Source of the DNA: Chthoniobacterales bacterium
Lineage (GTDB): Bacteria > Verrucomicrobiota > Verrucomicrobiia > Chthoniobacterales > UBA10450
DNA: 64,000 bases
Direction: 5' to 3'
Assembly: GCA_013821455.1 (NCBI GenBank)
Contig: JACDGS010000004.1
Coordinates: 1 to 64,000, forward strand
In this document: piece after piece, positions 1 to 64,000 of the stretch
Layout of the letters: each line of letters begins with the position of its first letter
Position numbering within the stretch: the stretch's first letter is position 1
Position numbers and translations under genes: made by a program
The notes under the pieces: generated by a model
What the model was told of the DNA's origin: nothing
Databases searched by the model: none
The model's input: the letters and a program-made list of their open reading frames with translations, nothing else

Positions 1-3
1 AAT

Positions 4-71
4 AAGTCCTTCGCGCGGAAGTTCGTTTCGGCGAGGCGCCGAAACCAGCACGCGAGGCGCGTGCGCTCCCC
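4..71. repeat. Right half of a dispersed palindromic element (see 15967-16111)
   Basis: aagtccttcgcgcggaagttcgtttcggcgaggcgccgaaaccagcacgcgaggcgcgtgcgctcccc nearly identical to 16043-16111. Confidence 0.8.
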
Positions 72-210
72 GGAACATTGCGCACGCTACAAGTAATACA
101 GGCTACCAGGATGAAACAAGATTGCCAACGGTAGCCAATTGCCAGTGAGCGTGCGGCAAATCCTTCCGGCCTTGCGGCAGCGGGTAACCACCGAGTAAGT
201 CGCAGTGACT

Positions 211-612
211 CTACGATCGACTCTGGTATTGTTCGTCGCTCACCTGTTCCATCCATTCCACCGGCTTACCATCCAACGCTTCCTGAATAGCAATATGAGT
301 CATCGCAGTCGTGGGCGTGGCGCCGTGCCAGTGTTTTTCGCCGGGCGCAAACCAGACCACATCGCCCGGCCGGATTTCTTCTGTCGGCTCACCTTCCCGC
401 TGCGCCCAGCCGCAGCCAGCCGTAACAATTAGTGTCTGACCTAACGGATGCGTATGCCACGCAGTGTGAGCACCCGGCTCGAATGTAACACTCGCACCCC
501 GCACGCGCGCTGGGTCCGGCGCCTCGAACAGTGGATCGATGCGCACTGTGCCGGTAAAGTATTCCGCCGGTCCTTTCGTAGATGGTTGCGAACCTATTCT
601 TTTGATTTTCAT
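211..612 (-). CDS. Cupin domain-containing protein
   Basis: ORF 133 aa; cupin motif [23 protein letters not shown]...[17 protein letters not shown]. Confidence 0.9.
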
Positions 613-843
613 TTAGTATTCCCTTTGCCCTAAGTCTTAGACCGAGATTACGCAACCTAAAGATGGCTATCGTTAGTTTCGTTCACCTGATAACGGCTAT
701 GCTACGATCGCCACGCCAGGGATAAGTATCTCGCGCCGCCGCACCCTGGTCGTTATTTCCACTGCTACGACGACGAATATCTTACCAAGGCAGATAATGG
801 GTAACTACGGCTAAGTGAATCGCATCACCATGCGTGGCGAAAT

Positions 844-1422
844 TCACGGCCCCGCAACTCGGCTTCTGAAGGTCTCGTCTATTTTTGCGACAACGATTCC
901 AAGCTTCCGGATGGTGGTGTGATTAATCAGACTTCGTCCGCCCGGCTGCAGAAACATAGCCTGGCTCATGCGCACGTTTGCCAAAGGATTTCCCGGCGAT
1001 AACGCCAGCGTAAAGCTCCAGTGAAAGGCGTTGCCGTCGGCCTCGCCCCGCGCAGCTCCCACCATGTCGTTCGCCGTCGCCTCATAGTGGTGCGCATCCA
1101 GTTTCCGGATGCGCCACGAGCGATGCTGCCGGCTTCCATCGCTGAAGGTCAGATTCTGTTCGAGGCGCAACGTATTGCCGTCTCGATGGCCGCGTGTCTC
1201 CGTCGTTACCCGGCGCTTCGAGCCGGTGATCGTATTTTCGATCATGCCTGCTGAGACCGTTCGCCCCGCGAAGAAAGCTATCGGATCGAGCGCTGGTCCT
1301 TCGTGCGCGAGAGATAACTCCGAGGTCGAGAAGCTGGCGCAACCGGCCAGGCTAAGGGCCGCGCCCAGCAGCCAAATCCGCAAAGGGTTTCGCATAGTCG
1401 CAGCTCGATAACTAATCAGCAC
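844..1422 (-). CDS. DUF3833-like lipoprotein
   Basis: ORF 192 aa with lipobox-like LSLAGCASF and DUF3833-like body. Confidence 0.7.
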   Translation of the reverse strand: MLISYRAATMRNPLRIWLLGAALSLAGCASFSTSELSLAHEGPALDPIAFFAGRTVSAGMIENTITGSKRRVTTETRGHRDGNTLRLEQNLTFSDGSRQHRSWRIRKLDAHHYEATANDMVGAARGEADGNAFHWSFTLALSPGNPLANVRMSQAMFLQPGGRSLINHTTIRKLGIVVAKIDETFRSRVAGP

Positions 1423-1564
1423 TACTTGTAGTTGAAGATTCCGCCATAATATTCGGCATGCAATCTACCGTTTTTTTACGCAGTCTCAGCGTCCTCTCAC
1501 AGGGAAACACTTCGTGCTGGTTACGGCTCCTGTCGCCATCACCTTCGGAATTCGAACCTAAAAT

Positions 1565-1810
1565 ATGAAAATCAACATCTTCACTGGCGCGACCAAACCT
1601 TCTCGAATACTGGGCTCACTTTGGGCGATAACTCTCTTGGCGGGCCTGCTTGGGAAACCTGCCAACGCCATTTGCGCGGCAGTCAGAATCGAAATCAGCG
1701 CGACGGTGAGCTTGGTTGACGACCAAGATAACCTTCTCCACGATGCCGTCGCGGTTGACGATACCATTACTGGAATCTATACCTATGAACGACGGCGGAG
1801 CCAGCAATAG
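1565..1810 (+). pseudogene. Truncated secreted protein fragment (PEP-CTERM-like N-terminus)
   Basis: Signal peptide followed by ...VSLVDDQDNLLHDAVAVDDTITGIYTYE, then abrupt stop. Confidence 0.4.
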
Positions 1811-2112
1811 AGAGCTTCCGCGGCGACTCGCTGCCGTGAAGGCGCAGGACCAGCAACCTAGCAACAAGGTCTTAGCCCCGCTCTCGTTAGGCGATAACCG
1901 GGCAGGGAGCCGCGTCAGCGCAAGCCGGGGCGCGATATTTGATTCCTTTACTCGTTAGGCGAGTTCGACTTGATCCGTTGCCCGTTTTGAATTCATCGGG
2001 TGTCGATAAGGCAGCTCTGACTCCCGAATGTCGACCCCAGCCGTGTCGGCGACAGGTTGAAGGCGATCGGCAAAAAGATTGACTTGTATTTTCGTCCAGC
2101 GCATAAACCAGC

Positions 2113-3771
2113 ATGAGCAAATTCAATTCCGCGCTTCTAGTCACATGGTTGCTTATCGGGACATGTCCGTTATCTCGCGCCGGTAGCGCGACTTGGAAGT
2201 CAAATGCTGCCAGTGGTGACTGGAATACGGCCACGAATTGGACTCCGAATACGGTCCCGAATGGCCCAGGAGATACAGCGACCTTTGCGGTATCGCAGCA
2301 CACGGCTATCTCCATCTCAGCGAATGTGGAAGTGAGTAATATCGTATTCGGCGCGGGAGCGAGCGCCTACACGATCGCACCGTCGCCCGGAGTAGTGCTA
2401 ACTCTGAGCGGGCCAGGCATCACAAATAATTCGGGGATCACGCAGAATTTTGTGCCCGAGAACAACGCGAGCGGAGCCTGGGGAGTTGTCTCCTTTACGA
2501 ACGCCGCGACGGCAGGTGTAGGAGTGACCTTCGTTAATCCTCCTGGAATTGCGAATTTTTCCTACGGAGGCGAAATTGATTTTTCTGACTCTGCGACGGC
2601 CGGTTTCGCCACCTTTACAAATAGCGGTGGCACCATCGAGTTCGGCTACGGTGGCCTCATCCACTTCTCGGACAACGCGAGCGCGGACCATGGGACTTTT
2701 ACAAGCATTGCCAGTAGCGCTGGTCTCGCGGAGGGCGGTCAGATTTACTTTAGGGACACATCGAGTGCGGGGCACGCAACATTCGACACCAAGGGCGGGG
2801 TGGCTTTTCAATCGATTGGGGCCCTAACCTGGTTTTACGAGTCCTCGACCGCCGAAGAGGCGACAATGACAACCGAAGGTGGGGCTGGCCCTGGGGAGAC
2901 TCTCTTTCTCGCTACCTCGACTGTCGGCAATTCGACGCAGATCGCTGCTGATAGCCCGGGCGAGGATTTCGGCGGCCTGCTTAGGATTTATAACTCGTCA
3001 ACCGGCGGGACGGCGCGAGTCGAGGTTTTCGGCAATGGCCAAATAGATACCACCACTCGAGACACGGGACATGGCAAGGTCATAATCGGGTCGCTTGAGG
3101 GAGACGGAATGGCCGTTGTCCGCGATATTAATTTCGGCGGCAGTCTCATCGTTGGCAGCAACAATCTGAGCACTGTCTTTGCCGGCACCATCTCTTCTGG
3201 CCGCCTGGGTAAGATCGGCTCAGGCGCGCTTACTCTAACGGGTGCAAACGGCTACGACGGTCCTACAATCGTTAGGGGCGGGAAGCTGCTGGTAAATAAC
3301 GTCGCGGGGTCCGCCACGGGCACCGGTCTGTTGCGAGTGGACATCGGCGCTCTCGGCGGTAACGGCATTATTAGCGGCCCGGTCACGATCGGCGCGGGCC
3401 AGGCGAGCCGGGCCCTGCTCGCGCCGGGAGTGTCGGGTCAGGGCGTTCTGACCACGCAAAACACACTCACTTTCGGTTCAAATGGAGCATACAACTGGAG
3501 TTTCGATGCCGGAACCCAAACAGCGGATGAAGCAGTTTCCAATGGAGTAACCATCGACCCGGAAGCTGCTTTTTCCCCGTTTGGAAGCGGCACCGGCACG
3601 TTGGGAAACGGAACGGTCTTTACTGCTATTAGCAACACGAGCGCTAATCCAATCAGCGGCACTTTTAGTAACCTACCTGACGGCGGAGTGATCAGCGTCA
3701 ACGGCAATAATTTTCAGGTCAGCTATGAAGGCGGAGATGGGAATGACCTAACCCTAACGGTTGTGCCGTAG
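2113..3771 (+). CDS. Autotransporter-like/passenger-repeat surface protein (no beta-barrel seen)
   Basis: 552 aa, signal peptide, TWKSNAASGDWNTATNWTPNTVPNGPGDTATF and LTGANGYDGPTIVRGGKLLVNN repeat motifs. Confidence 0.8.
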   Translation: MSKFNSALLVTWLLIGTCPLSRAGSATWKSNAASGDWNTATNWTPNTVPNGPGDTATFAVSQHTAISISANVEVSNIVFGAGASAYTIAPSPGVVLTLSGPGITNNSGITQNFVPENNASGAWGVVSFTNAATAGVGVTFVNPPGIANFSYGGEIDFSDSATAGFATFTNSGGTIEFGYGGLIHFSDNASADHGTFTSIASSAGLAEGGQIYFRDTSSAGHATFDTKGGVAFQSIGALTWFYESSTAEEATMTTEGGAGPGETLFLATSTVGNSTQIAADSPGEDFGGLLRIYNSSTGGTARVEVFGNGQIDTTTRDTGHGKVIIGSLEGDGMAVVRDINFGGSLIVGSNNLSTVFAGTISSGRLGKIGSGALTLTGANGYDGPTIVRGGKLLVNNVAGSATGTGLLRVDIGALGGNGIISGPVTIGAGQASRALLAPGVSGQGVLTTQNTLTFGSNGAYNWSFDAGTQTADEAVSNGVTIDPEAAFSPFGSGTGTLGNGTVFTAISNTSANPISGTFSNLPDGGVISVNGNNFQVSYEGGDGNDLTLTVVP

Positions 3772-3995
3772 TCATCTTTTCTTGGTAGGCCGGTCCGGAT
3801 ATTCGGCGACTCAAGGTTTCGCTACCTATCGGCACACTGCTGGAAAGTAGAAGTTCGGAAAAAGCGGAGATAAGATGCGGTAGTCCTTTACTCGTTAGGT
3901 TCCGCACGACTCACACCAATTCCCTTTAGTCGCCTCCTCCGCCAGACGCCGGGGGGCGAACGGGGCTCAGCTCAGCGCGATCCCTAACACCTGTC

Positions 3996-6407
3996 TCACT
4001 CTGCCCGCAGGAGTTTGGATGGATCGACGGCAAGCGCTCGCAGGGCTGGGATGGCAGAGGCGACAAGGCCCAGCAGCGCCATCGTTAGCACCGCCCCGAC
4101 CACGACCACGGGATCGCGCGGATTCGCCTGATACACGATCTGCCCCAGTAACCGGCTGGCGAAGACGCCTAACAACAGTCCCACGAACGAACCGACCCCG
4201 AGCAGCACAATGGGCCGGCCTACTGCCGCGCTCATGACGTGTTTCGTGCGCGCGCCTAACGCTATGCGGATGCTCAGCTCCTTCATTCGCCGGCTCACAT
4301 TGTAGGCCGCCATGCCGAAGATGCCGGTCACCGCCAACATGGCCGCAAGCAGGCCCATGACGCCCAGTGCCAGGGCGGACGCCCGGGCCGGAAACATCTG
4401 GCCGCCTAACGAGTCTAGCCAGCTCTCGACCGTGACGAGCGCGTCTGGCTCGAGACTGCTCAAGGTACGTTCGAGGACAGGCGCGGTCTCGTTCTGCGGC
4501 CGTTTCGACCGCGCTACGACGACTATGCGGCTTTGCTCGTTTTGCGTTAACGAAAGATAGACTACCGGCTGGGGCGGCTCTTGCAGGTTGTGATACTTGC
4601 CGTCCTCGGCCACACCTATCACTTGGGTCAGATGGCCTTGCAGGATGAAGCGTTGCCCGAGTGCTGGCATGTCGCCCCACATCTGTTGGGCGAAGGTTTG
4701 GTTGACGATCGCCACATAGGGAGTGGTGGCGGTGTCGTGCCACGAGACGTCCCGGCCAGCTAACAGCCGCGTAGCAGCAGCCTCAAGGTACCCCGGCGAC
4801 ATGACAAACACATAGGGCGACAAAACAGAGTTACTAAGAGTGAACTCAGTTGTCCCCGGCTGGAAAACCGGAACCCCACGTAGACCACCAGTGAAGGGGG
4901 TGCGGCTTACCGTGCCCGCCGCCGTCACGCCGGGGATGCTCCGCACCGCTTCCAGCATCGCTTTCTTTTTCTCGAACGGCACGTTGTCTCCTTCGACTAA
5001 GCTGAAATCCACTGCGGCCAGCATCACGTTTTGCGGCTGGAAGCCGAGCGGAGCGTGCCGCATCCGCACCATCCCACGGACCGCGACCAGCGAGGCAATA
5101 ACTAACAGCATGCAGATGGCAATCTGTGTCCCTAACAAGAGGTCGCGCAGGGTAAAGCGGCGCAGCGTTATGGAATCTGCCGACCCGCTCTTCATCGCCT
5201 GCAACGGACAGCTCTGCCACACTTGCCTCGCCGGAATCGTTCCAAAAAGCAGCGCGCTAACCAGAGTAAAGGCCAACGCTGCAAGGTAGACCCGCGCATC
5301 CACATTCAAGACCAGAGGGCTATCGGGAAACTGCCACCGCTTCAGTATACCTAACAAGAAGCCGGCGGTTACTAGTCCTGCTGCTCCACCTATCAGGGAT
5401 AAGACGACCGCCTCGGTCATGAGCTGCCTAACGAGTCGAAAGCGGCTCGCTCCCAAGGCGACACGAAGCGCCAGCTCCCGGCTGCGATCGGCCGCGCGCG
5501 CGGCAAACAGGCTGGCCAGATTAGCGCACGCCGCCATGAGTACAAGTAGAGCTAGCCCGGTTACGCTATAAAGGAATCCACGAATAACATCGCCGTTATC
5601 CGCGTTCAGTCCTGAGCGGACCAGACGCAGTGGCACTCCGGTGTCAGTCTTCGGATACTCCTTCGCCAGCTGGGTCGCGATGGCACTGAGGTTATCCGCC
5701 GCCTGCTGGGACGTCACGCCTGGTTTGAGCCGGCCCAGTACCGTCAAAGGCCACCCCGTCCGGTCCGCCAGATGTTTCGCGTCGAATTGGTTCACGACCG
5801 GGATGAAGTAGTCTGGCCAGTCAAATTTTTCCGTCCCGTGGAACTTTGCGGGAGCCACTCCTACTACCGTGAAGGAATCTTTATTAAGCCGTACAGTCGT
5901 TCCGACTACGCGCGGGTCGGCGTTAAATGCGCTTCGCCATAGACTATCGCTCAACACGATGTAGGGCGCTGACTGCGGGCCATGCTCATCCGTTGCCTGG
6001 AGGAGGCGGCCTATTTCTGGTTGCACGCCCAGCATTTCAAAATAATTGCCAGTGACTGAATAGCCCGAGACACTTTTCACTGAGTTACCCCAGCTTAGTC
6101 TTCCGCCAGAGTATCCGTCATAGCCGGCTATCTCACTGAAGGTGGTATTGCGCTGCCGATAGTCATGATACGCCGGATAGGAGGTCGTCAGCAGTTTGTA
6201 GCTCGTCCACGGCCCGAGGCGAAGCTGATAGAGGTTCTGCGGGTCGCTTACGTCAAGCGGGTGGAGCAGGACTGCATTGACGACTCCGAAGACGACGACG
6301 TTCGCGCTGATGCCCAGCATCAAAGTAAGCAAGGCGACAAGCGTGAAGGCAGGCGACTTCCACAGCACGCGCAGCGCATAACGAATATCCAGGACCAAGT
6401 CATTCAT
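3996..6407 (-). CDS. ABC transporter permease, ADOP/MacB-FtsX type
   Basis: 803 aa; MNDLVLDIRYALRVLWKSPAFTLVALLTLMLGISANVVVFGVVNAVLLHPL, two FtsX-like halves. Confidence 0.9.
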   Translation of the reverse strand: MNDLVLDIRYALRVLWKSPAFTLVALLTLMLGISANVVVFGVVNAVLLHPLDVSDPQNLYQLRLGPWTSYKLLTTSYPAYHDYRQRNTTFSEIAGYDGYSGGRLSWGNSVKSVSGYSVTGNYFEMLGVQPEIGRLLQATDEHGPQSAPYIVLSDSLWRSAFNADPRVVGTTVRLNKDSFTVVGVAPAKFHGTEKFDWPDYFIPVVNQFDAKHLADRTGWPLTVLGRLKPGVTSQQAADNLSAIATQLAKEYPKTDTGVPLRLVRSGLNADNGDVIRGFLYSVTGLALLVLMAACANLASLFAARAADRSRELALRVALGASRFRLVRQLMTEAVVLSLIGGAAGLVTAGFLLGILKRWQFPDSPLVLNVDARVYLAALAFTLVSALLFGTIPARQVWQSCPLQAMKSGSADSITLRRFTLRDLLLGTQIAICMLLVIASLVAVRGMVRMRHAPLGFQPQNVMLAAVDFSLVEGDNVPFEKKKAMLEAVRSIPGVTAAGTVSRTPFTGGLRGVPVFQPGTTEFTLSNSVLSPYVFVMSPGYLEAAATRLLAGRDVSWHDTATTPYVAIVNQTFAQQMWGDMPALGQRFILQGHLTQVIGVAEDGKYHNLQEPPQPVVYLSLTQNEQSRIVVVARSKRPQNETAPVLERTLSSLEPDALVTVESWLDSLGGQMFPARASALALGVMGLLAAMLAVTGIFGMAAYNVSRRMKELSIRIALGARTKHVMSAAVGRPIVLLGVGSFVGLLLGVFASRLLGQIVYQANPRDPVVVVGAVLTMALLGLVASAIPALRALAVDPSKLLRAE

Positions 6408-6768
6408 GAGTGTGACGCTCTCTCCAAGAGGAGTGAGAGCTTACCTTCAACACCGGAGACTCCGCTTGTCGAGTATCATTTTGAGTGGGACACGCCACTC
6501 CAGAAAGTCGAAACTTGGATGATGAGCCAGGCGCCGTAACGCAGCCTCGCGCAAAGCGAACTCTACACCCTAGACGCGCTTAGCTCTTAAAACCAGGCTA
6601 AAAGCCCACCGTCCTTTACTCGTTAGGCTAGGTTGAGGGACTGCAATCCAAGCCGTTGCGCTACGGAATCGAATGGCCTTTGTGGGTCTTAACTTCCGTC
6701 TCGTCGTCCCGAGCAATGGTTCCGTCAGATATGACATCATCGCGGAAGTTCGCCGCGGTTACGGGCAG

Positions 6769-7161
6769 TCATACTTGACCCTTTATTTGACCAAAGTCAG
6801 CCTGGTCCACGCGACCGTCCACCCACGAATGGATATGCTGCGTGAGCAGAGAGGAACCGTAGTCGTAGTCGCCAGCATAGATAGAGACGATGCTGGGAGC
6901 CGGTTGTAGCGGAAGCGGGCTGATAACGTCGGAGTAAGGCTCGTCCGGGAGCCAGGTCACTCCGTTATCGAGGGACTTACGAAACGACCCGCTCGTAACC
7001 GGGTTTATCCTTACAATTCGGTAATGCCAAAGAGGGCCGGTCGAATTTCCTCTTCGGCTCCCCTCTGTCGACGGCTGGTCGCGAAGCTGCGGTCGTCCTC
7101 CTACCTTCGGGACAAGAATTACGCGGAGCGGCGACCCGTGAGGCTGAACGAAGGCCGTCAC
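6769..7161 (-). pseudogene. Fragment of BNR/sialidase-like exported protein
   Basis: GSFRKSLDNGVTWLPDEPYSDVISPLPLQPAPSIVSIYAGDYDYGSSLLTQHIHSWVDGR resembles BNR-repeat protein C-terminus; upstream part not recognisable. Confidence 0.45.
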
Positions 7162-7276
7162 AGAACCCCGTTTCCCTGTGCCGTAAGCTTTTCGCGGAAC
7201 GCGCGTAATCTCTGGCGGCGGAGTGGGCCCAAAGGATTAGGTTGACACCTCGCCGCGCATCTGAGAGTGACAAGTC

Positions 7277-7447
7277 ATGAAACTAGCTCGTCGCACACTC
7301 GCAATCAGCACTCTCGGTATTATTCTGATCGTTCTCTTGATCCTCGCCCTCGGGGGCGGCGCTTATGGGGGCGGCGGCTACTACTACGGACCCGGCGGCT
7401 TGCTCCTTATTGTCCTTATCATCCTTCTGGTGATGGGCAGGCTGTAA
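7277..7447 (+). CDS. Small membrane protein, DUF3309-like (56 aa)
   Basis: MKLARRTLAISTLGIILIVLLILALGGGAYGGGGYYYGPGGLLLIVLIILLVMGRL*; below the supplied ORF track threshold. Confidence 0.65.
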   Translation: MKLARRTLAISTLGIILIVLLILALGGGAYGGGGYYYGPGGLLLIVLIILLVMGRL

Positions 7448-7633
7448 CAGTAAGCCGGTCGCGAACGCACTCGCGCAAGAAATTGCCCGGTGCGTTCGCT
7501 CACTTCGGCAGGGCAGGGCTGCAAACCTGCCCACTTGATTATACGGCGGTCCAAACCGGCAGATCGACGCCGAGTTCCCGTTAGTCATTTTCGCCGCGCG
7601 CACAGAGCCCGCGCGCCGCGACTTATTTCCAGC

Positions 7634-7972
7634 TCACACAAGGTCTGTCTGGATAAACGTCGGGCTCGCGTGGACATCGATTTGTTTCAGCGTGGCATCG
7701 CCGGCATTAACGAAGCGGTGCGGCATACCGGCGGGAATAACGACGATACCACCTGCGCTCACCTCGCGCGTCTCGTCGCCGAGCGTGATCCTGGCCGAGC
7801 CTTGGATTGTGAACGCGACCTCGACATACGGATGCGTATGCAAAGCCGGGCCTTGCCCGGGCTTTGCCGTGACAAGGTAGGCGGAGAAAGGCGCACCTTG
7901 AGTTTGACCGACGAATTCATGTGACATCCCGACAAACGGCAATTGTTCCAGATTGATGAAGCTCATGCACAA
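7634..7972 (-). CDS. Cupin domain-containing protein
   Basis: 112 aa; PGQGPALHTHPYVEVAFTIQGSARITLGDE...GGIVVIPAGMPHRFVN. Confidence 0.9.
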   Translation of the reverse strand: MCMSFINLEQLPFVGMSHEFVGQTQGAPFSAYLVTAKPGQGPALHTHPYVEVAFTIQGSARITLGDETREVSAGGIVVIPAGMPHRFVNAGDATLKQIDVHASPTFIQTDLV

Positions 7973-8048
7973 GTGATGGATGATGGATGGCCGTCATCAA
8001 GCAAAAAGCGGACTTAGATTTAAATCTGCGCGAATGCTATGTTCGTCC

Positions 8049-8708
8049 ATGAAAGAAATCGATGTGGTGGCGCGGCATAAAGCTCCGGTAGTTTCTCCGC
8101 AGGCACTGGCTTGGAAAGGCGAGGAACTTTGGCTGAGCTCGCGCGACCTGGGCAACTTTCTGCGTATCGACACTGAGGGATGGAAAAGTGTGGAAGAGCT
8201 GGACCCGCCGGGAGTCGTCTGGGCGGCGGTTGCCACTGACGACGGCTGGCGGCTGACTATCGGCAAAGGATTGAATGATGATCGCTATGTCTATGACTAC
8301 ACAGTTAGCGATGGATTTAGGAAATTGTTCGCGTGTCCGGACGTTACCGGCTCCTATCTTAGCTTTGACGGCGCACATCTTTACCTGAGTCAGTGGTATA
8401 AGGGACTCATCCTGCAATTGGGCGCGGATGGTAAGATAATGCGCGAGATAGCAATCGGGGCCGAGATATGTGGTCACACCTTTGTCGATGGAATGCTCTA
8501 TGTCTTGCGCGGCAAAGAGAACAAGGATGTTCCCGGTAAGGCGGAAGAGTGGCGCATCGCCCGCCTCGACCCGGCGGAGAAGGAACCGCGCGTGGAAGAC
8601 CTCGCGACGATTCCTTTCGCCTGCCGCTCCCTCACCTATGATGGGAAGAAGTTTTGGTCTAACCATCGCGCGGCGAACGAGACCGTCTCATTTGCAATTG
8701 AATCCTGA
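8049..8708 (+). CDS. Conserved hypothetical protein, beta-propeller-like
   Basis: ORF 7980-8708; likely start MKEIDVVARHKAPVVSPQALAWKGEELWLSSRD. Confidence 0.65.
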   Translation: MKEIDVVARHKAPVVSPQALAWKGEELWLSSRDLGNFLRIDTEGWKSVEELDPPGVVWAAVATDDGWRLTIGKGLNDDRYVYDYTVSDGFRKLFACPDVTGSYLSFDGAHLYLSQWYKGLILQLGADGKIMREIAIGAEICGHTFVDGMLYVLRGKENKDVPGKAEEWRIARLDPAEKEPRVEDLATIPFACRSLTYDGKKFWSNHRAANETVSFAIES

Positions 8709-8752
8709 TAACCTGAACCCCTGCCACTCTACAGCCACTCATAAACCCGCGA

Positions 8753-8880
8753 GTCATCCTGAGCGGAAGCGCAGCGCAGTCGAAGGATCCCGTGGAGTTT
8801 CCTTGAAGATCCGCTGCGACGCTGCCAGGAAGTTCCACGGGATCCCTCGACTTTCGCCTGTCGGCTCCGCTCGGGATGAC
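8753..8880. repeat. Intergenic inverted-repeat element, subtype A
   Basis: gtcatcctgagcggaagcgcagcgcagtcgaaggatcccgtgga...tccacgggatccctcgac...cggctccgctcgggatgac. Confidence 0.85.
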
Positions 8881-8917
8881 CGCGAAAGCGCCTTCTAAGA
8901 TGGATTACACCACCCAG

Positions 8918-9442
8918 CTACTTGCTTTGGAATGATCGCTTTTTCGACTCGAGCTCTAACAGAGATTCCTTAGTTTCCAATCCGCCCGCGAATCCGGTGA
9001 GTCCGCCTTTGGACCCGATCACACGATGACACGGGACCATGATAGAGATAGGATTCTTCCCATTCGCCGCCCCGACCGCGCGCACCGCTTTGGGACGGCC
9101 GATCTGCCGGGCGATCTCTCCATAGCTGCGCGTTTCCCCAAAAGGAATCGTCGTTAGGGCCTGCCAGACACTCCTCTGAAATTCGGTGCCGGCGAAATCG
9201 AACGGCAAAGAAAACCGTTCGCGATTTCCGTCGAAGTAACCTTTGAGCTGCTTTTCCGCTTCGAGAAGTACGGGATGGGTTTTGTCCTCGACCAGGGAGT
9301 TGAGTCGGACCCTTTTTGGATCGTCATTCTCCCATAGAATCGCGGCCAAACCGCGATCGCCGGCGACCAGTTTTAGCAGCCCCACCGGCGATTGCATCGT
9401 CCTATACGAATAGGTTGTCCGATTCTTTTGCTTTGTCTTCAT
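8918..9442 (-). CDS. ogt: Methylated-DNA--[protein]-cysteine S-methyltransferase
   Basis: MVPCHRVIGSKGGLTGFAGGLETKESLL active site motif; start at MKTKQKN. Confidence 0.93.
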   Translation of the reverse strand: MKTKQKNRTTYSYRTMQSPVGLLKLVAGDRGLAAILWENDDPKRVRLNSLVEDKTHPVLLEAEKQLKGYFDGNRERFSLPFDFAGTEFQRSVWQALTTIPFGETRSYGEIARQIGRPKAVRAVGAANGKNPISIMVPCHRVIGSKGGLTGFAGGLETKESLLELESKKRSFQSK

Positions 9443-9477
9443 GGAAGCAATTCTGGTCCGGAAAAAGAAAAGCGCTG

Positions 9478-9526
9478 GCCATTTTCGGACATGGAGATAA
9501 AAAATATTCCTGTGTCCGAAAATGGC
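9478..9526. promoter_or_regulatory. Perfect 14-bp inverted repeat between divergent ogt and ada/alkA-type genes
   Basis: gccattttcggaca (9478-9491) ... tgtccgaaaatggc (9513-9526). Confidence 0.5.
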
Positions 9527-9567
9527 GAGTATCCGGCGAAGGCTGGGTTTACCGTAGTCATTAACCA

Positions 9568-11025
9568 ATGCGAAACCTAACTGAAGATCAAGCCGCCTAC
9601 CGAGCGCTCAAGTCCCACGACCCACGCTTTGACGGTGTCTTTTTCGTCGGGGTCACTTCGACTGGCATCTACTGTCGTCCTATCTGTCCGGCGAAGACGC
9701 CACAGCTCAAGAACTGCCGCTTTTTTCGGAGCGCCGAGGCCGCGGAGAAAGCGCGCTTCCGTCCGTGTCTGCGTTGCCGGCCCGAACTGGCGCCGGGCCA
9801 CGCCCCGGTCGATCAGGCGCATCGCATCGCGCATTTGATGAGTCGCCGAATCGACGAGGGCCTGATCGACGACGGCGCGGGCCTGGAAGAAGTTGCGGCG
9901 CAATTTACGATCAGCTCCCGCCAGTTGCGGCGCATCGTGCAAAAGGAGCTCGGCGTCTCGCCGATCGAGCTAATGCAAACCCGGCGCCTGCTTCTGGCGA
10001 AGCAATTACTAACCGAAACTAGATTGCCGGTAATTGAGATTGCCTTTGCCAGCGGCTTTTCCAGTCTACGCCGCTTCAACGACGCCTTCGGCACGCAATA
10101 TCGCATGCCACCGACCCGCCTGCGCAAACAAGTCGCGGAGCATTCCGCGAAAGTCGACGCAGCCGTGACCTCGACTCTGCAACTGAGTTATCGGCCACCC
10201 TACGATTGGGAGGAGATCTTGAAATTCCTGCACGCGCGTATGGTGACGGATGTAGAATTTGTGAACGAAGAGAGTTATGCGCGGACGGTAGAGCTAGGGA
10301 GATATAAGGGTTGGATCAGAATCACACATGCCCCGGCGAAAAAGTCACTCATGGTCGAATTCACTCACACCCTCGCGCCGGTCCTGCCCGCTTTGTTAGG
10401 CCGACTGCGCAACCTCTTCGATCTTACCGCGCGCCCGGATCTGATCGCGGCACACTTGTTAAAGGATAAGAGACTTAGGAAAAGCGTAACCACTTACCCA
10501 GGACTGCGCGTGCCCGGGGCCTTCGATGGTTTCGAGATGGCGACCCGCGCCATCCTCGGACAGCAGATAACTGTCAAAGCCGCTACGACGATCGCGGGCC
10601 GTTTCGCTGAGCGCTTCGGAGAAAAGATCACGACACCATTTCCGGAGCTGACGCGACTAACTCCTCTCGCGAGCCGCATCGCTAAAGCCACCACCAGCGA
10701 TATCGCCCGGCTCGGCATCGTGAGCGCGCGTGCCAAGAGTATCATAGCCCTGTCACGAGCCTTTGAATCCGGCTTACTAAAACTCGACGCCGATCCGGAA
10801 ACCGATATCCGCCGACTCGCCGCCTTACCCGGCATCGGCCCATGGACCGCGCATTACATCGCCATGCGAGCCTTGCGCTGGCCCGATGCTTTCCCTAAAG
10901 AAGACATTGCCGTGCGCAATAATCTCGGCGGCGTTAGCGCGAAGGAGGCGGAAGAAATATCTCAAGCCTGGCGGCCGTGGCGGAGTTACGCCGTCATGCA
11001 TATTTGGAAAAGCGGTAAAGACTGA
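9568..11025 (+). CDS. Ada metal-binding/AraC HTH/AlkA fusion: DNA-3-methyladenine glycosylase 2
   Basis: FVGVTSTGIYCRPICPAKTP...CLRCRPE Ada domain, HTH_AraC, then AlkA HhH ILGQQITVKAATTIAGRF...LPGIGPWTAHYIAMRAL. Confidence 0.93.
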   Translation: MRNLTEDQAAYRALKSHDPRFDGVFFVGVTSTGIYCRPICPAKTPQLKNCRFFRSAEAAEKARFRPCLRCRPELAPGHAPVDQAHRIAHLMSRRIDEGLIDDGAGLEEVAAQFTISSRQLRRIVQKELGVSPIELMQTRRLLLAKQLLTETRLPVIEIAFASGFSSLRRFNDAFGTQYRMPPTRLRKQVAEHSAKVDAAVTSTLQLSYRPPYDWEEILKFLHARMVTDVEFVNEESYARTVELGRYKGWIRITHAPAKKSLMVEFTHTLAPVLPALLGRLRNLFDLTARPDLIAAHLLKDKRLRKSVTTYPGLRVPGAFDGFEMATRAILGQQITVKAATTIAGRFAERFGEKITTPFPELTRLTPLASRIAKATTSDIARLGIVSARAKSIIALSRAFESGLLKLDADPETDIRRLAALPGIGPWTAHYIAMRALRWPDAFPKEDIAVRNNLGGVSAKEAEEISQAWRPWRSYAVMHIWKSGKD

Positions 11026-11260
11026 ATTAGTCATAATGGTCGCATAACTCTTCGCGCGCCATCGCTTCGAGATGCTATACGTGAGTCACGTATGTTCGAG
11101 CACCAGTGTACGGTGCGTCCGACACAAACTTCGCCACTATCGGGCGGCGATTTGGCATGACGTTCTTCCGGTCCGGGCACCAAAGTCTTTTTTTACAACC
11201 GGTCGTGAGACCTGTCGCGCAGCCGCCGCGAGGATGTTCTTACCGGCAGTCCCAAATGAA

Positions 11261-11992
11261 CTAACGAGAAGTTGTCACGCGCACTTCCGGACGATAGGTG
11301 ATACGAACAAGCAGGTCGCCGCGACCGCCGCGCGGCTTTGGGATTCCCTGGCCAGTGACACGCAGCATCTCGCCTCGTTTGACACGCTTGGGAATAGTCA
11401 GGCTGAGTCTGTTCCCGGTAGGACCTTCGATCGTTTCCATTCCGCCCGTCTCGGCGCGCCGGGCACTTATATGCAGATCGGTGCGAAGATCCGAGCCTTG
11501 CACCTTGAAACGAAAACCCGGTAGAACCTTTAAGCGTAACTTCACGAAGCCATTTGTCTGGCGTGCCACCCGAAGTCGCGTCCCGGGAGGAGTCATCGCT
11601 GGGAGCGTCACTCGATAAGTCTCGCGTCCACCATCTTGCGCGGGATCGTTGACTCTTACTTCTATCTGCGTTCCGCGAAGAAAGTCTTCGATCCGCAACC
11701 TGACTTCCTGGACGATATCATTTTCGATTTTCGCGCCGCGTCGAGGCGCGGTTAGTTGGCTGGCAAGATCGATTTCTCGGTCGTAAGCGCGGCGGCGAGC
11801 AGGATCGCTCAGGATTTCGTAGGCCGCGTTCAGCGCCTGAATGCGCACCTGCGCTTCATTATCGTTACGGTTTAAGTCCGGATGATAACGCTTCGCCAAA
11901 ACGCGATAGGCATTCCTTATCTCGCTTGACCTACAACTACGAGCAAGACCTAGCGTCGCATAATGATCAAGAGTCGAAGCCTCAGCATCCAC
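11261..11992 (-). CDS. J-domain protein (DnaJ/CbpA-like)
   Basis: DHYATLGLARSCRSSEIRNAYRVLAKRYHPDLNRN plus C-terminal DnaJ_C. Confidence 0.92.
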   Translation of the reverse strand: MDAEASTLDHYATLGLARSCRSSEIRNAYRVLAKRYHPDLNRNDNEAQVRIQALNAAYEILSDPARRRAYDREIDLASQLTAPRRGAKIENDIVQEVRLRIEDFLRGTQIEVRVNDPAQDGGRETYRVTLPAMTPPGTRLRVARQTNGFVKLRLKVLPGFRFKVQGSDLRTDLHISARRAETGGMETIEGPTGNRLSLTIPKRVKRGEMLRVTGQGIPKPRGGRGDLLVRITYRPEVRVTTSR

Positions 11993-12310
11993 GACCTAAC
12001 GTCGCGAAGCTCCTCGCACAAGGCAATCCCGTCCTATCACCTAACTAACTGCCAGTTTTCCTTCGATGGAATCATCCGATTCGCTGCTCTTCGCTGTGGT
12101 AGAGAAAAACAGGTCTGCGCTCTCGACTAACTCTTTGATCTTCGCGACCGCTTCGTTAGCGCTGAGGTCGGCGCGGTTATCTTCCGGCTGATTTTGATTA
12201 ATAGAATCCACAGCGGGCGCCGCATTTTCGCCGGCGCCTGAGCACCCGGATGCGCTTACTTTCCGCGCGCGAGACTTACTGAGCCGCGCGCAGGAAGACG
12301 GAGCGGAATT

Positions 12311-13534
12311 TCACAACGTCCCGGCATCGTAGGCTTGCTCGCCGTGGAGCGACGCATCCAATCCCAGGTCTTCTTCCTCTTCCGAAACCTTCACACGCGC
12401 GAAGACATTGATCAGTGCGAGCATGACGTAAGTGAAAAGAAAGGCATAAAGCGACGCGCCGATGACAGCCGCACATTGAATGAGAAAGAAATGACTTCCT
12501 CCCTTTAGCAACCCATCAGCGCCACCGGCGTTCATCGCTTTAGAGGCAAAGACTCCGAGTAGGATAACGCCGAGCGCACCACCTATTCCGTGCACGCCCC
12601 ACACATCCAACGCGTCATCCCAACCCAGCTTGTTCTTTAAGTGCACCGCGAGATAGCAGACGACTCCCGCGGCGATGCCAATGAGAGCCGCCGAAGGTAA
12701 CGAAACAAAACCTGCCGCCGGTGTGATCGTCGCCAGGCCCGCGACCGCGCCCGTAAGAAGTCCGACAAACTTAGGTCTGCGCTGCACACTCCATTCAATG
12801 ACCAGCCAGACGATAGCCGCGAACGAAGCAGCCACGTCGGTATTCAAGAACGCGAGGCCAGTAATAGCATTGACGTCTAGCTCACTCCCAGCATTAAACC
12901 CATACCAGCCGAACCATAGAAGACCGGTCCCGATAGCTATCAGTGGGACGCTATTCGGCGGAGACTCACGATCGCGCCGGCGACCGACATAGAATACAGA
13001 GGCAAGCGCGGCGAAACCAGCCGTTGCATGGACCACAATGCCGCCAGCAAAATCTAGCACCCCGTGCTGTGCGAGTAACCCGCCACCCCACACCATGTGC
13101 GCGAAGGGATAATAGACGAGCAACTGCCAAAGGATAAGAAAGAAGAGATAGGCCTTAAAAGTAACTCGGTTAACAAACGCACCCGTGATCAGCGCGGGAG
13201 TAATAATGGCAAACATCATCTGGTAAGCCATAAAGACGAACTCCGGCAGCTTATGATTGCCGGGAAAGGGCGAATTCAAATCGACACCGTGCATGAAAGC
13301 CTTGTCGAGGTTACCGATGAGCCCGCCTAACGAGTCGCCACTGAAGCAGAGCGAGTAACCGCAGATGAACCACATGATGGTGGTTATCCCCATGGAAACA
13401 AAACTCTGGATCATGATGCCAAGAATGTTTCGCTTCCCCGCGAGCCCGCCGTAGAAGAATGCGAGGCCGGGCGTCATGAGCATGACGAGGCTGGTCGCGA
13501 GGAGCATGAAACCGGTCGTTCCTGTATCAAACAT
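12311..13534 (-). CDS. amt: Ammonium transporter
   Basis: 407 aa; MLMTPGLAFFYGGLAGKRN...VHATAGFAALASVFYVGRR...WGVHGIGG. Confidence 0.96.
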   Translation of the reverse strand: MFDTGTTGFMLLATSLVMLMTPGLAFFYGGLAGKRNILGIMIQSFVSMGITTIMWFICGYSLCFSGDSLGGLIGNLDKAFMHGVDLNSPFPGNHKLPEFVFMAYQMMFAIITPALITGAFVNRVTFKAYLFFLILWQLLVYYPFAHMVWGGGLLAQHGVLDFAGGIVVHATAGFAALASVFYVGRRRDRESPPNSVPLIAIGTGLLWFGWYGFNAGSELDVNAITGLAFLNTDVAASFAAIVWLVIEWSVQRRPKFVGLLTGAVAGLATITPAAGFVSLPSAALIGIAAGVVCYLAVHLKNKLGWDDALDVWGVHGIGGALGVILLGVFASKAMNAGGADGLLKGGSHFFLIQCAAVIGASLYAFLFTYVMLALINVFARVKVSEEEEDLGLDASLHGEQAYDAGTL

Positions 13535-13637
13535 AAGTGCCTTTCAATTTGTTTACGTGATTGTTACAAGGATTAGAAGCCTTTGCCAGCACCATTTATC
13601 GGCCGGGAAGCTCTCCCTCCAACGCGCCAAGCTTAGA

Positions 13638-14444
13638 CTAATGTTCGTTAGCGACCTTCAGCGTTAGAGTAGTAAAATTGCTCCGCCATCCCGGCCCGTT
13701 CCCTGCCCGCTGGAGATGAACGGCAAGAAGGAGCGTCCTCCCGGAACGGGCGAAGGGGATATTGACCCGACCATTTGCGTCAGTCAGGAAAAAAGCCCGA
13801 GGATCGCCCGCGCTTATCCGGCCCACTGCGATATGCGCCAGCGGTGCTCCGTTCTCCAAAAGCTGAAAATCGGCGCTCTGACCCGCACGCAGCGATCCTA
13901 TACTCGTTAGGGGAACGATCTCGAAGGGTAAGCCGACCGGCTTCTTCGATGAATCGCCGCCCTTGTCTTCGCCGGAGCGCAGGAATGTCTTGGCACACTT
14001 GGTGTAGGTTTCGTTCCAGCTTTCCTTGCCACGCAAACTCGCCCAAAGATCGCGCACCTCGCGCGGCGCGTCGATCTCCTCGAAGTATTCCGCTACTTTG
14101 TCCGGGCTCAGCTCGAGAGTCTTTGGCAAGAGCCTCACCCACGCCACGACCAATCCTGGCTTGGGAAAGGTCTGACGGAAGTGAAGCGCGGTTTTGCCGC
14201 GGCTGGGTGTAGCCAGCGCGTCTTCCACCGTGCCGAGACGATAGCGCGCGAGCGCGACGCGCTCCGGTTTGATCGCATATTCGAGCACCGGAAACTTCAT
14301 CCCACTCGTTAGGTTCAAATCCACCTGCTCACCTGGAGTAAGAGCGTCACTGGAGGGCGCCAGCCATGTCTCATGCGCCCGCACCTGCGAGACAGGGATA
14401 CCTAACGAGAAAAGGATAGCTGTTAGTTTAAGCAACGTTTTCAT
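13638..14444 (-). CDS. DUF4198-like exported protein
   Basis: Signal peptide then HETWLAPSSDALTPGEQVDLNLTSGMKFP. Confidence 0.8.
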   Translation of the reverse strand: MKTLLKLTAILFSLGIPVSQVRAHETWLAPSSDALTPGEQVDLNLTSGMKFPVLEYAIKPERVALARYRLGTVEDALATPSRGKTALHFRQTFPKPGLVVAWVRLLPKTLELSPDKVAEYFEEIDAPREVRDLWASLRGKESWNETYTKCAKTFLRSGEDKGGDSSKKPVGLPFEIVPLTSIGSLRAGQSADFQLLENGAPLAHIAVGRISAGDPRAFFLTDANGRVNIPFARSGRTLLLAVHLQRAGNGPGWRSNFTTLTLKVANEH

Positions 14445-14472
14445 GTCTTAACCCATCTCATAAGTGACGTGT

Positions 14473-14587
14473 TGTCATCCCGAGCCGGCGAAGCGAGGCG
14501 AAAGACCTCGCAAGCGTCCCTCGGCGTTACTTGGAAACGCAGGGTCCATAAACGCTTGCGGGGTCCCTCGCTCTGCTCGGGATGACA
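14473..14587. repeat. Intergenic inverted-repeat element, subtype B
   Basis: tgtcatcccgagccggcgaagcgaggcgaaagacctcgcaagcg...cgcttgcggggtccctcgctctgctcgggatgaca. Confidence 0.85.
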
Positions 14588-14631
14588 TGCTCTCTCTGGT
14601 TGTGAGATCGCCCGGAGAATTGACGCGTCCT

Positions 14632-15675
14632 TCATGCACGTCGCGCCCATCGCAGTTTCGCGGAACTGGCGCGTGGATTAGCACGACATTCCTCCCCACT
14701 CGGCCTGACGACTTCGCGCGCAACCTCCGCGTAGTCCCCTGCACGAAGGCCGGCCGAAAACGCCTTCTTCACCCGGCGATCTTCGCCTGAATGAAAAGTA
14801 AGTATCACCGCGCGACCACCCGAGTTTAGACATTGCGGGAGATTACGCAGGAAAGTCTCCAAGGCGGAGAACTCATCGTTCACCTCGATGCGGAGCGCTT
14901 GAAATACCCGACGCACCACCAAGTCGCGCGCTTCCTCTGACTGGCGCGCCGACGCGGCGCGAACTGTATCGGCGAGCATCCGAGTAGTAGGAAAACTCTT
15001 TCCCGCGAGACTTAGCGCCAACGCGGGATTCGATTCATCGGCGTTCTCAAGTAAGAGACGCGCCAGCTTAGCTGGGGATAGCTTTTGCAAAAGGACAGAA
15101 GCCGGCGCGCCGCGTTCTGGATTCATCCGCAAATCGAGCGGCCCCTCGTGCTTGAACGAGAAGCCGCGCATAGGATCGTCGAGCTGCATCGAAGAGACTC
15201 CGAGGTCGGCCAGGATAAGATCGACGCCAGGAATTCCCATGCGCGCGAGGAGTTGAGGTAAGCCGGCGAAGTTGCTCCGCTCGGCGACGAACATAGTCTC
15301 ATCGAAGCCTAACGAGTATAAGCGTGCGACCGTTTTCGGCAACGCGAGCGGGTCGGCGTCGAGGCCAAGTAACCGTCCACCTGGTTGCAGCAGAGGCAGA
15401 ATCTCCTGCGCGTGGCCGCCGTAGCCGAGTGTGGCATCGACCGCGATTTCGCCAGGCTTCGGCGCAAGAGCAGCCAGGACTTCCGCCACCATGACTGGCC
15501 GATGGGAGCCCGCAGGCGTCTTACCGGCCGCGAGCACTTTGGCAATCGTGTCGGCGTATCGCTCGGGCTGGTGTTCCTTGTATTTCTCCGCGAAACCGCG
15601 CGGGTTTTTGCCGCGATAACGCGTCCGGCGAGGAAGGCGGCTGGGCGTAGCGTCGGGAATGAGGTCATCAGACAT
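14632..15675 (-). CDS. rsmH: 16S rRNA (cytosine(1402)-N(4))-methyltransferase
   Basis: HRPVMVAEVLAALAPKPGEIAVDATLGYGGHAQEIL...LILADLGVSSMQLDDPMRGFSFKHEGPLDLRM. Confidence 0.96.
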   Translation of the reverse strand: MSDDLIPDATPSRLPRRTRYRGKNPRGFAEKYKEHQPERYADTIAKVLAAGKTPAGSHRPVMVAEVLAALAPKPGEIAVDATLGYGGHAQEILPLLQPGGRLLGLDADPLALPKTVARLYSLGFDETMFVAERSNFAGLPQLLARMGIPGVDLILADLGVSSMQLDDPMRGFSFKHEGPLDLRMNPERGAPASVLLQKLSPAKLARLLLENADESNPALALSLAGKSFPTTRMLADTVRAASARQSEEARDLVVRRVFQALRIEVNDEFSALETFLRNLPQCLNSGGRAVILTFHSGEDRRVKKAFSAGLRAGDYAEVAREVVRPSGEECRANPRASSAKLRWARRA

Positions 15676-15744
15676 GCAACTTTCGACTAACGAGAACATG
15701 TAACATTCATTCCCGGTTTTTGGAGCCTATCACATGAACACGCG

Positions 15745-15872
15745 TGTCATCCCGAGCGGAGCTGAAGGCGCAGTCGAAGGATCCCGTTGGGTGAGCTGGA
15801 AGAATAGGAGCCGGAGCGACTTGGCCATTTCACGGGATCCCTCGACTCCGCTGCGCTCCGCTCGGGATGACA
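15745..15872. repeat. Intergenic inverted-repeat element, subtype A
   Basis: tgtcatcccgagcggagctgaaggcgcagtcgaaggatcccgt...acgggatccctcgactccgctgcgctccgctcgggatgaca. Confidence 0.85.
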
Positions 15873-15966
15873 GGTAAGTTTGGGAGATAGCCGGGCGGAA
15901 ATGCTAGCCACTCACAAGTGCCATGTAGCGCATGAAATGTGAGTGCCGAAGGATCTTCAGGGTCCC

Positions 15967-16111
15967 GGGGAGCGCACGCGCCTCGCGTGCGGGCGATGGC
16001 GCCCTCGCCATCGCGAACTTGCTTTCCGCGAGAAGCGGCCACAAGTCCTTCGCGCGGAAGTTGGTTTCGGCGAGGGCGCCGAAACCAGCACGCGAGGCGC
16101 GTGCGCTCCCC
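15967..16111. repeat. Dispersed palindromic element, full copy
   Basis: ggggagcgcacgcgcctcgcgtgc ... gcacgcgaggcgcgtgcgctcccc inverted ends; internal part repeated at 4-71. Confidence 0.85.
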
Positions 16112-16295
16112 AGATTCACTACTCGGCGCTTCGAGTGATACGGGGCGCAAGCGTCTCGCAGCGTGTTTCAAAATTCCACAGTCCGGGTTTGCAACGGAGG
16201 ATGCACTTAGGCGACATGAAGCTTTCCTATCAAGCGCGCGGATATGTAGGAGCGACCGCAGGTGCCCGTGGTCTCGTTTATCTTTTGCGTAGGAG

Positions 16296-16754
16296 ATGAG
16301 CAAAGCGTTTACCAAGGAAGACATCGATCCACCCGAGCGGTCAGGCCGTGCCCGATCAGCCGCGGGGCTGCCGCCGGGCGCGACGAATTATATCACGGCA
16401 CGCGGCGCGAAGCGACTAAGAGACCAGTTAGAAAATTTGCGGCGCGCGAACGACAAGGACGAGGAAAAGATCGCACAGCTGGAAGAGACGCTTAAGTCAG
16501 CGTCCGTTGTTACTCCACCTGAGGAGCCAGGGAACGAGGTAGGTTTCGGCGCGAGAGTAACTCTGCGCGACACGCGCGGGCAACTGACGACCTTCCTGAT
16601 CGTCGGAGTGGACGAATTGGCTCTCGACTCCGATACCGTAAGTTGGATTTCGCCCTTGGGAAGAGAGTTACTCGCGGCCAAGCTAGGAGATAGCGTAGCC
16701 TTGCCTGCGAATGCTTCGGCTAAGATAGTAAAGATCGAATATCCTACCGACTAA
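16296..16754 (+). CDS. GreA/GreB family transcription elongation factor
   Basis: 152 aa; coiled-coil N-terminus and VGFGARVTLRDTRGQLTTFLIVGVDELALDSDTVSWISPLGRELL. Confidence 0.9.
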   Translation: MSKAFTKEDIDPPERSGRARSAAGLPPGATNYITARGAKRLRDQLENLRRANDKDEEKIAQLEETLKSASVVTPPEEPGNEVGFGARVTLRDTRGQLTTFLIVGVDELALDSDTVSWISPLGRELLAAKLGDSVALPANASAKIVKIEYPTD

Positions 16755-16785
16755 GACCAGAGTCATAGGACGGCGCGGAGAGCGG

Positions 16786-17667
16786 TCAGGACTTTTTCGC
16801 GCCGATGGTATCGAGTTCGGCGATTGTCTCCGAAGGGAGCGCGAGCTTGGCGGCATTCACATTTTCGCGCAGGTGCTCCACCGACGAAGTGCCAGGGATA
16901 AGAAGAATGTTCGGAGACCTCTGTAAGAGCCACGCAAGCGCAACTTGCATCGGAGTCGCAGCAAGGCCATTGGCCGCATCGGCGAGTTTCGACGACTGCA
17001 AAGGTGTGAAACCGCCCAGCGGGAAGAAAGGCGTATAGGCAACTCCTGCGCGGGCCAGTTCATCGATAAGACTATCATCTTTACGGTGTGCCAAATTGTA
17101 CTCGTTCTGGACGCAAACGATCTTAGCCATCGCGACAGCTTCCTTGAATTGTGAGGCTGTAATACGACTTAAACCCAGATGACGAATGAGTCCTTCCTGC
17201 TGCAGATCCAGCAATGCCTTGAGCGGCTCCTCGAGAGACTCATCCTTTGGTCCCTTGGCGTCTCCCAGCCGGAGGTTGACGACGGCGAGTGAGTCAAGGC
17301 CGAGATTGCGCAAGTTATCGCGCACGGCATTTCTTAGGTCCTCGGGCGAGCGCGCGATCTGCCATGACTTATCCGGTGGCCGGCGATATCCAACCTTAGT
17401 TGCGATAGTTAGATCGTTAGGGTAAGGATGCAAAGCCTCACGAATGATTTGATTAGTGATATGCGGGCCGTAGAAATCACTCGTATCGATATGATTGATT
17501 CCAAGCTCGACCGCCGTCCGAAGGACAGCGATGGCCGCATCATGATCCTTCGGCGGTCCCCAGACACCTTTGCCCGCGAGTTGCATCGCGCCATAACCAA
17601 TGCGTTGCAGGTTTATTGTCGTGTCGGGTAATGTAAAGGTGCCGCCAAGGTTGTTCGTATCGTTCAT
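16786..17667 (-). CDS. Aldo/keto reductase
   Basis: RIGYGAMQLAGKGVWGPPKDHDAAIAVLRTAVELGINHIDTSDFYG...RSPNILLIPGTSSVEHLRENV. Confidence 0.94.
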   Translation of the reverse strand: MNDTNNLGGTFTLPDTTINLQRIGYGAMQLAGKGVWGPPKDHDAAIAVLRTAVELGINHIDTSDFYGPHITNQIIREALHPYPNDLTIATKVGYRRPPDKSWQIARSPEDLRNAVRDNLRNLGLDSLAVVNLRLGDAKGPKDESLEEPLKALLDLQQEGLIRHLGLSRITASQFKEAVAMAKIVCVQNEYNLAHRKDDSLIDELARAGVAYTPFFPLGGFTPLQSSKLADAANGLAATPMQVALAWLLQRSPNILLIPGTSSVEHLRENVNAAKLALPSETIAELDTIGAKKS

Positions 17668-17825
17668 TAGTGTCCAACATGATCGTGTACGGTTATGAGC
17701 TATCAACCTCTTCAAGCCATAACTCAGTAGTTATGAGAGCAAGACGGGCTAGAAGAAGAGGGATAGTTATCAGAGACTTATAAAGTTATAGACGCGCTAT
17801 TGCGGCGAGGACCGAATAGCAATTA

Positions 17826-18011
17826 ATGAAAAGATATCTTCTCCTGCTTACTCTTTTAGCCTCCGCGACTCTGGCTTTGGCCAGTTGCGCCAACCAGAGC
17901 AACGGCTCGCCTTCAGGCGCCGGCGGCGCTGGACCGGCGACTCCCTCGAACTCGGGCAGCAACGGAACCGGCACCCCTAGTGGCGGTGGCGGCGCCGGAC
18001 ATGGCGGCTAA
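17826..18011 (+). CDS. Small Gly/Ser/Pro-rich lipoprotein
   Basis: 61 aa; MKRYLLLLTLLASATLALASCANQSNGS lipobox. Confidence 0.6.
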   Translation: MKRYLLLLTLLASATLALASCANQSNGSPSGAGGAGPATPSNSGSNGTGTPSGGGGAGHGG

Positions 18012-18014
18012 TTC

Positions 18015-18509
18015 CTAAGGAACTGGTAACTCTTCAAACTCACCGCGCTCGCGATTTTTTCGCACGCGATCCCAGGGGAAACATTTGCCATTCATGGCGA
18101 CATAGACGCCGACGGGCAATACTTGCGCGAAGGAGAGCGCGCTCCCGAGGTTGAAGAGTCCATCGGAGCTACCAAAAGCCCAGGGGATCATAGCCCCAGT
18201 CAGGACCACTGTTTTATCCGAAACGTCGCGCGCAATCGCGCCGGCGGTGTCAGTCATCGTATCGGTGCCGTGAGTAATGACGATGCGGTCTTCTGCGGAT
18301 TGAAGACAATTTTGCACGATGAGAGCGCGATCGGCGTCCGTCATCTTAAGACTATCGATCATCATCACCGTGCTGATCTTCACCGGCACGCGCGAGCGCC
18401 CGCGTTGGAGCATCTCCTGGATGTGAGTGTCCTTAAAGAATAACTCGCCCGTGCGTTCGTTGTATTCCTTATCGAAGGTGCCGCCAGTGATGAGAATGCA
18501 AATGGACAT
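18015..18509 (-). CDS. Asparaginase domain protein (single-domain, 164 aa)
   Basis: ILITGGTFDKEY...VITHGTDTMTDTAGAIARDVSDKTVVLTGAM. Confidence 0.88.
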   Translation of the reverse strand: MSICILITGGTFDKEYNERTGELFFKDTHIQEMLQRGRSRVPVKISTVMMIDSLKMTDADRALIVQNCLQSAEDRIVITHGTDTMTDTAGAIARDVSDKTVVLTGAMIPWAFGSSDGLFNLGSALSFAQVLPVGVYVAMNGKCFPWDRVRKNRERGEFEELPVP

Positions 18510-18533
18510 AAATGCAAATCAGACCTTTATTCG

Positions 18534-20939
18534 TTAGGCTATATTTGTCATCTCCCAAAATTTGGAAAAGGCATTTGGCCAGCTTCGATCCTGCACACTC
18601 CTGCGCGCCGCGGTTTGCATCTGGCGGCGCAACTCTTCATCCTCTACCAAACGGCGAATGCCGCGCGCGAAATCTGCGGCGTCGCGTGCTTTGGTAATGA
18701 AGCCGGTCTCGCCATCGCGGATAAGCTCCGCCGGGCCGCCTTCATCGGAAACCACGGCGGGCAAACCGGCGGCCTGCGCTTCAATGATAACGTTGCCAAA
18801 GGTATCGGTCGTGCTCGGAAAAACAAAGATATCCGCCGAAGCATAAGCGCTCGCGAGTGCTTCACCCGTTAGGTAGCCGGTGAAACAGGCTTCGGGTAAC
18901 TGCTCGGCGAGGGTTTTCGAATAGGGTCCGTGACCTACAACTGATAACTGCACCGGCAATTTCTCCTGCCGTAACAGGCGAAAGGCTTGCACCAAGACAT
19001 CGAGATCCTTTTCCTTCGAGACTCGTCCCACATAAAGAAGGCGCACGCCGCTGCCGTTACATCCAAATTGCCGCCAGTAATTCGTCTCGCTTCGTCCAGG
19101 CGTGAAGAGCTCGGTGTCCAGGCCGCGCGGAAGAATTTTGATTTTCGCCGGGGCGATCCCGCGTCCAATCCAGCTCTGCCGGTACTGCTCCGAGTTGACG
19201 AAGAGTGTGTCGCATTGGCCGTAGAACCAATGCATGTATTTCCAGGCGAGACTCTCAAGAAAGCTATCTTCCGTTAGGATGCGAATGTATTGCGGGAAGT
19301 CGGTGTGATAGATACCGCTCGTTTCGAGGTTGAGCATCTTCGCCGCGAGGAGTGCCGTAAGACCTATCGGTCCCGGCGTGCTGATAATGACCTCCGAGAA
19401 GCCTTCGCGCTGCACGTAATCAAGCATTTGTAGGATGGGCGGGAAGCTCAGCTTTTGTAACTCGTACTCAGGTAACTCAAACTCGCCGATCGGCCGAAAA
19501 TTCTTGATCGGAATCCCATCGACGGTTAGCTCGCCGCGCGAGGTGACGACGACTAACTCCTCCCCTGCTTCGGCCGCGGCCGCAGTCATCTTGCGGATAG
19601 TGGTGGCGACGCCATTAACGTCTTCCAGGGTGTCGGTGAACCAGGCCCGTTTGCGATTCTGCAAGGCGGGCGGAATCGCGCCGGTAAAGTCGCGACAAAT
19701 CTCGCGCAGCCAGCGGCGCGAAGGGGCCTGACTGTGGAAAGCATAGATATAAGGCGCAAGCACCACCAAAATAGGAGCTATACTCGTTAGGGCATAAACA
19801 CTTTCAAGGACGTTCCCGGCACTGAGCTGCTGGACAAATTTCTCGAAACACCGGAAAGCGAGTTGCTCGCAGGCCGCGTTGGCCATGACAAAAGTGCGGC
19901 GCTCCGGTTCAGCGATTTGGGACGTCTCGCGCGCGATCGCGGCTTTTACTTCCGGCTGTGAGAAGTATCCCGAAAGCTCGCGCCAAAGAGAGATATTGGC
20001 TGGCTTGGCTAAGTCAAAAATTTTACCTGATAAGACGCCCTGAGTGATAAAGCCGGCCTTTTCCTTGAGAGTAAACTCCGTGGGATCGAGCCCTTCCATG
20101 AAGCGCGAGAACATTTTCTCCACTAATCCTGCGCTGGGTCCGAGCTTCTCCGTGAACCGATCCTGAATGAAACTGGCCAGGGTATTGTAGAAGCCATGTG
20201 AGAGCGCCAGCGGAGTGCCGCCTTCACCGCGCGCAGTGCAATTCCCGCGGCGCACTTGATCGATGAATTCGTTAGGCGTGCGCGCCGCCGGTGTTTCGGT
20301 AAAGGCCGAACCGACAAACATTCCGCCGTGATCATCAGAGCCGCCGACAAGGACTTTCCGCCAGGGCTCAGGATGAGTGGGCGCTAAATCGTGACGGTTC
20401 GCGAAAGTCTCAACCTTTTCCCGCGTGAGCTGACTCAGGAGGTGTTGCGTGAGATCGCTGAGAAGTTTGTCGCGCAAGCCGTTGATACCTTCGAAGTGTT
20501 GGAAGAGCAGGATGAGTCGCTCCAAATGCGAAGTAGTGAGCTTGCCATTCACGCTATAAAGCGGATGGGCGACAGCGTGCGCGATCTCTTCGCTTTGCAG
20601 GAGATTTTTCAGGTCGAAAATGTTTTCGCGCGCCGCGGCGATGGCGCGGTGCTGGGTTTCGCTGATACCCCAAACGAGAAGATGGATCTTGCAGGGATCT
20701 TGCGGAAAAAAAGTCGTGACCTGCTCGCTGATAAAAGTATCGGGCCGATCCGCGATCGTTAGGCAACCTTCGATCGTGTCGTGATCGGTGATGGTGAAGA
20801 AATCCATCCCGGCTGCCTTGGCCAGGGTGTGGAGTTCGTTAGGGTCGGAATAGCTATCCGGGAAATCGAGCCGGCGAAAAATCCAATCCTCAGAGCGATC
20901 GCTAAACTTGGAATGAAGATGAAGATCGCAGCGGCTCAT
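18534..20939 (-). CDS. PHP-domain / GT4 glycosyltransferase fusion protein
   Basis: 801 aa; N-term CDLHLHSKFSDRS...FTITDHDTIEGCL (PHP), C-term LLYVGRVSKEKDLDVLVQAFRLL...VFPSTTDTFGNVIIEAQAAGLPAVVSDEGGPAELI (GT4). Confidence 0.92.
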   Translation of the reverse strand: MSRCDLHLHSKFSDRSEDWIFRRLDFPDSYSDPNELHTLAKAAGMDFFTITDHDTIEGCLTIADRPDTFISEQVTTFFPQDPCKIHLLVWGISETQHRAIAAARENIFDLKNLLQSEEIAHAVAHPLYSVNGKLTTSHLERLILLFQHFEGINGLRDKLLSDLTQHLLSQLTREKVETFANRHDLAPTHPEPWRKVLVGGSDDHGGMFVGSAFTETPAARTPNEFIDQVRRGNCTARGEGGTPLALSHGFYNTLASFIQDRFTEKLGPSAGLVEKMFSRFMEGLDPTEFTLKEKAGFITQGVLSGKIFDLAKPANISLWRELSGYFSQPEVKAAIARETSQIAEPERRTFVMANAACEQLAFRCFEKFVQQLSAGNVLESVYALTSIAPILVVLAPYIYAFHSQAPSRRWLREICRDFTGAIPPALQNRKRAWFTDTLEDVNGVATTIRKMTAAAAEAGEELVVVTSRGELTVDGIPIKNFRPIGEFELPEYELQKLSFPPILQMLDYVQREGFSEVIISTPGPIGLTALLAAKMLNLETSGIYHTDFPQYIRILTEDSFLESLAWKYMHWFYGQCDTLFVNSEQYRQSWIGRGIAPAKIKILPRGLDTELFTPGRSETNYWRQFGCNGSGVRLLYVGRVSKEKDLDVLVQAFRLLRQEKLPVQLSVVGHGPYSKTLAEQLPEACFTGYLTGEALASAYASADIFVFPSTTDTFGNVIIEAQAAGLPAVVSDEGGPAELIRDGETGFITKARDAADFARGIRRLVEDEELRRQMQTAARRSVQDRSWPNAFSKFWEMTNIA

Positions 20940-21826
20940 GACGAAAAAGAAGAAGTGTCATCCCGAGCGGAGCGCAGCGGTGTCGAGGGATCTCGTGGAG
21001 CAACCGTGAAGCTCTTGTCGCACCGTCGGCTTTTCTCGATCGCGAGCGGCATGGAAACTCCGCGGGATCCCTCAGCTTCGCTCGGGATGACGGAATCTTC
21101 GAGCCACGCCGCATAGGTAGTCGGCCGGCGATCAGCCAGCGCGACAATGATTATTTCACGAATCTGGCGCCAGATTTCCGGGTGCGAAATATCCGGCGGA
21201 TGCAGACTAAGTCGGAGCAACGCATTGTTCGTTAGGCGGCCGAAGTGCCAGCGATTCCAACCCAGGCTCACTCCACGCCGCCAACTGGTGCGCACACTAT
21301 AGACCAGCGATTGTGAGTGGATTTCCTGGCGCGCAACGAAATCCCGCACCCGCCGCAGCGTAGTTGTATAAGTCATCCCGGCGTCGATCGCTGCTCTCTC
21401 TGCTTCCGCACTTAGGAGCCAGGCCGGCGCGATGAAACCGCGCGGGCGAAAGCCGTGAGTGGCGAAATCGCGTTGCCCTTCCTCGATCAAGGCCCGCGCT
21501 TCTTCATAACCCAGATCGTAAAATTCGCCTTCATCATCCGTATAAAAACGGGTGATCAGTTTGTCGCGCGCGGACTCGTTAGGCCGACGCGCACGCTGAT
21601 GAAAGAAACCGTGGAGCACAATTTCGTGTCCCTTTTCCCGCAGGCCGCCTAACCAATCGCGGAACCCAGCGTCTAACATCGAGCGGCCCTGCCGATGGTA
21701 ATCTGGCACGACGAGAAGCGATGAGACCGGCACGCCGAGGCTCGCGATTTCGCGCACCATTTCGGCAACCTGCGGCTGCGTTGCCGGGGCGACGTCATGA
21801 AGGGAAACAACGAGAGCGCGTTGCAC
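20936..21826 (-). CDS. Polysaccharide deacetylase family protein (DUF2334-like) with repeat-derived C-terminus
   Basis: VVSLHDVAPATQPQVAEMVREIASLGVPVSSLLVVPDYH...; last ~50 aa encoded by the 20956-21091 repeat. Confidence 0.9.
   Translation of the reverse strand: MQRALVVSLHDVAPATQPQVAEMVREIASLGVPVSSLLVVPDYHRQGRSMLDAGFRDWLGGLREKGHEIVLHGFFHQRARRPNESARDKLITRFYTDDEGEFYDLGYEEARALIEEGQRDFATHGFRPRGFIAPAWLLSAEAERAAIDAGMTYTTTLRRVRDFVARQEIHSQSLVYSVRTSWRRGVSLGWNRWHFGRLTNNALLRLSLHPPDISHPEIWRQIREIIIVALADRRPTTYAAWLEDSVIPSEAEGSRGVSMPLAIEKSRRCDKSFTVAPRDPSTPLRSARDDTSSFSS
20956..21091. repeat. Inverted-repeat element, subtype A, inside the 3' end of a CDS
   Basis: tgtcatcccgagcggagcgcagcggtgtcgagggatctcgtgga...ccgcgggatccctcagcttcgctcgggatgac. 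Confidence 0.85.
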
Positions 21827-21896
21827 GCGCCTAGCCTCGCGAGAGCGTGTAAACGAACAAGGGCGAAGATTCGAACAAACGTAAAGGCGAAAAGGA

Positions 21897-21987
21897 AATA
21901 GACAGGATTAACTGGATTAACAGGATGAGAGAAAGCCGCTTCGACTCTTTCTTTAGAATCCTCTCAATCCTGTAAATCCTGTCTATT
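21897..21987. repeat. Intergenic hairpin repeat (AATAGACAGGATTAACTGGATTAACAGGAT type)
   Basis: aatagacaggattaactggattaacaggat ... atcctgtaaatcctgtctatt inverted arms. Confidence 0.75.
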
Positions 21988-22020
21988 AAAGTTTCCGCCC
22001 TAACGAATTCTCGACGCCGC

Positions 22021-22422
22021 TTACAACCGGCAGATTAACTCGAATTCAGTCTTGCCTAACGGCTGCACCGATAACCGCGAATTCCGCAGAAGCGCGATCT
22101 CGCGCAACTTCGCCTCGGCTTTGATCTCGGCGAGAGTGACCGGCTTTTTCAGCGGCTTGACTGGCTTTAACTCTACCGCGCTCCAGTCCCCTTCCTCTGC
22201 GGTGGGGTCTGGGAATGCTTCCCTGGTTACTTCCGCGATACCCACGACCGCTTTGTCACTCACACTGTGATAATAAAAAACGGCGTCGCCCTTGCGCATC
22301 TTGCGCAGGTTATTGCGCGCCTGAAAATTTCGCACTCCCGTCCAACTCGTCGAGCCATCGCGCACGAAATCATCCCACGAGTAGGATTCGGGTTCCTGCT
22401 TCACGAGCCAATATTGTTTCAT
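22021..22422 (-). CDS. EVE domain-containing protein
   Basis: MKQYWLVKQEPESYSWDDFVRDGSTSWTGVRNFQARNNLRKMRKGDAVFYYHS. Confidence 0.94.
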   Translation of the reverse strand: MKQYWLVKQEPESYSWDDFVRDGSTSWTGVRNFQARNNLRKMRKGDAVFYYHSVSDKAVVGIAEVTREAFPDPTAEEGDWSAVELKPVKPLKKPVTLAEIKAEAKLREIALLRNSRLSVQPLGKTEFELICRL

Positions 22423-22431
22423 CGAGGCTTA

Positions 22432-22614
22432 TTATCGGACCAGAATTGAATCGTGTCCGCCGAGAAGCGAGGCTGAAATTTTGGCACTGAGTGTTACCGG
22501 TTCAAGAGCGAAATAAGAAGCGCGCTGCATGACCGAAGCGATCGGCTTGCCTGCCGCGGCGGCTTCGATAACCCATTCGACAACGGCTGCGATCTGCTTC
22601 AACATCGGCCCCAT
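22432..22614 (-). CDS. Possible small conserved protein (60 aa)
   Basis: MGPMLKQIAAVVEWVIEAAAAGKPIASVMQRASYFALEPVTLSAKISASLLGGHDSILVR*; protein-like composition, abuts tmk start on opposite strand. Confidence 0.35.
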   Translation of the reverse strand: MGPMLKQIAAVVEWVIEAAAAGKPIASVMQRASYFALEPVTLSAKISASLLGGHDSILVR

Positions 22615-23299
22615 GCGGCGCTTTCCGTTCATCACTTTCGAAGGGTCGGAAGGTTGCGGGAAATCGACCCAGGTGCGGCTCCTGGCCGCGCGCCTAACGA
22701 ACGCTGGCGTGCCCGTTTTTCTGACGCGCGAGCCCGGCGGCACTCCGATCGGGGAAAAAATTCGCGACCTGCTGCAATTCGATCCCGTCAATGTCGCGAT
22801 GACGCCGGAGACGGAGCTGCTCCTCTTCGAGGCGAGCCGCAGCCAACTCGTTAGGCAGGAAATCGAGCCCGCGCTCGATCGCGGGATGGTCGTGCTCTCG
22901 GATCGCTTTGCGGATTCGACCACGGTTTATCAGGGCGTGGCGCGCCGACTCGATCAGGAAATGGTTGGTCATCTCAACACTTTCGCGGTCGGGCGTTGCT
23001 GGCCCGATCTTACTTTTATCCTCGACGTCGATGTCGGGACTGCGCGCGCGCGCGTGCTGCGGCGCGTCCGGCCCGCGGGCGCGCTCGACCGCATGGAGCA
23101 ACAGCCGCCGGAATTTTACGAAGCGGTCTGCGCCGCCTATCAAGAGCTGGCGCGGCGCGATCCTTATCGTGTCCGCCTGATCGATGGCGCGCAGACGATC
23201 GCCGAAATCGAAGAGGAAATCTGGGCCACGATCGCCGCGCGCTTCGATGCGCTCGCGCGCCGTGTGCAGGAATCGTCACCCGCCGGTCATCGCGCCTAA
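22613..23299 (+). CDS. tmk: Thymidylate kinase
   Basis: FITFEGSEGCGKSTQVRLLAARL...LTREPGGTPIGEKIRDLL...VVLSDRFADSTTVYQGVARRL. Confidence 0.95.
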   Translation: MRRFPFITFEGSEGCGKSTQVRLLAARLTNAGVPVFLTREPGGTPIGEKIRDLLQFDPVNVAMTPETELLLFEASRSQLVRQEIEPALDRGMVVLSDRFADSTTVYQGVARRLDQEMVGHLNTFAVGRCWPDLTFILDVDVGTARARVLRRVRPAGALDRMEQQPPEFYEAVCAAYQELARRDPYRVRLIDGAQTIAEIEEEIWATIAARFDALARRVQESSPAGHRA

Positions 23300-23301
23300 C
23301 G

Positions 23302-24276
23302 ATGGCTCTCACGCCCGCCATCGCGCTCGCTTATTTGCGTCAGGCCCAGGAACGCGAGCGGTTCGCGCACGCTTACCTCATCGCCGGCGTGGCCGGGAGC
23401 GGGAAGCGCGCGCTCGCGGCCGAGATCGCGCAGTTGGTGAATGGCGCCGCACCTGCAACCGTTTTCGCGGGAAGCGCGACGGATGTTCATCTGGCAGGAC
23501 CGGAATCGAAATCGCGCCGCATCGTGATCGAGCAGATCCGACAACTCGAGCACGCGCTGCAGATGCGGGCCAGCGCCGGCCGGCGCAAAGTCGCGATCAT
23601 TTCCGAGGCCGACCGGATGGTGCCGCAGGCGGCGAACGCATTCCTGAAAACGCTGGAGGAGCCGCCTAACAATTCCCTGTTGCTCTTGCTCACGGCGATG
23701 CCGGAGGTGCTACCCGATACGATTCTGTCGCGTTGCCTAACGTTGAAACTCGCCGCGCCCACGAACGTCATTCGCTCCGCCGAAGAGCGCGAATTGATCG
23801 ATCTCCTGGAAACGACCGCGACGGAAAAGAATTCTGGCAGCGTGCATGCGGCCTACCGCATGGCGCAGGGCTTCCAGCGTTTGCTCGCGCAAATCCGCGC
23901 GGACATTCAGGAAGAAAATGCGGCCGCGTTGAAAAGCGAAGAGGCGCGCTACAAGCAAACAACCGACGGCGCCTGGCTCGATGGACGCGAAGATCATTAC
24001 AAGGCCCTAACGGAAAGTGTTTATCTGCAACGCCGCACGCAACTGGTCGAGACGCTGTTCCTGTGGTGGAGCGACGTCCTGCGCGCGAAGAGCGAATTGG
24101 CCGCGCGCGAGCTGCCCGAAGCGGCGGCGGGTCCCGCCGCGGCGGCCGCTCGCCTAACGATCGCGGAAATTCTGCGGCGCCTGCGCCGCCTGGAAGATCT
24201 GCGTGATCATCTCGGGCGCACCATCCAGGAAGCGCTCGCCTTGGAAGTTGCGTTCCTAAACGTCTTCCGCTTTTGA
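23302..24276 (+). CDS. holB: DNA polymerase III delta-prime-like subunit
   Basis: FAHAYLIAGVAGSGKRALAAEIA...IISEADRMVPQAANAFLKTLEEPPNNSLLLLLT; follows tmk, ATG shares the motif with the tmk stop. Confidence 0.88.
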   Translation: MALTPAIALAYLRQAQERERFAHAYLIAGVAGSGKRALAAEIAQLVNGAAPATVFAGSATDVHLAGPESKSRRIVIEQIRQLEHALQMRASAGRRKVAIISEADRMVPQAANAFLKTLEEPPNNSLLLLLTAMPEVLPDTILSRCLTLKLAAPTNVIRSAEERELIDLLETTATEKNSGSVHAAYRMAQGFQRLLAQIRADIQEENAAALKSEEARYKQTTDGAWLDGREDHYKALTESVYLQRRTQLVETLFLWWSDVLRAKSELAARELPEAAAGPAAAAARLTIAEILRRLRRLEDLRDHLGRTIQEALALEVAFLNVFRF

Positions 24277-25005
24277 GCCTTCACGAAAAATAATCGCGGC
24301 CATCAAACCGCCGCAGCGAGGCGCGCCGAAGCGTTGCGGCACTGGCTCGTTAGGCACGGGAAAGCGATAGCTGTGATCGAAGAGATTTGCGGACATCCAG
24401 ACGCGCACGGCTCGCCAAAGAAAACCGAGGCCGCCCAGCGCGATCGCCGCGGCGAGGATGAGCAGCCAGAGTCGCGAAGGCCGCCGCGACGTCTTTGGCT
24501 GGTTGGTGGTCTGGGTTCGAAGAGCGGTCAGATCTTTCATCAGCGCCGCGGCGCCATCCTTCGCCGCGAGCGAGTAGTCGCCGCGCGCGACTCCCCGGCG
24601 CGTCGCTCCGCGAAAAACGGCGCCTAACGATTCGCCCCCGGTTACGAGTGAGAGTTGCGGCGAAGGCAGCACGCGCACATCGGCGGAGCGAGGAAGAAAG
24701 GTGACGACGACGCCGAAGCCGCTTTGATTCCATGCCTCGTTCAAATCCTGCGCGGTCTCTGCCATGAGCCGCGACGGAGTGCCAAAGACCGCGAGGTAAA
24801 TTGTCCAGCCTGTCTGAGTGTGGAATTTGTCGAGCGCGGCGGCGAGTTCGCGCGTTCCTTCCCTGGTCAGGAGGAAATCCGGATCGTAAATCCGGTTGTC
24901 AGGGATATCCGGCCGCGGGTCGGCCGCGCGCGCTCCGGAGAGGAGCAGCGTGAACGCGGCCGCAAGCAAAAGCAGCCTAACGAGTAAAGGACTTATACGA
25001 CTCAT
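24256..25005 (-). CDS. TPM domain-containing exported protein
   Basis: Signal peptide; RIYDPDFLLTREGTRELAAALDKFHTQTGWTIYLAVFG. Confidence 0.75.
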   Translation of the reverse strand: MSRISPLLVRLLLLAAAFTLLLSGARAADPRPDIPDNRIYDPDFLLTREGTRELAAALDKFHTQTGWTIYLAVFGTPSRLMAETAQDLNEAWNQSGFGVVVTFLPRSADVRVLPSPQLSLVTGGESLGAVFRGATRRGVARGDYSLAAKDGAAALMKDLTALRTQTTNQPKTSRRPSRLWLLILAAAIALGGLGFLWRAVRVWMSANLFDHSYRFPVPNEPVPQRFGAPRCGGLMAAIIFREGSKAEDV

Positions 25006-25592
25006 GGGACAGATGCGCGCAGCTCCGACTTCAGCTCTTGCGCTCGACGGTTGAGCCGCACCGCCCTCCGCATTCTTTCCGTGAGGACCTGGAGGCAGCG
25101 CTCTATTCCTGTGGCCCAGTCGCGGGTGGCGAAAGCGGCGCGTCCCGCGCGCAAGGCCGCGTTCAGGTCTTCGTCCGCGAGGTATTTTTCCAAGCCGTAG
25201 CCCGCCGTAAGCGCGGCGCTACCAGTGATATCGATTAACAGCACCAACTCGAAATTATGTTTCACGGTAGCGTTCATGGCGCTGCCGCGCTCGCGGTTCG
25301 CCAGCCAGAAAGCATATTCCGTAATCGTATTGCCGGCGGGCAGCTCGGCCAGGAAAAGGGACAAAGTCGTCTGCGGAAACTTGCTCCGGAAAAGACCCAC
25401 CACTCTCCGCAATTTTCGCCGCTCGGCGTGGGTAAGGCTGCGGGTGGAGTCAGAGAGCAACCCGTCATTTCGCAACGGCACAAAGCGTCGCGCGAGTTTT
25501 TCTAACGAGAATTGGCAATGCGGGCAGCGCGGTGCCGGGTCTTCCACTGCTTTGCGGCAGGATGGGCATTTGAGCGCAAGTTGGGCCGGCAT
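25002..25592 (-). CDS. Zinc-ribbon/TPM-like protein
   Basis: LKCPSCRKAVEDPAPRCPHC; overlaps next gene by ATGA-type junction. Confidence 0.65.
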   Translation of the reverse strand: MPAQLALKCPSCRKAVEDPAPRCPHCQFSLEKLARRFVPLRNDGLLSDSTRSLTHAERRKLRRVVGLFRSKFPQTTLSLFLAELPAGNTITEYAFWLANRERGSAMNATVKHNFELVLLIDITGSAALTAGYGLEKYLADEDLNAALRAGRAAFATRDWATGIERCLQVLTERMRRAVRLNRRAQELKSELRASVP

Positions 25593-25682
25593 GACGACGC
25601 TCTATAACTGCGGACGGAAATCTTTCATCTTTCTTCGTGAGCGCCCATGTTGTCACGCGTGATCGCCGCAACCAACGCGTGA

Positions 25683-25806
25683 TGTCATCCCGATCCGCCG
25701 AAGGACGGAGAGGGACCCCACAACTGCAATCCATACCTTCGTTCGGCAAGAGCGCTTCGATGACATCGAGGGGTCCCTCTCCGCGCTTCGCCGGATCGGG
25801 ATGACA
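25683..25806. repeat. Intergenic inverted-repeat element, subtype C
   Basis: tgtcatcccgatccgccgaaggacggagagggaccccacaactgcaat...gaggggtccctctccgcgcttcgccggatcgggatgaca. Confidence 0.85.
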
Positions 25807-25843
25807 TGCGCGACGGCGCGACGCTTCCGCGTAACGCCTTAAG

Positions 25844-27235
25844 TCAATCCTTGCGAGTTTCGGTTCCTGTCGACGCCGCGCGCGGCTTCTCCGTTCGCGG
25901 GCGAAAATTCAACATCAACGGCAACCCGGGAAAAGGCTGCGCCGCTCTGATCTGCGCTTCGAGATAGCGCGCATAGGTTTCGCCTAACAACTTCGGATCA
26001 TTGACGAAAAGGACGAACTCCGGCGTCGGCAGCGACTGTTCTCTTTCGCTCCGGGTTTGAGTAGCGTAGAAAAGCTTCATGCGTTTGTTCGCGGAGAGCG
26101 GCGGCGGATTGGCGGCGAAGGCCTCGCGCAGCAGGCGATTCAAGACGCCGGTGCTGAGCCGCTCGCGCGCGCCGCGCCTCACTTTGCGGATTGCGCTGAA
26201 GAGCCGTTCGACATTCTCACCAGTCAGCGCCGAGGCGACGAGAATGGGCGCAAAGGGAAGAAAGAAAAGCCGCTCGCGTGTCTCTTCGATCACCCGCGCG
26301 AGCGTTTTCTTCGCCTCGTGTTCCGGCTTTACGAGATCCCATTTATTTACAAGGACGAGCGATGGCTTGTGTGCCTTTTGCATGAGCGCCGCGATTTTTT
26401 TATCCTGCGAAGTGACTCCAATCGTCGCGTCGATCACGAGCACGCAAAGGTCCGCGCGCCGAATGGTTCGTTCCGCGCGCATGACGCTGAAGACTTCGAC
26501 CGAAGTAGAATGTTTCCCGCGCGCGCGAATACCGGCGGTGTCGATGAGGACGAACTCATCCTTGCCATGCCGATAGGAAATATCGACCGCGTCGCGCGTC
26601 GTGCCGGGGATGCTACTCACGATGGTGCGGCGATCGCTCAGGATGGCGTTGATGAGCGATGACTTACCCACGTTAGGGCGACCTACAAGAGCGAGGGAAA
26701 GAGGAGGGATTGCCAATTGCCCATCGTCAATTGCCAATTGCGGAAGGCGCTCTTCGATCGTTTCGACTAACGCGTCGATCCCGCGGCCGTGCGCCGCACT
26801 AACGGAAAGTAGGTCGGGGAAACCGAGACGTTGAAATTCGGTATCAAAGTTCTCATGGTTTGCGTGATCGATTTTGTTGACGGCCAGGATAACCGGGCGC
26901 TGTGAGCGGCGCAGGAGCCGCGCGAGTTCCTGGTCGATAGGAGTAAGTCCCTGCTGCGCATCGACGACGAAGACGATAACATCCGCCTCGCGCATCGCGG
27001 TGTCAGCGGCGGCGCGAACTTCTTTGAGCAACTCTGTCTCTCCCGCCCCGCCGATGCCGCCCGTGTCCCAGACGAGGAAAGGAGTGACACCACGCTTGCT
27101 CGGCGCCGAGATACGGTCGCGTGTAATCCCTGGCTGATCGTGCACAATCGCGATGTTACGACCGGCCAGGCGGTTGAAGAGCGCTGACTTACCTACATTC
27201 GGACGGCCGACGATTGCTACACTGCGATCAGTCAT
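25844..27235 (-). CDS. der: Ribosome biogenesis GTPase Der (EngA)
   Basis: Two GTPase domains: VAIVGRPNVGKSALFNRLAGRNIAIVHDQPGITRDR and LALVGRPNVGKSSLINAILSDRRTIVSSIPGTTRDAVD. Confidence 0.97.
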   Translation of the reverse strand: MTDRSVAIVGRPNVGKSALFNRLAGRNIAIVHDQPGITRDRISAPSKRGVTPFLVWDTGGIGGAGETELLKEVRAAADTAMREADVIVFVVDAQQGLTPIDQELARLLRRSQRPVILAVNKIDHANHENFDTEFQRLGFPDLLSVSAAHGRGIDALVETIEERLPQLAIDDGQLAIPPLSLALVGRPNVGKSSLINAILSDRRTIVSSIPGTTRDAVDISYRHGKDEFVLIDTAGIRARGKHSTSVEVFSVMRAERTIRRADLCVLVIDATIGVTSQDKKIAALMQKAHKPSLVLVNKWDLVKPEHEAKKTLARVIEETRERLFFLPFAPILVASALTGENVERLFSAIRKVRRGARERLSTGVLNRLLREAFAANPPPLSANKRMKLFYATQTRSEREQSLPTPEFVLFVNDPKLLGETYARYLEAQIRAAQPFPGLPLMLNFRPRTEKPRAASTGTETRKD

Positions 27236-27255
27236 AAGAGTTATACCTAACGAGT

Positions 27256-27855
27256 CTAACTCTCGTTTCTCTCTCCCTGATTTCCGAGCTGACGAATCCC
27301 ATCCATGACATACATGATACCGGAGATAAGAGTAAAGAGCCCGGCCGCCGCAACGACATAGATCAGCGGGATAAACATAAGTTGCAGCATGACCCAGGCG
27401 ATGGCTGCCATCTGCAGAAAAGTCGCCACTTTGCCGGTCCAAGCCGGCTTCACGCGGACCTTGCCGTTTAACAAGTGCAGCACGGCACTGCCGATAAGTA
27501 TAACTGCGTCGCGACTAATCACGAGCACGGGAAACCAGGTAGGAAAGCGGCCGTATTGCGGGTCCACGTCGCTCCAGTTACTGATGCTCAGTGTGATAAT
27601 GCCACTTAGGAGCAAGCCTTTGTCTGCGATAGGATCGAGAATGACTCCGAGCGCGCTCTTCTGGTTGTAACGACGCGCAATGTAGCCATCGAGCCCATCG
27701 CTCGCGGCCGCGACGAGGAAGATAATAATCGCCGTGAAGCGCTGCCATTCCAGCGGCTGTCCGCGCTTGATGCTCTCTCCATAATAAAGCGCCATAAGAA
27801 CGAAGGCCGGAATCATGAGGATCCGGACGAGCGTGATTTTGTTGGCAGTCGTCAT
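27256..27855 (-). CDS. pgsA: CDP-diacylglycerol--glycerol-3-phosphate 3-phosphatidyltransferase
   Basis: MTTANKITLVRILMIPAFVLMALYYG...DGLDGYIARRYNQKSALGVILDPIADKGLL. Confidence 0.94.
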   Translation of the reverse strand: MTTANKITLVRILMIPAFVLMALYYGESIKRGQPLEWQRFTAIIIFLVAAASDGLDGYIARRYNQKSALGVILDPIADKGLLLSGIITLSISNWSDVDPQYGRFPTWFPVLVISRDAVILIGSAVLHLLNGKVRVKPAWTGKVATFLQMAAIAWVMLQLMFIPLIYVVAAAGLFTLISGIMYVMDGIRQLGNQGERNES

Positions 27856-27880
27856 CGCGTGGTTCGGTGACCTTTATTCG

Positions 27881-28771
27881 TTAGGCACGAGGAAAATAGT
27901 CCCGGACGTAATCCGCGACGGCATCGTGCCAGTCACGCGGAGCAGCACCTGTGAGCTGCTCGTATTTTTCCGTCGCGAGGACGGTGTATATCGGCCGGCG
28001 CGCGACGAAGCTCTTCATCTCGCCTAACGATGAGGCGCCGACTTTGGTCGCACGCATCGGAATGTTGAGGCGGTGGCAGCAATCGAGCGCCCATTGCGCG
28101 TATTGCTGCCAACTGCATGCGCCGCGACCAGCCATGTGCAGAAGACCGCTAACCGACGAATCCTTCAGGAGCGGCGGTAAGAGTTCTGCGATGTCTTTGG
28201 TGTAAGTGGGAGTGGAAAACTTATCCGCCACGGCACTGACTTCTTCTTCCGCCCGAGCCTTTTGCAAAATCGCATCGACGAAACTGGGGCGATCGGGTCC
28301 GAAGACCCACGAGACGCGTAGCACGAGCGCGCGCTCGTTGGCGTCGAGGACAAGCCGTTCGCCTTCTCGCTTCGACTCGCCGTAAACACTGATCGGCTCA
28401 GCCGTGTCCTCTTCGCGGTAAGGCTCGCGCTTCTCGCCATCGAAAACGTAGTCGGTGCTGACGTGCAGGAAACGCGCGTCTTTCTCGCGGCAAATCTCGG
28501 CTAAGGCGTGCGGCGCCTCCGCATTGATCCGCATCGCCTCAGCGCGATGCTCCTCGCAATAATCGACATTCGTCAGCGCGGCGGCATTGATCAGGACATC
28601 GAAATCCAGCTTGCCTAACGTTGCGCGCAGTTCGTTAGGCTCGGCCAGATCGAGTTGCGCACGCGTGAAGCCCGTCACCCCAAATTCTTCGCGCCACTCG
28701 CGGGCCAGCGCAGCTCCGAGTCGCCCTCCCGCTCCGACGATGACAATTTTTTGCTCCGATGTTCCTGCCAT
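27881..28771 (-). CDS. rfbD: dTDP-4-dehydrorhamnose reductase family protein
   Basis: KIVIVGAGGRLGAALAREW...FDVLINAAALTNVDYCEEHRAEAMRINAEAPHALAEICREKDARFLHVSTDYVFDG. Confidence 0.92.
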   Translation of the reverse strand: MAGTSEQKIVIVGAGGRLGAALAREWREEFGVTGFTRAQLDLAEPNELRATLGKLDFDVLINAAALTNVDYCEEHRAEAMRINAEAPHALAEICREKDARFLHVSTDYVFDGEKREPYREEDTAEPISVYGESKREGERLVLDANERALVLRVSWVFGPDRPSFVDAILQKARAEEEVSAVADKFSTPTYTKDIAELLPPLLKDSSVSGLLHMAGRGACSWQQYAQWALDCCHRLNIPMRATKVGASSLGEMKSFVARRPIYTVLATEKYEQLTGAAPRDWHDAVADYVRDYFPRA

Positions 28772-28909
28772 ATCACTTCGCTCCTCTTAGCACACAATTC
28801 CCATGCCGCCGAGACGGCCGTCTTTCCATCCTGTGACGAATTCTCCGACCCTGCATCCAGCTCGCTGCATTGCGTGGGTGCGCGCACTGTTTATTCTGAA
28901 GCGCGACCG

Positions 28910-29350
28910 ATGCAGACCGGCAACTCGATTATCATGCACGCTCCGCGCCTAACGATTTTCGAGACGGCAGCGGATCTCGAGTCATGGCCGCGCATCCTTC
29001 CTCACTATCGCTGGATTCGTTTTCTCGAGCGCGGACCGAAGCAGAGCGTGGTTGAAATGGCGGCGACGCGTTCCGGCATTCCCATCTCCTGGACTTCGGA
29101 ATTCGAAGTCGATCGCGAAAAAATGGAGCTGCGTTTTCGTCATCTCAAAGCCTTCACGCGGGGTATGCGGGTGGTCTGGACTTTCACAGAAACTCCGTCG
29201 GGCGTGTTGGTCGAGATCATGCACGCCCTGCGTTTTCGCATCGCCGCGCTCGCGCCCATCGCGGAGCCGATCATCGGAAATTTCTTCATTCACCATGTTG
29301 CAAACCAAACCCTGCACGCGATGAAGGCGCATCTCGAAGCGCGCGCCTAA
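28910..29350 (+). CDS. SRPBCC/polyketide cyclase-like protein
   Basis: MQTGNSIIMHAPRLTIFETAADLESWPRILPHYRWIRFLERG...; TAA stop lies within GCCTAACG motif. Confidence 0.82.
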   Translation: MQTGNSIIMHAPRLTIFETAADLESWPRILPHYRWIRFLERGPKQSVVEMAATRSGIPISWTSEFEVDREKMELRFRHLKAFTRGMRVVWTFTETPSGVLVEIMHALRFRIAALAPIAEPIIGNFFIHHVANQTLHAMKAHLEARA

Positions 29351-29363
29351 CGGATACGATTCG

Positions 29364-30614
29364 ATGTCCAAACCAAAACGACGCGCGGTTATTACCGGTC
29401 TGGGTCCGATCACGGCGGTCGGAATCGGGCGCGATGAATTCTGGCAGGGATTGCGCGCGGAAAAAAGCGGCGTGCGCCATGTCACTTGTTTCGATAGCTC
29501 GATCTTCAACGCGCATTGCGCGGCTGAAATTCCCGCTTGGAAACCGGAGGAATTCTTCCCGCCACATCGGCTGAAACGGCTTGATCGTTATGCGCAATTT
29601 TCCGTGGCCTCGGCCAAACTCGCGCTCGACGACGCGGGCATTAAGTGGTCGCGCGAAGAGCCGCAGCATCGCGTCGGCGTGAGCTTCGGGACGGCGCTGG
29701 GCGGAATCGCGAACGCGGAATCGGAGCACGCACATTTTTTGAAAAAAGGATCGCGCGCGGTGAATCAGACGCTCGCGCTGCAAGTCTTCGGCGGCTCCGC
29801 GCACACGAACATCGCGATCGAGTTTGGCTTTCGCGGCGCGGGCACGACGAACTCTAATAGCTGCGCCAGCGGCACGATCGCGGTCGGGGAAGCGTTGCGT
29901 TATATCCGCGACGATTTCGCCGACGTTATCATTGCGGGTGGCGCGGAATCGCCGTTGAGTCAGCTCACTTTTGGCGCGTTCGCATTCATCAAAACGATGA
30001 GCCAGCACGCGGGGGATCCGGCGGAAGCATGCCGTCCGTTCGATCGGCTGCGCGATGGTTTTGTCATGGGTGAAGGCGCGGCGTCGTTAGTCATCGAGGA
30101 GCTTGAGCATGCGCGCGCACGAGGCGCACACATCTACGCGGAAGTGCTCGGCTACAGTTTGAACAACGACGCCTTTCACATGACCTCGCCTCTGCCCAGC
30201 GGCGAGTCGTGCATCCGCGCGATGCAGCAGGCACTGAGTGACGCGCAACTCACGCCTAACGACATCGATTACATCAACGCCCACGCCAGTTCCACCCAGC
30301 TCAACGACAGCACCGAGACGATGTCGATCAAGAAAGTCTTCGGCGCGCGCGCGGCGGAAATTCCGGTGAGCGGGACCAAGGCTTATACGGGCCACCCGTT
30401 AGGCGCGACCGGCGCGATCGAGGCGGCGCTTTGTGCGCTCGTGATCGATCGCGGGTGGCTGCCGCCGACTTTGAATTGGGAGAATCCCGATCCGGCCTGC
30501 GATCTCGATGTGGTGCCGCAACATGGCCGCGAGGCGAAGGTGAATTATGTTTTGAGTAACTCGTTTGGGTTCGGCGGAATAAACGCCTGCATCGTTCTGG
30601 GGCGGTTGGGTTGA
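29364..30614 (+). CDS. Beta-ketoacyl-[ACP] synthase family protein (KAS II-like)
   Basis: RRAVITGLGPITAVGIGRDEFWQGL...SNSCASGTIAVGEALRYI...YINAHASSTQLNDSTE...KAYTGHPLGATGAIEAAL. Confidence 0.94.
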   Translation: MSKPKRRAVITGLGPITAVGIGRDEFWQGLRAEKSGVRHVTCFDSSIFNAHCAAEIPAWKPEEFFPPHRLKRLDRYAQFSVASAKLALDDAGIKWSREEPQHRVGVSFGTALGGIANAESEHAHFLKKGSRAVNQTLALQVFGGSAHTNIAIEFGFRGAGTTNSNSCASGTIAVGEALRYIRDDFADVIIAGGAESPLSQLTFGAFAFIKTMSQHAGDPAEACRPFDRLRDGFVMGEGAASLVIEELEHARARGAHIYAEVLGYSLNNDAFHMTSPLPSGESCIRAMQQALSDAQLTPNDIDYINAHASSTQLNDSTETMSIKKVFGARAAEIPVSGTKAYTGHPLGATGAIEAALCALVIDRGWLPPTLNWENPDPACDLDVVPQHGREAKVNYVLSNSFGFGGINACIVLGRLG

Positions 30615-30645
30615 TAGGTCCCATGGGTCTTATAGGACCTATCGG
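30612..30645. repeat. Short hairpin repeat (ATAGGTCC...GGACCTAT)
   Basis: tgataggtcccatgggtcttataggacctatcgg; dyad directly after the KAS gene. Confidence 0.6.
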
Positions 30646-30690
30646 CTGCGGATAATTGACGCCGCTTCCGCGCGCTCCTAACGTGCGCGC

Positions 30691-31395
30691 GTGCAAGTCG
30701 AGTTGGAGCAATTGCTCATTCTGCAGGACCGCGCGCAGAAAATTCGGCAAGTCGAAGCAGAGCTGCGGACTTTGCCGCTGGAGCGAAAATCCCTCGATGG
30801 TCAAGCGGCCGCGGCGGCCGCTCATCTCGAGGCGCTGAAACAGCGCGGACGCACCGTTGAGGTGGAGAAAAAAAAGCTAGAGCTCGATGTCGGCACGCGC
30901 AACGACAGCATCGCGCGGCTGAAGACGCAGCAATACGAGACGCGCAAGAATGATGAGTTCTCCGCCATGGGCCGCGAGATCGAGCGTTATCAGAAAGAGA
31001 TCAGCGGACTGGAGGATCAGGAGTTGGAGTTGATGGAGCAAGCCGACCAGCTCAAGGCGCAGGTGGCGACGGAAGAAAAGCAAACCACGGCTGCGAAAGA
31101 ATCGATCGCGCGACAAGTCACGAACCTGGCTGCCAAAGAGTCAGCGTTGGGTGGACGATTGGAGGAGTTGAAAAAGGAATACGCGGATTTGGCCGCGAAA
31201 GTGGATGAAGATTTGCTCGATCTTTTTAATCGCCTGTTTTCGAGCAAAGGCGACGCGGCGGTGGTCGCGTTGGAACATGATTTCTGCACTGGATGTCACA
31301 TGAAAGTGACGACGCAGACGGCGGTGCGGGTGAAGGGTGGCAGAGAGATCGTGAGCTGTGAACAGTGCGGGCGGATTCTTTACTCTGCGGAATAG
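30691..31395 (+). CDS. C4-type zinc ribbon / coiled-coil protein (DUF164-like)
   Basis: 234 aa, GTG start; coiled coil then FCTGCHMKVTTQTAVRVKGGREIVSCEQCGRILY. Confidence 0.85.
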   Translation: MQVELEQLLILQDRAQKIRQVEAELRTLPLERKSLDGQAAAAAAHLEALKQRGRTVEVEKKKLELDVGTRNDSIARLKTQQYETRKNDEFSAMGREIERYQKEISGLEDQELELMEQADQLKAQVATEEKQTTAAKESIARQVTNLAAKESALGGRLEELKKEYADLAAKVDEDLLDLFNRLFSSKGDAAVVALEHDFCTGCHMKVTTQTAVRVKGGREIVSCEQCGRILYSAE

Positions 31396-31525
31396 GCGGG
31401 CGGTTCTTTTCGCGCCGAAGTTACTTTTCGCAGAGTAGCTCCTGTTTTCAGCGTGATCTAAGTGCAAGATAACGCGGGTGCAGTTAAATCTCGCATACCA
31501 GTCATTCACCGCCTCGCAACTTGCT

Positions 31526-31631
31526 TGTCATCCTGAGCGTAGCGAAGGACCTCGCATGCCGTTTTCGGCTTGGATTGATAACAACGCCGAATAACGCTTG
31601 CGGGGTCCCTCGCTTCGCTCGGGATGACAAG
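31526..31631. repeat. Intergenic inverted-repeat element, subtype B
   Basis: cttgtcatcctgagcgtagcgaaggacctcgcatgc...cgcttgcggggtccctcgcttcgctcgggatgacaag. Confidence 0.85.
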
Positions 31632-31657
31632 TCGGCGCGCTTAGCGACCCCCGACGT

Positions 31658-32782
31658 TTAGACGTTGAAACGGAACTCAACTACATCGCCGTCTTTGACG
31701 ACGTAGTCCTTCCCTTCGATCCGCAGTTTACCGGCTTCGCGCGCCTTCGCGAAACTGCCTAACGAGACTAAGTCTTCGTAGTGCACTGTTTCCGCGGCGA
31801 TGAAGCCACGCTCGAAATCGGTATGGATGACTCCCGCCGCCGCCGGCGCTCTGTCGCCTTCGTGAATTGTCCAGGCACGGGTTTCTTTTTCGCCCGTCGT
31901 CAGGTAGATGCGCAGGCCTAACAAGTGATAGACCGCGCGAATGAGCGCGCCCACGCCGCTGCTTTCGACTCCCAAGTCGCGCAAATATTCCTGCGCCTCG
32001 GCTTCGGCAAGATCGACTAACTCGCTCTCGATCTGCGCACTGATGACAACCGCTTCGGTGGCGAAATGGTTTTTCGCGTAGGTCTCGACCGCGCGCACGT
32101 GACGCCAGGCGGCGTTCTCTTCGTCCTGCTGCGCGATCGCGGCGAGATCCGACTCGCCGACGTTGCAGGCGAAGAGTGTGGGCTTGGAAGTAAGCAGGAA
32201 GAAATCGAGAGCCGTAATTTTTTCCTCATCCGTCAGCTCGAGGGTAATCGCAGGTTTTCCTAAATCGAGATGTGGGAGCATCTTCTCGATCAGCGCCGAC
32301 TCGGCCTTCGCGGTCTTCGATCCGGCGCGGACTTCCTTCTGCAAACGGTCACGGCGTTTGCCTAACGAGTATAAGTCTGCCAGGATCAATTCCGTGTTGA
32401 TGACTTCGATGTCGCGCACCGGATCGATCGTGCCGCTGACATGATGGATGTCGCCGTTTTCGAAGCACCTAACGACCTGTACGATCGCGTTGACTTCGCG
32501 GATGTGACTTAAGAATTGGTTGCCGAGCCCTTCCCCCGCGCTCGCCCCTTTCACGAGTCCCGCGATGTCCACAAATTCAATCGCGGCCGGGATGATTTTT
32601 TGTGAATGGGACAACTGCGCGAGCACGCCGAGCCGCTCGTCCGGCACGGTGACGATGCCGAGGTTTGGGTCGATCGTGCAAAACGGATAGTTCGCCGCCT
32701 GCGCTTTGCGCGTGCGCGTGACGGCGTTAAAGAGGGTGGATTTACCAACGTTAGGCAAACCCACGATTCCGGCGCTCAACAT
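31658..32782 (-). CDS. ychF: Redox-regulated/ribosome-binding ATPase YchF
   Basis: MLSAGIVGLPNVGKSTLFNAVTRTRKAQAANYPFCTIDPNLGIVTVPDERL. Confidence 0.97.
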   Translation of the reverse strand: MLSAGIVGLPNVGKSTLFNAVTRTRKAQAANYPFCTIDPNLGIVTVPDERLGVLAQLSHSQKIIPAAIEFVDIAGLVKGASAGEGLGNQFLSHIREVNAIVQVVRCFENGDIHHVSGTIDPVRDIEVINTELILADLYSLGKRRDRLQKEVRAGSKTAKAESALIEKMLPHLDLGKPAITLELTDEEKITALDFFLLTSKPTLFACNVGESDLAAIAQQDEENAAWRHVRAVETYAKNHFATEAVVISAQIESELVDLAEAEAQEYLRDLGVESSGVGALIRAVYHLLGLRIYLTTGEKETRAWTIHEGDRAPAAAGVIHTDFERGFIAAETVHYEDLVSLGSFAKAREAGKLRIEGKDYVVKDGDVVEFRFNV

Positions 32783-32833
32783 AGGCGCGGAGGTTACGTT
32801 GGAAGGAACTGCCCCGCAATTCGCCGCGCGAAA

Positions 32834-34996
32834 TCAGTTTAATCCGTGCGTTCGTCCTTGCAGATGCTCGGCGACGGTCGCGGCGAGCCGGTCCGGCAGA
32901 TAAGGCTTGGCGAGAAAGCCGTGACGGTTTTCCTGCTCGAAATCTTCCCCGAGCAATTCCGCGCTGTAGCCGCTGGTGAAGATGACTTTGAGGTCTGGTT
33001 TTTCGACGATGAGCGTATGCGCAAGTTGGCGACCGGAAAATGATTCGGGCATGACCACGTCCGTGAGCAGGAGATCGATTTGGTCGCGGTGCTGGGACCA
33101 AACCTTCAGCGCCTCGCGTCCGTTCGCAGCGGTGAGCACGCGGTAGCCAAGAACGCCGAGCGCCTGCCCGACGAATTCGCGTAACATTTCTTCATCTTCC
33201 ACCACAAGGATCGTGACGTCGCCCGCCGACACGCGGGCCGTCGTTAGGCTCTCCAACTTTGGCGTTTCGGTGATGATGCGATCGAGGCTGATCGGGAAGT
33301 AAGCGCGAATGGTCGTCCCGCATTGCGGCTCGCTCTCGACGTCGATCCAACCGCGATGCTGCTTCAGCACGCCATAGACGGTGGCCAATCCCATGCCAGT
33401 CCCCTCGCCCGGACCTTTCGTGGTAAAAAAAGGTTCGAAGATGCGAGCTACGGTGGCTTCGTCCATACCGTTCCCGGTATCCTGCACCGCCAGACAAATA
33501 TGTTTGCCGAGCTGCGCTTCGGGATGAAACCTGCAGGTTTCTTCGTCGATCACGACCTCGTAGGTGGCGACCGTCAACGTGCCGCCGTCGGACATCGCGT
33601 CGCGCGAGTTCAAAGCGAGATTCATGATCACCTGATCGACACTTCCGGGATCGGCAAAAATCGGCGGCAGATCGGCGGTAAGCTGCATCTCGAGCGCGAT
33701 GTGTTCGCCAATGATGCGGCGCAGCATCTCGACGGTTTGTTCAACGACATCGTTCAACGCGAGCGCCCGGCGTTGGATGATTTGTTTGCGGCTGTAGGCG
33801 AGAAGCTGCCGCGTCAGGGCCGTCGCGCGTTCCGCGGCGCGCTCCACATGTTGCAGAGAGGTGTGGAGTTTTTCGTCGAGGCCCGGGTTGCGCAGTTGCA
33901 GGGAAGTGTTGCCGAGAATGACGGTGAGAATGTTGTTGAAGTCGTGCGCCACGCCCGCCGCGAGACGGCCGACGGCTTCCATCTTTTGCGCCTGACGCAA
34001 TTCGTTTTCGAGGCGCGTGCGGTTGGTGATGTCCTGGAGAATGAGCAACTGGTAAGGCGAATCACCCAGCCGGAGAATTTGCGCGGTCACAAGAACGTCG
34101 CGCCCTTCGCCAGCTTGAGTAAGAATGGAAGCGGGTAATTCGCGAATAGCGCGTTCGTCGGTCAGTGCGGCGGCGATTTTTGCGTCGGTCCCTGGCTCGG
34201 ACCAAACCAGACTGCCATTCGCCAGAGCCTCCTCACGCGTTGCGCCGAGAAGTGTGACGAAGCTGGCGTTGACATCGAGGTAACCGCTGATGTCCAACCG
34301 CCGGATCGCCATCGGCAGCGGACTGCCGTGGAATGCCTTCGAGAATCGTTCCTCCGAATGGCGCAGCGCCACCTCAGCCATCGAGCGCTCGGCGACTTCG
34401 CTGGTGAGTTCTTCATTCGCGGCGCGCAACTCTGCGGTGCGCTCGTTCACTAATTTTTCCAGATCCTCCATCTGCCGATGCGCGATCTGGGTCAGCTCCC
34501 ATTTGCGCGAAAGCGCGTGCGCCATTTGCAACACTTCGACGTTATCGAACGGCTTTTTGAACACGAGCATTTGATCGGTGTTTCCGATCGTCTTCGAAAT
34601 TTCATCCCACGAATAATCTGAGTAAGCGGTGCAAACGACCATTTGCAGATCGGGAAATTCCTTCCAGATGCGCGAGATGGTTTCGATCCCATCCCAACCA
34701 GGCGGCATGCGCACATCGACAAACGCGACCGCGTAAGGCCGGCCACTGACATCAGCGGCGCGGACTTTCTCCAATCCTTCCTCGCCTTGAAAAGCGGAGT
34801 CGATCTGGAAGCTCACCGTCGACGCCACTTCTGCGGTTTCCCCGAAAAGCGCCGCTTCATCGGCGTTGAGTCCCGCCGTCATTTTGGCATCGGACGGGCT
34901 GAGGATTTTGCGAAAATCTTCGTGGATCGACGGGTTATCGTCGATCACGAGAATGCGATGATTTTCCGGCTGCGAAGTTGAAGACGTAGAGTTCAT
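32834..34996 (-). CDS. Response regulator-PAS-histidine kinase-response regulator hybrid
   Basis: 720 aa; N-term REC, PAS, HisKA (MEAVGRLAAGVAHDFNNILTVILGN), HATPase, C-term REC. Confidence 0.93.
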   Translation of the reverse strand: MNSTSSTSQPENHRILVIDDNPSIHEDFRKILSPSDAKMTAGLNADEAALFGETAEVASTVSFQIDSAFQGEEGLEKVRAADVSGRPYAVAFVDVRMPPGWDGIETISRIWKEFPDLQMVVCTAYSDYSWDEISKTIGNTDQMLVFKKPFDNVEVLQMAHALSRKWELTQIAHRQMEDLEKLVNERTAELRAANEELTSEVAERSMAEVALRHSEERFSKAFHGSPLPMAIRRLDISGYLDVNASFVTLLGATREEALANGSLVWSEPGTDAKIAAALTDERAIRELPASILTQAGEGRDVLVTAQILRLGDSPYQLLILQDITNRTRLENELRQAQKMEAVGRLAAGVAHDFNNILTVILGNTSLQLRNPGLDEKLHTSLQHVERAAERATALTRQLLAYSRKQIIQRRALALNDVVEQTVEMLRRIIGEHIALEMQLTADLPPIFADPGSVDQVIMNLALNSRDAMSDGGTLTVATYEVVIDEETCRFHPEAQLGKHICLAVQDTGNGMDEATVARIFEPFFTTKGPGEGTGMGLATVYGVLKQHRGWIDVESEPQCGTTIRAYFPISLDRIITETPKLESLTTARVSAGDVTILVVEDEEMLREFVGQALGVLGYRVLTAANGREALKVWSQHRDQIDLLLTDVVMPESFSGRQLAHTLIVEKPDLKVIFTSGYSAELLGEDFEQENRHGFLAKPYLPDRLAATVAEHLQGRTHGLN

Positions 34997-36785
34997 GTTG
35001 GTGGCCTAACGGATGCGATTGGTAGTTCAAGAGTAAAGCTCGCGCCGTGCCCGAGCCCGGCGCGTACTTTGCGTTGCGCAGCAGGTTGATGAGAATTTGC
35101 AACACCTTGTGCCGATCGACCCGCACCGGAGGCACGCTGGAAAATTTCCGTTCGAGCACAACGCCGTGCCGTTCGAAGGCGGAAACATTCATCGCGATCG
35201 CGTCGTCCACCAGACTATGCGCCGGCAGATTCTCAAAAACGCCGCTGACCTTGGCGTAGCTCTGCTGCATGGCCACGATCTCTTTAATGTGCTCGATATT
35301 TCGCCCAAGCTGGTCGGCTTCCTCGAGCAGCTCGGCGTTTTCCGCGATGAAGAATTCGCCCAGTTTCGCCAAGTAACCCGGGAGCTTTTGCCCGTTCGGA
35401 TCGTTCGTTAGGTAATGGGCGAGATTGCCATTTTGTCCGGTGAGAAGCGCCGCGGCCTGCGCGAGCTTGGGCGCTTTCGAGCGGCGCAGTTTTTCGATCA
35501 CCAGACTGGCGGAAACATTCACGCTATTGAGGACGTTGCCGACGTTATGCAGTACGCCGGTGGCGACCTCGGCCATGCCAGCGAGACGTGAAGTTTCGAG
35601 CAGCTTTTGCTGCGACTCGTGCAGCGCCTCTTCGGCTTCCCGGCGCTCGGTCATGTCGCGCAACACACTGGACATATATTCCACGCCGCCCTCCGCGTTC
35701 TTGTGCGCGATCAGCACCTGCGAAACGTGCACCTCTTCCCCCGCGCCATTGAGGATGGCGGTCTCGCCCGCCCATGAACCTTCTCTTACGGCGGTCGGCA
35801 GCGCTTGGTCGGAAATGATTGTGCGCGCCCATGCAGGGTGGAAGTCGAGCGTTTGCAGCTGGCGAATGTCCTTGCCATTGGTAAACCCAAGCACCTGGCG
35901 GCCGGCGTGATTTAAATAAAGCGCCTTTCCGTTTGGATCCGCGCTCATGACGATGTCCGGTGTCGCCTCGAGAATAGCGGCTAGCCGCGCGTGCGCCGCT
36001 TCCGCGCGTTCGCGTTCGATGATCTCGCGTTGGAGCGCGTTGATCTGTTCCTGCAGTTTCGCCTGGGCACCTTGCAGCGCGCCGTCTTGCGCCTGAATCT
36101 GCGCCAGCATCTGGTTGAAGGCATCGGTTAGCACGCCCAGTTCGTCGTCGCACACTTTCGTCGCGCGCACCGAGTAGTCTTTATCGTTAGCCACTGTCCG
36201 CGCGGTGCCGGCCAAACGCAGGATCGGGTCGGTGATGAAACGCTGAAATTGACTCGAAAGAACGAAGGCAAAAAGCAACGACGCGACTAGAACAAGCGCG
36301 AAGATCCCTCCGAAAAGCCGCAGCAGTTGCGAGGTCATCGCGTGCAGGTCGGCCAGCAAATAAAGCGTGCCTTCGCGCTTCCCATTCAACAGCACAGGCT
36401 GGGCGAGAAGAATGCGATTTCCGTTAATCTGGAAACCAGCGGCGGCGCGCGCGGTTTTAATGTCGTTCTCATCTCGCGCCGTGCCGAAGAAGGCGAGCCG
36501 CTGCCGATCCATCAACTCCAAACGGGCACTCACGATTTGCGGCATCGTCTTCAAGCCACTGAGAATTTCCGCGGCGGCCTCCTCGTCTTTGAACATCACG
36601 GCCTCGCCGCAATTGTGCGCGGTCATTTGACCTACGACCGCCAGCTCGTGGGCCGATTGCTGCCGCAAAGTGTAAGCCTGGAAATAAAAGAGCGCGGCGA
36701 ACGCAAACAGAAGCACTACGCCCGAGATCAACATGATCATAAGCATCAGCTTTTGCCGAATGGGGCGATCGCGCAGATTTAACAT
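34935..36785 (-). CDS. HAMP-PAS sensor histidine kinase with disrupted HATPase domain
   Basis: 616 aa; CHASE8-like N-term, HAMP, PAS, HisKA-like; ends [14 protein letters not shown] then out-of-frame tail; residual [13 protein letters not shown] in another frame. Confidence 0.85.
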
Positions 36786-36913
36786 CGGACTTTGAACTTG
36801 CGTTCACAGCTACTTTCGAGCCTGAAGTGAAAAATTTAGCAGCCGCTAGAAAACAGCGTCCGCCCTGAAAGAAGCTCTCCCTTCTGGAACGTCTCCTGCT
36901 TTCACGGGACACG

Positions 36914-38815
36914 ATGTCCGCGCCTACAAGTCTGGCGGTCGAGCCTGTAAAGCCCGCGCCTCGCACCGCCGACGAGCAGGTCATTAAGGCACCCGACTCT
37001 CTCGCGGGAGTCTCCGCGCGCCGTCGCGTTTTCACCACGATCGTTTTGACTGCGACGGCCGTCGGTCTTGGGTCCGGCTTATGGATTCTTTCGCGCCAGC
37101 TCGCTCCGCAGATTACTGCGCCGGTCTCATCGGAGTCGGCTTATGTGGCATCGTTCCCGGAAAAAAGCATCGCGGTTTTGCCCTTCGCAGATTTGAGCGA
37201 TGGGACGCCCGACACTCTCGCCGCCGACGCAGTTCAGGATGATATTCTCACCGCTCTCGCTAAGATCGCGGACTTGCGGGTGATCAGCCGCACGTCAGTC
37301 AGGAGCTATACTCCGGGCCAACCGCGCAACCTGCGCGAGATCGCGCAAAGCCTGGGCGCCGGCCACCTTCTCGAAGGCACCGTGCAACACAAAGGCGGCA
37401 AAGTGGAGATCACAGTCCAACTCACCGACGCTCGTCGCGGAGAGACGCTTTGGAGCACGAGCTGGGAACGCAAAATAGACGTTGTCTCGAGCAAACAAAG
37501 CGCGCTGGTAATGCGGATCGCAGCGCAACTTCAAGCGGCCATTTCGCCGCAGGAAAAAGCGGCCCTCGACGAACGTCCGACGCAAGATCTGATCGCGTAC
37601 GGATCGTACGTCCGCGGCAAAACGCTGCTCGCCAGCGTCGCGAATGCGCAGATCAACGAAAAGCTGGCGCAAGCCGTGCAGGCGCTGGACCAGGCGATCG
37701 CGCGCGATCCTAAATTTTATCTCGCTTGGTGCCAGTTGGCCGCCGCGCACGATTACATTTACTTTTTTGGTTTTGATCGCACTCCCGCGCGGCTCGCCCT
37801 CGCGCAGAAGGCGCTCGACACGATCATCCATCTCCGTCCCGAGGCGGGCGAGACGCACCTCGCGAAAGCTAATTTTCTCTATCGCTGCTATCTCGATTAC
37901 AACAAAGCCCGCGCCGAACTCGCCCTGACCGAACGCGCGTTGCCTAACAACTCCGAAGCCTTTGAACTAACCGGCTACATCGATCGCCGCCAGGGTCTCT
38001 GGCCCGAATCCGCGCGCAGCCTGCAACGCGCGCTCAAGCTCGACCCGCGCAACTCGTTTCTGCTCCAGCAAATCGCGGCGAGCTACCAGGAATTCCGCCA
38101 ATTCGGCGCGATGGCGGCCGCCCTCGATCGCGCACTCGAGATCACGCCACGCGACTTGGATGCGCGCATCAGCCGTGCGTTTGTTGAACTGGAATGGCGT
38201 GCCGATACACGACCGCTGCACCAGACCGTCCATGCACTCCTCTCGGAAAACCCGGAGTCGGCTGGCGATGTCGCCGATCAATGGCTATACGTAAGCCTTT
38301 GCGAACGCGATGCCGCAGCCGTCGCGCGCGCCGTCGCCGCCGTGCCCGCTACTGGCATCTCAACCGACCTGAATTTTCCGCGCGCGTATTGCGAAGCGCT
38401 CGCCGCGCGCGCCCGAGGCGACACGGCGGCCGCAAAAACTGCCTTTCTCGCCGCACGCGCCGAGCAAGAAAAAACCGCGCGCGAACAACCCGACTACGGT
38501 CCGGTCTTTACCGTCCTCGGGCTGATCGATGCCGGGCTCGGCCGCAAAGAAGAAGCAATGCGTGAAGGCCGTCGCGGTGTCGAGTTGTTGCCTATCTCGA
38601 AGAACTCCATCGACGGCGCCGAGCTGATGAAATATCTCGGTCTCATCTACGCCTGGTGCGGCGAAAAGGATCTCGCCCTGCAGCAAATCGCTGCCACCCT
38701 GCGCATTCCCAGCACGCTGAGCTACGGCTATCTCAAGCTTCACCCTGCCTGGGATCCGTTGCGCGGCGATCCGCGCTTCGAGAAAATCGTGGCCGATCTG
38801 CAGCCGCGGAACTGA
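36914..38815 (+). CDS. TPR protein with FlgO/TolB-like N-terminal domain
   Basis: KSIAVLPFADLSDGTPDTLAADAVQDDILTALAKIADLRVISRTSVRSY...LGAGHLLEGTVQ, then TPRs. Confidence 0.88.
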   Translation: MSAPTSLAVEPVKPAPRTADEQVIKAPDSLAGVSARRRVFTTIVLTATAVGLGSGLWILSRQLAPQITAPVSSESAYVASFPEKSIAVLPFADLSDGTPDTLAADAVQDDILTALAKIADLRVISRTSVRSYTPGQPRNLREIAQSLGAGHLLEGTVQHKGGKVEITVQLTDARRGETLWSTSWERKIDVVSSKQSALVMRIAAQLQAAISPQEKAALDERPTQDLIAYGSYVRGKTLLASVANAQINEKLAQAVQALDQAIARDPKFYLAWCQLAAAHDYIYFFGFDRTPARLALAQKALDTIIHLRPEAGETHLAKANFLYRCYLDYNKARAELALTERALPNNSEAFELTGYIDRRQGLWPESARSLQRALKLDPRNSFLLQQIAASYQEFRQFGAMAAALDRALEITPRDLDARISRAFVELEWRADTRPLHQTVHALLSENPESAGDVADQWLYVSLCERDAAAVARAVAAVPATGISTDLNFPRAYCEALAARARGDTAAAKTAFLAARAEQEKTAREQPDYGPVFTVLGLIDAGLGRKEEAMREGRRGVELLPISKNSIDGAELMKYLGLIYAWCGEKDLALQQIAATLRIPSTLSYGYLKLHPAWDPLRGDPRFEKIVADLQPRN

Positions 38816-38886
38816 GCGGCCATCCTTTACTCGTTAGGCATCGGCAATCCGCCGCTCAAGAGCATACCGCGACGTCGCGGCACGCC

Positions 38887-39037
38887 TTGTCATCCTGAGC
38901 GCAGCGAAGGACCCCGCAAGCGTCCCACCGTTCCGCCATTCCCTTCCGCTTTGGGTGTGACTGTCGTCGTTAGGCGGCTGACCCGCCAAGAGCGACTGTG
39001 GGGTCCCTCGTCGCGCTTCGCCGACTCGGGATGACAA
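38887..39037. repeat. Intergenic inverted-repeat element, subtype B, containing an internal CGTTAGG copy
   Basis: cttgtcatcctgagcgcagcgaaggaccccgcaagcg...gtggggtccctcgtcgcgcttcgccgactcgggatgacaa. Confidence 0.8.
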
Positions 39038-39086
39038 CACTCGACGCTACTCCTTTACTCGTTAGGCTGACGGACTGTCGCCGCGT

Positions 39087-40445
39087 TTACTCCGAGAGCG
39101 CGTTGACCTTCGCCACATAAGCACGGATGTCGCACTTCCGCTCCAAGCCCGCGGCGTTCATGTAGCGGACCTTGCCAAACACCGAGCGCTCCGGCCAGGG
39201 GCGATCGTGTAGACCGAAAAGCCATCCGACGTTGGCGAATGAATTCGCGTCGCGGCCATCGAGAAAAAACTTGTTATTAATCGCCAGCACAGTCGCGTGC
39301 GCCTCCTCTGGCGACGGCGACCATTCGAGGATTTTCTTCCCCCAATACATACGCATGTAATTGTGCATGTAGCCGCTCACGCGCATCTCGCGCATGGCCG
39401 CATTCCAATACGGATCGTAAGTCGCGCCAGCCTCCAACTCAGCGCGCGAGTAAACGTGCGCGCGCTTGTCGCGGCGATGTTCGCCTAACGACTTCCGCGC
39501 CCATTCCGGCAGCGCGCCGTAGGTGTCGTAGGCTTCGTTGAAGTGGCAGAAATTCATGGCGAGTTCGCGCCTAACGAGAAGCTCGTCGATGAAGCTGGCG
39601 ACGTTTTTCGCGCCGGCGTTTTTCTGCTTTCGCGCCTCCAGCGCCAGCCAGACGGGCGAGATTTGGCCAAAGTGCAGATACTTGCTCATATGCGAAACAT
39701 CGCTCGTCTGCGGCTGATTCCGATGCTCGCGATAGTTCCGGAAATGCGCGCGCAGAAAGCGGCGGAAAATCGTTTCCGCCGCGCCCGTTCCTCCGCGGAA
39801 GAATGACGTCACGGCCGGAACCGAGTCATCGAGCTGCAATCGCCGCAACAACGCGGAAGAAATTTCTTCTCCACCAAGTTCCAAGCCTAACGAACCTTTT
39901 TCGAGTTTCGTTTTCGGCGGCCTAACGAGATATTTTTCGAACACGCGCTCCAGTTTTGGCCGCAAGGTCCTGGCCGCGAATTCCTGCTTATCCGAGGCAA
40001 TTTCGATCGGCACCACGACATCGCTCTCCACATCTACGACCGGGCAGCGCGCCGCGCTTGCGAGCTTCTTGCGCCACACCTTTTGGATGCGCAGGTAGCC
40101 GCGATCGGTCACGATCAACGCCGCGCGCCGACCGATTTTCAACGCAACCTCAGACGGTTCACCTAACTGCAGGACAAACTGAATCCGGCGCTGGCGCAGC
40201 GTCGCCGCGGTCTCCGCCAGTCCTTCCAGCATGAAGGTGTAATGGCGCAAATTCGCTTCCGGATAACTCGTTAGGCCAAAGCAAACGACGAGAGGAAGGT
40301 CGCGACGGTTGGCCTGCGCCGCCGCATATTCGAGCGCGTCATTATCCTGCGCGCGTTGCGACTGCTGCATCAAATAGAGAACGAAGTCGCCCTCTCGCGG
40401 CGCGCGATCGTTCAAGGGTTTAACCCGATCGGGAGAGACGCTCAT
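39087..40445 (-). CDS. phr: Class II deoxyribodipyrimidine photolyase
   Basis: MSKYLHFGQISPVWLALEA...MRMYWGKKILEWSPSPEEAHATVLAINNKFFLDGRDANSFANVGWLFGLHDRPW. Confidence 0.95.
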   Translation of the reverse strand: MSVSPDRVKPLNDRAPREGDFVLYLMQQSQRAQDNDALEYAAAQANRRDLPLVVCFGLTSYPEANLRHYTFMLEGLAETAATLRQRRIQFVLQLGEPSEVALKIGRRAALIVTDRGYLRIQKVWRKKLASAARCPVVDVESDVVVPIEIASDKQEFAARTLRPKLERVFEKYLVRPPKTKLEKGSLGLELGGEEISSALLRRLQLDDSVPAVTSFFRGGTGAAETIFRRFLRAHFRNYREHRNQPQTSDVSHMSKYLHFGQISPVWLALEARKQKNAGAKNVASFIDELLVRRELAMNFCHFNEAYDTYGALPEWARKSLGEHRRDKRAHVYSRAELEAGATYDPYWNAAMREMRVSGYMHNYMRMYWGKKILEWSPSPEEAHATVLAINNKFFLDGRDANSFANVGWLFGLHDRPWPERSVFGKVRYMNAAGLERKCDIRAYVAKVNALSE

Positions 40446-40457
40446 GCGAAAAGAAAA

Positions 40458-40508
40458 TCGGGCCGACTGGATTCGAACCAGCGACCTGTCGCCGCGGCGA
40501 CCGCACTA
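40458..40508 (-). pseudogene. tRNA-Pro 3'-half remnant / tRNA-like element (T arm and acceptor 3' strand intact; anticodon arm replaced by GTCGCCGCGGCGAC palindrome)
   Basis: tcgggccgactggattcgaaccagcgacct identical to the 3' end of tRNA-Pro at 40770; stop codon of the GIY-YIG ORF overlaps its D-arm-like TAGTGCG. Confidence 0.8.
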
Positions 40509-40745
40509 CACGCCCAAGCGCTCGAGTTCATCACGACCTCGCCCGGTCTTAAAGTGCCTTTCTTTTCTGACCGCCTCCGCGCGGCTGGGAAAACTCTCCT
40601 CGTGCACCACAACCCAGGGGGTTCCGGAACGGGTCGCCTTGGAATGACCCGCGTTATGCCGTTCCAGTCGAGCTTCAATGTTCTCGCACGAACCAACGTA
40701 GCGACGCCCGGTTTTGGAACTCCGCAGAACGTAAAGATGAAACAT
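40506..40745 (-). CDS. GIY-YIG (URI-type) nuclease family protein, 79 aa
   Basis: MFHLYVLRSSKTGRRYVGSCENIEARLERHNAGHSKATRSGTPWVVVHEESFPSRAEAVRKERHFKTGRGRDELERLGV. Confidence 0.93.
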   Translation of the reverse strand: MFHLYVLRSSKTGRRYVGSCENIEARLERHNAGHSKATRSGTPWVVVHEESFPSRAEAVRKERHFKTGRGRDELERLGV

Positions 40746-40769
40746 GCGTCAGGTGGGGTCTTGGGGAAA

Positions 40770-40843
40770 TCGGGCCGACTGGATTCGAACCAGCGACCTC
40801 TTGAACCCCATTCAAGCGCACTACCAAGCTGTGCTACGGCCCG
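40770..40843 (-). tRNA. tRNA-Pro (anticodon GGG)
   Basis: CGGGCCGTAGCACAGCTTGGTAGTGCGCTTGAATGGGGTTCAAGAGGTCGCTGGTTCGAATCCAGTCGGCCCGA; full cloverleaf, CCA not encoded. Confidence 0.96.
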
Positions 40844-40903
40844 ATTTCAGGCCGAACTATTCGTCGTGGCGCAAGCCGTTGCCAAATCTTTTCCTGCGCG
40901 AAA

Positions 40904-41761
40904 TCAGGCGGTCCAATGGCTGAGAAAGCTATCGATCAATTGCGGCAACTCGTTGCTGTAACCGCCTTCCAGGATAGCCCCGGCCGGCACCTTCGTCTCG
41001 CGCAGCCAGGTTCCAAATTGCGCAAAGTCGTCCGCCTCCAGAGTCATCTCTGTGATGGGATCGCCGCGAAAGGCGTCGAAGCCCGCCGAGACGAGCAGTA
41101 GGTCCGGCTGGAATTCGAGCAACGTCCGCAACGCCTTTTCCACCGCGTCGCGATGAACGGCACGCGAGGCATGGGGACGAACAGTAAAGTTGTGGATGTT
41201 GCCTAACGACTTGCTGCCCGTCCCGGGATAGCCGGGAAATTGGTGGATCGAAGCGAAGACGATGCGGGGCTCGCCGGCGACGATCGCTTCCGTGCCGTTG
41301 CCGTGATGCGCGTCGAAATCCCAAATAGCGACGCGCTCGGCGCCGTGCGCGAGGGCATGGAAAGCCGCCACGGCCACGTGATTGAAAAAGCAAAAGCCCA
41401 TCGCCTGCTGGCGCGTGGCGTGATGCCCGGGAGGCCGCATCAAGCTAAAGGCCGGCGCTCCGCCTAACGATGCCCGCGCGACCTCACACGCGGCGCCCGA
41501 TGCGCGCGCCGCATGGCCGAAAATTCCCGGGTACGCCGGCGTGTCCACATCGAAATCATGGCGCGCGTGGAGCACCCGCTCGACGTGCTCGGGACTATGA
41601 GCGCGCAGCAGATCGATGTCGGTCGCTTCCTTGGGCTGACGCCATTCCCAGGTTGGATGCGCCGCCCGCAGTTGTTGCGCGCTTTTCGTTAGGCGCTCCG
41701 GGCGTTCGGGGTGACCCGGAGCGAAATATTCCACGCAGCGTGGATCGTGGAAGATGATCAC
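40904..41761 (-). CDS. Histone deacetylase family / acetylpolyamine aminohydrolase-like protein
   Basis: RPPGHHATRQQAMGFCFFNHVAVAAFHAL...WDFDAHHGNGTEAI...LLVSAGFDAFRGDP. Confidence 0.95.
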   Translation of the reverse strand: MIIFHDPRCVEYFAPGHPERPERLTKSAQQLRAAHPTWEWRQPKEATDIDLLRAHSPEHVERVLHARHDFDVDTPAYPGIFGHAARASGAACEVARASLGGAPAFSLMRPPGHHATRQQAMGFCFFNHVAVAAFHALAHGAERVAIWDFDAHHGNGTEAIVAGEPRIVFASIHQFPGYPGTGSKSLGNIHNFTVRPHASRAVHRDAVEKALRTLLEFQPDLLLVSAGFDAFRGDPITEMTLEADDFAQFGTWLRETKVPAGAILEGGYSNELPQLIDSFLSHWTA

Positions 41762-41847
41762 GCGATTTGCCTAACGATCGCGACGCAATCTGCCGGGGAC
41801 GCCAGATGCGCTTAATTGCTCCAGTTCCGTCGGGCCAAAAGGCACAC

Positions 41848-42615
41848 CTACCGCCTGAGATCGGAGAAGGACGTGCCCGCGCGGATTTCATCAAACGTGT
41901 AGGAGCCGAAGTTGTAGCCCACTTTCAGCACGATCCGATCGAAACCGCTGGCCTGAAATTCGGGTGTCATCGGCAGCCGGGCTTGAGCGGTCTGATTGGC
42001 AGGTTCACCTAACTTTGATGGGTTGAGGAAGAGAGATTGATCGCCCGTGGTGAAGTCGAGCTTAACCACTACCCAAGCCGTCGAACCGTCGGCCGCAGTG
42101 CTCGTGAGACTCCGGGTGGTCGGCACAATGCCGTCGTCGATCCCGTAGAGATCGCCCGTGCCAAAGATGACCCCAAATTGCGGGGCGGTTGGGCCGACAC
42201 TGTCATTAAAAGTCAGGATCGCGTAACCGAAAGAGCCAACTTGATTCTGGGCGAGGAGAAATCCGATCCAGACGACATCCGTACCGACGGGTGTCAAACC
42301 CGCAGACGCAGTATCCCCAGTTCCTCCTCGATCACCGAGGTTGGCGGCATTTCCGGCAGAAGCGACTTTGCGGAAGCGGAGGCCCGGAGCGTGGACAAGC
42401 GGCGCGCCCCCAAGTGCGACCCAGGCCTCCTGCCCGGGCGGGCTGCCAGGAGGCGGGCCATTTCCGTCGAGCGGTCCCACCGGATAATCGAAACTCTCCG
42501 TGAAAAGAGAATCAGCCAGAGCCGTCGATCCGGCGAAAGCCAGACCCAGCGCGCCCATGACGACGGCAAGGAGAAGGTAGCGGAGAAAGTGCACGGGACG
42601 ATCCATTGTTTGCAT
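41848..42615 (-). CDS. Exported protein, PEP-CTERM-associated-like (no CTERM seen)
   Basis: Signal peptide; SLFTESFDYPVGPLDGNGPPPGSPPGQEAWVALGG. Confidence 0.65.
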   Translation of the reverse strand: MQTMDRPVHFLRYLLLAVVMGALGLAFAGSTALADSLFTESFDYPVGPLDGNGPPPGSPPGQEAWVALGGAPLVHAPGLRFRKVASAGNAANLGDRGGTGDTASAGLTPVGTDVVWIGFLLAQNQVGSFGYAILTFNDSVGPTAPQFGVIFGTGDLYGIDDGIVPTTRSLTSTAADGSTAWVVVKLDFTTGDQSLFLNPSKLGEPANQTAQARLPMTPEFQASGFDRIVLKVGYNFGSYTFDEIRAGTSFSDLRR

Positions 42616-42760
42616 AGGATTGGTCTAAACGAGTGCTACGGTGCGAGTCAAGTTTCAAAAAATGTCATTGCCGCGGGAAGTGTTCGTCATCGTTAGGCTA
42701 CGAAGTTAGGCTGCGGGGTGTCCTGGTTGCTTTTTCGCCTCCTTCCGCCAAGCTTTTCCG

Positions 42761-44179
42761 ATGGCTCTGGATTTGAAGGAAATGATCGCCGCGCGTCTCG
42801 GGGAGAACTACGAACTGCACGAGCGGCATCTTAATCGCACCCTCGTCGCGGCGCAGCGCGTGATTGGCTTCGACAAGGTCTATGCGCGCGCGGAAGGCGC
42901 TTATCTCTACGACATGGATAACGCCGCCTATCTCGATTTCCTAAGCGGCTACAGTGTCTTTAACATAGGACGCAATCATCCGGCCGTGCAGAAGGCCATC
43001 CGCGATGTGCTCGATCTCGATCTGCCGAACATGGTGCAGATGGATTGCTCGCTTTTGAGCGGACTCCTGGCAGAAGCCCTAACGAAAAGAACGCCGAAAC
43101 ATCTCGACGCCGTTTTCTTTTGTAACTCTGGCACGGAAGCGATGGAAGGTGCGCTAAAGTTCGCCCGCGCCGCCACGCAACGTCCCCGCGTTTTCTCGTT
43201 AGGCGGCGCTTTTCATGGGCTAAGTCTCGGGGCGCTCTCACTTATGGGTTGCGAGAGTTTCACGGAGGGCTTTGGACCACTTATGCAAGGGTTCGATGGC
43301 CGTATTGCCTTAGAGGATATAACTACTCTCGAACGCGAGTTAGCGAAGAAGGATGTCGCAGCCTTCGTCATCGAGCCAGTGCAAGGGAAAGGCGTGAACT
43401 ATCCGCGTGGAGATTTCTTCGTTAAAGCACAGGAGCTATGTCGAAAATACGGAACACTTCTTATTTCCGACGAGATTCAGACTGGTCTTGGACGCACAGG
43501 TAAAATGTTCGGCTTTGAACATTGGAACTTGGAACCTGATATCATCACTCTCGCTAAGACTCTAAGTGGTGGCTATGTCCCATGTGGCGCGATCGTAACG
43601 CGGCGGGAGATATATCAGAAGACCTTCAGTCGGATGGATCGCTGCGTCGTGCACTCCACGACTTTTGGCCGCAATAACCTGGCCATGGCCTGCGGACTCG
43701 CGGCTCTTACAGTCCTGGACGACGAGAAACTTCTCGATAACTCCGCCCGCATGGGAGAGTTACTCGTGCAGCGTCTCGATGCCCTTAAAGGCAGGCACTC
43801 ATTCATCAAGGAAGTGCGCGGCAAAGGACTCATGATCGCCATCGAGTTCCATGAACCTAACGAGTTTAAGTTAAAGATGGCCTGGAAGCTTTTGCACAAG
43901 GTGGACAAGGTCCTCTTCGCGCAGATGGTCGTGACTCAGATGCTAGCCCAGCATCGCATCCTGACTCAGGTGGCGGGTCATGCCATGGATGTGGTCAAGA
44001 TTCTTCCGCCGCTTATCATCGGCGAACGCGAGGTCGATCTCTTCGTCAATGCGATCGACTCCACACTAACGGAATGCCGCAAGTTCCCCGGACCGATGTG
44101 GGAGATCGGGAATAACTTCGTCCGCCATGCCCTGCGCTCGAAGCGTTCCTCCGGTGTCTCCGCGCCCGCAAACGCCTGA
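42761..44179 (+). CDS. Class III aminotransferase (aspartate/ornithine aminotransferase family)
   Basis: AYLDFLSGYSVFNIGRNHPAV...FFCNSGTEAMEGALKFARAAT...LLISDEIQTGLGRTGKMFGFEHWNLEPDIITLAKTLSGGYVP. Confidence 0.95.
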   Translation: MALDLKEMIAARLGENYELHERHLNRTLVAAQRVIGFDKVYARAEGAYLYDMDNAAYLDFLSGYSVFNIGRNHPAVQKAIRDVLDLDLPNMVQMDCSLLSGLLAEALTKRTPKHLDAVFFCNSGTEAMEGALKFARAATQRPRVFSLGGAFHGLSLGALSLMGCESFTEGFGPLMQGFDGRIALEDITTLERELAKKDVAAFVIEPVQGKGVNYPRGDFFVKAQELCRKYGTLLISDEIQTGLGRTGKMFGFEHWNLEPDIITLAKTLSGGYVPCGAIVTRREIYQKTFSRMDRCVVHSTTFGRNNLAMACGLAALTVLDDEKLLDNSARMGELLVQRLDALKGRHSFIKEVRGKGLMIAIEFHEPNEFKLKMAWKLLHKVDKVLFAQMVVTQMLAQHRILTQVAGHAMDVVKILPPLIIGEREVDLFVNAIDSTLTECRKFPGPMWEIGNNFVRHALRSKRSSGVSAPANA

Positions 44180-44183
44180 GCGG

Positions 44184-44258
44184 TGGTGCGCGATGCAGGG
44201 TTTGAACCTGCGACTTCTTGCGTGTGAAGCAAGCGCTCTACCACTGAGCTAATCGCGC
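44184..44258 (-). tRNA. tRNA-Val (anticodon CAC), CCA encoded
   Basis: GCGCGATTAGCTCAGTGGTAGAGCGCTTGCTTCACACGCAAGAAGTCGCAGGTTCAAACCCTGCATCGCGCACCA. Confidence 0.96.
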
Positions 44259-44383
44259 AAAAGACCGCCGAGGGCTGAGACCTTACCGAAGAATTTTTGT
44301 TTTGCGAGGGCCAGCTAAAATCGCTTTTTTTTTGCCGCCTTGGCCGAGCCCGAAGCGCGACCTCCCGGTGTCTCCGTTACACT

Positions 44384-44421
44384 TAGACTCGTTAGGCTAC
44401 AAGACTTAGACTCGTTAGGCA
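44384..44421. repeat. Tandem pair of extended CTTAGACTCGTTAGGC motif
   Basis: cttagactcgttaggctacaagacttagactcgttaggc. Confidence 0.9.
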
Positions 44422-46091
44422 CGCTCTCCCGTGATGGCAAGTTCCGGCATAGCCGTTGGGCGCGGGACGCGTTTGCGGCGCCGCGAGGGAAAGCGCAGCC
44501 TGCTTTGCGAGACTGTTTCCCAGAAGTAAACAGCCACGGCGGCGAGCAATAACCAGGAAGCAAGCGGACGCGCGCGCTCCAGCAAGTGGATGGCTTGAAG
44601 CGTGGAGGGAAGTTTCTTATCGAGCAAGAGCACATCGGCGATCATGGCCGCACTGAGGGCAGAGAGAAGGAAATGCAGCAGGCTGAGGGGCAGACTTACG
44701 CCGAGCGCGAGCACGCTGAGGACGGCGCCCCACATTAAGTAGCGTTCATGCATTTGCCCGAGCACCGCGAACATGAGCAGCCACGGCGTGGCCAGCGCGA
44801 TGAGGAGACGCGGATCGCGCCGGCGAACGTGCCGGGCCGCGCCGCGCGCGCAAAAAACGAGAGCGGCGAGATAGAGCAAACGCAACGTCCATTGCCAGGT
44901 GAGGGCGAGATGCAGACTGCCAATTTGTGCCGACCAATACGGAGTCTTGAGCGACCAGCCGAGATGCGCCATGAGCGACGGCAGATTGTAGCAGGAGCTG
45001 ATGAAGAGATACGGATAATGTTCGCTGCCGTAAACAAACCCTACTTGGAGCCAGGCAAAGCTGCCGCCGTCCCATCGACCGATGAAAAAAGAGGCGACTG
45101 CGGCGATGCCGGCAATCCAAATCCAGCGATTGCGGCTCTTCCGGAGAAGAACAGTCGCGAGCAACAAGACGGCCAATTCCGCAGCCCAAGCCGACGGATT
45201 CCGCAACAGCCACGGGGAAACAATTGCGGCGACGGTCGCACCAAATCCGGCGAGGAAATGGCCAGCACAAGTCCAGCGCTTTTGCCAAAGCGGCCAAAAG
45301 AAAAAGAAGGGCGCGACGAAAAGGAGTTGTCCTTTAAACATCGCGCCCAGCGCCAGCAGAGCGCCGCACCAAAACCATCGTCTCGTTAGGGCAGCGAGCG
45401 CGGCGAACAGATAAAAGGGCAGGATCCAGGAATCCCACTGCGGCCAGCCGTGGGCGTCGAGAATCATGGAAGGTTCCAACCAAGCCACAGCCGCTGCGAG
45501 CAAAGCGCAAAGCGTCGCCCGGCGCGCCGGCGGCAGGCGGTGCAGAATTCCGGAAACGGTCCTCCCGCCCGCGCGACGCAAACCTAGCCTAACGATGAAA
45601 AAAACGCCTGCCGCCGTGATGAATTCGCAGACCAGATTCACCGTTAGGAGGGGCTCGACGTATTCCGGCGTTCCATCTTCGACTCCGGGAAACTTCCGTC
45701 GCACTTCGCGTGTCCAGATCGACATCGCGAGGAGACGCAACGGAGGGTAGTCCAAATCGTATTGTTGATCGTAGGCCTCGCGTTGCACGCGGTCGTAGAG
45801 CGCGAGGTAGCCCCGAAAGAAGGCGCGCCAGGAATCCGGTGACTCGTTAGGCAAAAGGTCCTGCCCTTCCTCGATGGTCCGGCTGCCCCAGTAGAAACCG
45901 TTCACGATATCGTGCTGGAAACGCAGGTGACGAGTCCGCTCCCAAGTGTAGCGACGCAACTTCACTCCGCCCAAAACGAGCGTGACCGCGAGAGTCGCCA
46001 GCAACACCAAACGAATGGCCGCGCCAAAAGAGAGTGAACGACCGACGCGCCAGGTTTCCATGCGAGGCACGAGCGTAACGCGCCGCCACAC
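44415..46091 (-). CDS. Integral membrane glycosyltransferase-like protein (GT87/DUF2029-like)
   Basis: 558 aa multi-TM; GAMFKGQLLFVAPFFFFWPLW...MHERYLMWGAVLSVLALG; TAA stop within GCCTAACGA motif. Confidence 0.75.
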   Translation of the reverse strand: MWRRVTLVPRMETWRVGRSLSFGAAIRLVLLATLAVTLVLGGVKLRRYTWERTRHLRFQHDIVNGFYWGSRTIEEGQDLLPNESPDSWRAFFRGYLALYDRVQREAYDQQYDLDYPPLRLLAMSIWTREVRRKFPGVEDGTPEYVEPLLTVNLVCEFITAAGVFFIVRLGLRRAGGRTVSGILHRLPPARRATLCALLAAAVAWLEPSMILDAHGWPQWDSWILPFYLFAALAALTRRWFWCGALLALGAMFKGQLLFVAPFFFFWPLWQKRWTCAGHFLAGFGATVAAIVSPWLLRNPSAWAAELAVLLLATVLLRKSRNRWIWIAGIAAVASFFIGRWDGGSFAWLQVGFVYGSEHYPYLFISSCYNLPSLMAHLGWSLKTPYWSAQIGSLHLALTWQWTLRLLYLAALVFCARGAARHVRRRDPRLLIALATPWLLMFAVLGQMHERYLMWGAVLSVLALGVSLPLSLLHFLLSALSAAMIADVLLLDKKLPSTLQAIHLLERARPLASWLLLAAVAVYFWETVSQSRLRFPSRRRKRVPRPTAMPELAITGERA

Positions 46092-46136
46092 GCGAGCAAA
46101 TCGCGCGCACGTAATCGCCCGGTGAACCGCGAATTT

Positions 46137-46171
46137 GCCTAACGATGCCTAACGAGGCGCCCGCCTAACCG
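46137..46171. repeat. Three tandem GCCTAAC motifs in intergenic region
   Basis: tgcctaacgatgcctaacgaggcgcccgcctaacc. Confidence 0.9.
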
Positions 46172-46785
46172 GTCGCCGGTTGGGGAAAAATTTCGTCGAA
46201 CATCAGGAGAAAACGCCGAATCTCGAACGGCTTCGTGATGTAATCGCGCGCCCCGGCTGCGAGCATGCGCTCGATCTGGCTTGGGGTCGCGTCGGCGCTG
46301 ATGACGATGACCGGCGTCTCCGCCGTCGCGGGTTCCGCGCGCAAGTGCCCGAGCACTTCGCTGCCGTGCATATCGGGCAGATCGAGGTCGAGCAGGACCA
46401 GCTCCGGGCTCTTGGCTTTGGCCATCTCGACGCCTTTTTTTCCACTGTCCGCCCAGACCAAATCGGTTCCCGGCCGATCGCTCAGAATACTTTCGATGAG
46501 CTGAAAATTCGCCGCGCTATCCTCGACACAAAGAACGCGTCGATCGCCCGAGGAAACTGGCGCGGTGGCCGGTTGGAAATCGATCACGCGCGATGGTGCA
46601 GTGGCGGCCACCGGAGTTTGCGGCGGCGCTTTCGGCACGACTGGCGCGGCAGTCTTGTCCGCTCCCGCGCGCGCGGCCTGCGCCTCCTGCATCGACTTGT
46701 ACAATTGCTCGCGGAGCATTTTGATTTCGAGTTGCGCGAGACGGAGCGCTTGCTGCGCCGACTCGTCGTTATCCGGTGTTTTCAT
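46165..46785 (-). CDS. Response regulator (REC) protein
   Basis: RRVLCVEDSAANFQLIESILSDRPGTDLVWADSGKKGVEMAKAKSPELVLLDLDLPDMHGSEVLGHLR. Confidence 0.92.
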   Translation of the reverse strand: MKTPDNDESAQQALRLAQLEIKMLREQLYKSMQEAQAARAGADKTAAPVVPKAPPQTPVAATAPSRVIDFQPATAPVSSGDRRVLCVEDSAANFQLIESILSDRPGTDLVWADSGKKGVEMAKAKSPELVLLDLDLPDMHGSEVLGHLRAEPATAETPVIVISADATPSQIERMLAAGARDYITKPFEIRRFLLMFDEIFPQPATG

Positions 46786-46791
46786 AGTTTT

Positions 46792-47955
46792 CTAGAAGGA
46801 CGCGATCTTCAGGCCGGACGGTTCTTCGTCCGCGGGAGAGCGGAGTTTCTTCGCCATTTCGAGGTCGCGTCGCATTTTGTTTTTGTGGGTTGAGAAAAGA
46901 AGAGCGGTCTCTTCCGAGATCAGATCCTCTTCGAAAGCGTTCATCAAAGATTGGTCGAAGCTGTGCCAGCCCAAGGTCGAGCCGGCTTCAATGATTTCCT
47001 GGAAGGTCCGATTCTCGCCCTCGCCGTAGAGCAGGGTCTCGCGCGTGCGCAGGCTGCTTCCCATGATTTCGGTGACGAGCAGACGGCCGCCCGCGATTTT
47101 GCTCACGAGCCGCTGGCTCACGATGTAGCGCAGCGTATCGGCCAGCCGTTCGCGGATCTGTTTTTCTTCGTCGCTGGTGAAGAAGCCGAGAATGCGGTTG
47201 ATGCTCTGGCCGGCATTGATCGTGTGCAGTGTACTAAAGACGAGGTGGCCGGTTTCGGAAGCGGTCAACGCGATCTCCATCGTCTCGCGGTCGCGAATTT
47301 CGCCGATCAAAATCACTTTCGGCGCCTGGCGGAGAGCGGCCCGCAGGCCGCTGGCAAAATCGGAAAAATCCTTCCCCAGCTCGCGCTGGCTGAAAGCCGA
47401 ACGCAGATGCGGATGTGCAAACTCGATCGGGTCCTCCAGCGTCACGATGTGCACATCCTGGGTGTGATTGATCTCATTCAGCAACGCCGCCAGCGTCGTA
47501 GTCTTGCCGCTCCCGGTGCTGCCGGTGACAAAAACGATCCCAAATTTTTCACGCGTAATTTCGCGGAAAATCGGCGGCAAGCCTAACGACTCCAACGTCG
47601 GTATCTCCGCTTGCAGCCTGCGCATGACGATGCCGACCTGGCCTTTCTGCCGGTAAATGTTCACCCGGAAGCGCGCCACGTTTTCGAGGGCGTAGCTCGT
47701 GTCGCAGGAGCCGGTGGCGGCGAGATCACTTTGCAAACGCTCGCCTCCGTTCATCAGGAGCGCGGCGATCGCGTCGGTGTGCCCGGGCAGGAGCGTGGCG
47801 CTCGCGGCATCCAGCGGGAGTTCGTAGAGCTTGCCGTAGCGCTCGATCAACGGCGGTTTGCCGACGAGAAAAAGGCAGTCGGAAACGCCTTCGCCGCTTT
47901 GCAGCATGGCGTTGAGGAGGAGTTGGAATTGGCTGGTCGTCATCGGGCCCGCCAC
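46792..47955 (-). CDS. pilT: PilT/PilU-type twitching motility ATPase
   Basis: IVFVTGSTGSGKTTTLAALLNEINHTQDVHIVTLEDPIEFAH...LIGEIRDRETMEIALTASETGHLVFSTLHT. Confidence 0.94.
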   Translation of the reverse strand: MAGPMTTSQFQLLLNAMLQSGEGVSDCLFLVGKPPLIERYGKLYELPLDAASATLLPGHTDAIAALLMNGGERLQSDLAATGSCDTSYALENVARFRVNIYRQKGQVGIVMRRLQAEIPTLESLGLPPIFREITREKFGIVFVTGSTGSGKTTTLAALLNEINHTQDVHIVTLEDPIEFAHPHLRSAFSQRELGKDFSDFASGLRAALRQAPKVILIGEIRDRETMEIALTASETGHLVFSTLHTINAGQSINRILGFFTSDEEKQIRERLADTLRYIVSQRLVSKIAGGRLLVTEIMGSSLRTRETLLYGEGENRTFQEIIEAGSTLGWHSFDQSLMNAFEEDLISEETALLFSTHKNKMRRDLEMAKKLRSPADEEPSGLKIASF

Positions 47956-48047
47956 GACGGCAGGCAGCTCTTTTGGTGCAAGAAGTGTTCCACAGCGGAC
48001 GAAATTGCGGGCGCTTGCGAATTGCGAGGCGGCCTCTATTTAAAGGC

Positions 48048-48494
48048 ATGTCCGAACACAAAATGACGCTCACCTGGAAGCGCGCCACGCCCGACTTCGA
48101 ATATAAAACTTACAACCGCGATCATCAGTGGAGCTTCGATGGCGGCCATGAAATGACTGCGACCGCAGCGCCCGCTTATCTCGGCTCGCCGGAGAATGTT
48201 GATCCCGAAGAGGCTTTCGTGGCGGCGCTCTCGAGCTGCCACATGCTCACGTTTCTGGCGGTGGCGTGTAAGAAGAAATTCCAGCTCGAGGAATATCGCG
48301 ACGAAGCGGTCGGCCACATGGAAAAGAACGCCGAAGGCAAGCTCGCCATCACCAAAGTCGAGCTGCATCCAAAGCTAAAGTTTTCCGGGGAGAAACAGCC
48401 CACGGAACAAGAGCTGGATGAGATGCACCACTTCGCGCATGAAAATTGTTTCATCGCCAACTCGGTGAAGACCGAGGTCACAGTCGCGAAGTAA
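48048..48494 (+). CDS. OsmC family protein
   Basis: MSEHKMTLTWKRATPDFEYKTYNRDHQWSFDGG...PEEAFVAALSSCHMLTFLAVACKK. Confidence 0.93.
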   Translation: MSEHKMTLTWKRATPDFEYKTYNRDHQWSFDGGHEMTATAAPAYLGSPENVDPEEAFVAALSSCHMLTFLAVACKKKFQLEEYRDEAVGHMEKNAEGKLAITKVELHPKLKFSGEKQPTEQELDEMHHFAHENCFIANSVKTEVTVAK

Positions 48495-48508
48495 GGCGGA
48501 AGATTTCT

Positions 48509-48600
48509 GGTCCACAGATTTCGCAGATTTTCACAGATTTTTCGAAGGCCAGCGGCCGAGTTTTTTAAATCTGTGTAAATCGGTGAAATCTGTGGACGAT
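48509..48600. repeat. Intergenic hairpin repeat (GTCCACAGATTTCGCAGATT type)
   Basis: gtccacagatttcgcagattttcacagattt ... aaatctgtgtaaatcggtgaaatctgtggac. Confidence 0.75.
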
Positions 48601-48605
48601 TTCTT

Positions 48606-49961
48606 ATGAGCTCGGAATCCCAGCGGATGGAAAAAATCGTCAGCCTCTGCAAGCGGCGCGGTTTTATTTTCCAGGCGGACGAAATCTACGGCGGCCTCAA
48701 CGGCGTCTGGGATTACGGCCCGTTAGGCGTGGAGCTGAAACGCAACCTGAAAGACTATTGGTGGCGCGTGATGGTGCGCGAACGCGACGACGTCGTCGGC
48801 CTCGACGGCGCAATCCTCACCCACCGCGCCGCGCTCAAAGCCAGTGGGCACGAGGACACGTTCAGCGATCCGATGGTCGACTGCCGGACGTGCAAAGTAC
48901 GTCTGCGCGCCGATCAACTCCCGGAAAAAAATGGAGTTCCGCAGTGTCCTAACTGCGGCGGCAAAGATCTAACTGAAGCCCGTCCGTTCAACCTCATGTT
49001 CTCGACCCAAATGGGCGCGTCGGCCGATCCGGACTCGATCGCTTATCTTCGTCCCGAGACTGCGCAGTCGATTTTCGTGCAATTTAAAAACGTGCTCGAT
49101 ACTTCGCGCAAAAAATTGCCCTTCGGCATCGCACAAATCGGGAAGGCTTTTCGGAACGAAATCAATCCGCGCAATTACATTTTTCGCTCGCGCGAGTTCG
49201 AGCAGATGGAGCTCGAATATTTCTGCCGCCCCGAACAGGGCGCCGAGCTGCTCGAATATTGGAAAAACGAGCGACTGAGGTTTTACGAAAATATTGGTTT
49301 GCCTAACGAGAAGCTGCACGTTCTCACTGTGCCTGAGGCCGATCGGGCCTTTTATTCAAAAGGCACTTACGACATCGAATATGATTTTCCCTTCGGCCGG
49401 CAGGAACTCGAGGGCGTCGCCTACCGCACCGACTACGACCTCACGCAGCATCAAAAAGCCAGCGGCAAACCGCTGGATTATTTCGACGAGGAAACGAAAC
49501 AGCGTTTCATCCCGCACGTGATCGAGCCGAGTGCCGGTGTCGATCGCACCGTGCTCGCGCTTTTGTGCGAAGCCTTCGCCGAGGAGACGGTCACCGACGA
49601 AAAGGGAAAGAGCGAAACCCGCACGGTGCTGCGCTTTCATCCCCGAATCGCGCCCATCAAGGTGGGCGTTTTCCCGCTGCTGAAAAATCAGCCCGCTCTG
49701 GTCGAAAAGGCGCGCCAAGTCCAGGCGCTCCTGCGTCCGCTGATGAATGTTTTTTATGACGAAACGGGCGCGATCGGACGGCGCTACCGGCGGCAGGATG
49801 AAGCGGGCACGCCGTTTTGCCTAACGATCGATTTCGAGTCGTTAGGCGAGCGCGATGCCGCGCTGCGCGACACCGTCACGTTGCGTCATCGCGACAGCAT
49901 GGAGCAGGAGCGCGTCGCCATCGCCGAGCTGCCCGCGCGTCTCCTCCTCGCGATTGCGTAG
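48606..49961 (+). CDS. glyS: Glycine--tRNA ligase (alpha2 type)
   Basis: MEKIVSLCKRRGFIFQADEIYGGLNGVWDYGPLGVELKRN...LMFSTQMG...YLRPETAQSIFVQF. Confidence 0.97.
   Translation: MSSESQRMEKIVSLCKRRGFIFQADEIYGGLNGVWDYGPLGVELKRNLKDYWWRVMVRERDDVVGLDGAILTHRAALKASGHEDTFSDPMVDCRTCKVRLRADQLPEKNGVPQCPNCGGKDLTEARPFNLMFSTQMGASADPDSIAYLRPETAQSIFVQFKNVLDTSRKKLPFGIAQIGKAFRNEINPRNYIFRSREFEQMELEYFCRPEQGAELLEYWKNERLRFYENIGLPNEKLHVLTVPEADRAFYSKGTYDIEYDFPFGRQELEGVAYRTDYDLTQHQKASGKPLDYFDEETKQRFIPHVIEPSAGVDRTVLALLCEAFAEETVTDEKGKSETRTVLRFHPRIAPIKVGVFPLLKNQPALVEKARQVQALLRPLMNVFYDETGAIGRRYRRQDEAGTPFCLTIDFESLGERDAALRDTVTLRHRDSMEQERVAIAELPARLLLAIA
49819..49847. repeat. Tight inverted pair of the GCCTAACGA/TCGTTAGGC word inside glyS
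   Basis: gcctaacgatcgatttcgagtcgttaggc. Confidence 0.9.
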
Positions 49962-50317
49962 TGAACTTGGAAGATTTTCGCGCGCGTTGCCTAACGAAGG
50001 CGGCGGTCACAGAAGGCACGCCTTTTGGCCCGGACACAATCGTCTTCAAGGTCGCGGGGAAAATGTTCGCGCTTGCCTCGCTCGAGGCGGTACCGCCGCG
50101 GGTAAATTTGAAATGTGATCCCGAGCGCGCGCTGGATTTACGCGATCGCTATGATGAGGTCACGCCCGGTTATCACATGAACAAAAAGCATTGGAACACG
50201 GTCGAGTTGTGCGGCCGTATTCCCGTCGCGGAGTTACGCGCGATGATCGATCACTCGTACGAACTGGTGGTCGCATCGTTGCCGAAAAAGCAACGCGCGG
50301 AAATCACCGCCTTGTAA
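49961..50317 (+). CDS. MmcQ/YjbR family DNA-binding protein
   Basis: GTG start overlapping glyS TAG; MNLEDFRARCLTKAAVTEGTPFGPDTIVFKVAGKMFALASLE...PGYHMNKKHWNTVEL. Confidence 0.92.
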   Translation: MNLEDFRARCLTKAAVTEGTPFGPDTIVFKVAGKMFALASLEAVPPRVNLKCDPERALDLRDRYDEVTPGYHMNKKHWNTVELCGRIPVAELRAMIDHSYELVVASLPKKQRAEITAL

Positions 50318-50336
50318 AATGCGGCGTCACTCGCGT

Positions 50337-50459
50337 TGTCATCCCGAGCCGGCGCAGCGCGGAGAGGGACCCCCGCAATTGCAATCACCGGGTCCGACGA
50401 AACGCGAAGCGCAAATGGCAGTTGGGGGTCCTTCGCCATCTTCGCGGCTCAGGATGACA
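50337..50459. repeat. Inverted-repeat element, subtype C, overlapping the 3' end of murI
   Basis: tgtcatcccgagccggcgcagcgcggagagggacccccgcaattgcaatc...gggggtccttcgccatcttcgcggctcaggatgaca. Confidence 0.85.
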
Positions 50460-51351
50460 GCTTTTCCACTGCGCCTCGCCCGTCGTTTGGCATGTCTTCT
50501 TTTGCGGGATGAATCACCTGCCGCAACTGCACCGTTCCGATATCGAGGTGGAGCGCGGCCAGTGCGACTTCGAGAAAAGCATCTGGCGGATCGGTGAGCG
50601 CAACGTGTAGTTTTCCTTCCGCACCCGGTTCCGCGCAGAGCGCTTCTGTTTCCAACAACTGCGCCACCGCCCGAGCGCAATTTTGTGCGGAATCGACCAG
50701 CGTCACATCTGGTCCGAGAAAACGCCCGATCGCTTCGCGCAACAACGGATAGTGCGTGCAACCCAGCACCAGCGTGTCGATACCTTCAGCGACCAGCGGC
50801 GCGAGATATTGCCTAACGATACCGTCCGTGATGTCTCCATCGAGCCAGCCTTCTTCGATAAGTGGGACAAAAAGCGGACAGGCCCGCGCCGTCACGCGCA
50901 CGCCCGGCTCGATCGCCTCAAGTGCGCGCTCGTAGGCGCCGCTTTTGATCGTCGCCCGGGTGCCGATGATGCCGATGTGGCCGTTGCGCGTCGCCGCCAT
51001 GGCCGCCTCGGCGCCGGGCCGAATCACCCCCGTCACTGAGACCGGACTGATCTTCTGCAAACGGGGCAGCGCGAGTGCCGACGCGGTGTTGCAAGCCACC
51101 ACCACCGTCTTGCAATGCTCCTGCAAAAGCATCGCCGTGATCTCGACGCTGTAGCGCTCGACCGTGGCCGCGCTTTTTCCGCCATAGGGCAGACGGGCCG
51201 TGTCGCCGAGGTAATAAATCTTCTCGTTAGGCAAAAGATCGCGCAACGCCCGCACGACGGTGAGTCCGCCGATGCCGGAATCGAAAACGCCGATCGGCTG
51301 GGCGCGCGCGGACGCGGTCGCGGGCTCGGACGATGCATGGTTCGGCGACAC
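50449..51351 (-). CDS. murI: Glutamate racemase
   Basis: IGVFDSGIGGLTVVRALRDLLPNEKIYYLGDTARLPYG...VVACNTASA...LGCTHYPLL. Confidence 0.96.
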   Translation of the reverse strand: MSPNHASSEPATASARAQPIGVFDSGIGGLTVVRALRDLLPNEKIYYLGDTARLPYGGKSAATVERYSVEITAMLLQEHCKTVVVACNTASALALPRLQKISPVSVTGVIRPGAEAAMAATRNGHIGIIGTRATIKSGAYERALEAIEPGVRVTARACPLFVPLIEEGWLDGDITDGIVRQYLAPLVAEGIDTLVLGCTHYPLLREAIGRFLGPDVTLVDSAQNCARAVAQLLETEALCAEPGAEGKLHVALTDPPDAFLEVALAALHLDIGTVQLRQVIHPAKEDMPNDGRGAVEKLSS

Positions 51352-51417
51352 GGTGGGCCAACTTGAGCGGAGCGGCCCGCCGCTCGCAAGCGCATTGTGG
51401 CAGCGCGCCGCGACTCG

Positions 51418-54400
51418 TTAGGCTGCGTCGCGCCAGCCGCCGCGCAGCACTTGCTCCAACTTATGGAGAAAGGTGCGCGTGGTGTAAGGCTTCATCAGGT
51501 AACCATCGATCCCGAAGGCGGCGAGCTCCGACGATTTGGCTTCGTCGGTGCGGCCAGTGGAGACGATAATTTTCACCCTCGGCGCGATACGGCGCAGCGT
51601 TCGCACGAGCATGATTCCGTCCATCATCGGCATGGCGAGATCGGTCACGACGATGTCGATCAAGCCTGGTTGTTGTGCGAAAACTGCGAGCGCGGTCGGA
51701 CCATCTTCGGCCAGCAACACTTTGTAGCCGTTGCCTTCAAGGACGAATTCCGCGAGCTGGCGAATGCTCAATTCATCATCCACCACGAGGATGGTTTGGC
51801 CGTCGCCGCGCGGCAGCGATTCTTCATTTTCCGAGTCACCTGAAGATTGGCCAGTCTCTTTGGCAGGCAGGAAGATTTTAAAGCGTGTATGCCCGGGTTC
51901 GCTTTCCAATTGCAGAAAACCGCCGTGACCGCGGACGATGCCGGCGACCGTGGAAAGTCCGAGGCCGGTCCCTTGGCCAATGTCCTTGGTGGTGAAAAAG
52001 GGATCGAAAATTTTCGGCTGAATATCCGGCGGAATCCCGGTGCCGGTGTCCGTCACTTGCAGCAAGACGTGGGGGCCGGCGGTCGCGCCCGGCATCATGT
52101 TCGCGTAGTGCGCATCGACGTCGAAATTTTCCGCGCTGAGGCGAAGCTTGCCGCCTTCGGGCATGGCGTCGCGGGAGTTGATGCAAAGATTGAGCAGGAC
52201 CTGATGCAGCTGTGTGGGGTCGGCTTCGAGGGAACGAATATTTTCGTCGAAGCTCGTTTTCAGGTCGATCGATTTTGGGAAAGTCTGGCCCGCGATTTTC
52301 GCGACTTCCTGGAGGAGGTAAATCGGCTTTAAGAGAAGCCGGTCGCCCACCGCGCCGCGGGCGAAAGTGAGAACTTGTTTCACGATATCCGCGCCTCGTT
52401 GCGCGCTCGATTCGACGATATCGAGAAACTTATCCCGCTCGGCCGGATCGGTTTCTTCGCGCAAGATCGGCGCGGCCATCATGATCGGAAGCAGAATATT
52501 ATTCAGGTCGTGCGCGACGCCGCTGGCCAGGGTGCCGATGCTTTCCATGCGTTGCGCGCGGAGGAAATGCTCCTCGATTTTCTTTCTCTCGGTGATGTCG
52601 TTATTGATCGAGAGAACGGCCTTGGGATTCCCCTTCTCGTCGCGCACGAGCGTTTTCCGCGCTTCGACGGTAACGATGCTGCCATCTTTCACCATCTGCT
52701 GCAGCTCACCGAACCATTCTCCCCGCACGATGGTGGCGGCGTTGGCCTTTTCGTAACTATCATTGTTGCCGATATGACAGAGGGTGCTCAACTTTTGCCC
52801 GAGAGCTTCCTCCGCGGTGTAGCCGTAGAGGCGTTCCGCGCCTTTGCTCCAAAAGAGCAAATGACCTTGAAGATCACGCACCATAATGGCGTCGTGCGCG
52901 AGATCGAGTAGCGCCGCCTGCTGTTCGATACGCTCGGCCGCCTGGCGGCTCTCGGTGATGTCTTCGTAGGTGCCGAGGATGCCGTACACTTTTCCGGTCG
53001 TGTCGCGCAGCGGGACTTTGTTGGAGCGCAACCAGAGGCGGCGGCCGGCGGCATTTTGTAGCGGTTCTTCGTAGGCAAATTTGGGAGTTCCCGAGTCCAT
53101 GACGCGCCTGTCGTCCACGCGATACTGCGCCGCGAATTCGCTCCAACTGGCGTCGAAATCCGTCTTGCCCACGATCGACTGCGAATTGCTGAAACCGGCA
53201 TCGCCCGCGAAGGCGCGGTTGCAGCCGAGGTACGTGCAGTTGGTGTCTTTCCAAAAGACGCGTTGCGGGATGTTGTCCAGCACAGTCCGAAGCATCAATT
53301 GTGATTCGAACAATTCTTTCTCGGCCCGTTTTTTGCCCGTCACGTCGGCGTTGATGCCAACCCACTCGCGCGTCGCTCCCTGAGCGTCGCGCACGGGCAC
53401 ACCGCGCACGGAAAAGTTTCGATACGCACCATCAGCTCCGCGCATTCGGTATTCGATTTCATAGGGGACCTGGGCGCGCTTGCATTCCGACCAATGCTGC
53501 AGGACGTGCTCGCGATCTTCCGGATGAATGCAGTCGGACCAGCCAAAGCCCAGAACCTCCTCGCGGCTTTGGCCGGTGAAATCGCGCCAGCTCGGCAGAT
53601 CTTCGATCACATTTCCCTCGGGATCCGTTTGCCAGACAATCTGCGAAGTGGCCTCGGTAAAAGAACGAAAACGCTCGACACTGCGGCGCAATTCTTCCTC
53701 GGCACGCTTCCGCTCCGTGATGTCCTGCACGCTGCCTTCGTAGAGGAGCGACCGACCGGCAGCATCGCGCACGACCCGAACATTTTCGGAGACCCAGATC
53801 GCGCCGCCATCTCTGCGCTTGACCTGGTATTCGTAATTGTTGATGAAACCTTCGCGCTCAAGCCGGTCCCGAAATTCCTTGCGCAAAGTGGGATCGACGT
53901 AGCCCTGCTTTTCGAGGTCGTTGCGCTCGCGAATCAACTGCTCGGGACTGCCGAATCCGAGCATCCGAGCCAAGGCTGGATTGGCCGAAAGATATTTGCC
54001 CTCCGGAGTGTTTTGGAAAATTCCTTCCTGAGCATTGTCGAAAATGGACCGGTAATTTTCTTCGGCTGCCCGCAATTGCTTTTCCTGCAACCGCTCCTGC
54101 GTGACATCGCGCAGGATGAGCAGCAGTGCCGGCCGCTTTTCGTACAGGAAAGACACGACGGTCGATTCGGCCTCGACCACTGAGCCGTCCAAACGCACGA
54201 GTCTGCGCGCTGCGGTCGGAGGTTGTTTCCCTTCCGCGACTTGCCGGGTCCGAAGCGCTATCTCGCTGCGTTCATCCGGATGCACGATCTCGTTCGGAGG
54301 ATGCCCCAGGATTTGTTCCGGTCGCTCCGCCCCGAGCAGTGCGAGTCCGGCTGGATTAATGAGCACAATTTCGTCGTCGCAAAGAACGAGAATGGCGTTG

Positions 54401-55185
54401 GGAGAATTTTCCAACAGCATCAGATAACGAGCCTCGCCTTCCTGCCGTTCGCGCTCCGCTCGCTCGTATTGCGCGACCGAGATTTGCAGGCTGCGTTTAT
54501 CTTTGCGCAAAGCCCGCAGCATGCGGATGACCATCCACGCAGTCCCTAAAACGGTCAGCATTCCGAATGTGAGTAGAGAGTCGCCGACGGCCTCGGTTCG
54601 CTTGATCTGCGTTGTCGTGGTCGTCGCGATGGTGCGAGCTTCTGCCTCTTCATAAGCCTGCAGCGCCGCCAGGGTTTCCCGAAATGCGTTATAAGCCGGG
54701 GCTTGCATGCGCAGCGCGATCGCCGCCGGTCCGTCCGTCTGGTCCACGCGGCTGAGCGCGAGCAACTCCTGCGTGCGCCGGGTGAAAATGACCTCGGCCT
54801 CTTTGACGTTCGCGTAGAGCCGTCCCTCCCCGGACTCCGCCGGTCCAGTCCAGCCCGACACGATCCTCTCGTTCGCCTGCGTTAGTTGGGCGATGAGTTC
54901 CTCGTGTTGCTTTAACTCTGCCGGCGCGGAGGCCACGACGTGTCGAACCACTTCCGCTTGGATTTGGCCCAGATTCTTACCGACCAAATAGAGTTCGCTG
55001 ATCTCGCCCAAGGCCGAAGAACGCTCGGCCGTGTTTAGCTTTTCGATCGAGCGCAGACTGAAAAAGAAGATGCCACCGATCCCAAGAAACGTCCCGCAGA
55101 TCAAACCGAAACAGAGGAGAAGCTTGCTCGCGAGACGAAAGGATTTGTTAGGCTGCAGATCAGCCGAGGGAGAGAGATCGCTCAC
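51418..55185 (-). CDS. Multi-PAS hybrid sensor histidine kinase
   Basis: 1255 aa; 4HB/TM N-term, multiple PAS/PAC, HisKA MESIGTLASGVAHDLNNILLPIMMA, HATPase, C-term REC; TAA stop in GCCTAACGA motif. Confidence 0.94.
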   Translation of the reverse strand: MSDLSPSADLQPNKSFRLASKLLLCFGLICGTFLGIGGIFFFSLRSIEKLNTAERSSALGEISELYLVGKNLGQIQAEVVRHVVASAPAELKQHEELIAQLTQANERIVSGWTGPAESGEGRLYANVKEAEVIFTRRTQELLALSRVDQTDGPAAIALRMQAPAYNAFRETLAALQAYEEAEARTIATTTTTQIKRTEAVGDSLLTFGMLTVLGTAWMVIRMLRALRKDKRSLQISVAQYERAERERQEGEARYLMLLENSPNAILVLCDDEIVLINPAGLALLGAERPEQILGHPPNEIVHPDERSEIALRTRQVAEGKQPPTAARRLVRLDGSVVEAESTVVSFLYEKRPALLLILRDVTQERLQEKQLRAAEENYRSIFDNAQEGIFQNTPEGKYLSANPALARMLGFGSPEQLIRERNDLEKQGYVDPTLRKEFRDRLEREGFINNYEYQVKRRDGGAIWVSENVRVVRDAAGRSLLYEGSVQDITERKRAEEELRRSVERFRSFTEATSQIVWQTDPEGNVIEDLPSWRDFTGQSREEVLGFGWSDCIHPEDREHVLQHWSECKRAQVPYEIEYRMRGADGAYRNFSVRGVPVRDAQGATREWVGINADVTGKKRAEKELFESQLMLRTVLDNIPQRVFWKDTNCTYLGCNRAFAGDAGFSNSQSIVGKTDFDASWSEFAAQYRVDDRRVMDSGTPKFAYEEPLQNAAGRRLWLRSNKVPLRDTTGKVYGILGTYEDITESRQAAERIEQQAALLDLAHDAIMVRDLQGHLLFWSKGAERLYGYTAEEALGQKLSTLCHIGNNDSYEKANAATIVRGEWFGELQQMVKDGSIVTVEARKTLVRDEKGNPKAVLSINNDITERKKIEEHFLRAQRMESIGTLASGVAHDLNNILLPIMMAAPILREETDPAERDKFLDIVESSAQRGADIVKQVLTFARGAVGDRLLLKPIYLLQEVAKIAGQTFPKSIDLKTSFDENIRSLEADPTQLHQVLLNLCINSRDAMPEGGKLRLSAENFDVDAHYANMMPGATAGPHVLLQVTDTGTGIPPDIQPKIFDPFFTTKDIGQGTGLGLSTVAGIVRGHGGFLQLESEPGHTRFKIFLPAKETGQSSGDSENEESLPRGDGQTILVVDDELSIRQLAEFVLEGNGYKVLLAEDGPTALAVFAQQPGLIDIVVTDLAMPMMDGIMLVRTLRRIAPRVKIIVSTGRTDEAKSSELAAFGIDGYLMKPYTTRTFLHKLEQVLRGGWRDAA

Positions 55186-55314
55186 GACAGAGCCGTAAGT
55201 GCAAATATCGCGCCAATCTGCCCGGGAAATTCCTGTTTCCGCGCGATACCATCATCGCGCTCATTGCGTCGGCCATAGATTTGCCGAAGCAACGCCTAAC
55301 GAATCATCACTCGC

Positions 55315-55709
55315 CTAAATCCGCATCCCAGCCGGGGCGGTGAATTCCGACTCTTGCGCGCTGCCCGTGTTGCGCGTCGCGGCCGGCTCGAAGAGAACAA
55401 CTTCTGCTTCCGCATCCGCGGCCGTCCGATGCTCCACGCCGCGTGGGACGACGACGAATTCGCCCGCGCTCAACTCGACCACGCGCTCCCGAAACTCCAC
55501 TCGCATCCGTCCGCGCCAGACCAGGAATAACTCGTCCTCGCGCTCGTGATGATGCCACGGAAAACTCCCTGGAACTTCACCACTTTCACTTCCTGACCGT
55601 TCAACGCTCCGACAATTTTGGGACGCCAATGCTCGGAAAACGCCGCAAATTTTTCGTCCAGACTCACTTTTTCCATCAGCGGCAAAGTAGCACGACACGG
55701 ACCGCCGTT
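55315..55709 (-). pseudogene. Cupin domain protein disrupted by a frameshift
   Basis: MEKVSLDEKFAAFSEHWRPKIVGALNGQEVKVVKFQG in one frame continues as FPWHHHEREDELFLVWRGRMRVEFRERVVELSAGEFVVVPRGVEHR in another; shift near the A4/T4 tract at 55561. Confidence 0.8.
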
Positions 55710-55742
55710 TTCGTTTTGCAATCATCCGGCGCTCTTCGATGA

Positions 55743-58700
55743 TTGCTCCCCATGGCGGAAATTCCCAAGGCCTATGAGCCGCAGGCGGTCGAAGCGAAGT
55801 GGTACGCCCGCTGGCTCGAGCACGGCGATTTTCGCGCCGAGGCCGCTTCCCCGAAGCCCGCCTACTCGATTGTGATGCCGCCGCCTAACGTCACCGGCGT
55901 GCTGACGTTAGGCCACGTCCTGAACAACACCATTCAGGACATCCTTGCCCGCCGCGCGCGAATGTTAGGCCAGGAAGTGCTCTGGCTTCCCGGCCTCGAT
56001 CACGCGGGCATCGCCACACAAACCGTGGTCGAGAAAAAATTGCGCAAGGAGGAAGGCAAAACCCGCCACGATCTCGGGCGTGAAGAGTTCGTTAGGCGCA
56101 TCTGGGAGTGGAAAGAAAAACATGGCGGCATCATCATCGAGCAGCTCAAGCGGCTCGGCTGTTCCTGCGATTGGTCGCGCGAGCGTTTCACCATGGACGC
56201 GAACTACTCGCGCGCGGTGCAGCAAACGTTCGTCGATCTGTATCGCAAAGGTCTGATCTATCGCGGCCGCCGAATGGTGAACTGGGATCCGGTCGCGCTC
56301 ACCGCACTTTCCGATGAGGAAGTGATCCCGACTCCGCAAAAAAGCACGCTCTATTATGTGCGCTACGAGTTGGTCGATGAGCCGGGCCGTTTCCTCGAAG
56401 TCGCCACTACGCGTCCGGAAACCATTATGGCCGACGTCGGCCTGGCGGTTCACCCTAACGATGAGCGTTATCGCTCATTGTTAGGCAAAAAGGCCTGGCG
56501 CCCGCTCGATCGCGCACCGCTCCCGATCATCGGCGACGACGCGATCGACCCTGAGTTCGGCACCGGCGTTTTGAAAGTCACGCCGGCGCACGACAAAACA
56601 GATTTCGAGATCGGCCAGCGCCACAACCTGCCGGTTATCGACGTGCTGTATCCGAACGGTAAAATCAATTGTCCTGCCGTGCCGGAGCTGGATGGCCTCG
56701 ACCGCTTCGTCGCCCGCAAAAAATCCGCCGAGCTGCTGAGCGAGCGCGGACTTCTCGTTAGGGAAGAACCGCACGAAAGCACAGTCGGCTTCAGCGAACG
56801 CGCCGGCGTCCCGATCGAGCCGCGCCTGAGCGAGCAATGGTTCCTCAAATATCCGAAAGTTTCCGAAGCGCTCGCCGCGGTTGGGCCTAACGAGTCGATC
56901 CGTTTCCGTCCTGAGCGCTGGGAAACTGTTTACCAGCATTGGCTCGAAAATATCCAGGACTGGTGCATCAGTCGCCAGCTCTGGTGGGGCCATCGCATCC
57001 CGGTTTGGTATCCCACGGAGGAGAAAGGCGCGGCAAAGACTATCACCGTCCTACAGCAAGCGTGGAATGAGATCGACGGCGCGAACGTCCGGGAGTTGCG
57101 CGTCAATGCGTTCGACTTCGCGCGACGTCGCGGTTGGCTCAACCAAGAATTCCCTAACGAAGACACGGGCTGGTTTATCGAGCTGGTCACCGCCAGTTTG
57201 CGCCATGCTTTTTCAAACGTCGGGGTGATCAACATCAAGCTCGTGCCGTCATTGCCGCGGCTTTTGCGGAACGCGCGACTTCTCGCCACGGTGCCGCACA
57301 ATCCGCCCGCCGCTGAAATAAAATGCGTCCACATTTTTGGCGCGGCCCTTCTCTGCGGTCATGGCTTTTACCGGATCAAATTTACCGTCAAAGAATTTCA
57401 CACGAAGCGAAAGCTTTATGATCACCAGAGCGTCCAGCTAAAAAAAGAGGAGCCCGGCGGTGAAAAGTCTCCAGAGGAGGCCCGCCTCGCGGCGAGCTTT
57501 GCCCTCTGGCCTGCACCAGGCTCCGCAGTGAAAATCGGTGATCTTTTTCCTGAGGTCAAGAGCGATTCCGGGATGCTTCTGGTTCAGATCGATTCCCCCG
57601 GCGAAGGCTGGGCACAGGACCCTGATGTGCTCGACACCTGGTTCTCGAGCTGGCTCTGGCCGTTCAAGACGATGGACGCGAAGACGCGCGCGAAATTTTA
57701 CCCGACGAGCGATCTCGTGACTGCGCCGGACATCATTTTCTTCTGGGTCGCGCGCATGATTATGGCCGGCCTCGAGTGGACGGGCAAAGCGCCTTTCCGC
57801 GATGTATTTTTCACCGGACTCATCCGCGACGGGCAGGGCCGCAAGATGAGCAAGTCGTTAGGCAACTCTCCCGACCCGCTCGATCTCATCGGCAAGTACG
57901 GCGCCGACGGCTTGCGTTTCGGATTGATGCGCATCGCACCCGCCGGCCTCGACATCCGCTTCGACGAGAAACAAATCGAAGAGGGCCGCAACTTCGCGAA
58001 CAAGCTTTGGAACGCGGCGCGTCTCCGCCAATTGCACGGCGGCGAGACTGAAACGGAAATAAATCCCGCGCTCCTCGCGAATGACGACAAATGGATTTTG
58101 CTTCGGCTCGACGGCGCGATTCGCGCCGTCACCAAAGCTCTGACGGAATATAATTTCAGCGAAGCCGCGCAGGCGCTTTACCGCTTCTTCTGGAGTGAAT
58201 ATTGCGATTGGTATCTGGAGGCGAGCAAAGCCGCGCTCGGATTTCCCGGCGAAGGCGAACCGACGCCACGCAAAACCAACACGCTGGCGGTGATTGATTT
58301 CGTCCTTGGGCAGACGCTGCGTTTGTTTCATCCGTTCATGCCTTTTATCACGGAGGAGCTTTGGCAGAGTCTGGGCTTCAACCAGGATCTGCCGGCCGAT
58401 CAAGGCGGAGCGACAATTCAATTCTCGCCCTGGCCGCAACCGCTGGACGACGATTTTAAAAAGCACTACGGCCTTTCGCCTAACGACGAGGAACAAACGC
58501 GCGCCAAGCATGAAACCGTCCTCGCCGGTCGCGGTTTGCGCCGTGATTTTAAGATTGCTTCCAACAAGCGCGTTGCCTTTGTCCTCGTGCCAAAAAATCC
58601 GCTCCCGGAAGAGGAGGCAGCGGTCTTACGAATCCTGCTGCATGCCGAACGCCTCGATCTTCCGGATGAATATGAGCCCGTCAAAGGCACACCTGCCGCC

Positions 58701-58946
58701 CTCACTCCTTTGGGAGAGCTTTACCTACCCCTCGAAGGGTTGATCGACCTCACGGCGGAACGCCAGCGGCTTGGCAAAGAGATCGCTAAAGTTGAAGCAG
58801 AGCTCGTGACTGTGCGAAAAAAACTGGCAAACGAAAACTTCTCCGTGAACGCTCCGGCACCGGTCGTCGCCGAGCATCGTCTGCGCGAGACAGACTTTGC
58901 CGAGCAACTGACGCAGCTTCAGCAACTGTTAGACTCGTTAGGCTAA
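55743..58946 (+). CDS. valS: Valine--tRNA ligase with ~180-aa atypical internal segment
   Basis: MPPPNVTGVLTLGHVLNNTIQDILARRARMLG...DPDVLDTWFSSWLWPF...GRKMSKSLGNSPDPLDLI. Confidence 0.97.
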   Translation: MLPMAEIPKAYEPQAVEAKWYARWLEHGDFRAEAASPKPAYSIVMPPPNVTGVLTLGHVLNNTIQDILARRARMLGQEVLWLPGLDHAGIATQTVVEKKLRKEEGKTRHDLGREEFVRRIWEWKEKHGGIIIEQLKRLGCSCDWSRERFTMDANYSRAVQQTFVDLYRKGLIYRGRRMVNWDPVALTALSDEEVIPTPQKSTLYYVRYELVDEPGRFLEVATTRPETIMADVGLAVHPNDERYRSLLGKKAWRPLDRAPLPIIGDDAIDPEFGTGVLKVTPAHDKTDFEIGQRHNLPVIDVLYPNGKINCPAVPELDGLDRFVARKKSAELLSERGLLVREEPHESTVGFSERAGVPIEPRLSEQWFLKYPKVSEALAAVGPNESIRFRPERWETVYQHWLENIQDWCISRQLWWGHRIPVWYPTEEKGAAKTITVLQQAWNEIDGANVRELRVNAFDFARRRGWLNQEFPNEDTGWFIELVTASLRHAFSNVGVINIKLVPSLPRLLRNARLLATVPHNPPAAEIKCVHIFGAALLCGHGFYRIKFTVKEFHTKRKLYDHQSVQLKKEEPGGEKSPEEARLAASFALWPAPGSAVKIGDLFPEVKSDSGMLLVQIDSPGEGWAQDPDVLDTWFSSWLWPFKTMDAKTRAKFYPTSDLVTAPDIIFFWVARMIMAGLEWTGKAPFRDVFFTGLIRDGQGRKMSKSLGNSPDPLDLIGKYGADGLRFGLMRIAPAGLDIRFDEKQIEEGRNFANKLWNAARLRQLHGGETETEINPALLANDDKWILLRLDGAIRAVTKALTEYNFSEAAQALYRFFWSEYCDWYLEASKAALGFPGEGEPTPRKTNTLAVIDFVLGQTLRLFHPFMPFITEELWQSLGFNQDLPADQGGATIQFSPWPQPLDDDFKKHYGLSPNDEEQTRAKHETVLAGRGLRRDFKIASNKRVAFVLVPKNPLPEEEAAVLRILLHAERLDLPDEYEPVKGTPAALTPLGELYLPLEGLIDLTAERQRLGKEIAKVEAELVTVRKKLANENFSVNAPAPVVAEHRLRETDFAEQLTQLQQLLDSLG
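55883..55912. repeat. Tight 10-bp inverted pair of the motif in the valS HIGH-region codons
   Basis: gcctaacgtc accggcgtgct gacgttaggc. Confidence 0.9.
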
Positions 58947-58965
58947 GTCGCCTCCCTGGCTTCGC

Positions 58966-59336
58966 GTGGCCAAGATTGATCCCCAGACTGTAAGCGTAGA
59001 ACAAGAAAATCAACCCGGCCGGACGACGCCAAGGCCGCAAACCCAGCGTATATCTTGCGTGCACCACAGGAGCATCGCGATGAACGCTGGGTAGAGATAG
59101 CACTGACCCAGGGTATGTCTGAAGCCATGACTAAGAAGCTGACTAAGTCCAGGGCTGAGATAGGTCGATGTATTTGGATTTGAGAAAGGCGTGAGCGGCA
59201 GACGAAACCGCTCATAGGTCGCCGCGACTAAGATCAAAGAGAGGAGCGCCCAGGCCCATCTCTCCTCGTCGGACAGTCGTATTGTCGATCGCAAAGGGAG
59301 GCAGTTTCCGTTGCAAACGTTAGCATGGCAAAGCAC
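58966..59336 (-). pseudogene. Decayed fragment of an integral membrane (glycosyltransferase-like) protein
   Basis: Frame 1 ...NPNTSTYLSPGLSQLLSHGFRHTLGQCYLYPAFIAMLLWC continues in another frame as VHARYTLGLRPWRRPAGLIFLFYAYSLGINLGHAKPG. Confidence 0.5.
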
Positions 59337-59605
59337 TCTGCCGGATGAGGTTTTCTAGCGTGTGTAGGAAGGAGCGTTGCCATCCATTAGCAGTAGCGCC
59401 GAGCCAGACGGCTAACTCTCTTATCCTATCGGCCTAACTAAGGCGATGCGATCTTCCTCTTATCGCTCTTAGCAAAGCTATCCACCCAGCTTGATAAGCG
59501 AAAGCGTATTGCTTGGAACGATGCTTCACCTAAATCTCGCTAACCGTGGCGGCTATCCAAGTGACGCGCAATTGGCAACCCACCTGAGCGACTGCATATT
59601 CGCAG

Positions 59606-60127
59606 GTGCAAAAGGAGCATCCGGCAATTGTGTTGATCGGCTTCATGGGCTGCGGGAAGTCCTCGGTCGGACGTCTCCTCGCGCGTGACCTCCGCTGGCC
59701 GCGCTACGATACGGATGAGCTCGTGGCGAAGGAGTTAGCCTTGTCCATCCCAGAGATTTTTGCACTGGGCGAAGAATATTTTCGCGAAGCGGAGAGCGCT
59801 GCCCTAACGAGTATAGGTGGCACAAATCCGGCAGTGATCGTGACCGGCGGTGGAATTGTCCTGCGGCCAGAGAACGTGCGCCGCCTGCACGAACTCGGCA
59901 CCGTGATTTGGTTGCAGGCGACACACGCAGTTTTGCAGGAGCGGCTGGCGCGCGGGAAATATCGGCCGTTACTCGATACCGCCGATCCCGCAGCGACTAT
60001 TGCGGCGTTGTTCGCGCAACGGCACGCCCTTTACCAGGAAGCTGCCGACCTTGCGATCGATACCTCGGCCATGAGTCATCAGGAAGTGGCGCAGGCGATA
60101 CGACATGAGTTACGAATCAGCTGCTGA
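59606..60127 (+). CDS. aroK: Shikimate kinase
   Basis: AIVLIGFMGCGKSSVGRLLARDLRWPRYDTDELV...VIVTGGGIVLRPENV. Confidence 0.94.
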   Translation: MQKEHPAIVLIGFMGCGKSSVGRLLARDLRWPRYDTDELVAKELALSIPEIFALGEEYFREAESAALTSIGGTNPAVIVTGGGIVLRPENVRRLHELGTVIWLQATHAVLQERLARGKYRPLLDTADPAATIAALFAQRHALYQEAADLAIDTSAMSHQEVAQAIRHELRISC

Positions 60128-61175
60128 CCTAAAGGAAGCACTCGTTAGGCAGGCGCGCCTCCTGGGTTTCGACGACTGCCGTATTGCCGCCGCCGCGGCG
60201 CCCACCCATGCCACGGAGTTTCGCGCCTGGCTCGAGGCCGGAGGCCAGGCAGAGATGAGTTGGCTCGAGCGCGGGGCGGTAAAACGAGGCGACCCGCAAC
60301 TCGTGCTCGCCGGCGCGCGTTCGGTCATCGTGCTGGCGCTGAATTATTGGCAGGGTGAAAATAGTTTGCCTAACGAGTATAAGACTCGGGTCGCACGCTA
60401 CGCCTGGGGCGATGATTATCACCAGGTCATCGAGAAAAAGTTAGAACAACTCGACAAGTTTCTCATGACCGCGGGAGGAAGCCAGCGTTGCTACGTCGAT
60501 ACTGGACCCATCCTGGAACGCGACTTCGCCGCCACCGCTGGTCTCGGCTGGCAGGGCAAGAGTACGATGTTGCTCAACCGCAGCCTCGGTACTTGGTTTT
60601 TCCTGGCGGAAATTCTCACCACGCTTGAGTTACCGCCCGATTCGCCGCAGCCCGATCGTTGCGGCAAGTGCACCCGCTGCATCGACGCCTGCCCGACCGG
60701 CGCCATCACCGCGCCGCATCGGCTCGACGCGCGCCGCTGCATTTCCTATCTCACGATCGAGTTAAAAGGCAGCATCCCACTCGAGCTGCGACCGCTCATC
60801 GGCGATCGCATTTACGGCTGCGACGATTGCCTCGAGGCTTGTCCGTGGAATCGCTTCGCCCAAGTCTCGCGCGAGAGTGCTTTCGCCGCACGCAGCGCGG
60901 TCGCTCGCATGGAGCTGCGCGATTTCCTCGCGCTCGATGATGAGCGTTTTCGCGAACTCTTCCGCGGCTCGCCGATCCAGCGCGTGAAACGGCGCGGTTT
61001 CCTCCGCAATGTCTGCGTCGCGCTCGGGAATGTGGGCCATGAAAGCGACCTGCCGGCACTCCGCCTCGCCGCGCGCGACCGCGAGCCGCTGATCGCGGAA
61101 CACGCCCTCTGGGCCATCGAGCAGATCACGCTCCGGCTCGCGGCACTGAACGGGAAAGCCGTTGCAAAGGTCTAA
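60105..61175 (+). CDS. queG: Epoxyqueuosine reductase
   Basis: YVDTGPILERDFAATAGLGWQGKSTMLLNRSLGTWFFLAEILTTLEL...CGKCTRCIDACPTGAI...YGCDDCLEACPWN. Confidence 0.96.
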   Translation: MSYESAADLKEALVRQARLLGFDDCRIAAAAAPTHATEFRAWLEAGGQAEMSWLERGAVKRGDPQLVLAGARSVIVLALNYWQGENSLPNEYKTRVARYAWGDDYHQVIEKKLEQLDKFLMTAGGSQRCYVDTGPILERDFAATAGLGWQGKSTMLLNRSLGTWFFLAEILTTLELPPDSPQPDRCGKCTRCIDACPTGAITAPHRLDARRCISYLTIELKGSIPLELRPLIGDRIYGCDDCLEACPWNRFAQVSRESAFAARSAVARMELRDFLALDDERFRELFRGSPIQRVKRRGFLRNVCVALGNVGHESDLPALRLAARDREPLIAEHALWAIEQITLRLAALNGKAVAKV

Positions 61176-61214
61176 AAGACCTCGTTATATCCATATTCCT
61201 TATCCGTTAGACCG

Positions 61215-62573
61215 ATGCATCAAGCCGCTACGCCAGCTCCTACCGTTCGTCGCAAGCGCAAATCGCGGCGCAAGCTTTATATCATTCTCGGCATCGTCGG
61301 GTTCTTTTTGCTTCTCATCATCGTCTCGGTCATTCGCGGCAAGCGCGAGAAACCAATCGAAGTCACGACGGAGAAAGCGGTGCGGCGCACCATCATCGAA
61401 ACCGTCTCGGCCACGGGAAAAGTGCAGCCGGAGACGGAGGTAAAAATCTCCCCGGAGGTCGCGGGTGAGATCATCGAGCTGCCGGTGATTGATGGCCAGG
61501 AAGTAAAAAAGGGCGACCTCCTCATGAAGATTCGGCCGGATTCCTACAAGGCACAGCTAGAACAACAACAAGCCGCAATTAGTACCGCGGAAGCAATCAG
61601 CGGCCAGCAAAAAGCTTCGATGGATAAGTCTTCCCAGGACCTCAAACAAGCGATCGATCTTTACAATAAAAAACTCATCTCACTCACAGAGATGGTAACG
61701 GCACAGACAACCTTCGATGCCGCGCAATCCATGTACCAATCGGGTCTTCATAGCATCGAAGGCGCGAAAGCCAGCTCGAGTCAGGCGCGCGATCAACTTT
61801 CTAAAACGACCATCTATTCGCCGCTCGATGGCATTGTCACGGTCCTCAATAGCAAGCTAGGCGAGCGCGTGGTCGCGACGAATCAATTTGCCGGCACCGA
61901 AGTGATGCGCGTGGCCGACCTTAACCACATGCAAGCCAGAGTGGACGTAAACGAAAACGACGTTGTGCATGTAAAGCTGGGCGATACCGCCAAAGTCTCG
62001 ATCGATGCCTATGGCACTCGTACTTTTCCCGGCACGGTAGAAGAGATCGCCAACACTGGGACTACCACCGGCACCGGCACGCAGGAAGAGGTGACTAATT
62101 TCCAAGTCAAAATCCGTATCGACAAACCGGATCTGCGCCTGCGTCCCGGGCTTAGCTGCACTTCCGATATCCAAACTCAGATGGTGAAAGATGTCGTCGC
62201 GGTGCCGATCCAGAGCGTCACCATTCGCAGCGGCGACAGCAATCTAAGTCCCGAGGAAATCGAGAAGAAGAAAGAGACCGCGAGCGCGAAAGACCAGGGC
62301 GATAACAACGCCGAGGTGCAGAACGACCGTCTTGCAAAACAGACGGCGAAAGAAGAGCGCGAGAAGTTAAAAAAAGTCGTCTTCCTCAAAGATGGCGGCA
62401 CAGCGAAAATAGCTGAGGTCACAACTGGCATAGCAGACGATACCAACATCGAAATCAAAACCGGAATCAAGCCCGGCGACGAAGTCATTTCCGGCAGCTA
62501 CAGCGCAATTAGCCGCAAGCTCAAGAACGGCGCCAAAGTCGAGTTCGAGAAGCCGGGGACGACCAGTAAGTAA
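61215..62573 (+). CDS. Efflux periplasmic adaptor (MacA/HlyD family)
   Basis: TEKAVRRTIIETVSATGKVQPETEVKISPEVAGEIIELPVIDGQEVKKGDLLMKI. Confidence 0.94.
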   Translation: MHQAATPAPTVRRKRKSRRKLYIILGIVGFFLLLIIVSVIRGKREKPIEVTTEKAVRRTIIETVSATGKVQPETEVKISPEVAGEIIELPVIDGQEVKKGDLLMKIRPDSYKAQLEQQQAAISTAEAISGQQKASMDKSSQDLKQAIDLYNKKLISLTEMVTAQTTFDAAQSMYQSGLHSIEGAKASSSQARDQLSKTTIYSPLDGIVTVLNSKLGERVVATNQFAGTEVMRVADLNHMQARVDVNENDVVHVKLGDTAKVSIDAYGTRTFPGTVEEIANTGTTTGTGTQEEVTNFQVKIRIDKPDLRLRPGLSCTSDIQTQMVKDVVAVPIQSVTIRSGDSNLSPEEIEKKKETASAKDQGDNNAEVQNDRLAKQTAKEEREKLKKVVFLKDGGTAKIAEVTTGIADDTNIEIKTGIKPGDEVISGSYSAISRKLKNGAKVEFEKPGTTSK

Positions 62574-62636
62574 GGTGTCGGCAGCGATGACCGTTTCCAA
62601 GTCCCTTCGCTTCCTGCCGTCTAATTGTAGTTAGAA

Positions 62637-63380
62637 ATGAAAACTTCCGCAGGAATCCGGCCGCCGGGTCCGCTCGTCATCGACATTGAGAACATAACCA
62701 AGAAATACGTCATGGGTGAGGAGACCATCCATGCCTTGCGTGGAGTGACTCTGCAGATTCACCGCAACGAATATCTCGCCATCATGGGTCCGAGCGGCAG
62801 CGGCAAATCCACCTTGATGAACATGCTTGGCTGCCTCGATACACCGAGCTCCGGCCGCTACGAATTCAACGGCAAAAGCGTCTCCGACATGGATGGTGAC
62901 GAGCTGGCCGATATCCGTAATCGCGAGATAGGATTCGTCTTTCAAACCTTCAACCTCCTCCCGCGCTCGACCAGTCTGCGCAACGTCGAGCTACCGCTCA
63001 TCTATGCCGGGATCGACCCCGAAGAACGGACCGAGCGCGCCACCCAGGTCCTGAGTGATGTCGGTCTGGGCGATCGCCTAACCCATAAGCCTAACGAACT
63101 CTCCGGCGGCCAGCGCCAGCGCGTCGCGGTCGCGCGCGCGCTCGTGAACAACCCTTCCATCATCCTGGCCGACGAACCGACCGGTAACCTTGACTCCAAG
63201 ACCGGCGAAGAGATCATGGCCTTGTTCGAAAGCCTCTACCAGCAAGGCAACACCGTCATCCTCGTCACGCACGAGGCCGACATCGCGCGTCACGCGCGTC
63301 GGAGCATCCATCTGCGCGATGGCGTGGTCGAGAGTGACACTTTTAATCAGGATGTCGCCGCCGCAGTCGCGGTCCATTAA
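62637..63380 (+). CDS. ABC transporter ATP-binding protein (MacB/LolD type)
   Basis: [29 protein letters not shown]...[40 protein letters not shown]. Confidence 0.96.
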
Positions 63381-63474
63381 CCAAAGGCCCGCCAAAGTGG
63401 GCACACTTATACTCGTTAGGCAACAACGCTGCGTCGGACGAGCAAGGGCCACTGTTCGCGCACGACAGATGCCC

Positions 63475-64000
63475 TTAGCGAGATTTCACTGTCAGGATCG
63501 CGCTGTCACTGACAACGCTTCCCGCGCCCGCACCGATGACAACTGCATAAAGCGCGCCGTTGTCCGCAATCGTTGTGGGCGGAGTTTTATAGGAAGACTG
63601 GATCGCGCCGGGGATAGCGGAGCCATTCTTCTCCCACTGATAATACACAGGATACATTCCCGCAGCCGTGGCACTGAAACGCGCCTGTTTACCTACGATG
63701 ACGCTGGCGTTCGCTGGCTGCTGCGTAATGGTCGGTAAGACAGGCGGACGCGCGTTAAACGGTCCGTTAATCGCCAGAGTTAGCTCGTCGATCATCGCAG
63801 ACGTTGTATAACCCGAAAGGTCGCTCGTGGAAGTAACAATGGTATAGAAGACCGCAATGTTCGCTGGCTGCGGCGGGATAGTCGCGGTGTAACTCTTCCC
63901 CACCCCTGTGGCTGCGACTAACTGTGACGTAATGAACCCGTCGTTCGACCATCTGACATAGATACGCTCCTCCGGCGACTTCGCCCGGCTCGTGGCAAGG
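63475..64000 (-). CDS. Partial exported protein with Ig-like domain (5' end beyond window)
   Basis: Frame open to window edge (…AKSPEERIYVRWSNDGFITSQLVAATGVGKSYTATIPPQPANIAVFYTIVTS…PTITQQPANASVIVGKQARFSATAAGMYPVYYQWEKNGSAIPGA). Confidence 0.75.
   Translation of the reverse strand, partial: LATSRAKSPEERIYVRWSNDGFITSQLVAATGVGKSYTATIPPQPANIAVFYTIVTSTSDLSGYTTSAMIDELTLAINGPFNARPPVLPTITQQPANASVIVGKQARFSATAAGMYPVYYQWEKNGSAIPGAIQSSYKTPPTTIADNGALYAVVIGAGAGSVVSDSAILTVKSR

Follow-up and report, generated by a model that had tools for sequence, protein, structure and literature searches.

What keeps one short word so frequent throughout the DNA of an uncultured soil bacterium? The question is raised by a 64-kb stretch (GC 0.582; "the window", meaning all 64,000 nucleotides analysed) of a 4.3 Mb Chthoniobacterales MAG. 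The original prediction put CCTAACG and CGTTAGG at about 100 copies in the window where chance would give about 8, in nearly equal orientations and in unrelated genes as well as between genes, and held that a genome signature, selected or propagated, accounts for the pattern better than constraint on proteins does. Each of these points was borne out, the last of them genome-wide.

Abundance and placement of the word

CCTAACG occurs 55 times and CGTTAGG 50 times in the window (105 in all), with a composition expectation of ∼8.4. The commonest 9-mer by far is GCCTAACGA (word A), which together with its reverse complement TCGTTAGGC is found 34 + 31 = 65 times where composition predicts ∼0.5; 46 of the 65 copies fall within predicted genes, 14 between genes, and 5 across gene edges (Table 1). 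The whole genome holds 4,605 copies (2,306 forward and 2,299 reverse) versus 62 (33 + 29) for the reversed, read-backwards control word. The observed/expected ratio over composition is 147, 3.4, and 0.8 at zero, one, and two mismatches, and control words display no comparable peak across mismatch load. A similarly steep fall has been reported for the uptake sequences DUS and USS (PMC1939737).

Codon and strand tests were run on 374–722 kb samples of the genome. The codon-aware null called for at the outset leaves the enrichment standing and rules out protein-level constraint as its cause: predicted genes in a 374 kb sample contain 284 copies versus 5.6 ± 2.3 under codon-preserving shuffling, a 50-fold excess, with a maximum of 12 among 100 shuffles. 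Word A uses all four stop-free frames, the remaining two containing a stop codon, and the predicted in-gene readings PNE/PND, LT, SLG, and LVR were all recovered. TTA, CTA, and AGG, rightly suspected of being uncommon locally, make up 5.1%, 4.1%, and 3.9% of their amino acids' codons; 15%, 17%, and 22% of these codons, respectively, lie inside word copies.

Copies are denser between genes (1.51/kb) than in coding sequence (0.91/kb), and their spacing is Poisson-like. Read in reverse, the extended form described below (TATACT...) resembles a −10 box; a promoter role is nevertheless unsupported because convergent gaps (1.65/kb) are as dense as tandem ones (1.69/kb) and divergent gaps are less so (1.12/kb). 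In Neisseria and Haemophilus, inverted copies lying close together frequently make up terminators; here such pairs are not in excess (14 inverted among 39 close pairs), and a terminator role was rejected. Word-free stretches of 5–13 kb are also present and hold a DNA-methyltransferase-like gene, small toxin-antitoxin-like genes, and pilin clusters.

Table 1. Word A copies and related features in the 64-kb window. Rows are single copies unless named otherwise; strand + means that GCCTAACGA reads on the + strand. G001–G004 are same-genus genomes.
Feature or location	Position	Strand	Remark
Whole window	1..64000	.	count: 105 CCTAACG/CGTTAGG, including 65 full 9-mers
Intergenic	1884..1892	-	
Intergenic	1952..1960	-	extended (GTAAAGG flank)
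ADOP-family permease gene 3996-6407	4404..4412	+	
ADOP-family permease gene 3996-6407	5426..5434	+	
Intergenic	6620..6628	-	extended flank
Ammonium transporter gene 12311-13534	13325..13333	+	
rsmH 14632-15699	15307..15315	+	extended flank
Across end of gene 18534-20939	18531..18539	-	overlaps stop codon
Gene 18534-20939	20269..20277	-	
Gene 18534-20939	20756..20764	-	
Gene 20936-21826	21229..21237	-	
Gene 20936-21826	21576..21584	-	
Gene 22529-23299	22692..22700	+	
Gene 22529-23299	22848..22856	-	
Across end of gene 22529-23299	23294..23302	+	
Gene 23302-24276	24152..24160	+	
Gene 24256-24969	24347..24355	-	
Gene 24256-24969	24622..24630	+	
Intergenic or gene start	24975..24983	+	extended flank
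Across end of gene 27881-28771	27878..27886	-	
Gene 27881-28771	28022..28030	+	
Gene 27881-28771	28632..28640	-	
Gene 28910-29350	28947..28955	+	
fabF-like gene 29364-30614	30254..30262	+	
Gene 31658-32782	31757..31765	+	intact in G003
Gene 31658-32782	32360..32368	+	
Histidine kinase gene 32834-34996	33241..33249	-	
Convergent intergenic gap	38831..38839	-	extended flank
Convergent intergenic gap	38967..38975	-	
Convergent intergenic gap	39059..39067	-	extended flank
Photolyase-like gene 39087-40445	39483..39491	+	
Photolyase-like gene 39087-40445	39569..39577	+	
Photolyase-like gene 39087-40445	39885..39893	+	
Photolyase-like gene 39087-40445	39920..39928	+	
Photolyase-like gene 39087-40445	40268..40276	-	
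Gene 40904-41734	41201..41209	+	intact in G001, G002, G003
Gene 40904-41734	41462..41470	+	intact in G001, G002, G003
Gene 40904-41734	41686..41694	-	
Intergenic	41769..41777	+	intact in G001
Intergenic	42690..42698	-	
Class-III aminotransferase gene 42761-44179	43196..43204	-	intact in 4/4
Intergenic	44389..44397	-	extended flank (GTCTAAGT)
Across end of gene 44415-46061	44412..44420	-	extended flank
Gene 44415-46061	45587..45595	+	intact in G001, G003, G004
Gene 44415-46061	45844..45852	-	
Intergenic	46137..46145	+	
Intergenic	46147..46155	+	10 bp from copy 46137..46145
pilT, type IV pilus retraction ATPase (gene)	46792..47955	-	TIGR01420 352.6 bits, cut-off 319.1
Inside pilT	47581..47589	+	intact in G003, G004
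Class-II tRNA-synthetase gene 48627-49961	49301..49309	+	
Class-II tRNA-synthetase gene 48627-49961	49819..49827	+	
Class-II tRNA-synthetase gene 48627-49961	49839..49847	-	intact in G001
Gene 49961-50317	49989..49997	+	intact in G002, G004
Racemase gene 50449-51351	50811..50819	+	intact in G001, G004
Racemase gene 50449-51351	51224..51232	-	intact in 4/4
Across end of gene 51418-55185	51415..51423	-	
Intergenic	55294..55302	+	
Valyl-tRNA synthetase-like gene 55752-58946	56089..56097	-	intact in G001, G003, G004
Valyl-tRNA synthetase-like gene 55752-58946	56885..56893	+	
Valyl-tRNA synthetase-like gene 55752-58946	57855..57863	-	intact in G003, G004
Valyl-tRNA synthetase-like gene 55752-58946	58478..58486	+	intact in G004
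Near end of gene 55752-58946 (valyl-tRNA synthetase-like)	58935..58943	-	intact in G003
queG-like gene 60105-61175	60142..60150	-	
queG-like gene 60105-61175	60368..60376	+	extended flank
Gene 62637-63380	63089..63097	+	
Convergent intergenic gap	63413..63421	-	extended flank

Extended form, retention, and a second word

Intergenic copies follow a longer consensus, TT-GCCTAACGA-GTAWARG, with G at +9, T at +10, and A at +11 and +13. The extension is one-sided and covers about eight more positions; farther than ∼10 bp from the word, the flanks of different copies are unrelated. Tolerated changes affect the outer positions of the word and almost never the inner T-A-A-C, a tolerance pattern resembling that of a site read by a protein. 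When viral contigs were scanned for GCCTAACGAGTAAAGGA, the extended form, two matched, each with a single copy of the 9-mer in a 6–8 kb stretch, and so gave no sign of phages rich in the word.

Comparison of orthologous positions, also suggested in the original prediction, was carried out against four same-genus genomes (G001–G004; flanking identity 75%). The word is intact in 33 of 63 comparisons versus 21 of 243 (9%) for flanking 9-mers (p = 2e-13). Orthologous sites without it differ mostly by substitution, with gaps in only 7 of the 63 comparisons; judged from these sites, the word evidently arose by point mutation, without insertion.

Word A is confined to one family, with 1,410–4,605 copies per genome within the genus and 0–30, below the reversed control, in the order's other families. 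In its place, sister genera forming a clade have the unrelated word AAGATCGACA (word B), and one genome, G014, holds both (4,653 copies of word B and 1,802 of word A); the other families of the order lack both. The two words share no obvious inner core, and the ComEC tree groups genomes by word. A search of 47–170 kb samples from the low-density genera (G010, G022, G006, G011, and G019) for a new word, or for word A with one letter changed, yielded no replacement word. A separate candidate word, CGTTCCCGC, is that of gut Opitutales.

Candidate explanations

In our best reading, word A is a self tag akin to DNA uptake sequences, and biased natural transformation maintains it; we assign this reading a probability of roughly 0.6. 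The organism would be naturally competent and its uptake biased by GCCTAACGA. The protein reading the word would be a putative sequence-specific cell-surface DNA receptor, most likely a type IV pilus (minor) pilin, that binds it on environmental DNA; PilT-driven retraction and ComEC would bring word-bearing DNA into the cell, where recombination would replace the homologous chromosomal stretch. Alleles with the word would be copied in more often, and the word would therefore accumulate, building up by point mutation where tolerated: between genes, at rare-codon positions, and in stop codons. Counted for the self tag were abundance on both strands, the excess over codon shuffles, the lack of polarity, the Poisson-like spacing, the higher density and longer consensus between genes, the steep fall with mismatch load, the rigid inner core, retention at orthologous sites, family restriction, the word swap, the ComEC grouping, the presence of ComEC, PilT, and prepilins, and the contents of the word-free stretches; counted against it were ComEC in word-less families, two pilins that do not track the word (see below), the lack of a common inner core, and the lack of an inverted-pair excess. 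Among the options originally listed, an uptake-type word fits best and a Chi-like word is disfavored because neighboring copies lack strand coherence, while a modification target fits poorly because GCCTAACGA is a non-palindromic 9-mer with an extended one-sided flank.

The modification target is still the main rival. An orphan DNA methyltransferase, or another modification or repair enzyme, would keep its target abundant, and replacement of the enzyme would replace the word by lineage. Cyanobacterial HIP1 is likewise short, genome-wide, and highly abundant; in some lineages alternate HIPs replace it, accompanied by a methyltransferase that specifically recognizes the alternate HIP (PMC4390886). 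Word replacement is also found in the Chthoniobacterales family, and word B contains GATC. However, HIPs are palindromes tied to methyltransferases, whereas GCCTAACGA, AAGATCGACA, and CGTTCCCGC are not palindromic. A contiguous, asymmetric 9–10-mer with a one-sided extension of ∼8 positions also exceeds the usual methyltransferase targets, which are shorter, and we consider this explanation unlikely.

A poorer candidate still is the binding site of a chromosome-organizing or repair protein (nucleoid-associated, segregation, or a non-polar recombination hotspot) selected for even coverage. Genome-wide presence on both strands and retention at orthologous positions would suit such a site, but the spacing is random rather than even and stretches of several kilobases lack copies. 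A site of this kind would not normally be exchanged for an unrelated sequence from one genus to another within a family, nor be found beside a second word at similar density, and both are seen here, the latter in G014. A polar word, either a Chi-like recombination hotspot or an FtsK-orienting sequence, is already largely refuted and retains very little probability: Chi and KOPS are also short, frequent, and non-palindromic but strand-polarized, whereas adjacent copies of word A lie on the same strand 408 times and on different strands 392 times, with no local strand coherence, and the sense/antisense ratio relative to genes is 148/135 (374 kb sample). The data also refute an origin of word A in a mobile repeat present in many copies, or in a recurrent protein motif that includes the word by coincidence: although GCCTAACGAGTAAAGGA recurs and the genome has other dispersed repeats (e.g., window 50336-50459), those in the window are free of word A, the distant flanks are unrelated, word-less orthologous sites differ by substitutions, and a motif is contradicted by four frames, different peptides, and the excess over codon shuffles; a single mobile element, originally named as a possible source, was thus tested and discounted. 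Taken together, abundance, balanced strands, random spacing, unrelated flanks, use of four frames, and orthologue retention exclude chance, protein constraint, mobile repeats, and polar words.

Candidate uptake machinery and known systems

The self-tag reading calls for pilus and competence genes, and a search for com/pil genes found ComEC, PilT, and twelve or more prepilin-like genes (14 prepilin-signature matches) in the organism's own genome. The pilT gene predicted in the window is real (Table 1), and the caution that it is compatible with uptake but proves nothing was well placed: the gene supplies a component of the pilus machinery on which the proposed mechanism depends and is no evidence that the mechanism operates. 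Nor does the presence of the machinery discriminate, since ComEC occurs just as much in families that lack such a word. A ComEA-type helix-hairpin-helix match was not counted as ComEA because its position is that of a nuclease-like gene. Neither of two pilins searched as candidate receptors, at G000:C109 and G000:C59, tracks word A: one, multicopy and of major type, occurs throughout the order, and the other has no counterpart elsewhere in the genus.

To our knowledge, uptake-type self-tag systems have so far come only from two proteobacterial families, Neisseriaceae and Pasteurellaceae, and a literature search on GCCTAACGA and on uptake sequences in Verrucomicrobiota returned nothing relevant. 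We give an even chance to the broader proposal that Verrucomicrobiota evolved their own systems independently of these two, with one in a soil Chthoniobacterales family, whose tag switched between unrelated words (G014 being dense in both), and another in gut Opitutales. If the self-tag reading is correct, word A would be the first signature of uptake type outside the two families. Under the broader proposal, another phylum would add a third and a fourth case; such systems would then have originated repeatedly, and sequence-guided sex would cross phyla instead of being a peculiarity of proteobacteria. Word replacement within one family and a two-word genome would provide a natural series on how a self tag gets replaced, and abundant uncultured soil and gut bacteria would be identified as naturally transforming. 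Practically, GCCTAACGA could mark the family's contigs in metagenomes and flag recently acquired DNA.

The USS of Pasteurellaceae (AAGTGCGGT, ACAAGCGGT) resembles word A in its 9-bp core, with a rigid interior and tolerant outer positions, and in its one-sided, extended, A/T-leaning flank; its receptor is predicted to be the minor pilin ComN/PpdA. The DUS of Neisseria (10–12 bp) is likewise non-palindromic and present in thousands of copies per genome, on both strands and in genic and intergenic DNA. Both are unrelated to word A in sequence. The flank GTAWARG differs from the clean A/T tracts of USS; DUS belongs to a different phylum and has a minor pilin, ComP, as its receptor, and word A differs from it in showing no excess of inverted pairs. 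The 17-nt eUSS (PMC12616744) is similar in total length to extended word A. DUS and USS dialects each share an inner core (PMC12616744), CTG in the case of DUS, unlike words A and B. DUS variants follow phylogeny, words A and B follow the ComEC tree, and the two-word state of G014 resembles that of Simonsiella muelleri, in which two DUS variants coexist at similar numbers in one genome (PMC3630211).

Abundance and lineage distribution of GCCTAACGA

The original prediction that CCTAACG/CGTTAGG would occur roughly 100 times in 64 kb proved accurate: a direct count gave 105 (55 + 50). The 9-mer containing it, GCCTAACGA (reverse complement TCGTTAGGC), is present in 34 + 31 = 65 copies, and no 9-mer is commoner in the window, where composition (GC 0.582) predicts ~8 copies of the 7-mer and ~0.5 of the 9-mer. 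Across the whole source genome (4.30 Mb in 117 contigs, the window being contig C61), GCCTAACGA has 2,306 forward and 2,299 reverse copies, compared with only 33 and 29 for its reversed-letter control; a 721,517-base sample holds 839 copies, or 1.16 per kb. The observed/expected ratio against composition drops from 147 for exact copies to 3.4 with one mismatch and 0.8 with two mismatches, with two control words staying at 0 to 1.5 throughout. Such a steep fall-off has been described for DUS and USS, the uptake sequences of Neisseriaceae and Pasteurellaceae (PMC1939737).

The closest relatives of the window's proteins are found in Chthoniobacterales/Spartobacteria MAGs of the Verrucomicrobiota. 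Among the genomes compared, which are MAGs with tool-assigned kinship labels, GCCTAACGA reaches 1,410–2,754 copies within the same genus, 2,147 in genome G005, and 1,802 in genome G014. The family's other genera hold 19–590 copies, several at control level and others clearly higher, and the order's other families 0–30, under the reversed control (n = 44 genomes). Sister genera are instead dominated by a different word, AAGATCGACA, with a maximum of 4,653 copies in G014 (2.9 Mb in about 10 contigs), about 1,000–1,500 in genera g6, g9, and part of g14, 606 and 760 in genomes G008 and G016, respectively, and near absence from the window's genus (23 in the source genome). Genome G009 is likewise a carrier of AAGATCGACA. 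AAGATCGACA possesses its own extended form, CGYAAGATCGACAWTT, and in G014 displays 139 coding copies versus 9.7 by codon shuffle and a density of 2.3 per kb between genes. G014 thus carries both words, much as Simonsiella holds two DUS dialects (PMC3630211), but unlike DUS dialects the two words lack an obvious common core. A tree of the single gene ComEC, in which support is mixed and the outgroup branch is long, is to be trusted only for its broad grouping; in it, GCCTAACGA genomes form one clade, AAGATCGACA genomes another, and genomes low in GCCTAACGA a third.

An uptake-type reading and its alternatives

Judged from sequence, GCCTAACGA is probably an uptake-sequence-type word (roughly 60%), a reading that explains through known biology a non-palindromic, nonpolar word present about once per kb, both denser and longer outside genes, rigid at its center and soft at its edges, with an over-representation that falls steeply as mismatches are added, orthologous retention, and lineage-wise replacement. 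Chief among the alternatives is a HIP-type, methylation-linked signature, named for the highly iterated palindrome of cyanobacteria. HIP-type signatures likewise show lineage replacement (PMC4390886); however, HIPs are palindromic, whereas neither GCCTAACGA nor AAGATCGACA is.

Single-change variants of GCCTAACGA replace the first G with C (118 copies), G8 with A (65), and A9 with G (65); the outer positions tolerate such changes, and the inner T-A-A-C nearly never does. Between genes, copies extend beyond the core, with T-rich sequence upstream and G-T-A-n-A downstream (commonest downstream octamers GTAAAGGA, GTCTAAGT, and GTATAAGT/A); coding copies have just a trace of this extension. This profile looks like that of a protein-recognized binding word accumulating where coding permits.

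Strand-polar words of the Chi and KOPS type are disfavored regardless of the replichore map, given that adjacent copies lack strand coherence (408 same-strand versus 392 different-strand neighbors) and that their spacing fits an exponential. Pairs less than 40 bp apart are direct in 25 cases and inverted in 14, whereas many close pairs of DUS and USS are inverted. A promoter role is not supported, as intergenic densities are equal in convergent (1.65/kb) and tandem (1.69/kb) arrangements and lower in divergent ones (1.12/kb).

Carriage by a repeat element is ruled out, since sequences around the window's copies are mutually unrelated (20 bp flank of the 7-mer copies) and orthologous sites without an intact word mostly show substitutions, with gaps in 7 of 63 comparisons. 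At orthologous positions in four same-genus genomes, a comparison the original prediction had suggested, GCCTAACGA is intact in 33/63 cases versus 21/243 for 9-mers 18–35 bp away (odds ratio 11.6, p = 2e-13; genomes 76–80% identical overall, 5–13 kb of alignment per genome). Records L009 (palsa_1392), L001, and L012 align to the window just as the same-genus genomes G004, G003, and G001 do.

Protein constraint, already doubted in that prediction, is ruled out by codon shuffling and by the use of four reading frames. With genes called by our own simple ORF caller (hexamer scoring; 84% coding), a 374 kb sample of the source genome contains 284 genic copies (148 sense, 135 antisense), while synonymous-codon shuffling yields 5.6 ± 2.3 genome-wide (maximum 12 in 100 shuffles) and 7.6 within genes. 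All four stop-free frames (SLG, LVR, LT, and PNE/PND), as predicted, are occupied. Of all TTA, CTA, and AGG codons, 15%, 17%, and 22%, respectively, fall inside copies of GCCTAACGA, as do the stop codons of 67/678 genes.

Uptake machinery and word-free DNA

PilT is encoded within the window as originally noted, and the com/pil genes sought alongside it in the source genome include ComEC, 14 prepilin-signature matches, and a pseudopilin/PilC-like cluster. ComEC is found in 53/58 genomes, families without the word included, and the machinery is therefore permissive rather than discriminating. No receptor for GCCTAACGA emerged from two pilins followed across genomes, neither of which tracks the word. 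Stretches of 5–13 kb free of GCCTAACGA hold, on by-eye reading, a DNA-methyltransferase-like gene, small toxin-antitoxin-like genes, and pilin clusters, as expected of recently arrived or fast-diverging DNA.

Other words in the phylum

According to a 2025 paper, Neisseriaceae and Pasteurellaceae are the sole families known with such words (PMC12616744), and our search of open-access papers found nothing on uptake words in Verrucomicrobiota. For USS, that paper used protein co-variation to look for surface-exposed proteins that follow the word. A third word, CGTTCCCGC, unrelated to GCCTAACGA, occurs in gut Opitutales at about 3,060–3,910 copies per 1.7–2.1 Mb genome (about 1.8–1.9 per kb, strands balanced), with 124 coding copies versus 10 by codon shuffle. 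These counts suggest a second, independent uptake-type case in the phylum.

Locations of word carriers and accompanying features
Feature	Location	Description
AAGATCGACA carriers	G014, genera g5, g6, g9, g12, g13, g14; records L121-L125, L111-L115	
CGTTCCCGC carriers	genomes G117-G120; records L035, L040, L046, L065	Gut Opitutales/Verrucomicrobia MAGs
Word-free stretch	L095:3929-17373	13.4 kb without any GCCTAACGA; small toxin-antitoxin-like genes inside; likely recently acquired
Nuclease-like protein	L215:7700-8497 (source-genome contig C56)	Thermonuclease-type by eye, at a ComEA-type helix-hairpin-helix match; possibly linked to DNA handling
Dispersed repeats	window 50336-50459, 38884-38924, 38995-39043, 48509-48597	Both orientations, in many same-genus contigs; without GCCTAACGA; possibly small palindromic or MITE-like elements

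Two further repeats were observed. Genome G022 (records L134-L137) contains CGGATCGTACAGTTCC, a 15–16 bp repeat with about 15 copies in 80 kb, alongside TACACCTA; the two together look like a longer repeat family. In genome G097 (records L155-L156; 42% GC), an CACTCCGGCACTAT-type word with 7–9 copies in 40 kb may be a clustered repeat.
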